Source: Chondrosia reniformis (lineage: Eukaryota; Porifera; Demospongiae; Chondrillida; Chondrillidae). From it: a stretch of DNA of 64,000 nt. This document shows, piece after piece, positions 1 through 64,000 of this stretch (positions within the stretch are counted from its first letter, which is position 1; the number at the start of each line of letters is the position of its first letter). The stretch lies in contig OX359192.1 in assembly GCA_947172415.1 (NCBI GenBank), forward strand, positions 2,482,501 to 2,546,500. Reading direction: 5' to 3'. The notes beneath the pieces were generated by a model. The model searched no databases, was not told the origin of the DNA, and was given only the letters and a program-made list of their open reading frames with translations. The position numbers were made by a program, and so were the translations under genes.

Positions 1-501
1 ACCTAGTAATATATTGTAAAGGGTCTTTTTCCCTTCAGAGTCATATATACTTCCTCATCTCCTAACTACCACCAATATGGGCTTTCACTATATTCTGTAA
101 TTCTATATTTAACTATCGCAACATCTACGTATATCCAATATCTAAGTAAAAGGAAAAATGAAAACTTACTTCAAAAGTGTACTATCTGTGGTCTGTGGGA
201 TGTGATGATTTAGCTCAACAACTGGACTCTCTAATTGAGGCTAAACAAACATTAAGGATCTACAACACCTTGGCAACATATTCCTAGCACCAAATCACAT
301 AAGCAATGTGCAATGAGTCAAATTACTGTCTAGACAACACCTACCAAATTTCAAACAAGACAAAGCCTAAATTTGCAACTTATAAACTTGGTAGAACATG
401 GTTTGATTATCACTTCGATTAGTCATGTATGTACATATATATGCTTCCTATAAGAAACATCTGGTAATTATGTGGTAAGGCAATCGTTTGCAAAAGGATA
501 C

Positions 502-3500
502 CATATACATATGAATTCCATTTCCAGTGACCACTGTAGAGCTGTGACTGGTTGGCTGCGCGTAGCTAGTAGCTGGTTGTCCTCTGTTGTGAAGAAAGAT
601 GTGGTCACTGTATATGTCTTGCGAGGGTATTCCCCCTTCTGTTTGGGGGAGAACAGGCATGGAACCTCCATGTGAGGAGCTGATCTTAACCCTAGCTTCC
701 TGCATCTATTGGACAAGAAAACAAGCAGTTGCAGAACTACAGATAAACATACACGTACGTACGTATAACCACAAGTGTTTACGAAAACACATGTATGCAT
801 AATAACTCCAAGAATGTAACATGTCTGTTATCTCCATGCAGACATTATGATGGTTGTTACCATACAGGCAAATAGATTGATGTTTGCCAGTTGGTAGACA
901 CACAGAAAGGCTGACAGCTTGAGATACATATTTCACTCTTACAAACTTGCACATTTAATAAGACCCCATATATAAAAGCCCTACAAAGTGGCCACTAATT
1001 TGAGTGCAATGCAATAAGTTTTTTTAAAGTTAAATTAATTGTTCCTTTCTTTACTTCTGATAGTGTTCAATTATACACACATACTTTTTCCTGGTAGCCC
1101 AAGGTTGTTATACATAAAGAACACACCACATGTATGCATACGTATGCACACATGTACATATAGACAAAGTTAATATTTCATATTTCTGAACAGAAGTCCA
1201 CAAAGTCCTGATATTCAGCTGCAGTTTATAAGCTGTGAGTTGTGGAGTGTTTCACTTGTGGTGGATAAATAAGTGAAGGCAGTCATCCAAAATATGTATG
1301 AAAATGCATATACATACAATAAACTTTAGGATTCTAATAAAATTATACTACTTGCCTTCAATGTACATTAATTTCATTATACCTACCATAAATGAAGTAT
1401 GTATGTAGGTTATGAATAGACAGTAATTGTTATGGAAGAATTGTGCTATATATGGATGCTATTGACATTATTAAATACGTAGCTATAATTATAAATTTCA
1501 ATTGACATTAATTTAACTTGGGTAGAAAACAAGTAGGCAACCTCTACGCATGACTAATGATCATCATAAAATTTAAAGCTCACCATAACAAAATCAGAAT
1601 GTGATTTCATCATAAGTTTCACAATTAGTATTATTCATGTTAATACATATTCAGTGCTCCCCCTCTCATTCATGGATGTTGTCACAAATACTACAACCCA
1701 TTTTAACATATTTGTATCCAGGTAAACACTACATTGCCGAACAGCATATGACACTTACAAGAACAACACAAGCACTAACAAATTAAATAAGTGATAGAAT
1801 GTACCAGGAAACCAGGAAATTTGGAGCTGACAAGAAAATTTACATAGCTGGTACACACAAAGGTCTTCACACTATGAAACAGACAATTAGTCTGTAGCAG
1901 GGAACACCTCAATTGATAGTATAGTTCAAGCAAAACAAGCTTTCCAAATCAGAAGCCAACAGAACAGCTTATCAAATGACCCAGTACAAATGGATTAAAC
2001 CAGCCATGTGGCACAAGAGTAAACAAATATCACCTTAATAGGAATTAAGCGTATTAAACGGATTAAAAGCAATATTATGTAATGCGTTTGACTATGAAAT
2101 TAATATAAACAGTTGACAGTGTTTACATCTTAATATCAAAAACATTAGTCAGTAAATATGCATGGCTGTCACTTTGATAAATTTTTTAAATACCTAAGGG
2201 TACAATGTACATGCTCCCAAACGTTAATGAAAGTACAAATGTATCATGTTTCATATCACTAAGAAGCTATCATTTATTTCCCTTACAAAAACAGAAATCT
2301 TTGTAAAAAGTAGCTAATATATATGTAGTGTAGTCCTAACTAGCTATAACCTATGCCCAACATAAATGAAATGACTACGGTATTTCTACATATGCTAAAC
2401 TGGAATAGGTAGAAAGTGTATGCATTACATCCTGTGGTTGATGGTGGCCAGCGACCCATTGGTTAAGATGGCCCCTCCCACTGGAAATGGGTTGGGTCTT
2501 GATTATCAGCTTGTCTGATGAAGTGAATCACCACTAATTAAGAATGTAAACTGAATATTTGTTGTAGTTAGCTTAGGAGGGAGAGCATGAGGGAGGCATT
2601 GCTGTGGCAACTGGTGGTCATAACCAGCTGTCCTGGGTTCAATTCCCAGCAATTGCTTCTTTCGTGTTTTTCCTTCTTTATGATGTTTCATTGATTATTA
2701 CTTGTGGTTTGATTATCACATTGATTATTCATATAAAGTAACTGTATAATGAATATATCTTTGTACATATGTATACGTATATCTAAAGCCTGTCTATGGC
2801 TCGACCATCTCTTTGAATGGCTAGGGGGAGACTCTGGTTCACATCAAGTGAACTTTGGTTCTGCCCATTAGCTCATTGCACTCCTCAGGTGACATGAGTG
2901 GGCTGGGGTAATAAATATCCAGAGTTGATAGATGATAACATACGTACATGTACACCTCAACATTACACAGCAATTATTATAGAATGTATACATAATATAT
3001 AGAAAGTATGTATATACACCTAATAATTTATAGAAACCCTGCAAGCTATACATTATGTGGTTTCCAGACAGCACAACCACACAACAGTAAGGATGCAGTC
3101 AGATGGCCCAACTATGTATCTATGTAGGTCTGTATATATGCTAAGATAGGAAGTAAGGATGCAGTCAGATGGCCCAACTATGTATCTATGTAGGTCTGAA
3201 TATATGCTAAGATAGGAAGTAAGGATGCAGTCAGATGGCCCAACTATGTATCTATGTAGGTCTGTATGTATGCTAAGATAGGAAGTAAGGATGCAGTCAG
3301 ATGGCCCAACTATGTATCTATGTAGGTCTGTATATAATCTAAGATAGGATGCAGTCAGATGGCCCAACTATGTATCTATGTAGGTCTGTATGTATGCTAA
3401 GATAGGAAGTAAGGATGCAGTTAGTGATTTCCCTGCAGAGTAGTAAACTTAATTAGTAATTAGCATGTCTGTGTGTTGTAAGACTGTAGAGCTACTGGAT

Positions 3501-6500
3501 AAAACCAGCAGGTGGTTGGGAATTTAACAACTGCTTTTTTACTATAAAATGTAGAGTACATTTTCCACTTGAAGGAAAACCATTATTACTTAGCTGTAGC
3601 AATTACAAAGAAATGCAAAAGAACCACCAATTACTAACTATTCAGAGATTGCATCATACGCTAAAACTGATAAATCACTCTAAACCGGACACTATTCACA
3701 CATAACAGGAGCATGAGTATTATGTACCTGGCATTTACTAACCCATTCAAAAAGAGCTATACAGCTATTTAAAATATTCAACCTTATCTTGGAAGGGTAT
3801 GCTTTACAGAGTTCAAAGTTCAACTATATTGACACAATGCAAAGAGGTCATACCATTCACTTAGTGGGGCTAAGCAAGCAGTTACAACATCAAACAAGTT
3901 GAGATCACACATTAACCCCTCTGTGATACACTAGGCCCCTTGTACTGTACTGCACCCTGTACATATAGTGTATCCATATCATGTTCTTAAGAACCACGGA
4001 TAGATCTTCTGAAAGTTTGACGAAGTTTGAAGAAATCCTTATTCTATTAACCCCACGATAGATAATAAATACATACTAGATGCAGGACACGAGATTGCAT
4101 ATATGCACATACTTACTATAGAAGATGAGACAAAGGCTATGATGCATGGAGAATTAACATGATTATTAAGCCATACACTGTTGTGTTGACTAACTTCAAT
4201 ATACAGAACACCTATAATGACACCTTGCCATATATGGCAACTCATGGGCCCAGCATAGTGGTTGTACAGTGTGTACATCACTGTAATGAACATTCTTACA
4301 CTTGTATGTACATACATATGCAGATCAACTAGTCACTTATGTACGTACATAGATCACCTGACACTGTGTGAACCCCACAATTTAAATGAACAGATTGTAA
4401 CACTTGATTAAGTAGTACCATCTTAGCACTTGATTACCTCAGCATACCAGCAATGTGCAGTGCACACTAGCAATGTGCAGTACACACCAGCAATGTGCAG
4501 TACACACTAGCAATGTGCAGTACACACCAGCAATGTGCAGTACACACCAGCAATGTGCAGTACACACCAGCAATGTGTAGTATACACTAGCAATGTGCAG
4601 TACACACCAGCAATGTGCAGTACACACCAGCAATGTGCAGTACCAGCAATGTGCAGTACACACCAGCAATGTGCAGTACCAGCAATGTGCAGTACACACC
4701 AGCAATGTGCAGTACCAGCAATGTGCAGTACACACCAGCAATGTGCAGTACACACCAGCAATGTGCAGTACACACCAGCAATGTGCAGCACACACCAGCA
4801 ATGTGCAGTACCAGCAATGTGCAGTACCAGCAATGTGCAGTACACACCAGCAATGTGCAGTACCAGCAATGTGCAGTACCAGCAATGTGCAGTACACACC
4901 AGCAATGTGCAGTACACACCAGCAATGTGCAGTACCAGCAATGTGCAGTACACACCAGCAATGTGCAGTACCAGCAATGTGCAGTACACACCAGCAATGT
5001 GCAGTACACACCAGCAATGTGCAGTACACACCAGCAATGTGCAGCACACACCAGCAATGTGCAGTACCAGCAATGTGCAGTACCAGCAATGTGCAGTACA
5101 CACCAGCAATGTGCAGTACCAGCAATGTGCAGTACACACCAGCAATGTGCAGTACCAGCAATGTGCAGTACACACCAGCAATGTGCAGTACACACCAGCA
5201 ATGTGCAGTACACACCAGCAATGTGCAGTACACACCAGCAATGTACAGTACACACCAGCAATGTGCAGTACACACCAGCAATGTGCAGTACACACCAGCA
5301 ATGTGCAGTACACACCAGCAATGTGCAGCACACACCAGCAATGTGCAGTACACACCAGCAACGTGCAGTACACACCAGCAATGTGCAGCACACACCAGCA
5401 ATGTGCAGTACACACCAGCAATGTGCAGTATACACCAGCAATGTGCAGTACCAGCAATGTGCAGTACACACCAGCAATGTGCAGTACACACCAGCAATGT
5501 GCAGTATACACCAGCAATGTGCAGTATACACCAGCAATGTGCAGTATACACCAGCAATGTGCAGTATACACTAGCAATGTACAGTGTACAACATAAACCC
5601 TTAAAAATGTATAAGTATAATTCAATGTTCCAAACAGCTATTCAGCATACATATGTACTATATGGTACATCTGTAATTACTTTCATTATCCTATTGTAAC
5701 TGAATTAATGGGCACATACACATACAAGGGCTACAGAACTACACAATACGACAATCACTTACTTAACGTACACAACCTCATGTATGTACATATATATTAT
5801 AAATATACGATAAAATTGTAGGTTTCAGTATGACCTGGTTGAATGGATACTGCTGCAAACTTCTATATAACACATATGCATGGCTTAATACTTGTAAACA
5901 ACTTCATGTTCTTGGTATTGCCACATACGTATATCAAACTATCTAGAGACCATTCAGTGCACAAGTGCATGAAATAAGGAATCTCATCGGCCTGCCAGTT
6001 GAAAGAGGGATTTCAGTTGACAAGTGCTACCCAACTACAAAGCCCACCAACCATCTGTGTCCGTGTATGGTAACTGATCCATGAAACAGGATCCCGCAAT
6101 CAACATTATAAGAAACAACATGCTAAATTTGATAGCCTCTTGGATGCTTCTATTAAATGTTTTAAATGTTTAAAAATAATTCTCTTAAATGTTTAAAATA
6201 ATTCTCTTAAATGTTAAAATACATTCCGTGATAGGAGTGGTCACGAATAAACTTTGTTATAAATCAATCACTTAATCTATCAGTGACATTTATTGATTGG
6301 AAGGTACAAAGACACCATGCCATTATAGCCCGTCTCTTAAATGACCAATTATACTAAATAAATGTTTGACTAGAGAGCTACTTCTACTCACTACGGGATG
6401 GTGATTGGTGTGTGAAAGCTTTGGTGTACACGAAAGCTCACTTGAGTGATGATTTTCATGGATTCGTTGAAATGTCTAAAGTCTTCTTCTCCTCTTTGCT

Positions 6501-6609
6501 GAATTGCTTTTATTTTGTCGGCAAACTTCCTAGGAGTACTCTTGGGTCGTTTCATGTCGGACGACGAGCCGGCGGTCCTACTTCTTTGTCGACTACCTAT
6601 TTGGCTCAT
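502..6609 (-). CDS. CRTC/TORC-like CREB coactivator, first two exons (partial)
   Basis: Exon 1 is 6609..6442 and exon 2 is 705..502; both junctions are phase 0 (donor CAA|GTGAGC, acceptor CCAATAG|ATG). The gene continues beyond the left window edge. Exon 1 encodes a basic, serine-rich start followed by TPRKFADKIKAIQQRGEEDF, then FNESMK. This matches the pattern of the CRTC CREB-binding N-terminus (PRKF.EKI....Q...E...F.E.M). Exon 2 gives AR...SSSHGGSMPVLPQTEGG, comparable to the GGSLPNVNQIG stretch that follows in animal CRTCs. CRTCs are cAMP/calcium-controlled coactivators that shuttle between cytoplasm and nucleus and bind CREB bZIP factors. The fit of two exons in the right order and phase is the main support. 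The family call is by eye, and the intron of 5.7 kb is far longer than its neighbours'. Confidence 0.5.
2577..2700 (+). mobile_element. tRNA-derived SINE-like element
   Basis: A box-like TGGCAACTGGTGG near 2,604 is followed by a near-consensus RNA polymerase III B box GGTTCAATTCC at 2,636-2,646, then a T-rich tail. A diverged relative lies at about 10,868-10,990 inside DDX49 intron 1 (shared GAGGGA..CAT GA, GCATTGCTG, CTGTCCTGGGT, ACTTCTTT.GTGTTTT). Two dispersed copies argue for a mobile element rather than a single tRNA gene. Confidence 0.5.
2790..2925. repeat. Solo copy of the THAP-element terminal repeat
   Basis: GAGACTCTGGTTCACATCAAGTGAACTTTGG and GGGGTAATAAATATCCAGAGTT match 9,170-9,310 in reverse complement. 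Confidence 0.6.
3088..3422. repeat. 66-bp tandem repeat, about five copies
   Basis: The unit begins GGATGCAGTCAGATGGCCCA and recurs at 3,091, 3,157, 3,223, 3,289 and 3,347, with a final partial copy at 3,413. Period is 66 bp except one 58-bp copy that lost 8 bases before 3,347. Copies differ by single bases only (for example TATATATGC versus TATGTATGC), so the array is young. There is no spacer diversity, so this is not a CRISPR array. Confidence 0.9.
4439..5590. repeat. Minisatellite of 20-bp and 16-bp units
   Basis: About 60 head-to-tail copies of CCAGCAATGTGCAGTA with or without the extra CACA, giving 20-bp and 16-bp variants in an irregular order. Rare variants carry CAGCACACA, CAGTATACA or ACGTGCAG. 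Edge copies are the most diverged (TACACTAGCAATG), the usual sign of unequal exchange acting in the middle. The unit has no stop codon in most frames, so long open frames appear on both strands; they are artefacts. Confidence 0.95.
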
Positions 6610-6845
6610 TCCGTATCAATCGAACTGTCTTGGGATGAAAAAAACTGAATGAAGACTATCGAATTTTCTAGACTCTGTTCTAAGATAATAGATACACGTC
6701 AAATCCTACTATGGTACAAAATTTGGTGCCATTTTTGGTCTAATGCTGCCAATCTTCTCCTATGTGGGACTTCCCACCGGAAGACATTATTACTCTACAT
6801 TCCCGTCAGTTTACGTTGTTTTTCGTTTGTGCTGGAGCTGAAGGG
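6610..6845. promoter_or_regulatory. Divergent promoter gap between CRTC-like gene and NR2C2AP
   Basis: 236 bases separate two start codons that face away from each other, so both promoters and 5' UTRs must fit here. No TATA box is evident at a useful distance. This is inference from gene layout. Confidence 0.5.
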
Positions 6846-8440
6846 ATGACGGATGAGCCCCTGATAGTTAGCAATGATGGAGAGCTTAGCTGTAAATTAA
6901 AGTATGCTAAAATCACTTTATTTTTTATTTGAAGTACACTTGTTCATCAGCAGCACTTATTATTAATCAAAGTAGGGTTTGATTAATAATAAGTGTTGCT
7001 GATGCTCAAATCTTAACCAATTCAATTATTTATTTATTTTTATCTTTACAAAACACTTGACTTGAATAACTTTCCTATTATTTTCTTTATATTTTATTCA
7101 CTGCCTAGTAGATTAATGGCCTTCCCAGGCTAACCTATAGGATGTATTGCTATGTACATAGGTAGGTTAATTGGAGTGCCATTTTACTTATCGACTTTTG
7201 TGTAGAGTAAGTTCAGTACTGAACAGAGATGTAAAGCAGTTTGGAAAGAAATACATGTTTGACTCTGATGATGAGACTTGTTGGAATTCTGATCAAGTGA
7301 GAGCCATTGTTAGTAATGAAGTGAAGACTGTATATAGGTGAAACGATTAATATCTTATAGTGCTATTCCACTGACGAGCATACTACTGCATGTAGATGGT
7401 AAACCAAATTCTACCACTTTTCTGGGATTGAAAGTTTATAAATGACAACCAGTGGTAGCTCCCAATCACCCAAACAAGATGAAAGAACCACATGCAGACA
7501 GCTGTTTTACTTTTGCATGAACCAGTCGGCTATTTTGGTGTACTGACAGTTGATTGGATGATAGCCAGCATCACAAGTAGAAGGCTTGCAGTTACAAATC
7601 AGTAGCTACAGGCTACAGACAATTTGTGACTGATTGTCCTACAAGCGAGAGGAGTTTATTGCACTCTTCTGCACCACTTTATTCCCCAGTAAACTGGTAG
7701 ACCTTTAGTCTGTACTATCTGCAGTAGTGTCTGCTAATCACCAGTGATCAGTGCAATATCACTCAGCATTAATCATTATTTGACATACCATATACTAGTA
7801 AGGTACTAGGTCTGCAATAAACTCATACTATGCACTGGTTGTCAGTATTTATATGTATGTGGATCTGTGTGTAGGGTTCTCCCCAATTTGTGCTACTTGA
7901 GTTCCCGCAGGACGTGTGTGTCACAAGAATGGACATCAGGTTTCAAGGGGGCTTTGCTGGTAATGACTCTGTTCTCTTTGGAGGTAGCAGCGAGATAACA
8001 CTTGAAGAAGTAGCACAGTTTTTCCCTAAAGATTCCAACTCACTACAAATATCCTTTTAAGCTAGCCTCAGGAGTACGTTTGTTTGGTCCAGGGCAGGCT
8101 GGAAAATATGCCTATTGCCTAGGATATCATGGAAAATATATATGCATTACCACCCAGGATGACTTGAGTGGTATGTGATATAATGTATGATGTCTTTTGC
8201 TTTGATGTCAGGTTGCCCAGGCTTCAAGTGCACATATAGCCTGTTAAACCTTATAACTGTCCCTTTGGATACATATACGTATGTATCCAAATGATTTGAA
8301 CAAAACCTTAACTGGTCCAATCTTTTAGTTTGGACAACAGCAAGCCCAACAGACTATACAAGATACAGTTTAACAACAGTTCTGATTTTTTTGGAAGAAT
8401 AATCATTTATTCCTTACAATTATTTGGCTACAAAAGCTAA
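6846..8440 (+). CDS. NR2C2AP: NR2C2AP (TRA16) homologue, discoidin-like fold
   Basis: Four exons: 6846..6891, 7208..7296, 7875..8048 and 8336..8440, summing to 414 bases, 137 residues; human NR2C2AP is 139. Diagnostic blocks are SSVLNRDVKQFGKKYMFD, DDETCWNSDQG, QFVLLEFPQ, RFQGGF, SLQ and DFFGRIIIYSLQLFG, all in family order. The protein is a small nuclear partner described for the receptor TR4/NR2C2. Exon 3 to exon 4 only joins in frame if the intron starts ATATCCTTTT at 8,049 and ends AC at 8,335, the signature of a U12-type AT-AC intron. The start codon lies 237 bp from the divergent CRTC-like start. The gene is convergent with the SNX gene, whose stop is 235 bp away. Confidence 0.88.
6945..7004. 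repeat. Perfect-arm hairpin in NR2C2AP intron 1
   Basis: CATCAGCAGCACTTATTATT... at 6,945-6,971 is repeated as its reverse complement at 6,978-7,004 with a 6-base loop GTAGGG. One base differs between the arms (CAGCAC/GTGTTG). Probably a small foldback or MITE. Confidence 0.8.
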
Positions 8441-8674
8441 CTCGCAATATTTTGTTAAATTTGTAGGGGAAAATGTTATATTTACAGAGATAATTGTAAT
8501 CTATTGTATGAAAAGTTCAAAGTAATGGTAAAGTTTAAAAATATTTTAATGCACCAAAATTATAAAATGTAAACTTTGGAACTGAAAATCCTACTATAGA
8601 TGTGGCCCAATTGCAAACAAATTACTAATTCAAATCTTGGCTACAAAGGTATGCATCTGTACATTTCAAATGCT

Positions 8675-10088
8675 TTATTGTGTATCCTTGCAATTTAAGG
8701 ATGTGGAACAGCTGTGTCCCATAGCTAGCAGTACACCTGCCACAACTGTACTCCTAGAAGTGAGATGCACCCTCGGTACATCTGGTCCATCTACTAACTT
8801 GCCTTCCTCTACAGCATCAAGTTCCTCTACCTGTAGCTCATTACATGGATTATACGAGAATACACATGGACTAATCTGACGAGGGCTTTTGGATGTTTTC
8901 CCAGTTGGCATTTTAAATTGTAAAAAATCACAGAGAGTTGCTTGTGCAGCAGGTATATCAAGTAAAGTCTAAAAAATATATATAAAAGAACATATTTAAA
9001 GTGTGAGCAACAAAGTTTAATGTGAGGACGTTCCATAAAACTGGACTAAACAGACAAATGTAGCAACCGATATAACTGATAACTTTTACTGGCCGATCAG
9101 TGATAATAATGGAAAAATAGGGGAACTCTAAGATCTAAATCCGATCTTAAACCATTGATATACATACGTATCATCATCTTTGAACTCTGGATATTACCCC
9201 TGCCCACTCATGTCCCCTGAGGGGCACAATGAACTAATGGGTGGAACTGAAGTTCACTTGATGGGAACCAGAGTCTCCTCCTAGTCACTCAAAAAGATGA
9301 TCGAGTCAAAGACAGCTGTTTCGTCCTTATTAGGACACACTAGTATGGCATACGATGGAAGTTTAATATCCAGAGTTTAATGATGATGATATAGTCCACA
9401 TTACTGGTTCAGTTGGTGCATACACACATAAAGGCTGGTGCATTAAACGGCTCTCTGAGAACCTACCCTAGTATAGTCTTGTAACTGCTTTCTTCTCTGC
9501 TCAATTAGTTGACTTGTTTTCTTTTTTAGCACATGTTTGCCAGGAAAAGGAGGGACATTGGGCAAAATCTTACGTATTGTTCTGTGAAGAGCTAGAAATT
9601 CACTATATCGCCTTTTTACAGTAACAGCACCAGAACTAGTGACAAATTCTACATAAAAAACCTACGAAGAGATAAGCATATGGAACACACTTTGTAGCAC
9701 AACCTATAACGCCTATACAGCAAGAAAAATGAAAGTTTAAACTGTTACTTGTAAATCATAAATAATACAGGGAGACCTTCCTAAGTAAGCTGAAATGCCA
9801 CTTTCTCGGAACAGTAAAAACAAAAACTACTCCAGTAACCTGAATACCCTGTAAATTGAGCATTTGAAATGGTCCCAAGGGTACAGAAGTCTCACTGTTA
9901 CAAACTCTATGACAATACACTGCATAAAAGTGTTATTGTCAACCTTAAGAAAACTGGGGCTACAGTATTGTCTACCCGGTTACGGAACAACCATTATATC
10001 TTACTGTATATCCAGTATCTAATGCTTCAGCGGTAGGTATTGCAACCGATTTAATGACTTTTAATTGACGACTGCCAGACTGAGCCAT
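8675..10088 (-). CDS. PX-domain sorting nexin, SNX22/SNX24 type
   Basis: Exons 10088..10005, 9661..9467 and 8968..8675, all phase 0, give 190 residues (human SNX22 is about 190, SNX24 about 170). The PX domain reads GYTVFYVEFVTSSGAVTVKR followed by RYSEFLALHRTIRKILP, then PPFPGKHV and LIEQRRKQLQDY, with the RRYSEF and PxFPxK phosphoinositide-binding features intact. The short C-terminal extension (SPCVFSYNP and STVVAGVLL) resembles SNX22's VLSFHVDPY and NVVVNGVL. The likely role is binding PtdIns3P on endosomal membranes. The start codon is only 67 bases from the divergent DDX49 start. The TAA stop is embedded in an AATAAA polyadenylation signal. Confidence 0.82.
9170..9310. repeat. Solo copy of the THAP-element terminal repeat
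   Basis: Contains AACTCTGGATATTACCCCTG and CACTTGATGGGAACCAGAGT; it is the reverse complement of about 2,790-2,920 and related to 21,541-21,640. It sits in an SNX intron. Confidence 0.6.
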
Positions 10089-10155
10089 TCATCTTTCATT
10101 TGCATCCAAGTCGTCCTCACTTGGGGAATTCACCTAGTCACGTGTTAAAAATAAA
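10089..10155. promoter_or_regulatory. 67-bp bidirectional promoter, SNX22/24-like and DDX49
   Basis: Only 67 bases separate the two divergent ATGs. The gap includes the CACGTG palindrome at about 10,139-10,144 and no TATA box. Transcription start sites may lie inside the neighbours' 5' UTRs. Confidence 0.6.
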
Positions 10156-13100
10156 ATGGCGTTTGGAGAATTGGGGCTCAGCGCTTGGCTTGTTAACCAA
10201 GTGAAGGCAGTTGGTTTCCATAAAGCCACCCCAGTTCAACTAAATTGCATACCACCCATACTGCAAGGTAATTTAAAACTCAATTTGTCTTCATGGAATG
10301 TAATTATCACCGACCTGCATGGTGTAGTCAGTTTAGAGTATCTATGCCGTCGCATACATGTTGAAGTAACTGATGATTTTATATCAAGTTTCACATCATC
10401 CGGGAGAATAAGATATAGAAGTAGTTTGCTAGCTCTGTATGTGACTGCAGTTTCACATCAGCCGGGAGAATAAGGTATAGAAGTAGTTTGCTAGCTCTCT
10501 ATGTGACTGCAGTTTCACATCAGCCGGGAGAATAAGATATAGAAGTAGTTTACTAGCTCTGTATGTGACTGCAGTTTCACATTAGTCACTACACATAACC
10601 AAGTGTTGCTACATTAAATGTCTATTATGAATTTATTCTGCTTCTATACATTTTCTATAGATATTGTTGATATCCATATAAGGATAGGGAAATATATGTA
10701 AATATACCGTTTTTCTAGACTTATTACTAAAACCTTTTGAGAATCTCGTTTTTTCCATTAGTACTTCTTAACTAGGTCCTTTACGGGTTCTCTTATTATC
10801 AGCTTGTTCTAACAAATTATGTATCATAATTAATATGAGTAGAGACTAATTAATTTCTTTAGTACATATAAGAGGGAAACATGAATGGAGCATTGCTGCA
10901 TCAATTGTATATAGTTCAGTAGCAAAGCACTGTCCTGGGTGCCTCTTCCAGGAATAACTTCTTTGTGTTTTCTCCCTCGATGTTTGATTGCGAGTGTGAT
11001 TTCATTTACGTAGTATGTACATTGGCTGGTGCCTTTTACTATGTATGTGGTATAGTGACATATGTATTAGTAGTGTTTCTGTGCATGGATCTGCTATGAT
11101 TCTTGATTTGTATAAAAATCTCAATATTTCCATCCAATGCACAATTCAACAAGCTCTGACATTATACAGAAATTGCGTTTAGCAGCTTGTATATGCTGGG
11201 ACTATACATGGCTCACTTAAATGTATTCATTATAACTGTCTGAATGAAAAGTATATACTTGTATTGAATGTCATTGCAGGACGTGATTGTTTAGGATGCT
11301 CAAAAACAGGAAGTGGTAAAACAGCAGCTTTTGTACTGCCTATATTGAGTAAACTTTCTGAAGATCCGTATGGCATCTTTGCAGTAGTTTTAACACCAAC
11401 AAGGTTCGTTCACATTGACCAACCATAAGGATTAGTACGTATATCTTGGATGGTTCATCCTTCAACTTTTGAGTTTTGTTGTTTAACCTTAGTCAGTAGT
11501 ATCAACCCCAAGGGTCTTCTTCAGTGACTGATCATGCTCAAAAAGTCAAACCATCCAAGAGATAAAAGTGATGCAGTTAGAAGGAATCTTTATTTTATCA
11601 AGGATTAGTACCCCAGAAATAATATGTTAATAGAATAAGGATTTCTTCTAACTGTGACGAACTTATCTTTGTAAAGGTTCATCTTTCGACTTTGGGAGTG
11701 TCTAAAGACGCAGTTTTTTTTCTTCTCAATTCTTCTATCTGCCAAACGTTTCGACCCTGGGGGTCTTCTTCAGCAAGTCGACACTCAAAAATTATCGAAA
11801 GATGAACCATCCGAAAGATAAATAATATGTTTCAACTACAAGCAGTTGTTGTCTTGCTACAGAGAGTTGGCACTTCAGATCGCTGAGCAGTTTCAAGTAT
11901 TTGGTAAACACATCCATTTGAGGGACGTTGTAGTCATTGGAGGAATGGGTGAGAGCGCATAGACCTATATATGCTTTGGGCACAAGGACCCATTGAAACA
12001 TCTTATTGTGATCTCTTGCTGTTAGACATGATGAAACAAAGCCTGGCACTTTCACAACACCCTCATGTCATTATTGCAACCCCAGGGAGACTAGCTGACC
12101 ATATAAAGAGTAATGACACATTTTCCCTAAAGAAAGTGAAGTTTCTTGTAAGCATTTTTCTGTGTCAAAGGTATTGCACATCTTGAGCCTCTAGAGATGC
12201 ATTAGTATAATTTTATTGGAAATTTTGACTTCTTTGGTGACTGTCACTGTGGATGCTCAGAAGTTCTGAGTACTAACCATCTAAGGGATAGATTCATAGC
12301 ATTATTTACTACTGAAGTGTCCAAGAGCTCAAGTTCTTTGAAAGATCATACAATATGATATAAACTACTGTTATGTGATTATCAGATCACATATATACAT
12401 ACAATATATTCATTTTGTTAAAGGTATTAGATGAAGCAGACAGACTATTGGAGTCATCTTTTCAGGAAGATTTGTCTGTCATATTTGATGCTCTTCCACA
12501 AAAGCGTCAAACTCTCCTCTTCAGTGCCACCATCAGTGAAAGCTTGAGAAAACTTTTGACATTAAGTGAAGATACATTCGTTTGGGAAGAATCTTCCAAG
12601 TATGACACATGCTAAACACATGTGTGTTTTGTGTTACAAATATATGATTCTCCATTATTTGTATAGTACTGCAACAGTTGCAAAATTAGATGAAAGATAT
12701 ATTTTAGTTCCGCAGCAGGTAAAGGACACCTATGTTGTTAGCCTTTGTGACAGACTTCATAGCCAAGAGGAGAAAACAATTATTCTGTTCACTCATAGCT
12801 GTAGGTCAGTTGGACTGTTTTCTCTCTTGGTAGATGAAATCTATTTAAGGTGTCTTTTAGAAATACCACAGGAGGTGGGGTCAAAGTACAATACAGTAAA
12901 ATGAAGGGCCAACCTTGTTCAACTTTTGTTTGCTATTAGAAATTTGACATTCTTCAAGGGGGAAATATTTTCAAGTGGGGAAATACCCACCCTAGAAGGT
13001 GTTAAGGGGGCTGCAATGGTTAACAATCATTTTATTCTCTCTAGGAGCTGCCAAGTCTTTGCGATGCTCCTAAAACTCCTTGGCTTTCCATGTGTGTGTT

Positions 13101-14079
13101 TGCACTCATTAATGACACAATCCGAGCGTCTCACAGCACTGCGGTTGTTTAAATCTTATAGGGTTAAGATCTTGGTAGCTACTGATGTTGCCAGTAGGTG
13201 AGTAACTACGTATATACCCACTATTAGAGTAGTGCAGCTGCTTGTACGTATAGTGTGAAAGTTTGGATATCTGTATACATACGTACTTTATTAAATACTG
13301 TATGATTCACTAGAGATATATAGAGTTGCATCTGAGGTAACCTTTTTACTGTGGAGCACTCCTTGTGAACACTATAACTGAATTGTCTACTTCAATTATT
13401 CAATTAATAGGGGGTTAGATATACCAGCTGTTGATGTAGTAATCAATTTAAATGTACCTGCCATATCCAAGGATTACATTCACAGAGTTGGAAGGACAGC
13501 TAGAGCAGGTTGGTGTAACAAGTGTGAGACATACAGAAAGTTAACAAGAGCTCTGTGCTGATTTATAGGTCAAGGAGGACTGTCTATTACCATGACAACA
13601 CAATATGACATTTTGAGATTGACTGCCATTGAAGAACACACAAGTTAATCTCATCAAATGTTGTAGATAACCAGTTTATTTAGTTACACATGTCCACATT
13701 TTAGAGGTAAAGATGACACTGTATGAAATGGATGAGAGTTCTGTTCTTAAGAATCTTAATGCAGTTTCTATAGCCAGAAGAGAAGTGGAGTTGGTAGGAA
13801 GATACATTGTGATTCTGCTGCACAATTTATGTATGTTTAAGAATTTACTCCATCTCAATAGAACTTGCATGAAAAGGGCTTTGGTGAGAAAAGGATTACC
13901 AATAAAAGAAAAAGAGCCATATTGAATAAGGTATGGTGATTAACATATGATTTCTATATGCCAGTACATTATATGGGATGTTTAGTAAGGTTAGGTGTGC
14001 ACACACATAACCTGATAAGGTACGTACATTCAATGACTGCTTTATCCATAATTCCTTGTCTTTAGAGAAGGAAAAAGTG
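10156..14079 (+). CDS. DDX49: DEAD-box RNA helicase DDX49 (Dbp8 family)
   Basis: Twelve exons: 10156..10267, 11280..11403, 11863..11948, 12026..12147, 12424..12599, 12667..12804, 13045..13197, 13411..13508, 13569..13643, 13705..13793, 13862..13930, 14065..14079; total 1,257 bases, 418 residues. Motifs in order: Q motif [10 protein letters not shown], motif I SKTGSGKT, Ia PTRELA, GG, Ib [61 protein letters not shown]. The N-terminus [10 protein letters not shown] matches human ELGLSSWLV. Orthologues act in nucleolar 40S/18S rRNA processing. The C-terminus ([13 protein letters not shown]) is about 65 residues shorter than human DDX49. Intron 1 (1 kb) holds a 62-bp tandem repeat and a SINE; intron 2 holds two MITE-like repeats. 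Confidence 0.93.
10389..10590. repeat. 62-bp tandem repeat in DDX49 intron 1, about 3.2 copies
   Basis: TTCACATCA(T/G)CCGGGAGAATA recurs at 10,389, 10,451 and 10,513, with the start of a fourth copy at 10,575. Each unit carries GAAGTAGTTTGCTAGCTCT and ends GTGACTGCAG. Confidence 0.9.
10868..10990 (+). mobile_element. Second, diverged copy of the SINE-like element
   Basis: Aligns with 2,577-2,700 over most of its length but the B box is degraded (GGGTGCCTCTTCC). It sits in DDX49 intron 1. Confidence 0.4.
11443..11567 (-). mobile_element. Small MITE with hammerhead-like core, copy 1
   Basis: Imperfect terminal inverted repeats ATCTTGGATGGTT and AACCATCCAAGAGAT flank about 100 bases. On the minus strand the centre reads CTGAAGAAGACCCTTGGGGTT, then GATAC where a hammerhead would have GAAAC. 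It lies in DDX49 intron 2, 100 bases from a related element. Confidence 0.5.
11672..11822 (-). mobile_element. Small MITE with hammerhead-like core, copy 2
   Basis: Inverted repeats around TCATCTTTCGACTTTGGGAG and its complement in CTCAAAAATTATCGAAAGATGA enclose a minus-strand core CTGAAGA AGACCCCCAGGGTC GAAACGTTT. This has the CUGANGA and GAAA boxes of a hammerhead with a GACC/GGTC stem II between. Related pieces occur near 4,009-4,055 and 36,390-36,445. Confidence 0.5.
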
Positions 14080-14402
14080 AAAATATCAACAGTACATCAT
14101 CCTACTTGAACCCTACTGCATTCATGTACACATTTTTACTCATTTATTTTAATTTTTCTGTTATCAAACGTTATTTACTCTGTAAGAAGCTGTTTAGTCT
14201 AGCAAAGGGCAAGTCAAAGTATACATTGCGGTTGCTTTGCAATTAGTGTCGCGATTGGAGTGGCACTTGTAGAGCTTCATACCGTATGTTTCTTATACTA
14301 TGCTAATACAATACATTATCTGAGTATTTTGCAGGCAAGTGCCCTTTAATCAAAGATTTCCTGAAGTAAAAGCTCTCTCTAAAGGTTTGCTTGCTTACGA
14401 TC

Positions 14403-17400
14403 ATGTTGGGATATCTTCTCTTTGGATTCACCGCTGTCGTTGGCTTGCTCATCATCTTAGCCATCCTGTACATGGTAAGACGAGGCGTATCTATATCTAC
14501 TATAATAGTGGATAGACGGTCGACATATGACATTCCAGCTATCCTTGACATTCGTGACTTGCATAATGTAGAGTGGGGAGACAGAGAAAGAATCCAAAAC
14601 TAAAGAAAAACATTCTGGCGATGTTCGTGAACCGGAGGAGATACCTGGATGGAGGGATCCACCAAATGACGAGAAGTAAGCGAACAAATTAAACGTTTGC
14701 GTAATTGTACCCACTAGAATTTCTGTGAAATATGCTCTGTGTATCTCTCCTAGTAAATTTATAAAATGAGGCTATTTCTTGTATATCTCTTCGCTTTATT
14801 TCTGTAGGAAGGGTGACCTCCCTTTGCTTGACCAGCATGGCAGTCTCCATGCCTACCTGAAATATCGACATAGGAAGGATGGACCTATTATAGCATTCAA
14901 GTGGTCAGGGCCCCTACATGTTGTCAGTTTGGCTTCACCTGAATTGTTTAAGGATACAGCCAAGCTGTTTAACAGACCAGGTAATTGAAAAGTTCAGGTC
15001 ATGATTTTAATTTTTTTTTTTTTTTTTCTGAAAGATTAATTGATTTCTTACAGTACATGCAGAAAAATAAATTGGATATTGTAGGAATGTAGTATATAAA
15101 TTGTGGAGTCCAAATGAGCTTTAATGAGCAAAACTGAAGTCGATTTAATTTGAGCTACTTTAATTTCCACCTAGTTGAGTGATAAGGTGTCATTTTGTTC
15201 TACTTGGGACTTATCAGTATATGATGGAAAAGGTATATATTATGAAATGTGATTATCCAAATCCTTGATTATAATTGATGAATAATGATTATATGCAGTA
15301 GTATATAGATGCCCTTGTTAAGAATTACGTACTTCTTCGCTTTCTCAAACTTTGCATGTGCCGCAGCCTCATCCGCTTCTTTGGCAGATGCTTGTCTATG
15401 GGAGTTGCAAAGTGTGTCCACACAGGTGGCATCCCACACCAAGAATTTCCCTGTAGACCAAGGAACCATGGTCACCCCTTCAGGGTAGTCCCCATCAATC
15501 CTGTACAGGCCCAACGGTTCCAGTTTACTGGGGGTGTTTACTGAGGCCAAGGAGCGATGGATGATGTTGTTTAACATCTGTTGACACAAGGCTCTCCCTT
15601 GGTTTGACCTACAGCTTAGGCCATGGTGACCAAATTATCAGCAGGCTTTCGGCAGTAGTTGGGGGTGGCAGACATATGGGGGGGGCACCCACCCTCAGGC
15701 CAATGGCAGTACGGACGGTATCGTCAGATATGAGAAGAGCCAGTGAGGAGAGAGGTGGTACATTAAGCCATGCTCCTGACTCACTGGAACCTGCACCTAG
15801 TAGGTGTGATTGAGACGTCTTATCTGAGCAACAAGCCAAAAGGGAGTCAAGAAGGTGATGGACTCTTGGCAGGTCCCATGCCTTCTGTTGATTTGTGTCC
15901 ACAGGTAAGGCATCTTACCACATAGACAAGGCAAGGTCCCTGTCACAGTGCGGGGCAGCTGACAACTGGGGAGGGCAGAAGCTGCTGCATAAGGTCGGAG
16001 ACTCCATCGTCAGACGCCAAAAAGGCAGAGGTTGCAAGACTGGAGGCACTCCGAAACCTAAGGCCACCTGAATTAACTGGGAGGGTTACCTGTAACCAGG
16101 ATGGGTCATCCTGATCAAAGTTGATGTTGGTGATCCTGGAAACGATGGCCTTCATAAGATGGTCCCAGGATTCCAGTAGTGAGGAAGAAAATGCAAGGGA
16201 AGTGCGCAAGGTGTGTAGGAGCTTAGGGATGGAGAATGAGTGGCATGGGATGGTGATGGCATCACTGACTTATCTACATTTAGGAATAGCTCTAAGGCTT
16301 TCCCTTGATCCTCAATTTGCTGTAAATCTGCCTAGAGGTCTTTGAATTGCCCATGGATTGTGAAGTAGAAAACATTGAATTCGGATGATCAGGGCGGATA
16401 CAAGCTTATGGATGCACCCAAGTAGAACAGTATTGGACCTAACGGGTCCCCTGGCTGAATGACTTCAGCTGACAGTACTTTTTGGACATTGTCCCACATG
16501 AGGATTGATAGAGAGCTGTACGTATGCTGAATGTACAGAAGGTAGCAAATTAGGGATGTGTTCTTCTACAGCTCTCAAGACCTTGTCTTGATGAATGCTA
16601 TTGAAAGCATTTCTGAAATCCACCTTTACCATGGCTTTGTCGGATGGTAGATGCTCAAGGTGAACTTGGCTGGCATGAACAGCTGCTTCTGCTCCTCCAG
16701 GGATCCCGAGCCCAATTTATGGGGAGCCAGCAACTGGGGAATGGTGTGAAGGGCATGAAAGCAGGCATATTTGGAGGCAAGTCTTCTCAATGTACAGCCC
16801 ACAGCAATTGGGCAAACTCCACTGCCAGACTCTAATGCAAGAATATGATGCAAAGGAGTTGAATTCACAGACTACCTCATATTCATTATTAATGGGACTA
16901 TTCTCAGTCCTAATTGCTTGGATCCAATGTCCAAGGCCAAGGGAGCTAATTTGGGACCAAACAACTTCCATAATAATGTTCTCCGTGTCACTTCTTCTAA
17001 TGCTCTTAATACTATTAAAGGCATAAGTCATCACACCATCACCTTTACTTGCAACTCTTGTACAAACTAAACCACATACTCGTTACCCTCAGTAAAGCTT
17101 GATGACTTTTTGTCAAAATCGGCCTAATCTGCACAGAGGAGAAGTTACTCAGCGATAGAAAACAATAAATAAAAGTTCTAGGATGTTTATTGTTGTCCAT
17201 TGTCATAATTAGAGAAGATTTGGAACACACAAGTCGTAAAATAAGTAGAACCCACAGAGTCTTTCTAAAAATTGCCATTTTGTTGCTGTTCGATAACCTC
17301 ATCTTAATATGAATTGTCCATAGATTCTAAATTTTTACTTTGAAATTGACCAATGATGGGCTGCTGTAGTGTGTCAAAACAAGAGGAAGAGTGAAGTCAA

Positions 17401-20400
17401 AGTTTATAATTAGGACTGGTTTATATGTATGTATGGTATTCGAGTGGCTAGGTGCCCCATACTGTAATATATAAGCCACCTTGCCAAATGGTTGTACTTA
17501 TTATCACTGATGAGGACCTCTGGATGGGGTCGAAACGTTTGATTTAATTTTTTCAGTGTTTGGCTAGAGTAGTTTCAGGAAAGCGATGTTTGGTATATAT
17601 AGTATATTCTGTATTATTTACCTAATAAACATTTTCACTGTGTATTCAAACCAATTTATGTGAAACAGGGAAGAAGGGATTCTAACAACCAAACTGATTG
17701 TCCTGTTGTACATTTTAATACATTTCAGATAATTTGTACATAGCAACTGATTTGGTAAAATGGTGACAGATTATTCGACTAGTACTTGTTTCTTTTAACT
17801 TACATGACTCCTGTTTGAATAGAAATATTGATATTACAGTCGGAAGTCAATATCCGACGTCGTCGGGACTGGAGGGTGTTCAGATTACTAAAATGTTCGG
17901 ATAACTGACTTTAAAGATCCTATAGTGTACCTACAGTTACAGTCAACTAAAGAAATCACTAATTGTTGTCTGTTTCTGATTAATGGCTCATTTCTCTGCT
18001 GTCTGCAAGGAAATTTGCTTTTCTTCAATCGTTAGAACTATTCTCTTTCTCCTACTACAGTTACCAGCTGTAGCCATAACTACTAAATTATATTATAGAT
18101 ACGCTAATAATCAGTAGCATGGTGATTGCATAAGATTGTGCAATGATTGGCGACGTTTGGTTAATCAACGTGTTCGGATAATCTACTTCCTACTATTATA
18201 CCTCATTAGGAGAGTGGATTATTTGATGTACATGCACTGTATCTACTGTATGTGCTCTACTGAAACAGAATATCCTTATAATATTACATAGAAATGCTCT
18301 TTGAGATCTTTCGCCCTCTTATTTCTGGGGACTCCATTCAATATGCTAACTTTGACGATGGTAAACACAGAAGAAAGGTGTATGATCCTGCATTTCAGCA
18401 TGCTGCAATGGGAAGATACTTTCATGTGTTTGTTGAGGTAAATCTAATTCATTACTACACTACAGTTTACATACTGTACATGTATATGCTGTAGTGTATT
18501 GATGAATTTCTATCAAAACTGGAGACACAAGAAGCAAGGAAGAATATTTCTTTGACAGAGGAAGCCTTTAAATTGACTATTAAGAGCATGTGCAGATCCT
18601 CACTTGGAGATGTCTTCTCTAATGAGGAAGAGATTAGGAGACTTAGTACAGCTTATCATAAGGTTAGAATGAATTGTGAGTGATTTACGTAAGCAGCATT
18701 CATCAATATCTACCTGTTTTACTCTACTGGGAGGATTAAACTTGTTGTACTGTAAGTTTTAGAAATTGTTTGTATTCTAACAGTGTTGGAATGAAATGGA
18801 ATCTAGACTTGGTGGCTCCTATCCTGAGCCTGGAAGTGAAAGGGAAAAAGAGTTTGAAGAAAGTATGTCTGTGTACATGAAGTGTCATCTTAGGGAGTTT
18901 TAAAATGACCTGTTTTGTGTATATAGATAAGGCTGTCTTTTATGGTATTGTAAAGAAAATCATTGCTTCAAGAAAAGAAAGCTCCGAGACATCAGAAGAG
19001 TTGCCCTTCATTGATGCTCTTTTGAGTGCACAACTTCCTGAGTCTATCACGGAAGCTGATGTTGTGTCGTATCTGATTGGTGGAGTTCACACCTCAGGAT
19101 ACTGTGAGAATGCTTATTCTGATGAGCTCAATTTTGCTTGTTAATGGTTTTATCATTTCTTTTAGTCATAGTGTGGTCACTGTACTATCTGTCAGAGAAT
19201 CAAGATGTGCAAGAAAGAGTATATCAAGAAATCATGGAACAAATTGGATCAGAAACTGACCTGGACTACAAGAATATAAAAGAATTAAAGTAGGTTGGGA
19301 ACTTGCAATGTGGCCATAGCCTGGTGAATAATTGGGTTATGATCTTTTGTGAAGGTACCTTCGTCAATTCCAAGATGAAACTCTTCGCCTGTCAACTCAG
19401 GCACCATATGCTGCTCGATTTAGTGAGGAGGACTGCACTGTTGGTGGCTATAGGATACCAGCAATGGTGTGTGGTCATATATACGTAGTAATGTTTTGAT
19501 TGAACTGTGTTTGAAACCTTTAGTGGTTATGGACAAACAAGTGGCTCTTATGTATGTGACTACAGCTCCTTTTGTCAACTTATGATTGGTTAATAAATAT
19601 GCATACATATACTGTGTGTTGGTGTGAAGTAATACATTTTTCTCTTCATGGGTTATCTAGTCACATACGTAGCTTCATTTAGAGGAATGGTTGATATGTT
19701 TTCTCTTATCTCTTTGTTTTAACATTAAATAAAAGAGTTTGGTGGTAATACACAACTATACTGTTTAAATACATACGGACTGCTTGATAAGGTTTGACAA
19801 CCTTTTTACTGTTCTTTTGGTAGAAATATATTAACCTACCTAATAAATGTTAATAGTAAAAACTGCATAATCTAACAACTATTTTTTGAACTGAGCTACA
19901 TACCTATCACTAATTTTAAGTAACACTTAATAGTCCTCCTCAACATTCAACTTAACTTAATCTCAAAGGATATATGCCTTTGCTAACTGATTGTATTTTT
20001 ATAACTTGTGTATTGTACTTTATCTATAGACTCCAGTGATCCATGCACTTGGAGTAGTCAGTGAAGATCCAACCCTTTGGTCTCAACCAGAAAAGTGAGT
20101 AGATGAATTTTCCTACGTATGTTTATGGTGGAGGTCTGTGGTGAAATGTTGACTGCTGCATTTCTGTATTGCAGATTTGATCCCTCACGTTTTGATGCTG
20201 AGAATAAATCTACATATTCCTTTGTACCTTTTGGATTTGCTGGCCAAAGGAAGTGCCCTGGATACCTGTTTAGTTATGTTGAAGTGGCTACTTTTCTTGT
20301 AGCTATTCTTAGGAAGTACAAGGTCACACGTGTGTCACATGACCCTGTGGAAAAAGTTTTTGGTTTGGTCACATCCCCAAAGGAAGACATCTTGGTCAAC

Positions 20401-20424
20401 TTTGAGCCACGTGCTAGTAATTAA
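14403..20424 (+). CDS. Cytochrome P450, CYP20 family, copy A
   Basis: Eleven exons (14403..14474, 14572..14675, 14808..14980, 18292..18437, 18495..18662, 18784..18862, 18927..19103, 19166..19289, 19355..19466, 20030..20094, 20175..20424) total 1,470 bases, 489 residues. Exon 1 is an N-terminal membrane anchor. Exon 2 ends in a proline hinge, EEIPGWRDPP. Exon 3 (GSLHAYLKYRHRKDGPIIAF) resembles CYP20A1's GSLHEFLVNLHERYGPVVSF. The ExxR helix is DETLRLS. The haem loop is FGFAGQRKCPG, with the cysteine ligand. The I helix reads GGVHTSG, with His where most P450s have an acid. CYP20 enzymes are ER proteins with unknown substrate. Intron 3 (3.3 kb) is swollen by mobile DNA. A near-identical gene follows in tandem. 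Confidence 0.87.
15290..17034 (-). mobile_element. Degenerate reverse-transcriptase retroelement in CYP20-A intron 3
   Basis: Reading frames on the minus strand, in order from 17,034 to 15,290, carry pieces of a non-LTR-style reverse transcriptase with stops and frameshifts between them. Recognisable pieces are PIAVGCTLRRLASKYA, VDFRNAFNSIHQDKVLRAV, LPVNSGGLRFRSASSLATSA and VPWSTGKFLVWDATCVDTL. These phrases are typical of the RT-only ORFs common in cnidarian and sponge genomes. It lies antisense to the host gene and cannot be active. Confidence 0.75.
17501..17548 (+). ncRNA. Hammerhead ribozyme-like motif
   Basis: CTGATGA at 17,507-17,513 and GAAAC at 17,532-17,536 are separated by a stem-loop with GACC/GGTC arms (one extra G after the first box). 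ATCA just before and TGAT just after the core (17,503-17,506 with 17,540-17,543) can pair as stem I. Stem III would be only ACGT, the minimal form described for hammerheads of Penelope-like elements, which are thought to work as dimers. Two relatives lie in DDX49 intron 2. Activity is not shown. Confidence 0.5.
17837..18197. mobile_element. Pogo-like MITE in CYP20-A intron 3
   Basis: The left end CAGTCGGAAGTCAATATCCG and the reverse complement of the right end (TAGTAGGAAGTAGATTATCC) are imperfect inverted repeats about 360 bp apart, flanked by TA. No coding sequence inside. Confidence 0.5.
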
Positions 20425-20639
20425 AATCTTATACAACATTCTTTCCTGGGAACACTATTCATTGGCTCATAGTAGAATCAGTCACATGCTAAGGCTACTT
20501 ATAGATTATAATGTATGGTTGTAGAATCAACAGTTACTTTATCTTTTTGTTGTTGAGTTTTGTCCTTGTGTGTCAAGCAAACTGTTTACATGAAGGTTGA
20601 AGTATGTATTCCAATGTATGTATTAGAGAGTATAGTAGA

Positions 20640-21360
20640 TGTATCATCACATAAATCAACAACGAAGCGATCCTTGGTTACATTTGATTATTTGCAGTCA
20701 TTTATGCATGCTTTTCTGAATGTCAAAGCATGTTTTCTTCTTTTACTATGTTTGCAAAGTGTTTAGCCAGTAATGCATTCCCTAAATTCATATTTCTCCT
20801 TTTTTTCAAATGAACTAGAACTAACTAACTATGTAAGTTGGAAAAAACTGTTTCTCTATATGTAGCTAAATTCAAACAGTAATACATCATATTTTTGGGA
20901 ATTGGCATGCAACTTATATTTATTATAATGTACCTACGTACCTCTAAATGCATGCAATAACTTATCCATTGAAATACATGTGACATCCAATCAGCAAGTG
21001 CATGCATACATGCAGCTAAGGACTGGTATCATATGCTGTACATGTCGTTCTGCCCTTACACCTCACATACAAACATCTTGCAGTTATAAGACTGATTTAA
21101 TATAATGAGATGATTACAAGTGCCTGGCATGGTCGTACACTAGCCAGCCAGGCTAGGTTGTGCATGTGCACCTGTTGACTATATATCAGGTATTTGGTAT
21201 ACTAGTTTGCTACAAATGAGAATATACTCCACCAAATAAATCTGCAACTACCAGGATCCCGTTACAGAGTGTAAATGTGTACTAAATGAATGTAATATTG
21301 TTTCCACTGTGCATCAATAATTTATAAAAAGACTTTTTAGGGCCTTTTGAAAGTGATCTT
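20640..21360 (+). mobile_element. Eroded copy of the hairpin-ended element family
   Basis: From CATAAATCAACAACG through TTTTTCAAATGAACTAG to TTTTTAGGGCCTTTTGAA it follows the order of words in the element at 30,780-31,140, but with many differences and without the terminal hairpin. It lies just downstream of CYP20-A; no gene seen from 20,425 to 21,540. Confidence 0.5.
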
Positions 21361-21540
21361 AAACTGTTCCAATAATATAATAGTAGGTGGCTATAGCTAA
21401 TTCCTGAATGAATAATATAAAAATGATCCGGTTATGTAGTTATTGCAAGTGAGACCACTACATGCAGGGTGACCTTGAATGTTTTTTTTATACTTGAATT
21501 TCTTTTCTGAAAATGATCATTTTGTTTTCATTATTTAACT

Positions 21541-21945
21541 TGTGTCCTGAGGAGTGCAATGAGTAATAGGTGGAATCAAAGTGCACTTGATGGGAACCAG
21601 AGTCTCCCCTTAGCCACTCAATATGGCCTATATAGCCCTATGCAAAGACATTGTTAGGATTCATCAGTATGGCATGCTATAGAAGTTTGAATGTCGATCT
21701 GCTAATAAGTAATCGTCACTCAAAGGACAGTAAAGTGGGGTTCTATCGTATCCCTAAGCAGCCGGCTCAGCGGCGCAAAGCTATACGTCGATTAGAATGG
21801 ACGCCTACAGACTCAAGCCGAATTTACCCCCACCGGCTTGTGGTTTCGAATTCCTTATCAGCATCACTATAGGTTCTCATCAAGTGAACTTCGGTTCGGT
21901 TCCACCCGTTGTTCATTGGGCTCCTATAGATGGGTGGAGTAAAAA
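21541..21945 (+). pseudogene. THAP-domain relic between inverted repeats (P-element-like)
   Basis: The frame at 21,690-21,860 reads SKVGFYRIPKQPAQRRKAIR, then RLEWTPTDSSRIY, the FYRIPK...R..W.P..SR.C spine of a THAP zinc finger, with the zinc-binding Cys/His residues missing. On the left, GCAATGAGTAATAGGTGGAA..CACTTGATGGGAACC (21,555-21,600) matches in reverse complement the right side (21,862-21,935). Solo copies of the same repeat lie at about 2,790-2,900 and 9,170-9,310. This looks like a nonautonomous THAP/P-type transposon remnant. Confidence 0.55.
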
Positions 21946-22140
21946 TCAAAATGATGCGAAAAAAAGTCTTTATCCTTCTATTTGGACCACAACTTTCGAT
22001 TTGGTTCACTTACCGTATGTTTCTATATATTATGTTGAATAAATTATGACGTGTTTACACTAGTACTGTCGAACCATATGGTCGAACAAAGGTGGTGCGT
22101 CTTGTAGTAAACGTGTCTATAAGATTATTTGTTTTCAAAC

Positions 22141-25100
22141 ATGTTGGGATATCTTCTCTTTGGATTCACCATTGTCGTTGGCTTGGTCATCATCCTAGCC
22201 ATTTTGGACCTGGTAAGACGAGAATACGGCACATAGATATAGCCTCGTCCTGACTGCAATACACCAAATATTCTTGCCCTAATGTAGAGGGGAGCAGTAA
22301 GAAAAGAACCTAAGAATACAGAAAAACATTCTGGCGATGTTCGTGCACCGGAAGAGATACCTGGATGGAGGGATCCACCAAATGATGAAAGGTTAATGCC
22401 TACATAACCCCAGGTTGCTATTTGTGTAGTGGCGCCATCAATGGGATGAAATACTGAAATTTAAACGATTAATTCATACACGTCGCTTCTACATTAAAAT
22501 TTACATTTAGGCATATCATTATAGCCGAAGTAAGGATGATGATCTAAAACGGAGAAAGATAATATGGATCGAGGTACCTCTCTCCATATTATACTATCCA
22601 TAGGGTGGCCATGTTTTTAGGTCATTTTACTTGGAGAGTACTAATTTACTCTCTGACATAGAATAGGCATCGGGAACATAGTCTTGTATATCTCTTCGCT
22701 TTATTTCTGTAGAAAGGGTGACCTCCCTTTGCTTGACCAGCATGGCAGTCTCCATGCCTACCTGAAATATCGACATAGGAAGGATGGACCTATAATAGCA
22801 TTCAAGTGGTCAGGCCCCCTACATGTTGTCAGTTTGGCTTCACCTGAATTGTTTAAGGATACAGCCAAGCTGTTTAACAGACCAGGTAATTGAAAGCTAA
22901 TGTCATCAATTTGCCCATAAAGTCTATTTGTTATAGAACAATATAATACTTATGTAAATATATGTGGTATGCGAACTGGATGTTAATTTAATTAGTAAGA
23001 TGAGGAAATATTCCATTTTACAAAGAGAGTGATTGAAGAAGTACGGATAATAACAGCCTGTACATTAATAAATATTTGCAAAATGACTCTGCAAATCTAA
23101 ATTGTAACGTGTATACAAGATGGCTGATGTAAAATTAATATCATTAGCATTTTAGTTATCATTTTGGGAAATGTACATATTTATTAAATAATTTTTAGAA
23201 GGTTGGATTATCTGGGATGAACCATATCTATGTACACTGTTAAATTATTCTTTTAATTAAGAGAGACTCTTTGAGATACTTCATCCTCTTCTTTCTGGGG
23301 ACTCCATTCAATACGCTAACTTTGATGATGGTAAACGCAGAAGAAAGGTGTATGATCCTGCATTTCAGCATGCTGCAATGGGAAGATACTTTCATGTGTT
23401 TGTTGAGGTAAATCTAACATAATTAAATTCATTACTTTATACACTACAGTTTACATACTGTACATGTATATGCTGTAGTGTATTGATGAATTTCTATCAA
23501 AACTGGAGTCACAAGAAGCAAGGAAGAATATTTCTTTGACAGAGGAAGCCTTTAAATTGACTATTAAGAGCATGTGCAGATCCTCACTTGGAGATGTATT
23601 CTCTAATGAGGAAGAGATTAGGAGACTTAGTACAGCTTATCATAAGGTTAGAATGAATTGTGAGTGATTTACGTAAGCAGCATTCATCAATATCTACCTG
23701 TTTTACTCTACTGGGAGGATTAAATTTGTTATAATGTAAGTTTTGGACTTGTTTGTATTCTAACAGTGTTGGAATGAAATGGAATCTAGACTTGGTGGCT
23801 CCTATCCTGAGCCTGGAAGTGAAAGGGAAAAAGAATTTAAAGAAAGTATATCTATATACATGAAGTGTCATTTTAGGGGGTTAGAAATGAACTGTTTTGT
23901 GTAGATAAGGCTGTCTTTTATGATATTGTAAAGAAAATCATTGCTTCAAGAAAGGAAATCTCCAATACATCAGAAGAGTTGCCCTTCATTGATGCTCTTT
24001 TAAGTGCACAATTTCCTGAATCTGTCGCTAAAGCTGACATTGTGTCGTATTTGATTGGTGGAGTTCACACCTCAGGATACTGTGAGAATGCTTATTACAT
24101 ATGTATAAGTAATAAGTAATATGTACGTATTCTGATGAGCTCAATTTTGCTTGTTAATGGTTTTATCTTTTCTTTTAGTCATAGTGTGGTCACTGTACTA
24201 TCTGTCAGAGAATCAAGATGTGCAAGAAAGAGTATATCAAGAAATCATGGAACAAATTGGATCAGAAACTGACCTGGACTACAAGAATATAAAAGAATTA
24301 AAGTAGTTGTATATATTGTTCATACCTATGTACAGTATATGCTAAGACAGTTAATTGCATTGAGCCGTGAAAAGGCTATATATGATGAATGGCATAATAC
24401 GTTTCAGTGAATATTTGCTTATCATCATAGCCTTTGCATGGCATTATAATGTATAATCTTTTGTGAAGGTTGATTTGATTGATTGATTGATTGATTGATC
24501 TTTTGTGAAGGTACCTTCGTCAATTCCAAGATGAGACTCTTCGCCTGTCAACTCAGGCACCATTTTCTGCTCGATTTAGTGAGGAGGACTGTATTGTTGG
24601 TGGCTATAGGATACCAGCAATGGTGTGTGGTCATACACAATTGGATTAGTATATATATTACAGTAATGTTCTATAATCAAACTGTTTATAAACCTTATAT
24701 ACTAATACACTATCAACAGACCTGCCCTATAGGGCTTTAAATGTAAATATTCCTTTTGTTATGAAAATAAGGTTCTGTTAATTGTAAATAACTATTGTGT
24801 AAAGCTGCTTAATATATGAGGTCTGACATCCTTTAACTGTTCTCCTTTAGTAGTATAGGATTTAATGTATTAACTTTATGTACGTACGTATGTATGTGCA
24901 CATTTATATTATAAACTGAACCAGTAAATACGTAGTTTTTGTAAAAAGCTGCCTATATACCTTCAAGGTGATAACTAATGTATTGCTGCAGGATCCATCT
25001 CTTGCTCCCACATTGCCTGGATTAGTATATATATATCTCAAAATAAATGCTCTGTCAACCTGATTTTATTGTATCTTGTGTATATGTATGTGAATAGACT

Positions 25101-25585
25101 CCAATAATCCATGCAATTGGACTAGTCAGTGAAGATCCAACCCTTTGGACCCAACCAGAAAAGTGTGTAGATTGCAATTGAATAATGTTTTTTTTTTGTG
25201 GATAGAGATACATTGCATAACACTAAAATTAAGCTAGTGTTACTCATGCAATGTGATTAGTATATACGTAGTATTTTCTCATTAAAATAGATTCTATCAA
25301 ACTTCACTTACTGTAATTGCATTTCTGTATTGCAGATTTGATCCCTCACGTTTTGATGCTGAGAACAAATCTACATATTCTTTTGTACCTTTTGGATTTG
25401 CTGGCCAAAGGAAGTGCCCTGGATACCTGTTTAGTTATGTTGAAGTGGCTACTTTTCTTGTAGCTATTCTTAGAAAGTACAAGGTCATACGTGTGTCACA
25501 TGACCCTGTGGAAAAAGTTTATGGTTTGGTCACATCCCCAAAGGAAGACATCTTGGTCAACTTTGAGCCACGTGCTACTAATTAA
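22141..25585 (+). CDS. Cytochrome P450, CYP20 family, copy B
   Basis: Eleven exons (22141..22212, 22288..22391, 22713..22885, 23262..23407, 23479..23646, 23767..23845, 23905..24081, 24179..24302, 24511..24622, 25098..25162, 25336..25585). Every exon has the same length as in copy A, 489 residues in all. Exon 3 is nearly identical at the base level, and exons 9 and 11 differ by a few bases, so the tandem duplication is recent or homogenised. The anchor, IPGW hinge, GGVHTSG I helix, DETLRLS and FGFAGQRKCPG are all intact. Intron 2 holds a fragment of the hairpin element (about 22,545-22,670), and intron 8 has a GATT microsatellite at 24,476-24,500. From intron 8 onward the sequence is shared with the duplicated array units downstream. 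Confidence 0.87.
22545..22670 (-). mobile_element. Terminal fragment of the hairpin-ended element in CYP20-B intron 2
   Basis: GGTGGCCATGTTTTTAGGTC...GGAGAGTACTAATTTACTCTCTGACA matches the terminus seen at 63,360-63,415, with an extra short foldback to its left (TAATATGGA/TCCATATTA). Confidence 0.55.
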
Positions 25586-26237
25586 AATCTTAATTTTCCC
25601 CTTTTGTGTGACTGTGTGTTTGAGTGTGTGTGTGCCTGTAGGGTGTGTTATTAAGGCTATTTATACACAATCATTATATAGCCATAATTATTTGTTGCAT
25701 GATAAAGCGTTTAAACATAAGAAGCAGGATGCTTTACAGTAGATGATAAAGATCATAATGGTTAGTCTAACTCCACAAGCTCATATAAACCTACAGAATG
25801 ATTGATCCTTTGTATCCTATATAAGCTCATTTCAAAGTGCCCTTGCTATACATCCTTATAATTAGTATGGATAGTATACATACTACCTTTATGAATAACA
25901 TAAGCAATGATCTGTGTATTTTATATGACATTTTATATACATGTCTCTAACTCTCACAGTTACAGGTTCACTCCATACTACCATCAGCATACACACAAGC
26001 ACAGTTAGCTTTGAAATTCTCCATTAATTGAGGAAGACAAAACTGTCTCAGTACAATATAATATTGTAATACACAATTGAAATATAATAAAAACATACAT
26101 ATAGGAATATATAAATATACAGTATAATTAATTAAATGAGGACTATACTAAAGTCTTATATAGTCATTATTATAGGTATTTCAGGAAATACAAAGTAGAA
26201 TATTGGATAGATTTGGAAAATGTGTATTCAGAATCCA
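25586..26237. other. CYP20-B downstream spacer with an Ig-exon scrap
   Basis: No gene. About 25,945-26,060 contains CTCTAACTCTCACAGTTACAGG and CATACTACCATCAGCATACA, a degenerate minus-strand fragment of receptor exon 4. The same scrap recurs at about 49,635-49,745 in unit B. Confidence 0.6.
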
Positions 26238-28138
26238 TTAATGAAATTTCATCTCTATACGTTTCACTGAAACATGATTTCCACCTTGACAGTTTTCAGC
26301 ACAATTTCCATTACTGGCATCGTTCTCTCTGTCATAAGTACTAAAAGGACTTCCATTATGATATTCTAATTTGTCAGCTATATACATTGAGGAGTTATAT
26401 TTTTGATTAGTATTCGTATATATGTATCCACATGTGTGTCTAGATCTATAAAATAACACAATGTACATGTTTGTGCCATTGCATTGATAAATGCATTTAC
26501 ATGATCATGAATTTATAACTCACATTTGTAATCTAAACAGTACTCATGTACGTTTATGCATACCTATGCTTCCTGAAAATCCTCCAATTCTCAATACATA
26601 GTTAGTGCTAGCACTTCCAACCTGGAATTTATTATATTCTGCATATCCAATGTCACCATTGAAAGCCTCTAGATCACTTGAGTGAGACAAGAAATCTTGT
26701 ATAGTCCCAACCAGTGCTCTCCTCCCAAGTCTCCAAACCCTGTAACATAGTTGTCTCATCATCTAAAGAAACTGACTGATCCATCCAGACGCCTTTGGAA
26801 GACTCTCCACTGTGCTTCCTCAGTCATTTGACAGTAAACAGGAAAAGGGTGACCTGTGGTACCTGGATAAGGTAGACTCCCAAGGTGTTGTGACCATTTC
26901 TGTAGGTATCTGCACAATTCTCATAGACAGCTAATTTGGTTGGAGGAAGTATATACGTAAGTGATATTGTCAAAATTAAAAGTTCATTTAATTAGCTTCA
27001 TATTTTTCTAAACTGCCTATCCTTTGTACATTCTAGTTTTCATTGTTGCTTCTTTGATGTCCACTGTTATACTTCCTCTTTCCTCTGTTTTAATGGCTCT
27101 TATAACCTCACCTGCATGAAATTGTGTTTTGTAACTGAATAACAGGTGTTTCTGATTTTGTTAGACTAACCAAGGGATTATGTTATGTTGGTTGTAGTTT
27201 GCATTATATAGAGAGTCACCATATAACCATGATTATATGTGTCTGAATACAATAAATTACAATAAATTATCAATGACATTGTCATATAAAGTTACTACAT
27301 GTACGTACTGTACAACTGAACAATCTAACACATACTCCTTCCCCACCCACACACTTACCCAGAGAGTTAGTAGTTGGTCTCATAGCAGTGTTTACTGCTT
27401 TTTTGTTCATTGATCTCTTCTTTAAGTCTTCTTACTTCATTGAGGAGTATGTTAAGTTTTACAATTTAAGTCGGTCCACTGTCTATACGTACGTATGTAC
27501 AATATAGCATACATATATGTAAGCATAGTTTTATATATATACATAATATACAGTAGGTTAAAATTTTAAATGTATGTTGATGTTAATAATATATATTCTG
27601 TGTTGACTGACCATTCCTGGTATGGTGTTAACTAAGTCAATGAGTTGACACACTTTGTCCTTCAGCATCAGAACCTCGATCCTGGGTTGAATTGTCACAG
27701 CAGAGGTCATTGGTTGAACCAGGTTGACCAGAGAGGACTGGAATGTACCACATCCTACTGTCCCCCACATTAGCCGTACTAGTAGTCGGTGTAGCTGTAT
27801 ACAAGTGTTGAAGACACATGCAGTCCTAGTGGGATAATGTTAAGTAGAGACTGAAGTATACTTTGTAATTATTTCCCCATAGTTACTTATTTATATGTAT
27901 ATGGAAATTTAGGCCTTTTATTTATTCTCATACAATTACCCATATTTATTAATGGGTGCCTATAGCTATAATAGCCAATGGCTAAAGGCCTCAAACTCCC
28001 CAGTCTAAATACTTTACTTGATTTGACTTGATGAAGATGAATTTGTGTATACGTATAGTGTTTGCTAATCCTGTGTAGAAAACACTGCATGTGCGCAGTG
28101 TTGCTTAGAGTAATACAGAAAAACAAAGCTCCTAACAT
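26238..28138 (-). pseudogene. Fibrinogen-related domain (FReD) pseudogene, unit A
   Basis: Read right to left: a signal-anchor exon (28138 to about 28087, MLGALFFCITLSNTAHM), two coiled-coil exons (about 27,820-27,610, with VLMLKDKVCQLIDLV; about 27,470-27,370, with NEVRRLKEEINEQKS), then the FReD (26,940-26,240). The FReD shows PFPVYCQM, WRVFQRRLDGSVSF, NYVTGFGDLGGEHWLG, NGDIGYAEYNKF, YVLRIGGFSG and YDRENDASNGNCAENC. Damage: two adjacent TGA codons before DNYVTGFG, a frameshift near the N-side of the domain, another after SCLTQ, and a deletion joining CAENCQG directly to GNHV. The intact ancestor would be a ficolin/tenascin-type lectin-like protein. The call of pseudogene is firm. Confidence 0.75.
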
Positions 28139-28398
28139 GATTATAAGAGCTGGAAATACGTATTATGGAATACAAAATGTCCATTATAATTAGGTTAGAC
28201 TGTATATCTTTGTATTTAGATAATTCTTAAACAATGCCTTGATTATGTGATGCTAACATTCAAAGAATGCAAATCTATATAATTAATATAATAATACAAA
28301 TAAAGAAACAGAGAAAAAATATTTTTGGTTAACTTAATATATCAGTGTGAATTTCCTATACTTCATTAGCTTATAAGATGACAATATTATTGTTAGTT

Positions 28399-31300
28399 TT
28401 ACAAGTTCATATAAGTTGGTTTATTTTCAATCTGATTCATCTCAATAGATACATAAGCAGGGTTCCTCTCCATGTCAACAGATATTGGTGGTCCTTTAGT
28501 ATCGTATTCATTCACTGTTTTATCTTGAAAGGAATACATTAAAATATAAGTCATGTAATGCTATTTCACTGATAGATATGCATTCTGTAACAGTTTAATA
28601 CCATACCTTGCTGTTGGTTCCTCTTACATCTGATCCAGCAACATCGACAAGTAATCACTGTGAAGACTATACATCCAATACATAGACCTACTACTGGACC
28701 AAATACAATCCAACCACTTGCTATGAGTAAAGATTTTAAACAGACGTACAGTGTATATAGAAGAAGAAAGTATTCGTAAAATAAACAAAAAAATTCATTA
28801 TAATAATTATAATAAATCAACTAAAATTTCACTCTTCGTAAGTGTACATGATGTTTAGTAGCTAATAGAAGATGTATCGATCCTCTTACATACATACTTA
28901 CTTAGGAATGCTCTATAACTTGCAATTGAAGTTGCATTAATTTACCTAATATAAAGTGAATACACTATTGAAGGTTTGATACACTTACGTGTTTCAGTTG
29001 TAGTACTTCTATTTGTTATTTCACTTCTAATATTTGGGTCTTCTCTACAATAAGCTCCAACTCCAATCTCATAAGATGTACCAGGAGTAAGACCTTCAAT
29101 AGTATAGGATGTTTCAGTAGTGGTTGTATTCCTCAAACTAGATTCATCTCCACTCTGTTGCCATGTTACCTCATACATGAAGGTACAGTTCTCAAAACAC
29201 TCATCACTGTGGGACCACATCAGTGAGATACTTGTATCAGAAGGGGTGGATGTGAGTGAGGTTGGAGGAAGGGGAGACTCTGAAGGAATGCCAACTATTG
29301 TTACATTAACACTAACTGTAACAGAAATATATATTCAATGTCTTACTCACCCCTAACTCTCACAGTCACTGGATCACTCTCCTCCATACTACCATCAGCA
29401 TACACAACAGAACAAGAGTAGTTAGCCTCTCCATTGAGGAAGACACTCTTTCTTGTTGTCACACTCACAACTGTTTCGGTGTTACTCTGGGATAAAACTA
29501 TATGGTATGTATCAGGTAGATCAATCCTCTCTCCATCCTTCATCCACACTACAGGACTGGTCTGACTGAAGATGGGTCCACGTGATGTACTATCAGTTAT
29601 ATCATGATGGTGACAGGTGAGTTGGACTTGTCTGTCATAACAGACTGGACCAGTTGAATTGAAAGTGATGGGTTTTTCTACAAACATACATATATTGGTA
29701 ATTCATACAGTGTACAGTATTAAGATTATTAGTACACAAACTTTATTACAATACACAAACCCTTACCAACAGTTGTAGAATTCATTGACAGTGGATCACT
29801 AACAACATCTTCATTTCCAACGCATTCAGCAGTTATGTTAACTATATAGCTCATATCACTCATCAATCCATCTATCATTACAGTATCATTGGAGAAGGAG
29901 CCATTCTGTAGTTGTGTCTCATCAGGTACTCCATTGATCACAGGATACCAGATTACATGATATTGGAAAGTGTGATGAGAATAACATTCCATATTTGGAT
30001 TGTGTTCCACTTCATATACAAGAACATTAGATTTAGGTTGTATTGCAATTACATTTGGAGATGGAACCTCTACATGGAGTGATGAAGTTTCAATTATATA
30101 TATTTATAAAGTAGTACTTATTAAAATAATTTATAAGATACAGAAATATATACATTAAATCATTACTGTTTTCACTTTAACCGATTTCAATGCAATATTT
30201 TGAAATATTTCACTGTGACAGTTGACAATTTAAAAGTATGCCTTCAATACAATACTTATAAATTGAAATTGAAACATTAACATAATATGTAAATCATAGG
30301 ATCCTCATCCTACAGTAATGCACGTATTTCACTTACCAACTACATTAATCATTACTTCACTACTGTAATCTCTAACTGATGTGCCAATATTTAGAGTATA
30401 ACATCTGTAGATCCACACTTTATCTGCAAAGTCATCTTTAGTTAGATGAATATTTAGTGTAGTGTAGGTTGATTCAAAATCAGTCAGAATATGTATTTCA
30501 GCAAAACTAGTCAGTCTTGTTCCATTTCTCTCCCAAAGTATCACAAGTGATCCATCATTAAAAGGATGAGTACATGTAATCCTTGATGTCTGACCAAGAC
30601 AGTACCGGTCATTATTGGAAGTGAGAGTTACAGCAGCATCACCTACAGAATATGCATATCAATATTGTATTGCATATAGTATATAAGTGATATATATGTA
30701 TCATAGAGTACGGTAGTACTCTATAAGTAGCGATGGCCGAAAAAAAACATGGCCGCCCTATTCAATGTATTATCAATTAACACCTCATAAATCAACAACG
30801 TTCAGATTTTCGGTTGCATTCGTGTGTTTGCAATCGTTTTTGCATGCTTTTCTAAACGCCAAAACATGTTACGATGCTCTACAACCTTCGCAAAGTGGTT
30901 AAACCGAAATAGGCCAAATTCTGCAATTCCTCATTTTTTCTTCTTCTTCTTCTTCTTATTCTTCTTTTTTCAAATGAACTAGCGCTAACATGCGAACTTA
31001 CGCAGGTACATACAAATACTAAATCGTCATGAATGTTTCCGAACTAGGGAATAGGCTACCCTAGATTTCAACGCGCTCCAACCGAAGCGTGTTACTTTTG
31101 AAAGTGCCAAATTTAGGGCCTCTTTGAACGCCATTTTTTAATTAAGTTTCAAATTCTCTGTATATAAAATAAGTAACCCGAATGAGTAATGTTTGTGGTA
31201 CTGCCGTTACCCGCGATCGAATTTCTTAGTCGCTTTGCAGGGCCTATATACAGTCGTATTCTTAACGATTATGGACCCTTTAATATCCTAAACTAAATGT

Positions 31301-32212
31301 TAAAGAACGGTAGAAAACATCTTATCAAATTTGGGATCTTTTCGGACGCCATTTTTTAATTTAGAGCTCTCTATTATATCGTCTATTCTGTTACTTTATT
31401 TCGAGTTTTCGCCAAGAAAACTTTCAAAACAAATATTAACAAGAAAAAAGGAGCAATACAAGTTAAATAAAAACATTCAAAAATGAAGTTAAAAGTAGGG
31501 ATGGCACTATAACAGTGATTGGCACATCTAGAAAAAGTAACGAAACAAGAAAGTGATCATATGGTAAGACTAACATTGCAGAAGTGGCATACTGAAACTT
31601 AACTATACACATCACTTCTATGTTTGGGCGCATCGATCCCTACTTCTAGTATATCCATGATGCGCCCAAACATAGAAGTGATGTGTATAGTTAAGTTTCA
31701 GTATGCCACTTCTGCAATGTTAGTCTTACCATATGATCACTTTCTTGTTTCGTTACTTTTTCTAGATGTGCCAATCACTGTTATAGTGCCATCCCTACTT
31801 TTAACTTCATTTTTGAATGTTTTTATTTAACTTATACTTATGCATTACCTACTTGTATCTGTAGTACACGATGTTTAATTAGTAATTCATTAGAATTTTA
31901 CATCATACTGAAGATGTATCATTTATACGTACCTTTAAATAATTGTCCAAAATGGAAATGCATAATTAAAATACAGCATATACGTATGTAGTTGCTTGTA
32001 ATCCAATATTGTACAGCTATATTCCAACAATAAATAATAAATATTAATTTATATATACAAAATAAATTTTATTTGCAAATAGCATTTCCCTCATTTAGAA
32101 AACTATGTGAAAAATTCCACATTCTTCTAGTTTGAAGCATAAAAGGTTCAATAGTAATAAAACACTCACCTAATGTGTTAATACACATCAGAATAAACAG
32201 CACAATCCTCAT
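28399..32212 (-). CDS. Ig-FN3-Ig-FN3 transmembrane receptor A
   Basis: Exons 32212..32170, 30642..30337, 30069..29767, 29677..29351, 29315..28989, 28720..28607, 28523..28399; 1,545 bases, 514 residues, no stop. Order: signal peptide MRIVLFILMCINTLG; V-set-like Ig (RYCLGQTSRITC ... VWIYRCYT); FN3 (HVIWYPVINGVPDE ... YIVNITAE); Ig (VQLTCHHHD ... NGEANYSC); FN3 (YEVTWQQSG ... SYEIGVGAYC); membrane helix; short tail. Each domain is one exon, all phase 1-1, ideal for shuffling. The tail has NEYDT, NPAYVSI and PTYMNL, giving an NPxY and YxxI-x10-YxxL. A 21-base deletion in exon 6 shortens the membrane segment compared with B and C. Intron 1 holds a hairpin element. Ligand unknown. Confidence 0.85.
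30702..31832 (+). mobile_element. Hairpin-ended element, copy 1 (receptor A intron 1)
   Basis: Left end C(A)TAGAGTACGGTAGTACTCT, itself a small palindrome; right end a 372-bp hairpin (31,461-31,832) with arms of about 170 bases. The empty site is visible in receptor B and C introns (GTGATA.GTA.GTATATACTTATG). TAT flanks both ends, consistent with a TA/TAT target. No protein is encoded. Right arm ends TTTATTTAACT. Confidence 0.8.
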
Positions 32213-34627
32213 TTTTGTTCTACATCCAGATCTATAAACAGAAAGAATATACACATAGTACAAAGTCAATAAAAATAATATAGTTTACAAAAGAACATGT
32301 AATTCAGGTTAATGTTAATCAATAATTCTGTTGGCAAAAACATGTATGTATTTGTAACAGTTAAAGTGTGATCTTGTCTGAGTATATATCAACGTCATGT
32401 ACATTGGGAGAGCCAGAAGCAAGCTCCTATTAAGGGTTCATAGGCTATGTGTTTGCATTTATATGTAATATATAGTTAGAGCCCAGGGCATGAATTCTAT
32501 CTGAAAATATTACGACATTGAGGCGTAGCCGAACCTGAGCAATTATATATACTTCACAAAAGTTCAGTGCGATGGGCTATAACTGGCTTGTACCCTATTG
32601 TTATGGCCATAAATCCTCTTTAGGACTGTAATTTGCTTTAAGTACATAGTCACTTCAGTTAAGTCTTAAAAAAAATTGTATATTTGTATACTGATACCTC
32701 ATAATAATTTAAATGTACACATTTTCATAGAAGTACAGTGGAACCTCCGAATAACAGACACGCTCGGACCCAACATCTTGTCTTTTATTAAGAGGTTGTC
32801 CTCTTCTCGGAGGTCGGCCCATAATCACGTGCACCATCTAAACAACTAATTGTGTAATAGCAACTAGCTACCAGTTATAGTAACACTATATTACGGCTCA
32901 TGATCATGAAATTATAAATATATATCCAAGAGATACAATAAATACACACCAACAAGTTATAGGAAGCTACAAACACTAACATTTGATTAACTTAACTAAT
33001 TCATGCAAGTCTTCTTTGTTATTCCTTATTCAGTGAATAATATCAGTTAGCTACTCCATAAACCGAATGAATTACTGATTCGTTCGGTTTATCGAGTGCA
33101 CACCTTTTGAAATTCAGAGGTTACGGTTTACGTATCTATACGTTTAAAATCCGGACCATACGAAATCGATCCTCAGAAGCAAGACTTCCTATTAGATTGT
33201 TAGGTTGGGTTTAGGACACCGCATGGATTAATCATTCGCTTAGAACAGGTTCAAGGCCGAATGTTACATTTTCAACACAATTCTGAAACATCTTGGAAAA
33301 TAACTCACTTTGCGTCCTCTTAATTTATACCTCTCTTTCAGGAAGCCGCGTATATAAGGCACTTGTACTCTGCAGTAACAGCTTGGTGACGTTACGTGTG
33401 GGAAAAAACAGAAAGATAGCGGTCTGGCTACGCTAGTCTTAATCCTTTCAATCAATTCATCTAAACTTTGGGTTTCAATGAGCTATGACTATTTTGCTAT
33501 TCCAATACTGCATTGTATAAAATGCTATAGAGTATTTACAGCATCTTAGAACCTTAATAAACTTCAGGTTAGAATTTTTGCTTGTCACATGATTTTGTGA
33601 AAGTGAATCCCGTGATCTTCCAATCAAGATGCCTGTTCACCAGGAATTTCCCTAATCATATCTTTGTGTGCAGTTTTAAGTTTGTGGCAGAGAGGTATAG
33701 GAAAGCATATATGTAGATGTTAATTTCTGTATATAATTACTTATATATACGCATGAATTCTGTCTTTCAAGTTCCTTTAGATGCCAGTCATGTAGACCTG
33801 TTTGATTGATAAGCAATTTCAATAGCTATAGTGTACACAATGTATTACCATGATAACTCTTTGATTCTGACTTATGTATTCTTACCTTTAAGTGAGAAAG
33901 TATATATATAGACAGTTCTATATTGTAGCCAATAAAAAGATAGTATATTTTAGTGTTACTATAGGCAGTGAATTCTAGTTATTAAATTCATTGGTTCATT
34001 CCACTATTTGTTACTAGGTAATGCATCTGACTGAACTTCCTAAAAATGTGTGTTATGGAGAGACATATATATCAGATAAACTGTTCACATCCTCCTCTGG
34101 GAGGGAACAGTGGATACCTGGTTGGTGTGTTCTGGAAGAGGAATGATATGGACTACACACCTAATGGAATAACTGAACTGACTGTTGTCAAATTCTAATG
34201 TGAGAGGTCTTCAGATCAATGTCATAAAAGGAGTGTATATGAACCTACAATTGCTTAATTGTGAGAATTGACACTTTTGATAGAGAAAACAGTAACAGTG
34301 TTTCAGCATTGTCGGTGAGTTTACTCTATATCTCTATATAATCTTATACAGTATATGCAACATTTATAAATGCTATTCCATGTTAAATTGATTGTGTATA
34401 TTTTTATGTCTTACTATTACTATGTATGTGTGGATAGTATACGCAATGGGTTCAAATATATAATAAATACAGGTGAACTAGCCAGTCCTGCTCAAATAGA
34501 ATTGTAATTTCACTTATTCTAACTTGGGATCAAAATCCCTCAGTGTGTTTTGAAGACTACATCTTCTCCTTCACCCTCTTATGGTGTACTGTTGAGAATG
34601 GAGTATACCTGATGTATCAACATGTAA
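32213..34627. other. Conserved unit spacer with MITE remnants
   Basis: This 2.4-kb stretch recurs in units B (43,757-46,600) and C (55,097-59,217). It carries CAGTGGAACCTCCGAATAAC at about 32,738, a pogo/Tigger-type terminus, and the hairpin AAACCGAATGAATTACTGATTCGTTCGGTTT at about 33,061. A 63-codon minus-strand open frame at 33,264-33,455 is broken by a deletion in unit C, so I do not call it a gene. Confidence 0.6.
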
Positions 34628-37132
34628 CTAAACTACTACATCCACTATTGACATTACACTATCTAACCTGGTTCCTAACACTACAGGTAGATTGTCACTA
34701 CCAGATACCTCTCCATTGGCATGGTCATCCAATAAGTCACTGTAGTCCTTGTGCCCACCAGCCTACATAGAGACATACGTATACAGCAGTATACAGGAGA
34801 GAAGATCCAAAAATATTCCATACATACGTACGTACATACATATAATCCAGAAATCCCTGAAACTGCTCATCTTAAGGCAAGCAATTTCAAAGTACGTAAT
34901 TAAGGCAAGCAATAAATAAACATGTCTGATCACAACCCATAATTCTAATTTTATATAAGGAAAATGGTAAGCATTCAAATAAACTGTACATAGCTTTGAC
35001 CAACTTTATATTGAAATTAGTGGACTGTAGAGAAACTGTAGAAATAACTACACCTGAGAAATCAAGTAAAACACTACACTCAAATCACCACCATTAGAAT
35101 AAAACTCAGGTTCACCAGTTTAGCCACCAGCTCTCAGCTATTGCACTCTGACCTACCACAACACCTCTGAATACAAACACACTACCTACAAACATACGTA
35201 CCTGTCCACAAGGGAGAGTCAGAAGGTCTCCGTCTTCATTAACTGGACTCTAAAGATGGAAGGGGCAGATTAATGACTCATCCAACAAAAGATATGCACT
35301 GAACACTATATTCCACACTAACAACACCCGATTAATCCATCTGCCCAAAATACCCCGACACGCTGAAAGTACATGTAACAATACCTTTCTGTAGTATTCT
35401 ACAGAGCTTCTAGAGACTTGTGAACTTTGGGTTCTCCGACAATAATATATTTACCAGAGCTTGTTTGGTCTATCATGTAATGACAACATCGCCCTGTCAC
35501 TCTAAAGTGGAGAAAACAATTATAAGCCAATAAACTACTCAAGTATACACACAAGTAACAACTGCTGACAGGTTACCATGACAACCAATATGCTATAATA
35601 CGTATATAGTGACATGCTTACTGCTGCCAATTTGCTTCAAGTGCCACAACAAGTAACAAGTGTACAAACAAACCTGAACGACAAGGTGTATCCAAATCTG
35701 GTCTCACTGACTCGAATCAAGAAGCAACCGTTTGGCTTATCTGTCAGCAGTTGTTCTGATTGACTGTAGAAAGAGAGTAAAATTCACTAAATATTTTGGT
35801 ACACACACTGCAAGAGAAAGAGATCTACATTAAACCGTACCGTCTACTGATAATGCCATGGAACCACTCTTTTATTGAGCCATTGTCATTCTTGATTGCA
35901 TCAGTTTGTGTTTCATTAAACAACCTCTTAGAAGCAGCTCTTCCAGCCTTACCATATTTCTTAAATCCAAAATTGGTTGTTCTAGTTCTGTTTGTTAGAG
36001 CACTATTACTTACACTATCACTATCATCAGATGAAGGAGGAGGTGTTGGTGACTTTGGAGGAGGAGGGGGAGGGGTTGGCTCTCTAGGGGGAGGGGTGGG
36101 CTCACGAGGTTCCGGTGGAATGATCTCTGATCAATGTAGAGAAAATATATATACACAATGCAAAGAGTTTGGATACAGATTGCTAATCTTAACCATCCAA
36201 AAGATTGTCTACCTATATACATATATATGTATGTATAAAAGAAGTAAATAATAGGAGACATAGCCTCCCAGGGTCACTGATAAAGTATGGAATTCACAGA
36301 AACAGTTGTCTGACACAGTGAAAAAGGAAGTATTGGTATGAAAATTTACTTTTCCAAAGCTCTGCAGGTTTACCCGAAGTAATTAAGATAAGGATTTCTT
36401 CTAATGATACTCTAATAGTCGAAAGATGATCCTTTTAAAAGATATCTATTTGTTGCTCACCTTTTGGCCGCTTCTCATCCTCAATGGTCATTTGCTTCTG
36501 TTTGTCAAAGAGACCCTGGGTTGGTGGTGATATTAGCTTAAGGAAATCAGTAATCATTTTAGCTTGCTGTTCAACTGCAAGCAGAAGCTTCTGAAACCTC
36601 TTACGAGCAATGAAACCATGAACAACTACAAGTTTAGAAATATTTAGAGACAGCGACAGTATATATATCTGAGCCTTATATATTTGTCACTTGAGAAGAC
36701 GATTGTTTGCACTAAGCACTGTATTAAAACAATAACTAAATAATTGCTAACACGACATCTCTACAGCGCTTAAGGAGAGATAGAGACGTGACTACTTACT
36801 CTTTTGAATATTTGCAGCGACTTTTTGTACTCTCTCAAGATGCTCCACCAGAATGTCTATGTGGAAGTACTTCAGAAACACTTTAGTTTTCCCAACTTGG
36901 AAACCTTGAAGGCCTGCCTTGACACATATCAGTTTGCAGTTGGCAGATGTTGGGGCCATACCAGGGTCAGCAGCAAGGAGCTTGTAACTGAACATGGAAA
37001 AAAGGAAGGAAAAGGATTATTTGGATTTGCTAAGAAGGAATGTCAACTTACCAATCAACAAACTCATCAAAGGGGATTCTCACAGCAAATCCCTCTCTCC
37101 TGATACGTGTAGTCTCCAACATACCAGTGTAC
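34628..37132 (-). pseudogene. Myosin-SH2 fusion gene, 3' part, frameshifted
   Basis: Exons 37132..37052, 36987..36800, 36625..36461, 36126..35841, 35763..35674, 35501..35455, 35433..35385, 35249..35202, 34762..34628. The first two give the end of a myosin motor: YTGMLETTRIRREGFAVR, PFDEFVD, GFQVGKTKVFLKYFHID. The third has an IQ motif (HGFIARKRFQKLL). The fourth is a proline-rich linker leading into an SH2 domain: WFHGIISRR, NGCFLIRVSE (the phosphotyrosine-binding Arg is present), GYTLSFR, HYMIDQ, HKSLEAL, LLTLPCGQ. Exon 35433..35385 is one base short: HKSLEAL runs into TAG, and the expected VEYYRK is in the next frame. The last exon reads across the duplication boundary at 34,684 to a chance stop. 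The motor N-terminus is not in the window. A truncated protein is still possible. Confidence 0.72.
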
Positions 37133-37189
37133 CTCAACATCAGAGCAAGACATACAAAAGGTTTGATGTACACAAATGAGTAAGCTTAC

Positions 37190-37346
37190 TCTCAGTTCAC
37201 GACTAGTTCTCACTGAAGGTCCTGAATATGTTGTCAAGCCCAATGGATTCATGTCAAAGCTCTTTACTATGTGATAATGGAACATCTTGGCATCTCTAAT
37301 CCTCTCACTCATTTCACTCAAAGTTAGTTCAGTAACGTGCATGTTC
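37190..37346 (-). CDS. Unidentified exon upstream of the myosin tail
   Basis: Bounded by TTACAG| and |GTAAGC, open throughout: MHVTELTLSEMSERIRDAKM, then FHYHIVKSFDMNPLGL. It ends in phase 0, whereas the next myosin exon needs a phase-2 donor, so the two do not join by simple splicing. I do not recognise the family. It could be a misplaced first exon or part of another gene. Confidence 0.35.
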
Positions 37347-37427
37347 TGTAATATTTTTTAGTGGAATCATACAAATGTTAAATGTTGCATACTTTGTACT
37401 ACATACGTAGTTGGTTGTAGGCCCGAA

Positions 37428-37612
37428 ATGTTTAATGAGTTTATCAGGAATACACTACTTTATGTTCAACTACCTGAAGAGGACATTCAAAGGAAGGTAC
37501 AAGATGGTCTACATCTATTACTTTCCAAGGAATATATCAAGATTGGTTCCAAGACAACAGAGCCTGACAGTATCAGTTACGAAGCCACTACTCTTACGTT
37601 CAAAGGAATGTT
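37428..37612 (+). pseudogene. Possible HELQ/POLQ helicase exon relic
   Basis: Plus-strand frame NEFIRNTLLYVQLPEEDIQR, followed by a segment with LLLSKEYIKIG and YEATTLTFKGM, recalls the ratchet/winged-helix part of HELQ and POLQ (NTLL.VQ ... L...EFI ... Y.PT.LG.A). No flanking helicase exons were seen and the expected lG.A is missing. Isolated, on the opposite strand from its neighbours. Confidence 0.3.
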
Positions 37613-37854
37613 GGGATGTCTCGGTTGGACACAATTATTATTATTATTATGTACAGCAAAATAATAAACCATATGTCTATGATTAACTATAAGTAGAAGT
37701 AATAAGTAATATAAATCTTGACTTGTTCTTAATAATTTACCTTTACATTACATATGAAATCAAAAAGTGACCATGATCCATCTATGACAAATAATAGATG
37801 GGGTAATTAAAACCTCGAATCGATGTCTTGTAACTGTCACAGGCCTTGCATAGA

Positions 37855-38512
37855 TTACCACTGACTTCCGTAGGTAGGGTCACCAATACCTTGAAGCATC
37901 TTGATGAATCTGACATCTTGGATCATCAGTGTTACACGCTTTGCGTGGATTGCAGCCAAGTTACTCACGGATAGAAAGTGTACAATGTACGCTTCTGTGG
38001 CTTCTTGAAGGCATTCAAGTGCATCTTTTTGCCATTTGAAGTCGCTTGCATGCGGATGTCTTTCTTGTAGGATCTGTCTTACTAATCTCGCAAATGGAGC
38101 TTTGCGAATTAGAAGGTGTGTCGTCTTTTGGAAGTGCCTGCAATAACAAATTAAGGTTATATGTAACATGCTTTACCAGCACTTGCAATCTTTAATAAGA
38201 AATATTTAACAATCACTATGAACAAGACAGTAACTAAGGAAATGACGCTGTCGTTAGCTATATCCTTCGCAAAACTAATCTCCGTTACACTCCGCGCTCC
38301 GCTATGTATGCAGGGCTATACAAAAATCCTAACTTTCTTCAATAGCTAGCCTACATCCACATTTAGTGTACAGCATAAACAAACCTGATTTCCTTCAACG
38401 CGACTGTACCCATGACCCGTCTCACTGTCTGCTCAGATCTCTTCTGTGGAGTACGACTTTTTCTTCTGGAAGATTTATTGCTTGTAGATCCCGATTCTTG
38501 AGTTCTAGGCAT
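37855..38512 (-). CDS. CENPA: Centromeric histone H3 variant (CENP-A/cenH3)
   Basis: Two exons, 38512..38385 and 38137..37855, 136 residues. Exon 1 is a basic tail ([20 protein letters not shown]) ending GTVALKEIR, as in H3. Exon 2 starts [20 protein letters not shown] and has the histone fold with CENP-A hallmarks: a loop 1 about three residues longer than H3 ([11 protein letters not shown]), Trp in [20 protein letters not shown] (H3 has RFQ), VHF where H3 has VGLF, and a C-terminal tail [11 protein letters not shown] in place of [15 protein letters not shown] is kept. The single intron sets it apart from intronless replication-dependent histones. Its role is to mark centromeric chromatin and recruit the kinetochore. 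Confidence 0.88.
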
Positions 38513-38743
38513 TTTGCTATTTCACTACAGAAACTCCTTTTTCTAATACGCAAAAACTTCACGTGGCATTCAGCGATGCGTGCTTTTATACAAATCCAGA
38601 ATCAATTATGCTTTTACATAACCAAATCCAGAATCAATGATCTATTTTATTCCAAAAATAGGCAATGTATCGACTTTCCACAAATTAAAAACAGTTTATT
38701 AATTACTAGTTTTTGCAACTGTGCATTATGCCTGTTAAAACGT

Positions 38744-39252
38744 TTAAAGATGTTCAAAAATAACATCTTCTGCTTCACTTTCAGAATCGAAGGTCCTCAC
38801 CCTCACAAAGCCTTGGTGTGAGGGTCCAAGTAACGAGTGCAAGTTTTCTTTTGCCTTTTGAGCTTTCTTGGAGATGTCTAGATTCTTCCTCTTGCAAGAA
38901 GAACAGCGATTACAACACTGTAGCTTCCAACATACACACAAATGATATGCAGAGGACAAGAATGATAGCTACAATGATAGCTACCCCTAAAGCTATGCCT
39001 CCGTGGTGCATCAGAGGGCTCTTATGAATACATTTTGCATCATGCATAAGTAAATACAGTACAATTATCATTAATTTTATTGTCTAACGGAAGACACAGG
39101 CATATAAGATCGTATATTTTAATCTATCTGTCTCTCTTACAATGTGTAGATGGATACTTATAAGATTCTGGAACAAACTTCCAAATTCGGTTTGGCCCGA
39201 TTTCTGCTACATAAACAGCACTTCCATCACCACTAGCTGACACATCTGGATT
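38744..39252 (-). CDS. PAM/PAL-like NHL-repeat membrane protein, C-terminal end
   Basis: Exon 39252..39141 reads NPDVSASGDGSAVYVAEIGP then NRIWKFVPE, an NHL repeat like the last blade of peptidyl-hydroxyglycine lyase (MAASPDGTVYVGDAHTNTVW KF type). A membrane segment, GGIALGVAIIVAIILVLCIS, lies at about 39,030-38,940. A 49-base intron (38,939-38,891, GTGTGT...GCAAG) then joins ISF to the basic tail RKNLDISKKAQKAKENLHSL, ending at TAA 38,744. That topology matches the PAM C-terminus. The join between the NHL exon (phase 1) and the membrane exon is not resolved, so an exon is missing or there is a lesion. Upstream exons are not recognisable before the array begins. The stop is 232 bases from the cenH3 start. 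Confidence 0.55.
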
Positions 39253-39684
39253 CTAATGTGACCTACTGCTAGGTTGCTAGGCAACTATCCATATTCACTA
39301 TCATTACTAGTGTCATGGGCATGATAATCACACATGAATCTACAAACGTGTGTGCTTGTGATGTGAGAGCTGGTAAGAGGGTATGTGATGTTCAACAGAC
39401 CCGAGGCCCCCCTCTTCCTCAGATCAGATGGCCAATTGACCAAATAATTGATTTGTTTCCATGACAATTACGTATACTTTGCTATTATTTAGGGAAATTG
39501 TTATTGAACTGTTGCTATTGTATTCTCTGTCATTGGACAGCAAGTGAGCTGGTTGGACATGACCCTGCTCTATTGTTCCTTGTTATTGCTCCATTACACA
39601 TAAGTGTTCATAACAAGCAATCTCAGCTAGAACATTCTAACAAAGTTCAGGCAATCATAAATTATTACCTGCAACAAGACCCTA

Positions 39685-40311
39685 TTGGGTGGTACCATGG
39701 TAACAGTTGGTAGTGACTACCGTTCTCCTCTCACTTTGTCTAACATAAACAGAGTTTGGAATGGAACTGCTGTTTGTTGTGCTGTGAACATTATTCCAAT
39801 AATGAATCAGCCAGGACCCTATCCTGTTATATCAGTGTTGTGTGAGTTACTAGCAATAAAATGTATAAGATTAGAATCTGCTTGCCTAAGGAATAATTAT
39901 TTAGTTATAGACCTAGCTTATAGCTTTGTCTGTTGACTTTTTGAGTTGAAAGATGAAAAATCCAACCAGATTAGGATAAAATGTGAAATGGTATTTTAAA
40001 ATTGATCTGTATTGTATTATCAGTGTCTCAAGGCTATAATTTGATTTTTATTAGTTCCTCCATCCATCACTCCAAACATCACAAGCAAGACTGTTCTAGA
40101 AGGAACATCCTTCACTACTCCTCTGACTATAACTGGTGATTCATTTCCATTTCCTAGTAATACTGTTATAACTAAAGATGGAGTTGCAGTACAAGATGAC
40201 AGGATTTCTGTTAATTCCGGATCTGGTAATGAAGCATCTAGCTTTACAATACAGAATGTTAATCGCACGGACAGTGGATCTTACACAATATATACGTATA
40301 CGTATGTGTAA
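39685..40311 (+). pseudogene. Two Ig-like exons of a gene cut at the array boundary
   Basis: First exon ends at 39,841 (phase 1): TMVTVGSDYRSPLTLSNINR, WNGTAVCCAVN, an Ig C-terminal half. The second, 40055..40311, joins in frame: PPSITPNITSKTVLEGTSFT then FTIQNVNRTDSGSYTIY, an I-set-like domain, ending TYTYV-stop. The normal last strand is missing: the frame runs into the TACGTA-rich sequence where array unit B starts. It is not a close copy of the array receptors. Confidence 0.55.
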
Positions 40312-40344
40312 TTGAGTTAATAATTTTGAGATAGCAGTATTATT

Positions 40345-40710
40345 AAGGCATTGCTTAAGAATCTATATACAAAGATAAGTCTAATCTAATTACGTATATA
40401 TTATAATGGACATTTTGTATTCCATTAAATATTTCAAAACCATATAATACGTACATGCTAGGAGCTTCATGTTTGTGTAGGTATCTTCTATTATACACAG
40501 TAGTTGTTAATTCCATAAACTATTTTCCCCATCTGCATACTGATGATAGTGTTTGCTAATGCTGTGAAGGAAACACAGAGTAATACAGAAAAACAAAGCT
40601 CCTATAACATGATTAAAAGAGCTGGAAATGTGTATTATGGAATACAAAATGTCCATTATAATTAGGTTAGACTGTATATCTTTGTATTTAGATAATTCTT
40701 AAACAATGCT
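40345..40710. repeat. Imperfect inverted repeat at the start of unit B
   Basis: GGCATTGCTTAAGAATCT...ATGGACATTTTGTATTCCAT (40,353-40,423) returns as its reverse complement at about 40,637-40,710. The loop contains the fibrinogen signal-anchor relic. Confidence 0.65.
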
Positions 40711-40874
40711 ATATCAATGTGATGCTAACATTCAAAGAATGCAAATATATATAATTAATATAATAATACAAATAAAGAAACAGAGAAAAACTATTTTAGG
40801 TTAACTTAATATACGTATCAGTGTGAATTTCCTATACTTCATTAGCTTATAAGATGACAATATTATTGTTAGTT

Positions 40875-43756
40875 TTACAAGTTCATATAAGTTGGTTTAT
40901 CTTCAATCTGATTCATCTCAATAGATACATAAGCAGGGTTCCTCTCCATGTCAACAGATAATGTATCGTATTCATTCATTGTTTTATCTTGAAAGGAATA
41001 CATTAAAATATAAGTCATGTAATGCTATTTCACTGATAGATATATGCATTCTGTAACAGTTCAATACCATACCTTGCTGTTGGCACCTCTTACATCTGAT
41101 CCAGCAACATCGACAAGTAACGACAATCCCCACAATGATTATCACCGTGAAGACTATACATCCAATACATAGACCTACTATTGGACCAAATACAATCCAA
41201 CCACTTGGTACGAGTAAAGATTCTAAACAGACGTACAGTGTATATAGAAGAAGAAAGTGTTCATAAAATAAACATAAAATTTCATTCTAACAATTAATTG
41301 ACTATATAAACATGTTGTGTAGTAGCTAATAGAAGATGTATGGAAATATTTGGATCCTCTTACATATTAGTTTACTTACTATAAAAGTGAATACACTATT
41401 GAAAGTTTGATACACTTACGTGTTTCAGTTGTGGTACTTTTATTTGTTATTTTACTTCTAATATTTGGATCTTCCTTACAATAAGCTCCAACTCCAATCT
41501 CATAAGATGCACCAGGAGTAAGATTTTCAATAATATAGGATGTTTCAGTAGTGGTTGTATTCCTCAAACTAGATCCATCTCCACTCTGTTGCCATGATAC
41601 CTCATACATGAAGGTACAGTTTTCAAAACACTCATCACTGTGGGACCACATCAGGGAGATACTTGTATCAGAAGAGATGGGTGTGAGTGAGGTTGGAGGA
41701 AGGGGAGACTCTGAAGGAATGCCTACTATTGTTACATTAACACTAACTGTAACAGAAATATATATTCAATGTCTTACTCACCTCTAACTCTCACAGTCAC
41801 TGGATCACTCTCCTCCATACTACCATCAGCATACACAACAGCACTAGAGTAGTTAGCTTCTCCATTGAGGAAGACATTCTTTCTTGTTGTCACATTCACA
41901 ACTGTCTCAGTATTACTCTGTGATACAACCATATGGTATGTATCAGGTAGATCAATCCTCTCTCCATCATTCATCCACACTACGGGACTGGTCTGACTGA
42001 AGATGGGTCCACTTAATGTACTATCAGTTATATCATGATGGTGACAGGTGAGTTGGACTTGTCTGTCATAACAGACTGGACCAGGAGTTGAAAGGGAAGT
42101 GATGGGTTTTTCTACAAACATACGTATATAGGTAATTCATACAGTGTAAGTAATGAGAGTTCACTGATTAATTGCTTTCATTATTAACTTAATTAAAACA
42201 TTATATTACTTAAAAAAATATTAACTAAAACTGGGTGTGCTATGACAGTTTAATATACTTATGCATGTGTAAGGATATGTGCACAAAAGATAGATAAGGT
42301 TGGTGTAAAACTGTTGCAACTACGTATACATACAGGTTAAGCAAAGACCTGCCCCACAATACATTGCATTTATTGGTTTATGTTGACAAAGGCATGTGTC
42401 AGGTATAAATAAACAAATAAATTTCACCTTCACCATGCAATCCTTAATTCCAATATATTATCTTTTCCAAACTAACTTTACTCATAATAGCATACAGTAC
42501 GTAATCACTTTATTACAGTACACAAACCCTTACCAACAGTCATAGAATTCATTGACAATGGATCACTAACAACATCTTCATTTCCAACGCATTCAGCAGT
42601 TATGTTAACTTTATAGCTCATATCACTCATCAATCCATCTATCATTATAGTATCATTGGAGAAAGAACCATTCTGTCGTTGTGTCATATTAGCTACTCCA
42701 TTGATCACAGGATACCAGATCACATGATGTTGGAAAGTGTGATTAGAATAACATTCCATATTTGGAGTGTGTTCCACTTCATATACAAGAACATTAGATT
42801 TAGGTTGTATTGCAATTACATTTGGAGATGGAACCTCTACATGGAGTGATAAAGTTTCAATTATATTTATAAAGTAGTACTCATTAAAATAATTTATAAG
42901 ATACAGGAATATACATTATATCATTAATGTTTTCACTTTTCAATGCAATATTTTGAAATATTACACAGTTCAATTTTAGTGACAATTTAAAAGTATACCT
43001 TTAATACAATACTTATAGATTGAAATTGAAACATTAACATAAAATAAATAATAGGATCCTCATCCTATAGTAATGCACGTATTTCACTTACCAACTACAT
43101 TAATTATTACTTCACTACTGTAATCTTTAACTGATGTGTCAAGATTTTGAGTGTAACATCTGTAGATCCACACTTCATCTGCAAAGTCATCTTTAGTTAG
43201 ACGAATACTTAGTATAGTGTAGGTTGGTTCAGCATCAGTCAGACTATGCATTCCAGCAAAACTGTTCAGTCTCGTTCCATTTCTCTCCCAAAGTAACACA
43301 AGTGATTCATCAATAAAAGGATGAGTACATGTCAACCTTGATGTCTGACCAAGACAGTGACGGTCATTATTGGAAGTGAGAGTTACAGCAGCATCACCTA
43401 TATAGAGAATATGCATATCAATATTGTATTACGTATAGTGTATAAGTGATACGTACGTATATACATATGTATGACCTACATGTGTCTGTAGTACACGATG
43501 TTTAATTAGCAATTCATTGGAATTTTACATCATACTGAATTCAAAAATTGTCCAAAATGGAAAATACATAATTAAAATATATAGGTAGTTGTTTGTAAAT
43601 ATATAATTGTACTATTATACAAAATAAATTTTATTTGCAAATATAATTTCCCTCATTCAGGAAACTAAAGAAAAACATTCCATATTCTTCTGAATAGTAT
43701 ATAAATCACTCACCTAATGTGTTAATACACATCAGAATAAACAGCACAATCCTCAT
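40875..43756 (-). CDS. Ig-FN3-Ig-FN3 transmembrane receptor B
   Basis: Exons 43756..43714, 43397..43092, 42836..42534, 42111..41782, 41746..41420, 41222..41073, 40987..40875; 1,572 bases, 523 residues, open. Same domains as receptor A, and the tail ends NPAYVSI ... PTYMNL. The old 3' splice site of the membrane exon has changed from TAG|CAAG to TAC|CAAG and cannot work. A new AG exists exactly 15 bases upstream (CTGTTTAG|AATC) where A and C have TTAA. Using it adds five residues (QSLLV) and keeps frame. The tail lacks four residues of GPPI found in A and C. Ig domain 2 has one extra codon. Confidence 0.83.
42122..42533. other. Receptor B intron between FN3-1 and Ig-2
   Basis: No exon seen. 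It contains about 300 bases (GCTATGACAGTTTAATA to CAGTACGTAATCACTTTATT) shared with receptor C (53,440-53,815) but absent from receptor A, whose intron is only 89 bases: a deletion in A or an insertion in the ancestor of B and C. Confidence 0.6.
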
Positions 43757-46599
43757 TTTAGTTCTCTTTGAATCTAGACCTATAAACAGAAAGAATGTAC
43801 GTATGTTGGTACGTAGACTAGTACAAAGACAATAAAAATAATAGTTTACAAAAGAACATGTAATTCAGGCTAATGTTAATCAATAATTCTGTTGGCAAAA
43901 ACATGTATGTATTTGTAACAGTTAAAGTGTGATCTTGTCTGAGTATATATCAACGTCATGTACATTGGGAGAGCCAGAAGCAAGCTCCTATTAAGGGTTC
44001 ATAGGCTATGTGTTTGCATTTATATGTAATATATAGTTAGAGCCCAGGGCATGAATTCTATCTGAAAATATTACGACACTGAGGCGTAGCCAAACCTGAG
44101 CAATTATATATACCTCAACAAAATTCCAAGGCGATGGGCTATAACTGGCTTGTACCCTATTGTTATGGCCATAAATCCTCTTTAGGACTGTAATTTGCTT
44201 TAAGTACATAGTCACTTCAGTTAAGTCTTAAAAATTGTATATTTGTATAGACCTCTAATTCACGGATACCTCATAATAATTTAAATGTACACATTTCATA
44301 GAAGTACAGGAACCTCCGAATAACAGACACGCTCGGACCCAACATCTTGTCTTTTATTAAGAGGTTGTCCTCTTCTCGGAGGTCGGCCCATAATCACGTG
44401 CACCATCTAAACAACTAATTGTGTAATAGCAACTAGCTACCAGTTATAGTAACATGCACTATATTACGGCTCATGATCATGAAATTATAAATATATATCC
44501 AAGAGATACAATAAATACACACCAACAAGTTATAGGAAGCTACAAACACTAACATTTGATTAACTTAACTAATTCATGCAAGTCTTCTTTGTTATTCGTT
44601 ATTCAGTGAATAATATCAGTTAACTACTCCATAAACCGAATGAATTACTAATTCGTTCGGTTTATCGAGTGCACACCTTCGGTTTTTGAAATTCAGAGGT
44701 TACGGTTTACGTATGTATACGTTTAAAATCCGGACCATACGAAATCGATTCCTCAGAAGCAAGACTTCCTATTAGATGGTTAGGTTGGGTTTAGGACACC
44801 ACATGGATTAATCTTTCGCTTAGACCAAACTGTAACAGGTTCAAGGCCGAATGTTACATTTTCAACACAATTCTGAAACATCTTGGAAAATAACTCACTT
44901 AGCGTCCTCTTAATTTATACCTCTCTTTCAGGAAGCCGCGTATATAAGGCACTTGTACTCTGCAGTAACAGCTTGGTGACGTTACGTGTGGGAAAAAAAC
45001 AGAAAGATAGCGGCTGGCTACGCTAGTCTTAATCTTTTCAATCAATTCATCTAAACTTTGGGTTTCAATGAGCTATGACTATTTTGCTATTCCAATACTG
45101 CATTGTATAAAATGCTATATATAGTGTATTTACAGCATCTTAGAACCTTGATAAACTTAATTTCAGGTTAGAATTTTTGCTTGTCACATGACTTTGTGAA
45201 AGTGAATCAAGATGCCTGTTCACCAGGAATTTCCCTAATCATATCTTTGTGTGCAGTTTTAAGTTTGTGGCAGAGAGGTATAGGAAAGCATATACGTAGA
45301 TGTATATAATTACTTATACGCATGAATTCTGTCTTTCAATTTCCTTTAGATGCAAGTCATGTAGACCTGTTTAATTGATAAGCAACTTCAATAGCTATAG
45401 TGTACACAATGTATTACCATGATAACTCTTTGATTCTGACTTATGTATTCTTACCTTTAAGTGAGAAAGTATATATATAGACAGTTCTATATTGTAGCCA
45501 ATAAAGAGTATAGTATATTTTAGTGTTACTATAGGTAGTGATAAGATATACATAATATAATTCTAGTTAAATTCATTTGTTCATTCCACTATTTGTTACT
45601 AGGTAATGCATCTGACTGAACTTTCTAAAAATGTGTGTTATGGAGAGACATATATATATACATATATACATATATACATATATATCAGATAAACTGTTCA
45701 CATCCTCCTCTGGGAGGGAACAGTGGATACCTGGTTGGTGTGTTCTGGAAAAGGAATGACATGGACTACACACCTAATGGAACATAAATTCTAATGTGAG
45801 AGGTCTTCAGATCAATGTCATAAAAGGAGTGTATATGAACCTACAATTGCTTAATTGTGAGAATTGACACTTTTGATAGAGAAAACAGTAACAGTGTTTC
45901 AGCATTGTCGGTGAGTTTACTCTATATCTCTATATAATCTTATACAGTATATGCAACATTTATAAATGCTATTCCATGTTATATATATTATTATTATGAT
46001 TATGTATATATGTCTTACTATTACTATGTATGTATGGATAGTATAAATACAGGTGAACTAGCCAGTCCTACTCAAATAGAATTGTAATTTCAATTATTCT
46101 AACTTGGGATCAAAATCCCTCAGTGTGTTTTGAAGACTACACCTTCTCCTTCACCATCTCATGGTGTACTGTTGAGAATGGAGTATACATGATGTATCAT
46201 CATGTAACTCAACTACTACATCCACCACTGACATTACACAATCTAACCTGGTTCCTAACACTACATGTCAAGTTAACATTAGAGTACAGAGTGTGGAAAA
46301 TAGAACTCTCAGATGTGATAAAGTGGAGATGGAAGTTACTACACTTGGCAAGTTCTGCTACTGATAATGTATCATTTGTAAAAAATGTCTTTTCAATGTA
46401 TACATCACATTTTACAGAAGTATTTTTATCCAAAACGACGCTTTATACGGAAGTGGACCAATATTCCAAGCCCGGACCAATATTATCAGGAAAAAAGTAT
46501 CCTGGCCGACCATATTTTTCAGGAAAATTGGTTCCCAAGACCTTTTTTTGGCGGGCCAAAATTTCCGTGACAGGACATTATACGGTAACCAGTTAGAAA
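43757..46599. other. Unit B spacer
   Basis: Shared with units A and C. Holds the pogo-like terminus (about 44,310) and AAACCGAATGAATTACTAATTCGTTCGGTTT foldback (about 44,634). A 157-codon plus-strand open frame at 46,123-46,596 is also open, with a different end, in unit C (58,751-59,188). Its antisense has NVNLTCSVRN, faintly Ig-like. Neither strand has enough support to be called a gene. Confidence 0.45.
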
Positions 46600-47607
46600 A
46601 TGGATGACGACGGTACTACAAGTGCAACCGAAGTGACTTTATATACAAAAGATGTAAAAGCAATAATTATTGGAGTAGGTTTTTGGCATAGATATTATGG
46701 TTTATGAGAATTAATTTAGACTAACTGCCATAAATTTATTATCAACATATAGGACAGTGGTGTTGGTAAGACAAGCATTTCTCGATACTTAGCATTTAAA
46801 GAGAAAGACAGCGGAGAGAAGATGACAACTGTTGGGTAAGCTCACATTCACTGGGGCATTACAGGGCCTGAGTTTCCGTATACGTAATTGTGTCTAGTCT
46901 TTAGTATTCTCTCTTAATTCCTATATTTAGTGTCGCTGTTGTCAAAATTGATGTTCCTATTAATGAAGTGTTGTGGAAATTCTATCTGTGGGATACTGCT
47001 GGGACTGAACAGGTAGCTACTTATTTAGTAATAATATTACAGCTATATGACGTATATATTTTATGTACATATAGTATCGAGGGGTTGCTAGAAATTATTT
47101 TTGAAAAGCTGGAGTTGCGTTTGTTGTTTACGACATATCAAATTTAGTAAGCCTTTGGAACATTATAAAATTTAGCTAACCTCTAAGTTTAGTCCTGCAT
47201 GAGGAACAGTTAATACTTTACTTGTCATTCACAGGAAAGCTTCAAGCATATAGTCACTGGGTGCAGGTCAATTTATGGGAGGGAAACTATAAGTTGGATT
47301 GACGAGTTGTTATATAATGTGGAAGCAACTGATCTTAAAGTTTTGGTTATTCTTGGAAATAAAGCTGATTTAGAAGAGAAAAGAGAAGTGTGTGCTTATG
47401 CAGTATATTACGTCTTGCTTGTGTACTGCATGGATCATTTTTCATCTGTATATTAAATATTAGGTTCTATCTGAAAAGGGAAAATCACTGTGTGATATGT
47501 TGAAAACTGACCCCAAATTTAAGGAATATACCTGTCAAATTATTTTCAAAGAAGTCAGTGCCAGAACTGGTTATAATCTTGATAATCTAATGGAGGAATT
47601 TTTTTAA
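46600..47607 (+). pseudogene. Rab-like small GTPase, unit B (nonsense in exon 4)
   Basis: Six exons (46600..46674, 46753..46835, 46931..47012, 47075..47146, 47235..47387, 47464..47607) total 609 bases. G boxes: P loop GDSGVGKTS, split by intron 1; TTVG; WDTAGTEQ; GNKADL; VSARTG. The motif YRGVARNYF is followed by TGA at 47,102-47,104, where unit C has CGA (Arg), so the protein stops after switch II. The rest of the frame is still open and ends NLMEEFF with no prenylation cysteine, unusual for Rabs. Insert ESFKHIVTGCRSIYG is longer than in typical Rabs. Probably a recently killed gene. Confidence 0.75.
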
Positions 47608-47663
47608 TATATTTATTAATATATATAAAAGGACAAGTGTTGCACTAAAATGTAACTTTTTGC

Positions 47664-48004
47664 CTATAGATCCAACTTGTTCTTAGTCAAGATATCCAGT
47701 CTGTTACATATGACAGACAAGTCCAACTCATCTGCCACCATCATGATATAAATGATACAACATCAATTGGACCCATCTTCAGTCAGACCAGTCCTGTAGT
47801 GTGGATGAAGAATTCGAATGGAGAGAGGATTGATCTACCTGACACATACCATATGGTTGTATCCCAGAGTAATACTGAGACAGTTGTAAGTGTGACAACA
47901 AGAAAGAGTGTCTTCCTCAATGAAGAGGCTAACTACTCTTGTGCTTTTGTGTATGCTGATGGTAGTATGGAGGAGAGTGATCCAGTGACTGTGAGAGCTA
48001 GGGT
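47664..48004 (+). CDS. Stray Ig-domain exon on the plus strand, unit B
   Basis: Inverted relative of receptor exon 4: YDRQVQLICHHHDIN, GPIFSQTSPVVWM, GERIDLPDTYHMVVSQSNTE, NEEANYSCAFVYADGSMEES. It is open from the acceptor at about 47,669 to a GTGAG donor near 48,002. It follows the Rab stop by about 60 bases, with no signal peptide or membrane exon nearby. It is either a leftover exon from an inverted receptor copy or an exon used by some unseen transcript. Unit C has the same exon with lesions. Confidence 0.5.
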
Positions 48005-48182
48005 GAGTTTTTCATGTGAAAATATATACATTGTACGTACGTACATATATATATGCTAAGACAGTTAATTGCATTGAGCCGTGCAAAGGCCATATATGAT
48101 GAATGGCATAATACGTTCCAGTAAATATTTGCTTATCATCATAGCCTTTGCATGTCATTATAATGTATAATCTTTTGTGAAG

Positions 48183-49276
48183 GTACTTTCGTCAATTCCA
48201 AGATGAAACATTTCACCTGTCAACTCAGGCACCATTTTCTGCTCGATTTAATGAAGAAGACTGTATTGTCAGTGGCTATAGGATATATATACCAGCAATG
48301 GTGTGTGGTCATACACAATTGGATTAGTATATATATTACAGTAATGTTCTATAATCAAGCTGTTTATAAACCTTATATACTAATACACTATCAACAGACC
48401 TGCCCTATAGGGCTTTAAATGTAAATATTCCTTTTGTTATGAAAATAAGGTTCTGTTAATTGTAAATAACTATTGTGTAAAGCTGCTTAATATTTGAGGT
48501 CTGACATCCTTTAAACTGTTCTCCTTTAGTAGTATAGGATTTAATGTATTAACTTTATGTACGTATGTACATTTATATTATAAACTGAACCCGTAAATAC
48601 GTAGTTTTTGTAAAAAGCTGCCTATACCTTTCGAGGTGATAACTAATATATATTGCTGCAGGAGCCATCTCTTGCTCCCACATTGCCTGGATTAGAATAT
48701 ATATATAGCCCTTCTTGACATGTAGCTTGTTTTATCTCAAAATAAATGCTCTGTCGACCTGATTTTATTGTATCTTGTGTATACGTATGTGAATAGACTC
48801 CAATAATCCATACAATTGGACTAGTCAGTGAAGATCCAACCCTTTGGACCCAACCAGAAAAGTGTGTAGATTGCAATTGAATAATTTTTTTTGTGGATAG
48901 AGATACATTGCATAACACTAAAATTAAGCTAGTGTTGCTCATGCAATGTGATTAGTATGTAGTATTTTCTCATTAAAATAGATTCTATCAAACTTCACTT
49001 ACTGTAATTACATTTCTGTATTGCAGATTTGATCCCTCACGTTTTGATGCTGAGAACAAATCTACATATTCCTTTGTACCTTTTGGATTTACTGGCCAAA
49101 GGAAGTGCCCTGGATACCTGTTTAGTTATGTTGAAGTGGCTACTTTTCTTGTAGCTATTCTTAGGAAGTACAAGGTCACACGTGTGTCACATGACCCTGT
49201 GGAAAAGGTTTATGGTTTGGTCACATCCCCAAAGGAAGACATCTTGGTTAACTTTGAGCCACGTGCTACTAATTAA
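48183..49276 (+). pseudogene. CYP20 exons 9-11, unit B
   Basis: Exons 48183..48300, 48797..48861, 49027..49276. Upstream exons 1-8 are absent; the copy starts in intron 8 sequence near 48,058. The invariant ExxR motif is lost: DETFHLS replaces DETLRLS, and RIYIPAM has an inserted TATATA. The haem loop RKCPG is intact and exon 11 is open. A 3' fragment of this kind cannot make a P450. Confidence 0.85.
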
Positions 49277-49900
49277 AATCTTTATTTTCCCCTTTTGTGT
49301 GACTGTGTGTTTGAGTGTGTGTGTTCCTGTAGGGTGTGTTTAAGCCTATTTATACACAATCATTATATAGCCATAATTATTTGTTGCATGGTAAAGCGTT
49401 TAAACATAAGAAGCAGGATGCTTGTACAGTATAGATGATAAAGATCATAATGGTTAGTCTAACTCCACAAGCTCACATAAACCTACAGAATGATTGATCC
49501 TTTGTATCCTATATAAGCTCATTTCTAAGTGCCCCTGCTATGCATCCTTATAATTAGTATGGTTAGTATACATGCTACCTTTATGAATAACATAAGCAAT
49601 GATCTGTGTATTTTATATGACATTTTATATACATGTCTCTAACTCTCACAGTCACAGGTTCACTCCATACTACCATCAGCATACACACAAGCACAGTTAG
49701 CTTTGAAATTCTCCATTAATTGAGGAAGACAAAACTGTCTCAGTACAATGTAATATTGTAATACACAATTGAAATATAATAAAAACATACGTATAGGAAT
49801 ATATTGATATACAGTATAATTAATTAAATGAGGACTATACTAAAGTCTTATATAGTCATTATTATAGGTATTTCAGGAAATACAAAGTAGAATATTGGGT
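49277..49900. other. CYP20 downstream spacer, unit B
   Basis: Near copy of 25,586-26,220. Contains the Ig-exon scrap at about 49,635-49,745 and nothing else recognisable. Confidence 0.6.
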
Positions 49901-49913
49901 AGATCTGGAAAGT

Positions 49914-50205
49914 ATGTATTCAGAATCCATCAATGAAATTTCATCTCTATACGTTAACATGATTTCCACCTCCAAATCCATACCAATTGCAATATGCACT
50001 GTATGTGATCATGTCCTTGAAGGTAGAGTCCATTCAAATGTGATGCAAGGCAACTTTTATACCACCAAGCTCCCTGACAGCTTTCAGCACAATTTCCATT
50101 ACTGGCATCGTTCTCTCTGTCATAAGTACTAAAAGGACTTCCATTATGATATTCTAATTTGTCAACTATATATATACATTGAGGAGTTATATTTTTGATT
50201 AGTAT
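49914..50205 (-). pseudogene. FReD C-terminal exon relic, unit B
   Basis: Minus-strand frame FSTYDRENDASNGNCAESCQ, then GAWWYKSCLASHLNGLY, which keeps the CAxxxxGAWWYxxC core deleted from the unit A copy. A frameshift follows before YCNWYGFGGGNHV. It is cut by the hairpin element at 50,206. Confidence 0.75.
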
Positions 50206-51166
50206 CAGAGAGTACGGTAGTACTCTCTAAGTATGGATGACCCGAAAAAAAATGGATGCCGTATTCAATGTATTACGGGCACCTTATAAGTAGGCAGCGA
50301 ATGCGTTTTTACCTCTTTTAAACTCATAATGTGTTTTTTGTAGGATTTCAATTGAGGGAAGCTGTTTTCAAGAGCGCATAAAGGCTCCAAGTTTGTAAAA
50401 CGGTTTCAGGCCTACTTCCGGTTTTCCTCATTTTCTTATTCTTATTCTTATTCTTATTAATATTCTTATTCTTATTCTTCCTTTTATTTCACGCTAGTGC
50501 ATAAACGCGCTTGTAGATAAATACATTTTAGGGGCATATCGTCTAAAAGTTTTAGCAACTAGGGAATAGGCACCTTTCTGTCTTCAAACGATTTGTGCAA
50601 AGACGGTTTTCTGTGGCGCGTAAGCAGATTGGAACCTTTTTGTCGCCATTTTCTAATTAGGAGTTCTTGGTCATCTCCTGATTGCCTTCGACTACGACGT
50701 TATATTTCGAGTTTTGGCCAAAAAAATTACAAAACTAATTTTAATAAGTATATAACATTACAAAAAAAGAAGGAATACAAGTAAATAAAAACATTTAAAA
50801 AATGAAATGAGAAGTAGGGATGGCAGTCCCTGCAACAGTACCTATCACATCCAGAAAAAGTAACAAAACAAGAAAGTGATCATATGGTAAGGCTAATATT
50901 GCAGAAGTGGCATACTGAAACTTATAATTAACTATACACATCACTTCTATGTTTGGGCGCATCGATCCCTACTTCTAGTATATCCATGATGCGCCCAAAC
51001 ATAGAAGTGATGTGTATAGTTAAGTTTCAGTATGCCACTTCTGCAATGTTAGCCTTACTATATGATCACTTTCTTGTTTCGTTACTTTTTCTAGATGTGA
51101 TAGGTACTGTTGCAGGGACTGCCATCCCTACTTCTCATTTCATTTTTTAAATGTTTTTATTTACTT
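50206..51166 (+). mobile_element. Hairpin-ended element, copy 2
   Basis: Left terminus CAGAGAGTACGGTAGTACTC at 50,206; right hairpin 50,779-51,166. It contains a TTCTTA microsatellite at about 50,430-50,480. Its flanks (GATTAGTAT and TATTCTGTGTTGACTG) correspond to unit A positions about 26,410 and 27,595, so about 1.2 kb of fibrinogen gene is missing here. Confidence 0.8.
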
Positions 51167-51170
51167 TATA

Positions 51171-51760
51171 TTCTGTGTTGACTGACCATTCCTGGTATGG
51201 TGTTAACTAAGTCAATGAGTTGACACACTTTGTCCTTCAGCATCAGAACCTCGATCCTGGGTTGAATTGTCACAGCAGAGGTCATTGGTTGAACCAGGTT
51301 GACCAGAGAGGACTGGAATGTACCACATCCTACTGTCCCCCACATTAGCAGGACTAGCAGTCGGTGTAGCTGTATACAATTGTAGAAGACACATGCAGTC
51401 CTAGTGGGATAATGTTAAGTGGAGACTGAAGTATACTTTGTAATTATTTCCCCATAGTTACTTATATATGGAAATTTAGGCCTTTTAATTATTCTCATAC
51501 AATTACCCATACTTTATTAATGGGTGCCTATAGCTATAATAGCCAATGGCTAAAGGCCTCGAACTCCCCAGTCTAAATACTTTACTTGATTTGACTTGAT
51601 GAAGATGAATTTGTGTATACGTATAGTGTTTGCTAATGCTGTAAGGAAACACTGCATGTGCGCAGTGTTGCTTAGAGTAATACAGAAAAACAAAGCTCCT
51701 AACATGATTATAAGAGCTGGAAATACGTATTATGGAATACAAAATGTCCATTATAATAAG
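51171..51760 (-). pseudogene. FReD 5' exons relic, unit C
   Basis: 51,200-51,400 repeats the coiled-coil exon (CQLIDLVNTIPGM, TVGCGTFQSSLVNL). About 51,700-51,655 repeats the signal-anchor exon with LGALFFCITLS. The intervening coiled-coil and FReD exons are gone. Confidence 0.65.
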
Positions 51761-51985
51761 GTTAGACTGTATATCTTTGTATTTAGATAATTCTTAAACA
51801 ATGCCTTGATTATATATCAATGTCATGCTAACAGTCAAAGAATGCAAATCTATATAATTAATATAATAATACAAATAAAGAAACAGAGAAAAACTATTTT
51901 AGGTTAACTTAATATATCAGTGTGAATTTCCTATGTACGTATATATACTTCATTAGCTTATAAGATGACAATATTATTGTTAGTT

Positions 51986-54900
51986 TTACAAGTTCATATA
52001 AGTTGGTTTATCTTCAATCTGATTCATCTCAATAGATACATAAGCAGGGTTCCTCTCCATGTCAACAGATATTGGTGGTCCTTTAGCATCGTATTCATTT
52101 ATTGTTTTATCTTGAAAGGAATACATTAAAATATAAGTCATGTAATGCTATTTTACTGATAGATATGTATGCATTCTGTAACAGTTCAATACCATACCTT
52201 GCTGTTGGCTCCTCTTACATCTGATCCAGCAACATGGACAAGTAACGACAATCACCATAATGATTATCACTGTGAAGACTATACATCCAATACATAGACC
52301 TACTACTGGACCAAATACAATCCAACCACTTGCTACGAGTAAAGATTTTAAACAGACGTACAGTGTATATAGAAGAAGAAAGTATTCGTAAAATAAACAT
52401 TAAATTTCATTCTAATAATTATAAGAAATCAACTAAAATTTCATATGATGTTTAGTAGCTAATAGAAGATGTATGGATCCTCTTACATACATACTTACTT
52501 ATAATATCTATAACTTGAAGTTGCATTAATTTACCTAATAAAAAGTGAATACACTATTGAAGGTTTGATACACTTACGTGGTTTAGTTGTAGTACTTCTA
52601 TATATATTTGTTATTTCACTTCTAATACTTCGATTTTCCTTACAATAAGCTCCAACTCCAATCTCATAAGATGCACCAGGAGTAAGACCTTCAATAGTGT
52701 AGGATGTCTCAGTAATGGTTATATTCCTCAAACTAGATCCATCTCTACTCTGTTGCCATGTTACCTCATACATGAAGATACAGTTCTCAAAACACTCATC
52801 ACTGTGGGACCACATCAGGGAGATACTTGTATCAGAGGGGATGGATATGAGTGAGGTTGGAGGAAGAAGAGATTCGAAAGAAATCTCAGCTGAAAAATAA
52901 AGATTTACTGTTGATAGGATTATTTACTTAAATGTACAATGTATTTTCACATGAAAACTCACCTAGGCCTCTAACTCTCACAGTCACAGGTTCACTCTTC
53001 TCCATACTACCATCAGCATACACAACAGCACAAGAGTAGTTAGCCTCTCCATTGAGAAAGACACTCTTTCTTGTTGTCACACTTACAACTGTTTTGGTGT
53101 TACTCTGTGATACAACCATATGGTATGTATCAGGTAGATCAATCCTCTCTCCATCTTTCATCCACACTACAGGACTGGTCTTATTGAAGATGGGTCCACT
53201 TGATGTACTATCAGTTATATCATGATGGTGACAGGTGAGTTGGACTTGTCTGTCATAACAGACGGGACCAGTTGAATTGAAAGTGATGGGTTTTTCTACA
53301 AACATACATATATTGGTAATTCATACAGTGTACAGTAATTAGATTATTATCAACAACACTTTTTTCATAATTATGTATTCACTAGGGCAAGCCTGAGCAA
53401 ACGGAAAGGAGAGGACTGCAGGAGGACTGTGAAGTAGGAGAGAGTTTACTGATCAATTGCTTTCATTATTAACTTTATTAAAAAATTATATTAAATAAAA
53501 AATATTAATTGAAACTGGGGTGTGCTATGATAGTTTAATACTTATGCATGTGTATTAAAGTAAGTATGTGTACAAAAGATAGATAAGGTTGGTGTAAAAC
53601 TGTTGCAACTACGCATACATACAGGTTAAGCAAAGACCTGCCCCACAATACATTTCATTTATTGGTTTATGTTGACAAAGGCATATGTCAGGTATAAATA
53701 AACAAATAAATTTCACCTTTACCATGCAATCCTTAATTCCAATATATTATCTTTTCCAAACTAACATTATACTCATAATAGCATACAGTACGTAATCACT
53801 TTATTACAGTACACAAACCCTTACCAACAGTCATAGAATTCATTGACAGTGGATCACTAACAACATCTTCATTTCCAACGCATTCAGCAGTTATGTTAAC
53901 TATATAGCTCATATCACTCATCAATCCATCTATTATTACAGTATTATTGGAGAAGGAACCATTCTCTAGTTGTGTCTCATCAGGGACTCCACTGATCACA
54001 GGATACCAGATTACGTGATATTGGAAAGTGTGATGAGAATAACATTCCATATTTGGATTGTGTTCCACTTTATATACAAGAACATTAGATTTAGGTTGTA
54101 TTGCAACTACATTTGGAGATGGAACCTCTACATGGAGTGATGAAGTTTCAATTATAAAGTAGTACTCATTAAAATAATTTATAAGATACAGAAATATATA
54201 CATTAAATCATTACTGTTTTCACTTTAACTGATTTCAATGCAATGTTGAAATATTTCACAGTTGACAATTTAAAAGTATGCCTTCAATACAATACTTATA
54301 AATTGAAATTGAAACATTAACATAAATCATAGGATCCATATCCTACAGTAATGCACATAATTCACTTACCAACTACATTAATCATTACTTCAGTACTGTA
54401 ATCTCTAACTGATGTGTCAAGATTTTGAGTGTAACATCTGTAGATCCACACTTTATCCGCAAAGTCATCTTTAGATAGATGAATATTTAGTGTAGTGTAG
54501 GTGAATTCAACATCAGTCAGACTATGTATTCCAGCAAATCTAGTCAATCTTGTTCCATTTCTCTCCCAAAATACCACAAATGATCCATCATTAAAAGGAT
54601 GAGTACATGTCAACCTTGATGTCTGACCAAGACAGTACGGGTCATTATTGGAAGTGAGAGTTACAGCAGTATCACCTACAGCATATGCATATCAATATTG
54701 TTTTGCATGTACGTAGTATATAAGTGATATGTATGTATATACTTATGTATTACCTACATGTATCTGTAGTACACGATGTTTAATTAGTAATTCATTGGAA
54801 TTTTACATCATATTGAAGATGTGTCATTTATACGTACCTTTAAATAATTGTCCAAAATGGAAATGCATAATTAAAATACAGTATATACGTAAGTAACAGC

Positions 54901-55096
54901 TATATTCCAACAATAAATAATAAATATTCATTTATATATACAAAATAAATTTTATTTGCAAATAGCATTTCCCTCATTTAGGAAACTATGTGAAAAATTC
55001 CACATTCTTCTAGTTTGAAGCATAAAAGGTTCAATAGTAAATAAAACACTCACCTGATGTGTTAATACACATCAGAATAAACAGCACAATCCTCAT
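51986..55096 (-). CDS. Ig-FN3-Ig-FN3 transmembrane receptor C
   Basis: Exons 55096..55054, 54675..54370, 54127..53825, 53295..52963, 52889..52578, 52332..52198, 52110..51986; 1,557 bases, 518 residues, open. Same architecture as A and B. Exon 5 starts differently (AEISFESLLPPTS instead of VSVNVTIVGIPSES), after a different acceptor, so a short stretch there was replaced. Ig-2 ends VRVRGLG. FN3-2 has an inserted TATATA (NIYRS). The membrane exon keeps the 21 bases lost in A and the original CGTAG|CAAG acceptor lost in B. Tail: NEYDA, NPAYVSI, PTYMNL. Confidence 0.85.
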
Positions 55097-55272
55097 TTCC
55101 GTTCTACATCCAGATCTATAAACAGAAAGAATATACATAGTACAAAGTCAATAAAAATAATATAGTTTACAAAAGAACATGTAATTCAGGTTAATGTTAA
55201 TCAATAATTCTGTTGGCAAAAACATGTATGTATTTGTAACAGTTAAAGTGTGATCTTGTCTGAGTATATATC

Positions 55273-56689
55273 GGCAACCTGTGCCGAATCAGTAAATGAT
55301 TTACAACGTCTACTAGATATACTTCATGTTTGGTGTGCTAAATGGCAACTCCAAATTAACACCAATAAGACTAAGGTGATTCATTTCCGCCCGACTCAAC
55401 ACAAACTATCACAGTTCAAATTTCATATAGGCTCCTCTCACATAGAATACACCAAAGATTATAATTACTTAGGTTTATCACTAAATGAACATTTAACCTG
55501 GAGCAATTCCATTGCATTAATTTCCAAGAAAGCCTCCAAAGCTGCCAACCTCTTAACAGCTAAATCTAGAGCGTATGGTAACTTCCATTATAATGTCTTT
55601 AGTCATCTATACCGAACACTAGTCCTAAGTATAATTAGTTATAGCTCACATGTCTGGGGTGCAAAAGAATATCAGGCCCTTGAATTGGTACAAAACAATG
55701 TCATGAGATCATTTATAGGCCTTGGTAAGACTGCTCCTCTTGTCGGACTCATGGGTGAACTAAACTGGAAGCCATTACACTGGCATACTAAATTTACCAC
55801 CATTAAATTCTGGCATCACCTTTGTGATCTCCCTATTAAATGCATGCCCAAGAAGGTATTATTGTTTTTAGCCAAACTTAACCTCAAAGATACATGGTAT
55901 AGCAATGTTATGGATGTAATCTCTAAATTAATTACCCCCAATGATGCTCCTTATCCTGCTATTTCTAACCCCAGTAATTTCATGAACACCATCATGTATG
56001 ATAGATCACACTTCCTCAGTTATACAATGCAACTTATAAATAAATTAGCCTTACAAGATTGGACCTTAAGACTAGACACTATAGACAAAAATAGTAGATC
56101 TGGGGGCAGGTTAGCTGACTACAGGCTCATTAAGAGAACGCCCTCAACTGATGACTATATAAGGACTGGTAATTTTGATAAAAGGAGAGTCCTGGCAGCC
56201 CTGAGGTGTGGGTGCCTCCCTCTCGAAATTGAGAAGGGCAGATTGAGACACCCTAAGGTTGATCTGGAGAGCAGGATTTGCCAGCTGTGTAACTGTGGTG
56301 CAATAGAGGACTCCACTCATTTTATTACAACCTGTCCAGCTTTCAATCATATAAGATGTAATCTTTTTGCTGAATGCTCACTTTTATCCCCTAACTTCTA
56401 CTCTTACCCAAGTATCCAAAAAAACCACTTCATCCTAACATACCCAAATCAAAAGATCTCAAATTATATTTACAGTATGTACATTCATCGTAAATCTCTC
56501 ACTCATTCTCACTAATTTTTGTTCCATAAAGGTTTTGTAATACATACACCCTCCCTGCATGGCCCTGGAAATGTATACCCCCTGCTAGTGACTTGTAAAC
56601 CCACCATGGGTTGGGCTATTTCTGACTGATTTTTTTTTTCAGAATAGCATGTCACATTAATAAAAATCATTATTATTATTATTATTATC
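55273..56689 (+). mobile_element. 5'-truncated LINE insertion in unit C spacer
   Basis: Absent at the matching sites in units A (32,382) and B (43,945), where GTATATATC runs straight into AACGTCATG. The open frame (to 56,515) is the C-terminal part of a non-LTR ORF2: WCAKWQLQINTNKTKVIHFR, YLGLSLNEHLTW, SYSSHVWG, and a terminal CxxC...H...C knuckle (CQLCNCGAIEDSTHFITTC). The catalytic RT palm and endonuclease are missing. The 3' end is an (ATT)n tail at 56,668-56,688, as in CR1/I/Jockey-type LINEs. The long undamaged frame implies a recent insertion. Confidence 0.9.
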
Positions 56690-59217
56690 AACGTCATGTA
56701 CATTGGGAGAGCCAGAAGCAATCTCCTATTAATGGTTCATAGGCTATGTGTTTGCATTTATATGTAATATATAGTTAGAGCCCAGGGCATGAATTCTATC
56801 TGAAAATATTATGACACTGAAGCATAGCCGAACCTGAGCAATTATATATACTTCACAAAAGTCCATGGCGATGGGTTTTAACTGGCTTGTACCCTATTGT
56901 TATGGCCATAAATCCTCTTTAGGACTGTAATTTGCTTTAAGTACATAGTCACTTCAGTCAAGTCTTAAAAATTGTATATTTGTATACTGATACCTCATAA
57001 TAATTTAAATGTATACACATTTTCATAGAAGTACAGTGGAACCTCCGAATAACAGACACGCTCGGACCCAACATCTTATCTTTTATTAAGAGGTTGTCCT
57101 CTTCTCGGAGGTCGGCCCATAATCACGTGCACCATCTAAACAACTAATTGTGTAATAGCAACTAGCTACCAGTTATAGTAACCTAACACTATATTAGGGC
57201 TCATGATCATGAAATTATATCCAAGAGATACAATAAATATACACCAACAAGTTATAGGAAGCTACAAACACTAACATTTGATTAACTTAACTAATTCATG
57301 CAAGTCTTCTTTGTTATTCGTTATTCAGTGAATAATATCAGTTAGCTACTCCATAAATCGAATGAATTACTGATTCGTTCGGTTTATCGAGTGCACACCT
57401 TTTGAAATTCAGAGGTTACGGTTTAAGTATGTATATATACGTTTAAAATCCGGACCATACGAAATCGATCCTCAGAAGCAAGACTTCCTATTAGATGGTT
57501 AGGTTGGGTTTAGGACACCACATGGATTAATCATTCGCTTAGACCAAACAGGTTCAAGGCCGAATGTTACATTTTCAACACAATTCTGAAACATCTTGGA
57601 AAATAACTCACTTTGCGTCCTCTTAATTTATACCTCTCTGCAGTAACAGCTTGGTGACGTTACGTGTGGGGAAAAACAAAAAGATAGCGGTCTGGCTACG
57701 CTAGTCTTAATCCTTTCAATCAATTCATCTAAACTTTGGGTTTCAATGAGCTATGACTATTTTGCTATTCCAATACTGCATTGTATAAATTTTTTCTTGT
57801 CACATGACTTTGTGAAAGTGAATCCCGTGATCTTCCAATCAAGATGCCTGTTCACCAGGAATTTCCCTAATCATATCTTTGTGTGCAGTTTTAAGTTTGT
57901 GGCAGAGAGGTATAGGAAAGTAGATGTTAATTTCTGTATATAATTACTTACGCATGAATTCTGTCTTTCAAGTTCCTTTAGATGCAAGTCATGTAGACCT
58001 GTTTGATTGATAAGCAATTTCAATAGCTATAGTGTACACAATGTATTACCATGATAACTCTTTGATTCTGACTTATGTATTCTTACCTTTAAGTGAGAAA
58101 GTATATATATACGTAGACAGTTCTATATTGTATACGTAGCTAATAAAAAGATAGTATATTTTAGTGTTACTATAGGCAGTGATAAGATATACATAATATA
58201 ATTCTAGTTAAATTCATTGGTTCATTCCACTATTTGTTACTAGGTAATGCATCTGACTGAACTTCCTAAAAATGTGTGTTATGGAGAGACATATATATAA
58301 GATAAACTGTTCACATCCTCCTCTGGGAGGGAACAGTGGATACCTGGTTGGTGTGTTCTGGAAGAGGAATGATATGGACTAAACACCTAATGGAACATAA
58401 ATTCTAATGTGAGAGGTCTTCAGATCAATGTCATAAAAGGAGTGTATATGAACCTACAATTGCTTAATTGTGAGAATTGACACTTTTGATAGAGAAAACA
58501 GTAACAGTGTTTCAGCATTGTCGGTGAGTTTACTCTATATCTCTATATAATCTTATACAGTATATGCAACATTTATAAATGCTATTCCATGTTATATTGA
58601 TTGTGTATATTTTTATGTCTTACTATTACTATGTATGTGTGGATAGTATACGCAATGGGTTCAAATATATAATAATACAGGTGAACTAGCCATTCCTGCT
58701 CAAATAGAATTGTAATTTCAATTATTCTAACTTGGGATCAAAATCCCTCAGTGTGTTTTGAAGACTACACCTTCTCCTTCACCCTCTTATGGTGTACTGT
58801 TGAGAATGGAGTATACCTGATGTATCAACATGTAACTCAACTACTACATCCACTATTGACATTACACTATCTAACCTGGTTCCTAACACTACATGTCAAG
58901 TTAACATTAGAGTACAGAGTGTGGAAAATAGAACTCTCAGATGTGATAAAGTGGAGATGGAAGTTACTACACTTGGCAAGTTCTGCTACTGATAATGTAT
59001 CATTTGTAAAAAATGTCTTTTCAATGTATACATCACATTTTACAGAAGTATTTTTATCCAAAACGGCGCTTTATACGGAAGTGGACCAATATTCCAAGCC
59101 CGGACCAATATTATCAGGAAAACAGTATCCTGGTGGACCATATTTTTGGTTCCCCAGACCTTTTTTCGGCGGGCCAAAATTTCCATGACAGGACATTATA
59201 CGGTAACCAGTTAGAAA
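56690..59217. other. Unit C spacer, 3' part
   Basis: Near copy of the unit A and B spacers. Contains the pogo-like terminus at about 57,037 and the foldback at about 57,355. A deletion removed about 35 bases around 57,640 relative to A and B. No gene called. Confidence 0.6.
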
Positions 59218-60217
59218 ATGGATGACGACGGTACTACAAGTGCAACCGAAGTGACTTTATATACAAAAGATGTAAAAGCAATAATTATTGGAGTAGGTTT
59301 TTGGCATAGATATTATGGTTTATGAGAATTAATTTAACTGCCATAAATTTATTATCAACATATAGGACAGTGGTGTTGGTAAGACAAGCATTTCTCGATA
59401 TTTAGCATTTAAAGAGAAAGACAGTGGAGAGAAGATGACAACTGTTGGGTAAGCTCACATTCACTGGGGCATTACATGGCCTAAGTTTCCGTATACGTAA
59501 TTGTGTCTAGTCTTTAGTATTCTCTCTTAATTCCTATATTTAGTGTTGCTGTTGTCAAAATTGATGTTCCTATTAATGAAGTGTTGTGGAAATTCTATCT
59601 GTGGGATACTGCTGGGACTGAACAGGTAGCTACTTATTTATTAATAATATTACAGCTCTATTTTATGTACATATAGTATCGAGGGGTTGCTAGAAATTAT
59701 TTTCGAAAAGCTGGAGTTGCGTTTGTTGTGTGCCAAATATCAAATTTAGTAAGTCTTGGGGACATTATAAAATTTAGCTAACCTCTAAGTTTAGTCCTGC
59801 ATGAGAAACAGTTAATACTTTACTTGTTATTCACAGGAAAGCTTCAAGCATATAGTCACTGGATACAGGTCAATTTATGGAAAGGAAATTATAAGTTGGA
59901 TTGACGAGTTATTATATAATGACGAAGCGACTGATCTTAAAGTTTTGGTTATTCTTGGAAATAAAGCTGATTTAGAAGAGAAAAGAGAAGTGTGGGCTTA
60001 TGCAGTATATTACGTCTTGCTTGTGTACTGCATGGATCATTTTTCATCTGTACTATATATATATTAAATATTAGGTTCTATCTGAAAAGGGAAAATCACT
60101 GTGTGATATGTTGAAAACTGACCCCAAATTTAAGGAATATACCTGTCAAATTATTTTCAAGAAGTCAGTGCCAGAACTGGTTATAATCTTGATAATCTAA
60201 TGGAGGAAATTTTTTAA
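59218..60217 (+). pseudogene. Rab-like small GTPase, unit C (frameshift in exon 6)
   Basis: Exons 59218..59292, 59366..59448, 59544..59625, 59677..59748, 59837..59989, 60075..60217. Exon 4 is intact (YRGVARNYFRKAGVAF), unlike unit B, but exon 6 has lost one A (TTCAAGAAG versus TTCAAAGAAG). This destroys the SARTG G5 motif and stops at 60,198-60,200. The conserved YDISNL has become CQISNL. The two copies are therefore broken at different places. Confidence 0.75.
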
Positions 60218-60279
60218 TATATTTATTAATATATATAAAAGGACAAGTGTTGCACTAAAATGTAACTTTTTGCCTATAG

Positions 60280-60618
60280 ATTCAACTAAGCTTGTTCTTA
60301 GTCAAGATATCCAGTCTTGCATGTGACAGACAAGTCCAACTCATTTGTCACCATCATGATATAACTGATCCAACATCAATTGGACCCATCTTCAGTCAGA
60401 CCAATCCTGTAGTATGGATGAAGAATTCGAACAGAGAGAGGATTGATCTACGTACCTGACATATACCATATGGTTGTATCCCAGAGTAATGTTGTGACTG
60501 TAACAACAAGAAAGAGTGTCTTCCTCAATGGAAAGACTAACTACTCTTGTGCTGTTGTGTATGCTGATGGTAGTATGGAAGAGAGTTAACCAGTGACTGT
60601 GAGAGCTAGGGGTGAGTT
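60280..60618 (+). pseudogene. Stray Ig-domain exon on the plus strand, unit C
   Basis: Same exon as 47,664-48,004, with lesions: four extra bases in GATCTACGTACCTGAC, a deletion in SQSN..VTV and an in-frame TAA in EES-stop-PVTV. Confidence 0.7.
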
Positions 60619-60831
60619 TTTCATGTGAAAATATATACATACATTGTATGTACGTATATATGCTAAGACAGTTAATTGCATTGAGCCATGAAAAGGTTAT
60701 ATATGATGAATGGCATAATACGTTCCAGTGAATATTTGCTTATCATCATAGCCTTTGCATGTCATTATAATGTATAATCTTTTGTGAAGGTTGATTTGAC
60801 TGATTGATTGATTGATTAATCTTTTGTGAAG

Positions 60832-61885
60832 GTACCTTCGTCAATTCCAAGATGAGACTCTTCGCCTGTCAACTCAGGCATCATTTAGTGAGGAGGACTG
60901 TATTGTCGGTGGCTATAGGATACCAGCAATGGTGTGTGGTCATACACAATTGGATTAGTATATATATTACAGTAATGTTCTATATATAATCAAACTGTGT
61001 TTATAAACCTTATTATACTAATACACTATCAACAGACCTGCCCTTTAGGGCTTTAAATGTAAATATTCCTTTTGTTATGAAAATAAGGTTCTGTTAATTG
61101 TAAATAACTATTGTGTAAAGCTGCTTAATATATGAGGTCTGACATCCTTTAAACTGTTCTCCTTTAGTAGTATAGGATTTAATGTTATAATATAAACTGA
61201 ACCAGTAAATACGTAGTTTTTGATAAAAAGCTGCCTATACCTTTTAAGGTGATAACTAATATATATTGCTGCAGGAGCCATCTCTTGCTCCCACATTGCC
61301 TGGATTAGTATATATATAGCCCTTCTTGACATGTAGCTTGTTTTATCTCAAAATAAATGCTCTGTCGACCTGATTTTATTGTATCTTGTGTATACGTATG
61401 TGAATAGACTCCAATAATCCATGCAATTGGACTAGTCAGTGAAGATCCAACCCTTTGGACCCAACCAGAAAAGTGTGTAGATTGCAATTGAATAATGTTT
61501 TTGTGGATAGAGATACATTGCATAACACTAAAATTAAGCTAGTGTTGCTCATGCAATGTGATTAGTATGTAGTATTTTCTCATTAAAATAGATTCTATCA
61601 AACTTCACTTACTGTATCTACATTTCTGTATTGCAGATTTGATCCCTCACGTTTTGATGCTGAGAACAAATCTACATATTCTTTTGTACCTTTTGGATTT
61701 GCTGGCCAAAGGAAGTGCCCTGGATACCTGTTTAGTTATGTTAAAGTGGCTACTTTCTTGTAACTATTCTTAGGAAGTACAAGGTCACACGTGTGTCACA
61801 TGACCCTGTGGAAAAAGTTTATGGTTTGGTCACATCCCCAAAGGAAGACATCTTGGTTAACTTTGAGCCACGTGCTACTAATTAA
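60832..61885 (+). pseudogene. CYP20 exons 9-11, unit C
   Basis: Exons 60832..60931, 61408..61472, 61637..61885. DETLRLS is kept here, but exon 9 lost 12 bases (PFSA region). Exon 11 lost one T (GCTACTTTCTTGTAAC), giving an immediate stop after the haem loop. Exons 1-8 are absent. Confidence 0.85.
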
Positions 61886-62508
61886 AATCTTTATTTTCCC
61901 CTTTTGTGTGACTGTGTGTTTGAGTGTGTGTGTTCCTGTAGGGTGTGTTTAAGCCTATTTATACACAATCATTATATAGCCATAATTATTTGTTGCTTGA
62001 TAAAGCGTTTAAACATAAGAAGCAGGATGCTTGTACAGTAGATGATAAAGATCATAATGGTTAGTCTAACTCCACAAGCTCACATAAACCTACAGAATGA
62101 TTGATCCTTTGTATCCTATATAAGCTCATTTCTAAGTGCCCCTGCTATGCATCCTTATAATTAGTATGGTTAGTATACATACTACCTTTATGAATAACAT
62201 AAGCAATGATCTGTGTCTTTTATATGCAGTTATAGGTCTTGCTTTCCAAACAAACAAAGCAGAATATTAGATAGATTTGGAAAATGTATTCAGAATCCAC
62301 ATAGCAGTGTTTACTGCTTTTTTGTTCTTTGACCTCTTCTTTAAGTCTTCTTACTTCATTGAGGAGTATGATAAATTTTACTATTAAAGTTGGTCCACTG
62401 TCTATACGTATGTATAAGCATCAGTATTTTAGCTATATACTAAATTATACAACCTTAGAAATATATATATGCCTACCTCTGTTTTGGTGTGACTGACAAT
62501 GTATATAC
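61886..62508 (-). pseudogene. CYP20 downstream spacer and FReD coiled-coil scrap, unit C
   Basis: 61,886-62,230 repeats the spacer. 62,300-62,405 repeats the second coiled-coil exon of the fibrinogen gene (TTAAGTCTTCTTACTTCATT). The FReD itself is gone. Confidence 0.55.
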
Positions 62509-63415
62509 AAGTAAATAAAAAAGATTTACAAAAATGATGTTAGAAGTAGGAATGGCAGTGTTCACTAAGACATCTCCAAAAAGTATCGAAAGAAGACAGT
62601 GATTATATGATAAGGCTAATCATATAGAAGTTGCATGTATACTGAAATTTAAGTAACTTAACCATACACTTCTGTGTTTGGGCACACCAAGCTGAAGTAG
62701 GAATGGTGCGCCCAAACAAAGAAGTGTATGGTTAAGTTACTTAAATTTCAGTATATATACAACTTCTATATATATGATTAGCCTTATCATATAATCACTG
62801 TCTTGTTTCGATACTTTTTGCAGATGTCTTAGTGAACACTGCCATTCCAACTTCTAACATCATTTTTTTTATTTACTTGTATTCCCCCTTTTTTCTTCTT
62901 AATATTACTTGCTTTAAATTGATTTGAAATTTTTCTTGGCGAAAATCTCGAAATAACGTCTTAGACAAGAGAAATATACCGAAAACCATGATCTCTTATA
63001 TAAAAATGGCGGCCGAGAAGACCACAATTTTCGCTTTTCATAAATAACCTGTTTCCTGTAGAGCGCATTCAGATTTAGGGCTGTCTGTTCCCTAGTTCGG
63101 AAACATTTATAACGATTTATAACTTGTACCTGCCCGCATAAGTTCGCATATTAGCGCTAGTCCATTTGACAAAAGAAGAAGAAAAAATGAATTTCGGGAA
63201 TGGGTCTCTTCCTGGTTAACCGCTTTTTGAACACTGTAGAGCGTCGAAAGACGTTTTGGCATTTAGAAAAGAGTGCATGAATGGCTGCAAATAACCGAAT
63301 ATAACCAAAAATCGCTTGGTTGACGATTTATGAGGTGTTAATTGGTAATACATTAGATAGGGCGGCCATCTTTTTTTCGGCCAATCCTACTTAGAGAGTA
63401 CTACCGTACTCTCTG
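62509..63415 (-). mobile_element. Hairpin-ended element, copy 3 (reverse orientation)
   Basis: Hairpin at 62,509-62,878; opposite terminus AGAGAGTACTACCGTACTCTCTG ends at 63,415. It is the reverse of copies 1 and 2. The sequence after it, TGTAAATTGAGTTAATCATT, matches 40,307 onward. Confidence 0.8.
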
Positions 63416-63589
63416 ATATGTACGTATGTGTAAATTGAGTTAATCATTTTGAGATAGCAGTATTATTAAGGCATTGCTTAAGAATCTAAATACAAAGATA
63501 TATACGGTCTAACCTACGTAATTACGTATATAATGAAAAATCTAAGATACCATTTTCCTACATGCTATAGGCCTATTCTGTAAAAGAGC

Positions 63590-63765
63590 CTATAAGGGAA
63601 CTAAACCTGAAGAGAGCTTTTGGATGAGGATACAGGAGTCTTTTCTTTCTTCTTTAATCTTCTTCTCCACTGGGTCAGACAGCTGTTTCTGGGAATTACA
63701 CCCTTCATCAGTGATCAGGGGAGTCTTTGTCTTTTCTTTATCTTGATCTTCTGTAAATTCTGCAA
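63590..63765 (-). CDS. Unidentified lysine-rich exon
   Basis: Minus strand, after TTTGCAG|: EFTEDQDKEKTKTPLITDEG, then CNSQKQLSDPVEKKIKEERK, stop near 63,593. A shorter relative is on the plus strand at about 36,268-36,330 (VTDKVWNSQKQLSDTVKKE). Family not recognised; it may belong to a gene beyond the window. Confidence 0.35.
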
Positions 63766-63779
63766 ATAATGTACATTTT

Positions 63780-64000
63780 GTATTCCATTAAATATTTAAC
63801 ACATATATATACGTACATGCTAGGAGCTTCGTTATTGTGTAGTATCTTCTAGTAGTTGTTAATTCCATAAACTATTTTCCCCATCTGCATACTGGTGATA
63901 GTGTTTGCTAATGTTGTGAAGGAAACACTGCAAGTTCGCAGTGTTGCTTAGAGTAATACAGAAAAACAAAGCTCCTAATATAACTGACTATAAGAGCTGA
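63780..64000 (-). pseudogene. FReD 5' relic at the start of the next array unit
   Basis: 63,890-64,000 repeats the signal-anchor region (TTAGGAGCTTTGTTTTTCTG on the minus strand), without a clear downstream exon. The unit continues past the window. Confidence 0.45.

What the first reader, a model, noticed from the sequence alone, without database searches (positions are those of the whole stretch)
28399..55096. Three tandem, intact Ig-FN3-Ig-FN3 receptors in a decaying duplicated array
Units A, B and C carry five gene types, but only the receptors stay open over 514, 523 and 518 codons; every Rab, CYP20 and fibrinogen copy in units B and C is broken. That contrast points to selection on the receptors. 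Amino-acid differences cluster in the Ig and FN3 exons, while signal peptide and tail barely change. Each domain is one phase-1 exon. A clustered, diversified Ig receptor family with signalling tails in a sponge-like genome resembles allorecognition or immune receptor clusters.
Basis: partly seen in the sequence, partly recalled or inferred. Interest (0 to 1): 0.85.

Follow-up and report, generated by a model that had tools for sequence, protein, structure and literature searches.

The report
Sponge modular immunoglobulin receptor gene family
The three receptor genes are real, but they are a small outpost of a large family of cell-surface receptors in a sponge whose outermost immunoglobulin domain is the most variable part, while the part near the membrane and an apparent signalling tail stay nearly constant.

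Summary
The three receptors exist at the stated coordinates (514, 518 or 523, and 518 codons; phase-1 domain exons). The genome matches Chondrosia reniformis odChoReni1.1. They are not a lone array: related exons are spread over C1 between about 7.7 and 9.46 Mb, and tail matches at E 1e-4 or better lie on eight further contigs. A fetched 200 kb of C1 holds about 33 receptor loci of three architectures.

In all three types distal Ig1 has higher pN/pS than proximal Ig2 (1.33/0.97/0.84 against 0.41/0.38/0.39). Plus-type Ig1 variation sits in BC, C'-E and FG segments. Tails end in Y-x-x-I-x10-Y-x-x-L, ITAM-like. Adjacent exons of one gene differ several-fold in synonymous divergence from the window gene, one Ig2 module carries different Ig1 types, and exon trees conflict: domain modules are exchanged.

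Best reading: a germline-diversified, ITAM-type self/non-self receptor family. Allorecognition is possible but untested; expression and polymorphism could not be checked. Corrections: each unit also holds a decayed second receptor; receptor B has lost an Ig2 cysteine and a splice acceptor.

The parts
32170..32212 (-). receptor A, exon 1: start codon and signal peptide
30337..30642 (-). receptor A, distal Ig1 exon
   Evidence: Pfam ig 20.5 bits, just under its 21.8 cut-off
29767..30069 (-). receptor A, FN3-1 exon
   Evidence: Pfam fn3 finds two stretches in the protein
29351..29677 (-). receptor A, proximal Ig2 exon; this module recurs genome-wide
28989..29315 (-). receptor A, FN3-2 exon
   Evidence: Pfam fn3 E 1.4e-12 (protein 7)
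28607..28720 (-). receptor A, TM exon, 21 nt shorter than in B and C
28399..28523 (-). receptor A, tail with YVSI-x10-YMNL and stop
43714..43756 (-). receptor B, exon 1
43092..43397 (-). receptor B, Ig1 exon
42534..42836 (-). receptor B, FN3-1 exon
41782..42111 (-). receptor B, Ig2 exon; F-strand cysteine replaced by serine
41420..41746 (-). receptor B, FN3-2 exon
41073..41222 (-). receptor B, TM exon if the AG 15 nt upstream is used; the border shared with A and C (exon start 41207) is preceded by AC
40875..40987 (-). receptor B, tail with an in-frame deletion; ITAM-like motif kept
55054..55096 (-). receptor C, exon 1
54370..54675 (-). receptor C, Ig1 exon
53825..54127 (-). receptor C, FN3-1 exon
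52963..53295 (-). receptor C, Ig2 exon
   Evidence: the C protein passes the Pfam ig cut-off
52578..52889 (-). receptor C, FN3-2 exon with a different start from A and B
52198..52332 (-). receptor C, TM exon
51986..52110 (-). receptor C, tail
34027..34238 (+). unit A: decayed Ig1 of a second receptor type (the C1 minus type), in broken frames
45692..45834 (+). unit B: decayed Ig1 of the second receptor type, in broken frames
58253..58447 (+). unit C: decayed Ig1 of the second receptor type, with stops
47695..48027 (+). unit B: inverted copy of the window-type Ig2 exon, frame open; not shown to belong to the decayed receptor
60310..60636 (+). unit C: inverted, broken copy of the window-type Ig2 exon

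Best explanation
Receptors A, B and C are type-I membrane proteins of a large, clustered, modular Ig/FN3 family in the sponge Chondrosia reniformis. The distal Ig1 domain probably contacts a variable partner through its BC, C'-E and FG loops. The proximal Ig2 and FN3 domains are a shared stalk. The tail carries a two-tyrosine ITAM-like motif that, once phosphorylated, would recruit SH2 proteins. Diversity comes from tandem duplication, point changes in Ig1 loops, and exchange of exon-sized modules (gene conversion or unequal crossing-over between phase-1 exons), which puts different distal domains on the same signalling chassis. The likeliest job is self/non-self recognition: microbes, conspecific tissue, or both. 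Shown: architecture, copy number as a lower bound, distal/proximal contrast, mosaic history, tail conservation. Inferred: binding by the loops, tyrosine phosphorylation, and the immune role.
For: Gene structure. Family size, lower bounds: 109 places with receptor A (84 of 623 candidates scored), 150 with window Ig1 (150 of 158 scored; the weakest may be unrelated Ig domains), 63 of 80 tail places at E 1e-4 or better. Ig1 above Ig2 in pN/pS in 3939, 3994 and 3971 of 4000 bootstraps for window, plus and minus types. Mean amino-acid identity in the two C1 types: Ig1 0.77/0.78, Ig2 0.92/0.92. Plus-type Ig1: CDR-like segments 1.02 bits against 0.32 for opposite-end loops, 0 of 10,000 permutations as large. 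Module exchange: window A against L012 dS 0.93 (Ig1), 1.43 (FN1), 0.15 (Ig2), 0.21 (FN2); one Ig2 module with three kinds of Ig1; FN1 class is a clade at 100/100 but AU rejects the same split for Ig1 (p 0.004) and Ig2 (p 0.003). Both tail tyrosines are kept in 35 of 35 aligned C1 tails (35 of 40 tail hits were aligned).
Against: No Ig1 interval lies above 1 (0.69-3.77, 0.75-1.24, 0.59-1.22). My site test finds 4 of 106 Ig1p codons above posterior 0.9, but also 4 of 92 in Ig2p; 1 of 104 in Ig1m, 0 of 95 in Ig2m. Plus-type tail pN/pS is 0.86 at dS 0.036, so within a type tail sameness may be recent homogenisation. FN2 of the minus type has 0.91. The ITAM spacer is 10, outside the 6-8 of the classic motif (recalled). 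A Syk-like kinase was not identified. No expression or polymorphism data. Loops were placed by sequence after the profile was seen; the Ig1 model is weak (pLDDT 56). B lacks an Ig2 cysteine.
Confidence: 0.6

Rival explanations
1. Cell-adhesion or tissue-sorting receptors: a Dscam- or contactin-like recognition family used in reaggregation and development, with no immune role.
For: Ig and FN3 mixtures are typical of adhesion molecules; phmmer matches of the FN3-2 domain include tenascin-R, RPTP-F and Dscam, beside Eph receptors and designed FN3 proteins. Sponge IgSF proteins are described as mainly adhesive (passages of PMC11999971).
Against: The aligned C1 tails keep a paired-tyrosine motif (35 of 35), and plus-type Ig1 variation is concentrated in a few segments of one domain, which a general adhesive role does not require.
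Confidence: 0.2
2. Relaxed expansion: tandem duplication and gene conversion multiply copies under weak constraint; loop variation marks tolerated sites rather than selected ones.
For: Ig1 pN/pS is about 1, not clearly above it. Only 4 of 8 full minus-type genes have all tested exons clean, against 15 of 16 full plus-type genes (automatic splice search, tail and signal peptide not tested). The window holds decayed copies.
Against: Frame is kept in A-C against neutral expectation; Ig2 pN/pS is 0.38-0.41 in three gene types; motif tyrosines are kept in 35 of 35 aligned tails.
Confidence: 0.15

Closest known systems
Hydractinia Alr family in the allorecognition complex
   Same: Clustered family of single-pass IgSF receptors with many likely pseudogenes, polymorphic extracellular part and ITAM/ITIM-type motifs (at least 41 loci; passages of PMC11067881, PMC11999971 and PMC12065747).
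   Different: Here FN3 domains alternate with Ig (Alr is recalled to have none), the proximal modules are nearly constant and exchanged between genes, and I noticed no ITIM in the tails read (not searched for systematically). No sequence comparison with Alr was possible.
Botryllus fuhc-linked receptors with ITIM and hemITAM motifs
   Same: Diverse receptors of an allorecognition locus joined to ITAM/ITIM signalling (passages of PMC12065747).
   Different: Different architecture; chordate; function supported by experiment there, by sequence alone here.
Sponge aggregation factors
   Same: The molecules discussed for sponge recognition (reference in PMC12065747; passage of PMC11999971).
   Different: Those are an extracellular proteoglycan complex; these are Ig/FN3 membrane receptors with tyrosine tails.
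Geodia cydonium Ig-domain receptor tyrosine kinase and adhesion molecule
   Same: Sponge membrane proteins with Ig-like domains (mentions in PMC12018476 and PMC11999971).
   Different: The Geodia receptor is a receptor tyrosine kinase; these genes end in a tail of about 40 residues, and here there are scores of copies.
Oyster CgIgIT2
   Same: Invertebrate Ig receptor with TM and ITAM that binds microbes (passage of PMC11999971).
   Different: Five extracellular Ig domains; the passage describes one protein, with no FN3 and no modular cluster.

Membership tests
Immunoglobulin superfamily | Ig-fold domain with two Cys and core Trp | tested here: met
   Pfam ig passes its cut-off in C (23.0 against 21.8 bits) and is just below in A (20.5); Cys-Trp-YxC pattern in window Ig1. 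The C1 Ig exons score below the cut-offs. B Ig2 lacks one Cys.
Fibronectin type III proteins | FN3 domains over the curated cut-off | tested here: met
   PF00041 55.7 bits in A, 47.9 in C, two stretches each, cut-off 25; of the C1 FN1 exons tried, the plus type passes (27.5) and the minus type does not (23.3)
ITAM receptors | YxxL/I, spacer, YxxL/I in the cytoplasmic tail | tested here: inconclusive
   YxPI-x10-YxNL in 34 of 35 aligned C1 tails; the other ends YVN before its stop. Spacer 10, against 6-8 in the classic motif (recalled)
ITAM receptors | signals through a tandem-SH2 kinase (Syk type) | tested here: inconclusive
   102 SH2 places at E 0.01 or better; neighbouring SH2 pairs exist but I tied none to a Syk-type kinase (134 of 1104 kinase candidates scored)
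Hydractinia Alr family | sequence homology to Alr1/Alr2 | not testable with these tools
Allorecognition receptors | polymorphism that predicts fusion or rejection | not testable with these tools
   one primary haplotype; no grafts
Receptor tyrosine kinases / RPTPs | cytoplasmic kinase or phosphatase domain | tested here: not met
   tail is about 40 residues, then a stop; no such Pfam match in A or C
Sponge aggregation factors | Calx-beta / aggregation-factor-specific domains (recalled) | tested here: not met
   no such Pfam match in A or C

The most novel reading that the evidence does not exclude
This is a sponge counterpart of a histocompatibility complex: scores of ITAM-tailed receptors in which germline exchange of whole domain exons combines variable distal Ig domains, diversified at CDR-like loops, with shared signalling chassis, partly organised as head-to-head receptor pairs, and which governs self/non-self decisions. 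ITAM-type recognition by Ig receptors would then be found in the phylum Porifera.
Probability: 0.25. Interest if true: 0.93.

Novelty: new variant of a known kind. Interest (0 to 1): 0.74.

Why it matters
The receptors behind sponge self/non-self recognition are unsettled; the review passages I read say the candidate molecules of sponges, cnidarians and ascidians are not conserved between them, while cnidarian and tunicate candidates share ITAM/ITIM motifs (PMC12065747). A large sponge Ig receptor family with ITAM-like tails and CDR-like variability gives a concrete candidate list, on chromosomes of a public assembly with RNA reads and an alternate haplotype. It also shows a way to make receptor diversity without somatic rearrangement: trading phase-1 domain exons between paralogues.

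Tried and rejected
Syk: SH2 and kinase searches did not tie a tandem-SH2 pair to a Syk-type kinase. Mobile-element dispersal of the Ig2-FN2 module: block borders, in gene-A coordinates, differ between gene types (2865-3283 in five minus-type stretches; about 2617-2652 to 3207-3289 in others), which fits conversion tracts better than one mobile unit; I did not search for target-site duplications. Free exon shuffling at every position: too strong, because FN1 class II is found in 9 of the 10 plus-type genes that stand head to head with a minus-type gene, and in no other. The minus-type signal peptide is only a candidate; one copy has a stop, and an in-frame alternative exists in the Ig1 ORF. Paralogues as uncollapsed alleles: rejected for A-C, which are in tandem on one contig at 5.6-8.0% exon divergence, though the species seems very heterozygous (k-mer completeness of the primary assembly 69%). 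Such a family in print: searches of open PMC papers; from titles and starts of abstracts none listed described it. Papers on sponge immune repertoires in those listings, such as PMC12723187, were not opened, and subscription papers are mostly not held.
Full report
WHERE IT IS. The window is C4:2482501-2546500 of a 117,379,552-base genome in 15 contigs. Contig C1 is 10,409,357 bases. The Chondrosia reniformis assembly odChoReni1.1 has 117.37 Mb, 14 chromosomes plus a mitochondrion and a longest scaffold of 10.41 Mb (passages of PMC12181767), so I take the window to be from this demosponge. That is an inference from size and contig numbers; no marker gene was compared.

THE OBSERVATION. Spliced models of the three minus-strand genes are open: A 514, B 518 (523 with the acceptor 15 nt upstream) and C 518 codons, with one domain per phase-1 exon. 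B has lost the AG that A and C have before the TM exon; an AG upstream, absent from A and C, would keep the frame. B has also lost the second cysteine of Ig2. Exon gaps are in frame except one 2-nt gap at the divergent Ig2/FN2 junction of C; intron gaps are mostly out of frame: 25 of 29 for A-B, 13 of 18 for A-C, 27 of 32 for B-C. Substitutions alone would leave 374, 95, 69 and 26 of 2000 simulated copies intact after 45, 86, 96 and 124 changes; the last three are the observed pairwise exon differences. The receptors are therefore most likely maintained. However, each unit also contains remnants of a second receptor on the plus strand, of the type that is the 'minus type' on C1, broken in all three units. 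The P450 copies in B and C lack their 5' part and C has a frameshift in the last exon; fibrinogen-C pieces in A and B pass the Pfam cut-off and Ras-like pieces are sub-threshold. I did not test each neighbouring gene copy for intactness.

THE FAMILY. A search of the own genome with receptor A gave 109 places (84 of 623 candidates scored, so a lower bound); with window Ig1 150 places on 10 contigs (150 of 158 scored; the weakest may be unrelated Ig domains); with a C1 Ig1 consensus 150 (150 of 177 scored); with the tail 80, of which 63 at E 1e-4 or better, on 9 contigs; with the C1 TM exon 84. Most lie on C1 between 7.7 and 9.46 Mb, with gaps. I fetched C1:9260001-9460000. In it I find three gene types: plus-type Ig-FN3-Ig-TM-tail, 20 loci with at least four of the five modules, 16 of them full and 15 of these with all tested exons clean; minus-type Ig-FN3-Ig-FN3-TM-tail, 10 loci, 8 full and 4 of these clean; and three window-type loci. 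'Clean' means that an automatic search found AG and GT in phase 1 without a stop; tails and signal peptides were not tested, and a miss can be the search's fault. Isolated tails also occur. Each of the ten minus-type genes has a plus-type gene head to head; in the nine with an Ig1 hit the two Ig1 hits are 800-902 bp apart.

DISTAL VARIABLE, PROXIMAL CONSTANT. Pooled pN/pS with codon-bootstrap intervals: window Ig1 1.33 (0.69-3.77), FN1 0.71 (0.31-2.17), Ig2 0.41 (0.20-0.91), FN2 0.73 (0.39-1.51); plus type Ig1 0.97 (0.75-1.24), Ig2 0.38 (0.22-0.66); minus type Ig1 0.84 (0.59-1.22), FN1 0.49 (0.31-0.77), Ig2 0.39 (0.23-0.67), FN2 0.91 (0.43-2.51). Ig1 exceeds Ig2 in 3939, 3994 and 3971 of 4000 bootstraps. 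The C1 sets are hits that passed a length filter and had no stop: 19, 18, 9 and 10 sequences for Ig1p, Ig2p, Ig1m and Ig2m. Against a simple story: plus-type tails have 0.86 at a dS of only 0.036 and plus-type FN1 0.74 over two classes, and no Ig1 interval excludes 1. A grid-based site test of my own gave 4 of 106 Ig1p codons with posterior above 0.9 (31, 62, 88, 90), but also 4 of 92 in Ig2p, where 16 sites were constrained; Ig1m gave 1 and Ig2m none. I do not rest the case on it. The distribution of variation is clearer: in Ig1p, BC, C'-E and FG segments average 1.02 bits against 0.32 for AB and EF loops and 0.44 for strands, with 0 of 10,000 permutations as large. Segment borders were placed by sequence anchors (Cys23, Trp36, Cys81) after I had seen the entropy profile, so this is descriptive; Ig1m looks similar by eye, and the A-C differences in the window are more scattered, neither tested.

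MODULE EXCHANGE. Compared with receptor A, the gene at C1:8.89 Mb (L012) has dS 0.93 in Ig1, 1.43 in FN1, 0.15 in Ig2, 0.21 in FN2 and 0.99 in the tail. Five minus-type stretches have 0.10-0.13 in FN2, 0.40-0.53 in Ig2 and saturated values in FN1. Constraint on the protein is not expected to lower synonymous divergence several-fold in one exon of a gene, so the exons have different histories. The contrast is weaker in the closest relatives: the three C1 window-type genes have dS 0.12-0.14 in Ig1, 0.26-0.31 in FN1 and 0.11-0.17 in Ig2 and FN2. Of 53 single-exon Ig2 places (9 multi-exon rows left out) 9 have a window-like Ig1 upstream, three of them A-C themselves, 12 a C1 plus-type Ig1 (at least 60% identity), 22 another Ig1 and 10 none found (with one row added by hand). 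At C4:2572422, 26 kb beyond the window, a window-type chassis carries an 88% plus-type Ig1. In the plus type the FN1 exon falls into two classes (within 0.87 and 0.91, between 0.50) although Ig1, Ig2, TM and tail are not split by class. The FN1 tree separates the classes at 100/100, while the same split is rejected for Ig1 (16 rows, AU p 0.004) and Ig2 (15 rows, AU p 0.003); in the Ig1 tree the label is still more clustered than in most shuffles (12 of 500 as low), in Ig2 it is not (113 of 500). Gene 9304243 has the candidate leader of class II (9 of 17 plus genes share it) but FN1 of class I, so it looks like a natural chimera.

THE TAIL. Of 40 tail hits in the C1 stretch, 35 were aligned (left out: three of window-type genes, one of 14 and one of 24 residues). 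All 35 keep both tyrosines; 34 read YxPI-x10-YxNL and one ends YVN before its stop. The window tails read YVSI-x10-YMNL. From window A to the minus type, tail dN is about 0.07 and dS about 0.40 over 25 codons, which suggests constraint over the longer distance. The layout matches an ITAM except for its spacer of 10; classic ITAMs have 6-8 (recalled). A Syk-type kinase was not identified.

MECHANISM. Shown by sequence: architecture, family, contrast of domains, mosaic history, paired tyrosines. Inferred: ligand binding by the Ig1 loops, phosphorylation of the tail, recruitment of SH2 proteins, and a self/non-self role. The system works like cnidarian Alr and tunicate co-receptors in these respects; membership in either family is not claimed, and homology to Alr could not be tested. 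Whether the partners are microbes or other sponges is open. Papers were seen as search listings and passages only, none in full.

Noticed in passing
window 37855-38172 (-), with a likely N-terminal exon near 38.3-38.5 kb: Histone-fold exon (PF00125, E 2e-22) that looks to me like a diverged, possibly centromeric, H3 variant; the label is my reading.
   Followed up: partly
window 35670-37103 (-): SH2-like exon (24.8 bits, over the Pfam cut-off, C4:2518170-2518262) beside exons that resemble a myosin neck by eye; Pfam gave no match for two of these exons. Similar SH2-like exons recur at C4:2744076, 2756679 and 3002069.
   Followed up: partly
C1:9301468-9439473 (in L033-L046): Ten of ten minus-type receptors sit head to head with a plus-type receptor, 800-902 bp between Ig1 hits in the nine that have one: possible co-regulated receptor pairs.
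   Followed up: partly
window 55247-56515 (+): 422-codon open frame with a weak, sub-threshold reverse-transcriptase match, in a stretch of unit C that has no counterpart at that place in A or B.
   Followed up: partly
window 4439-5699: Long tandem-repeat block, open in several frames on both strands.
   Followed up: no
G000:C9:1355380-1356363 and C9:1359696-1360658: Two neighbouring open frames (395 and 355 codons) that each hold three SH2 matches.
   Followed up: no
G000:C14:0.59-1.14 Mb and C9:5.03-5.30 Mb: Dense arrays of kinase domains in open frames of roughly 250-390 codons.
   Followed up: no
window 18297-20431 and 23267-25592: Two tandem cytochrome P450 genes with shared exons, next to truncated copies at 48166 and 60819.
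   Followed up: partly
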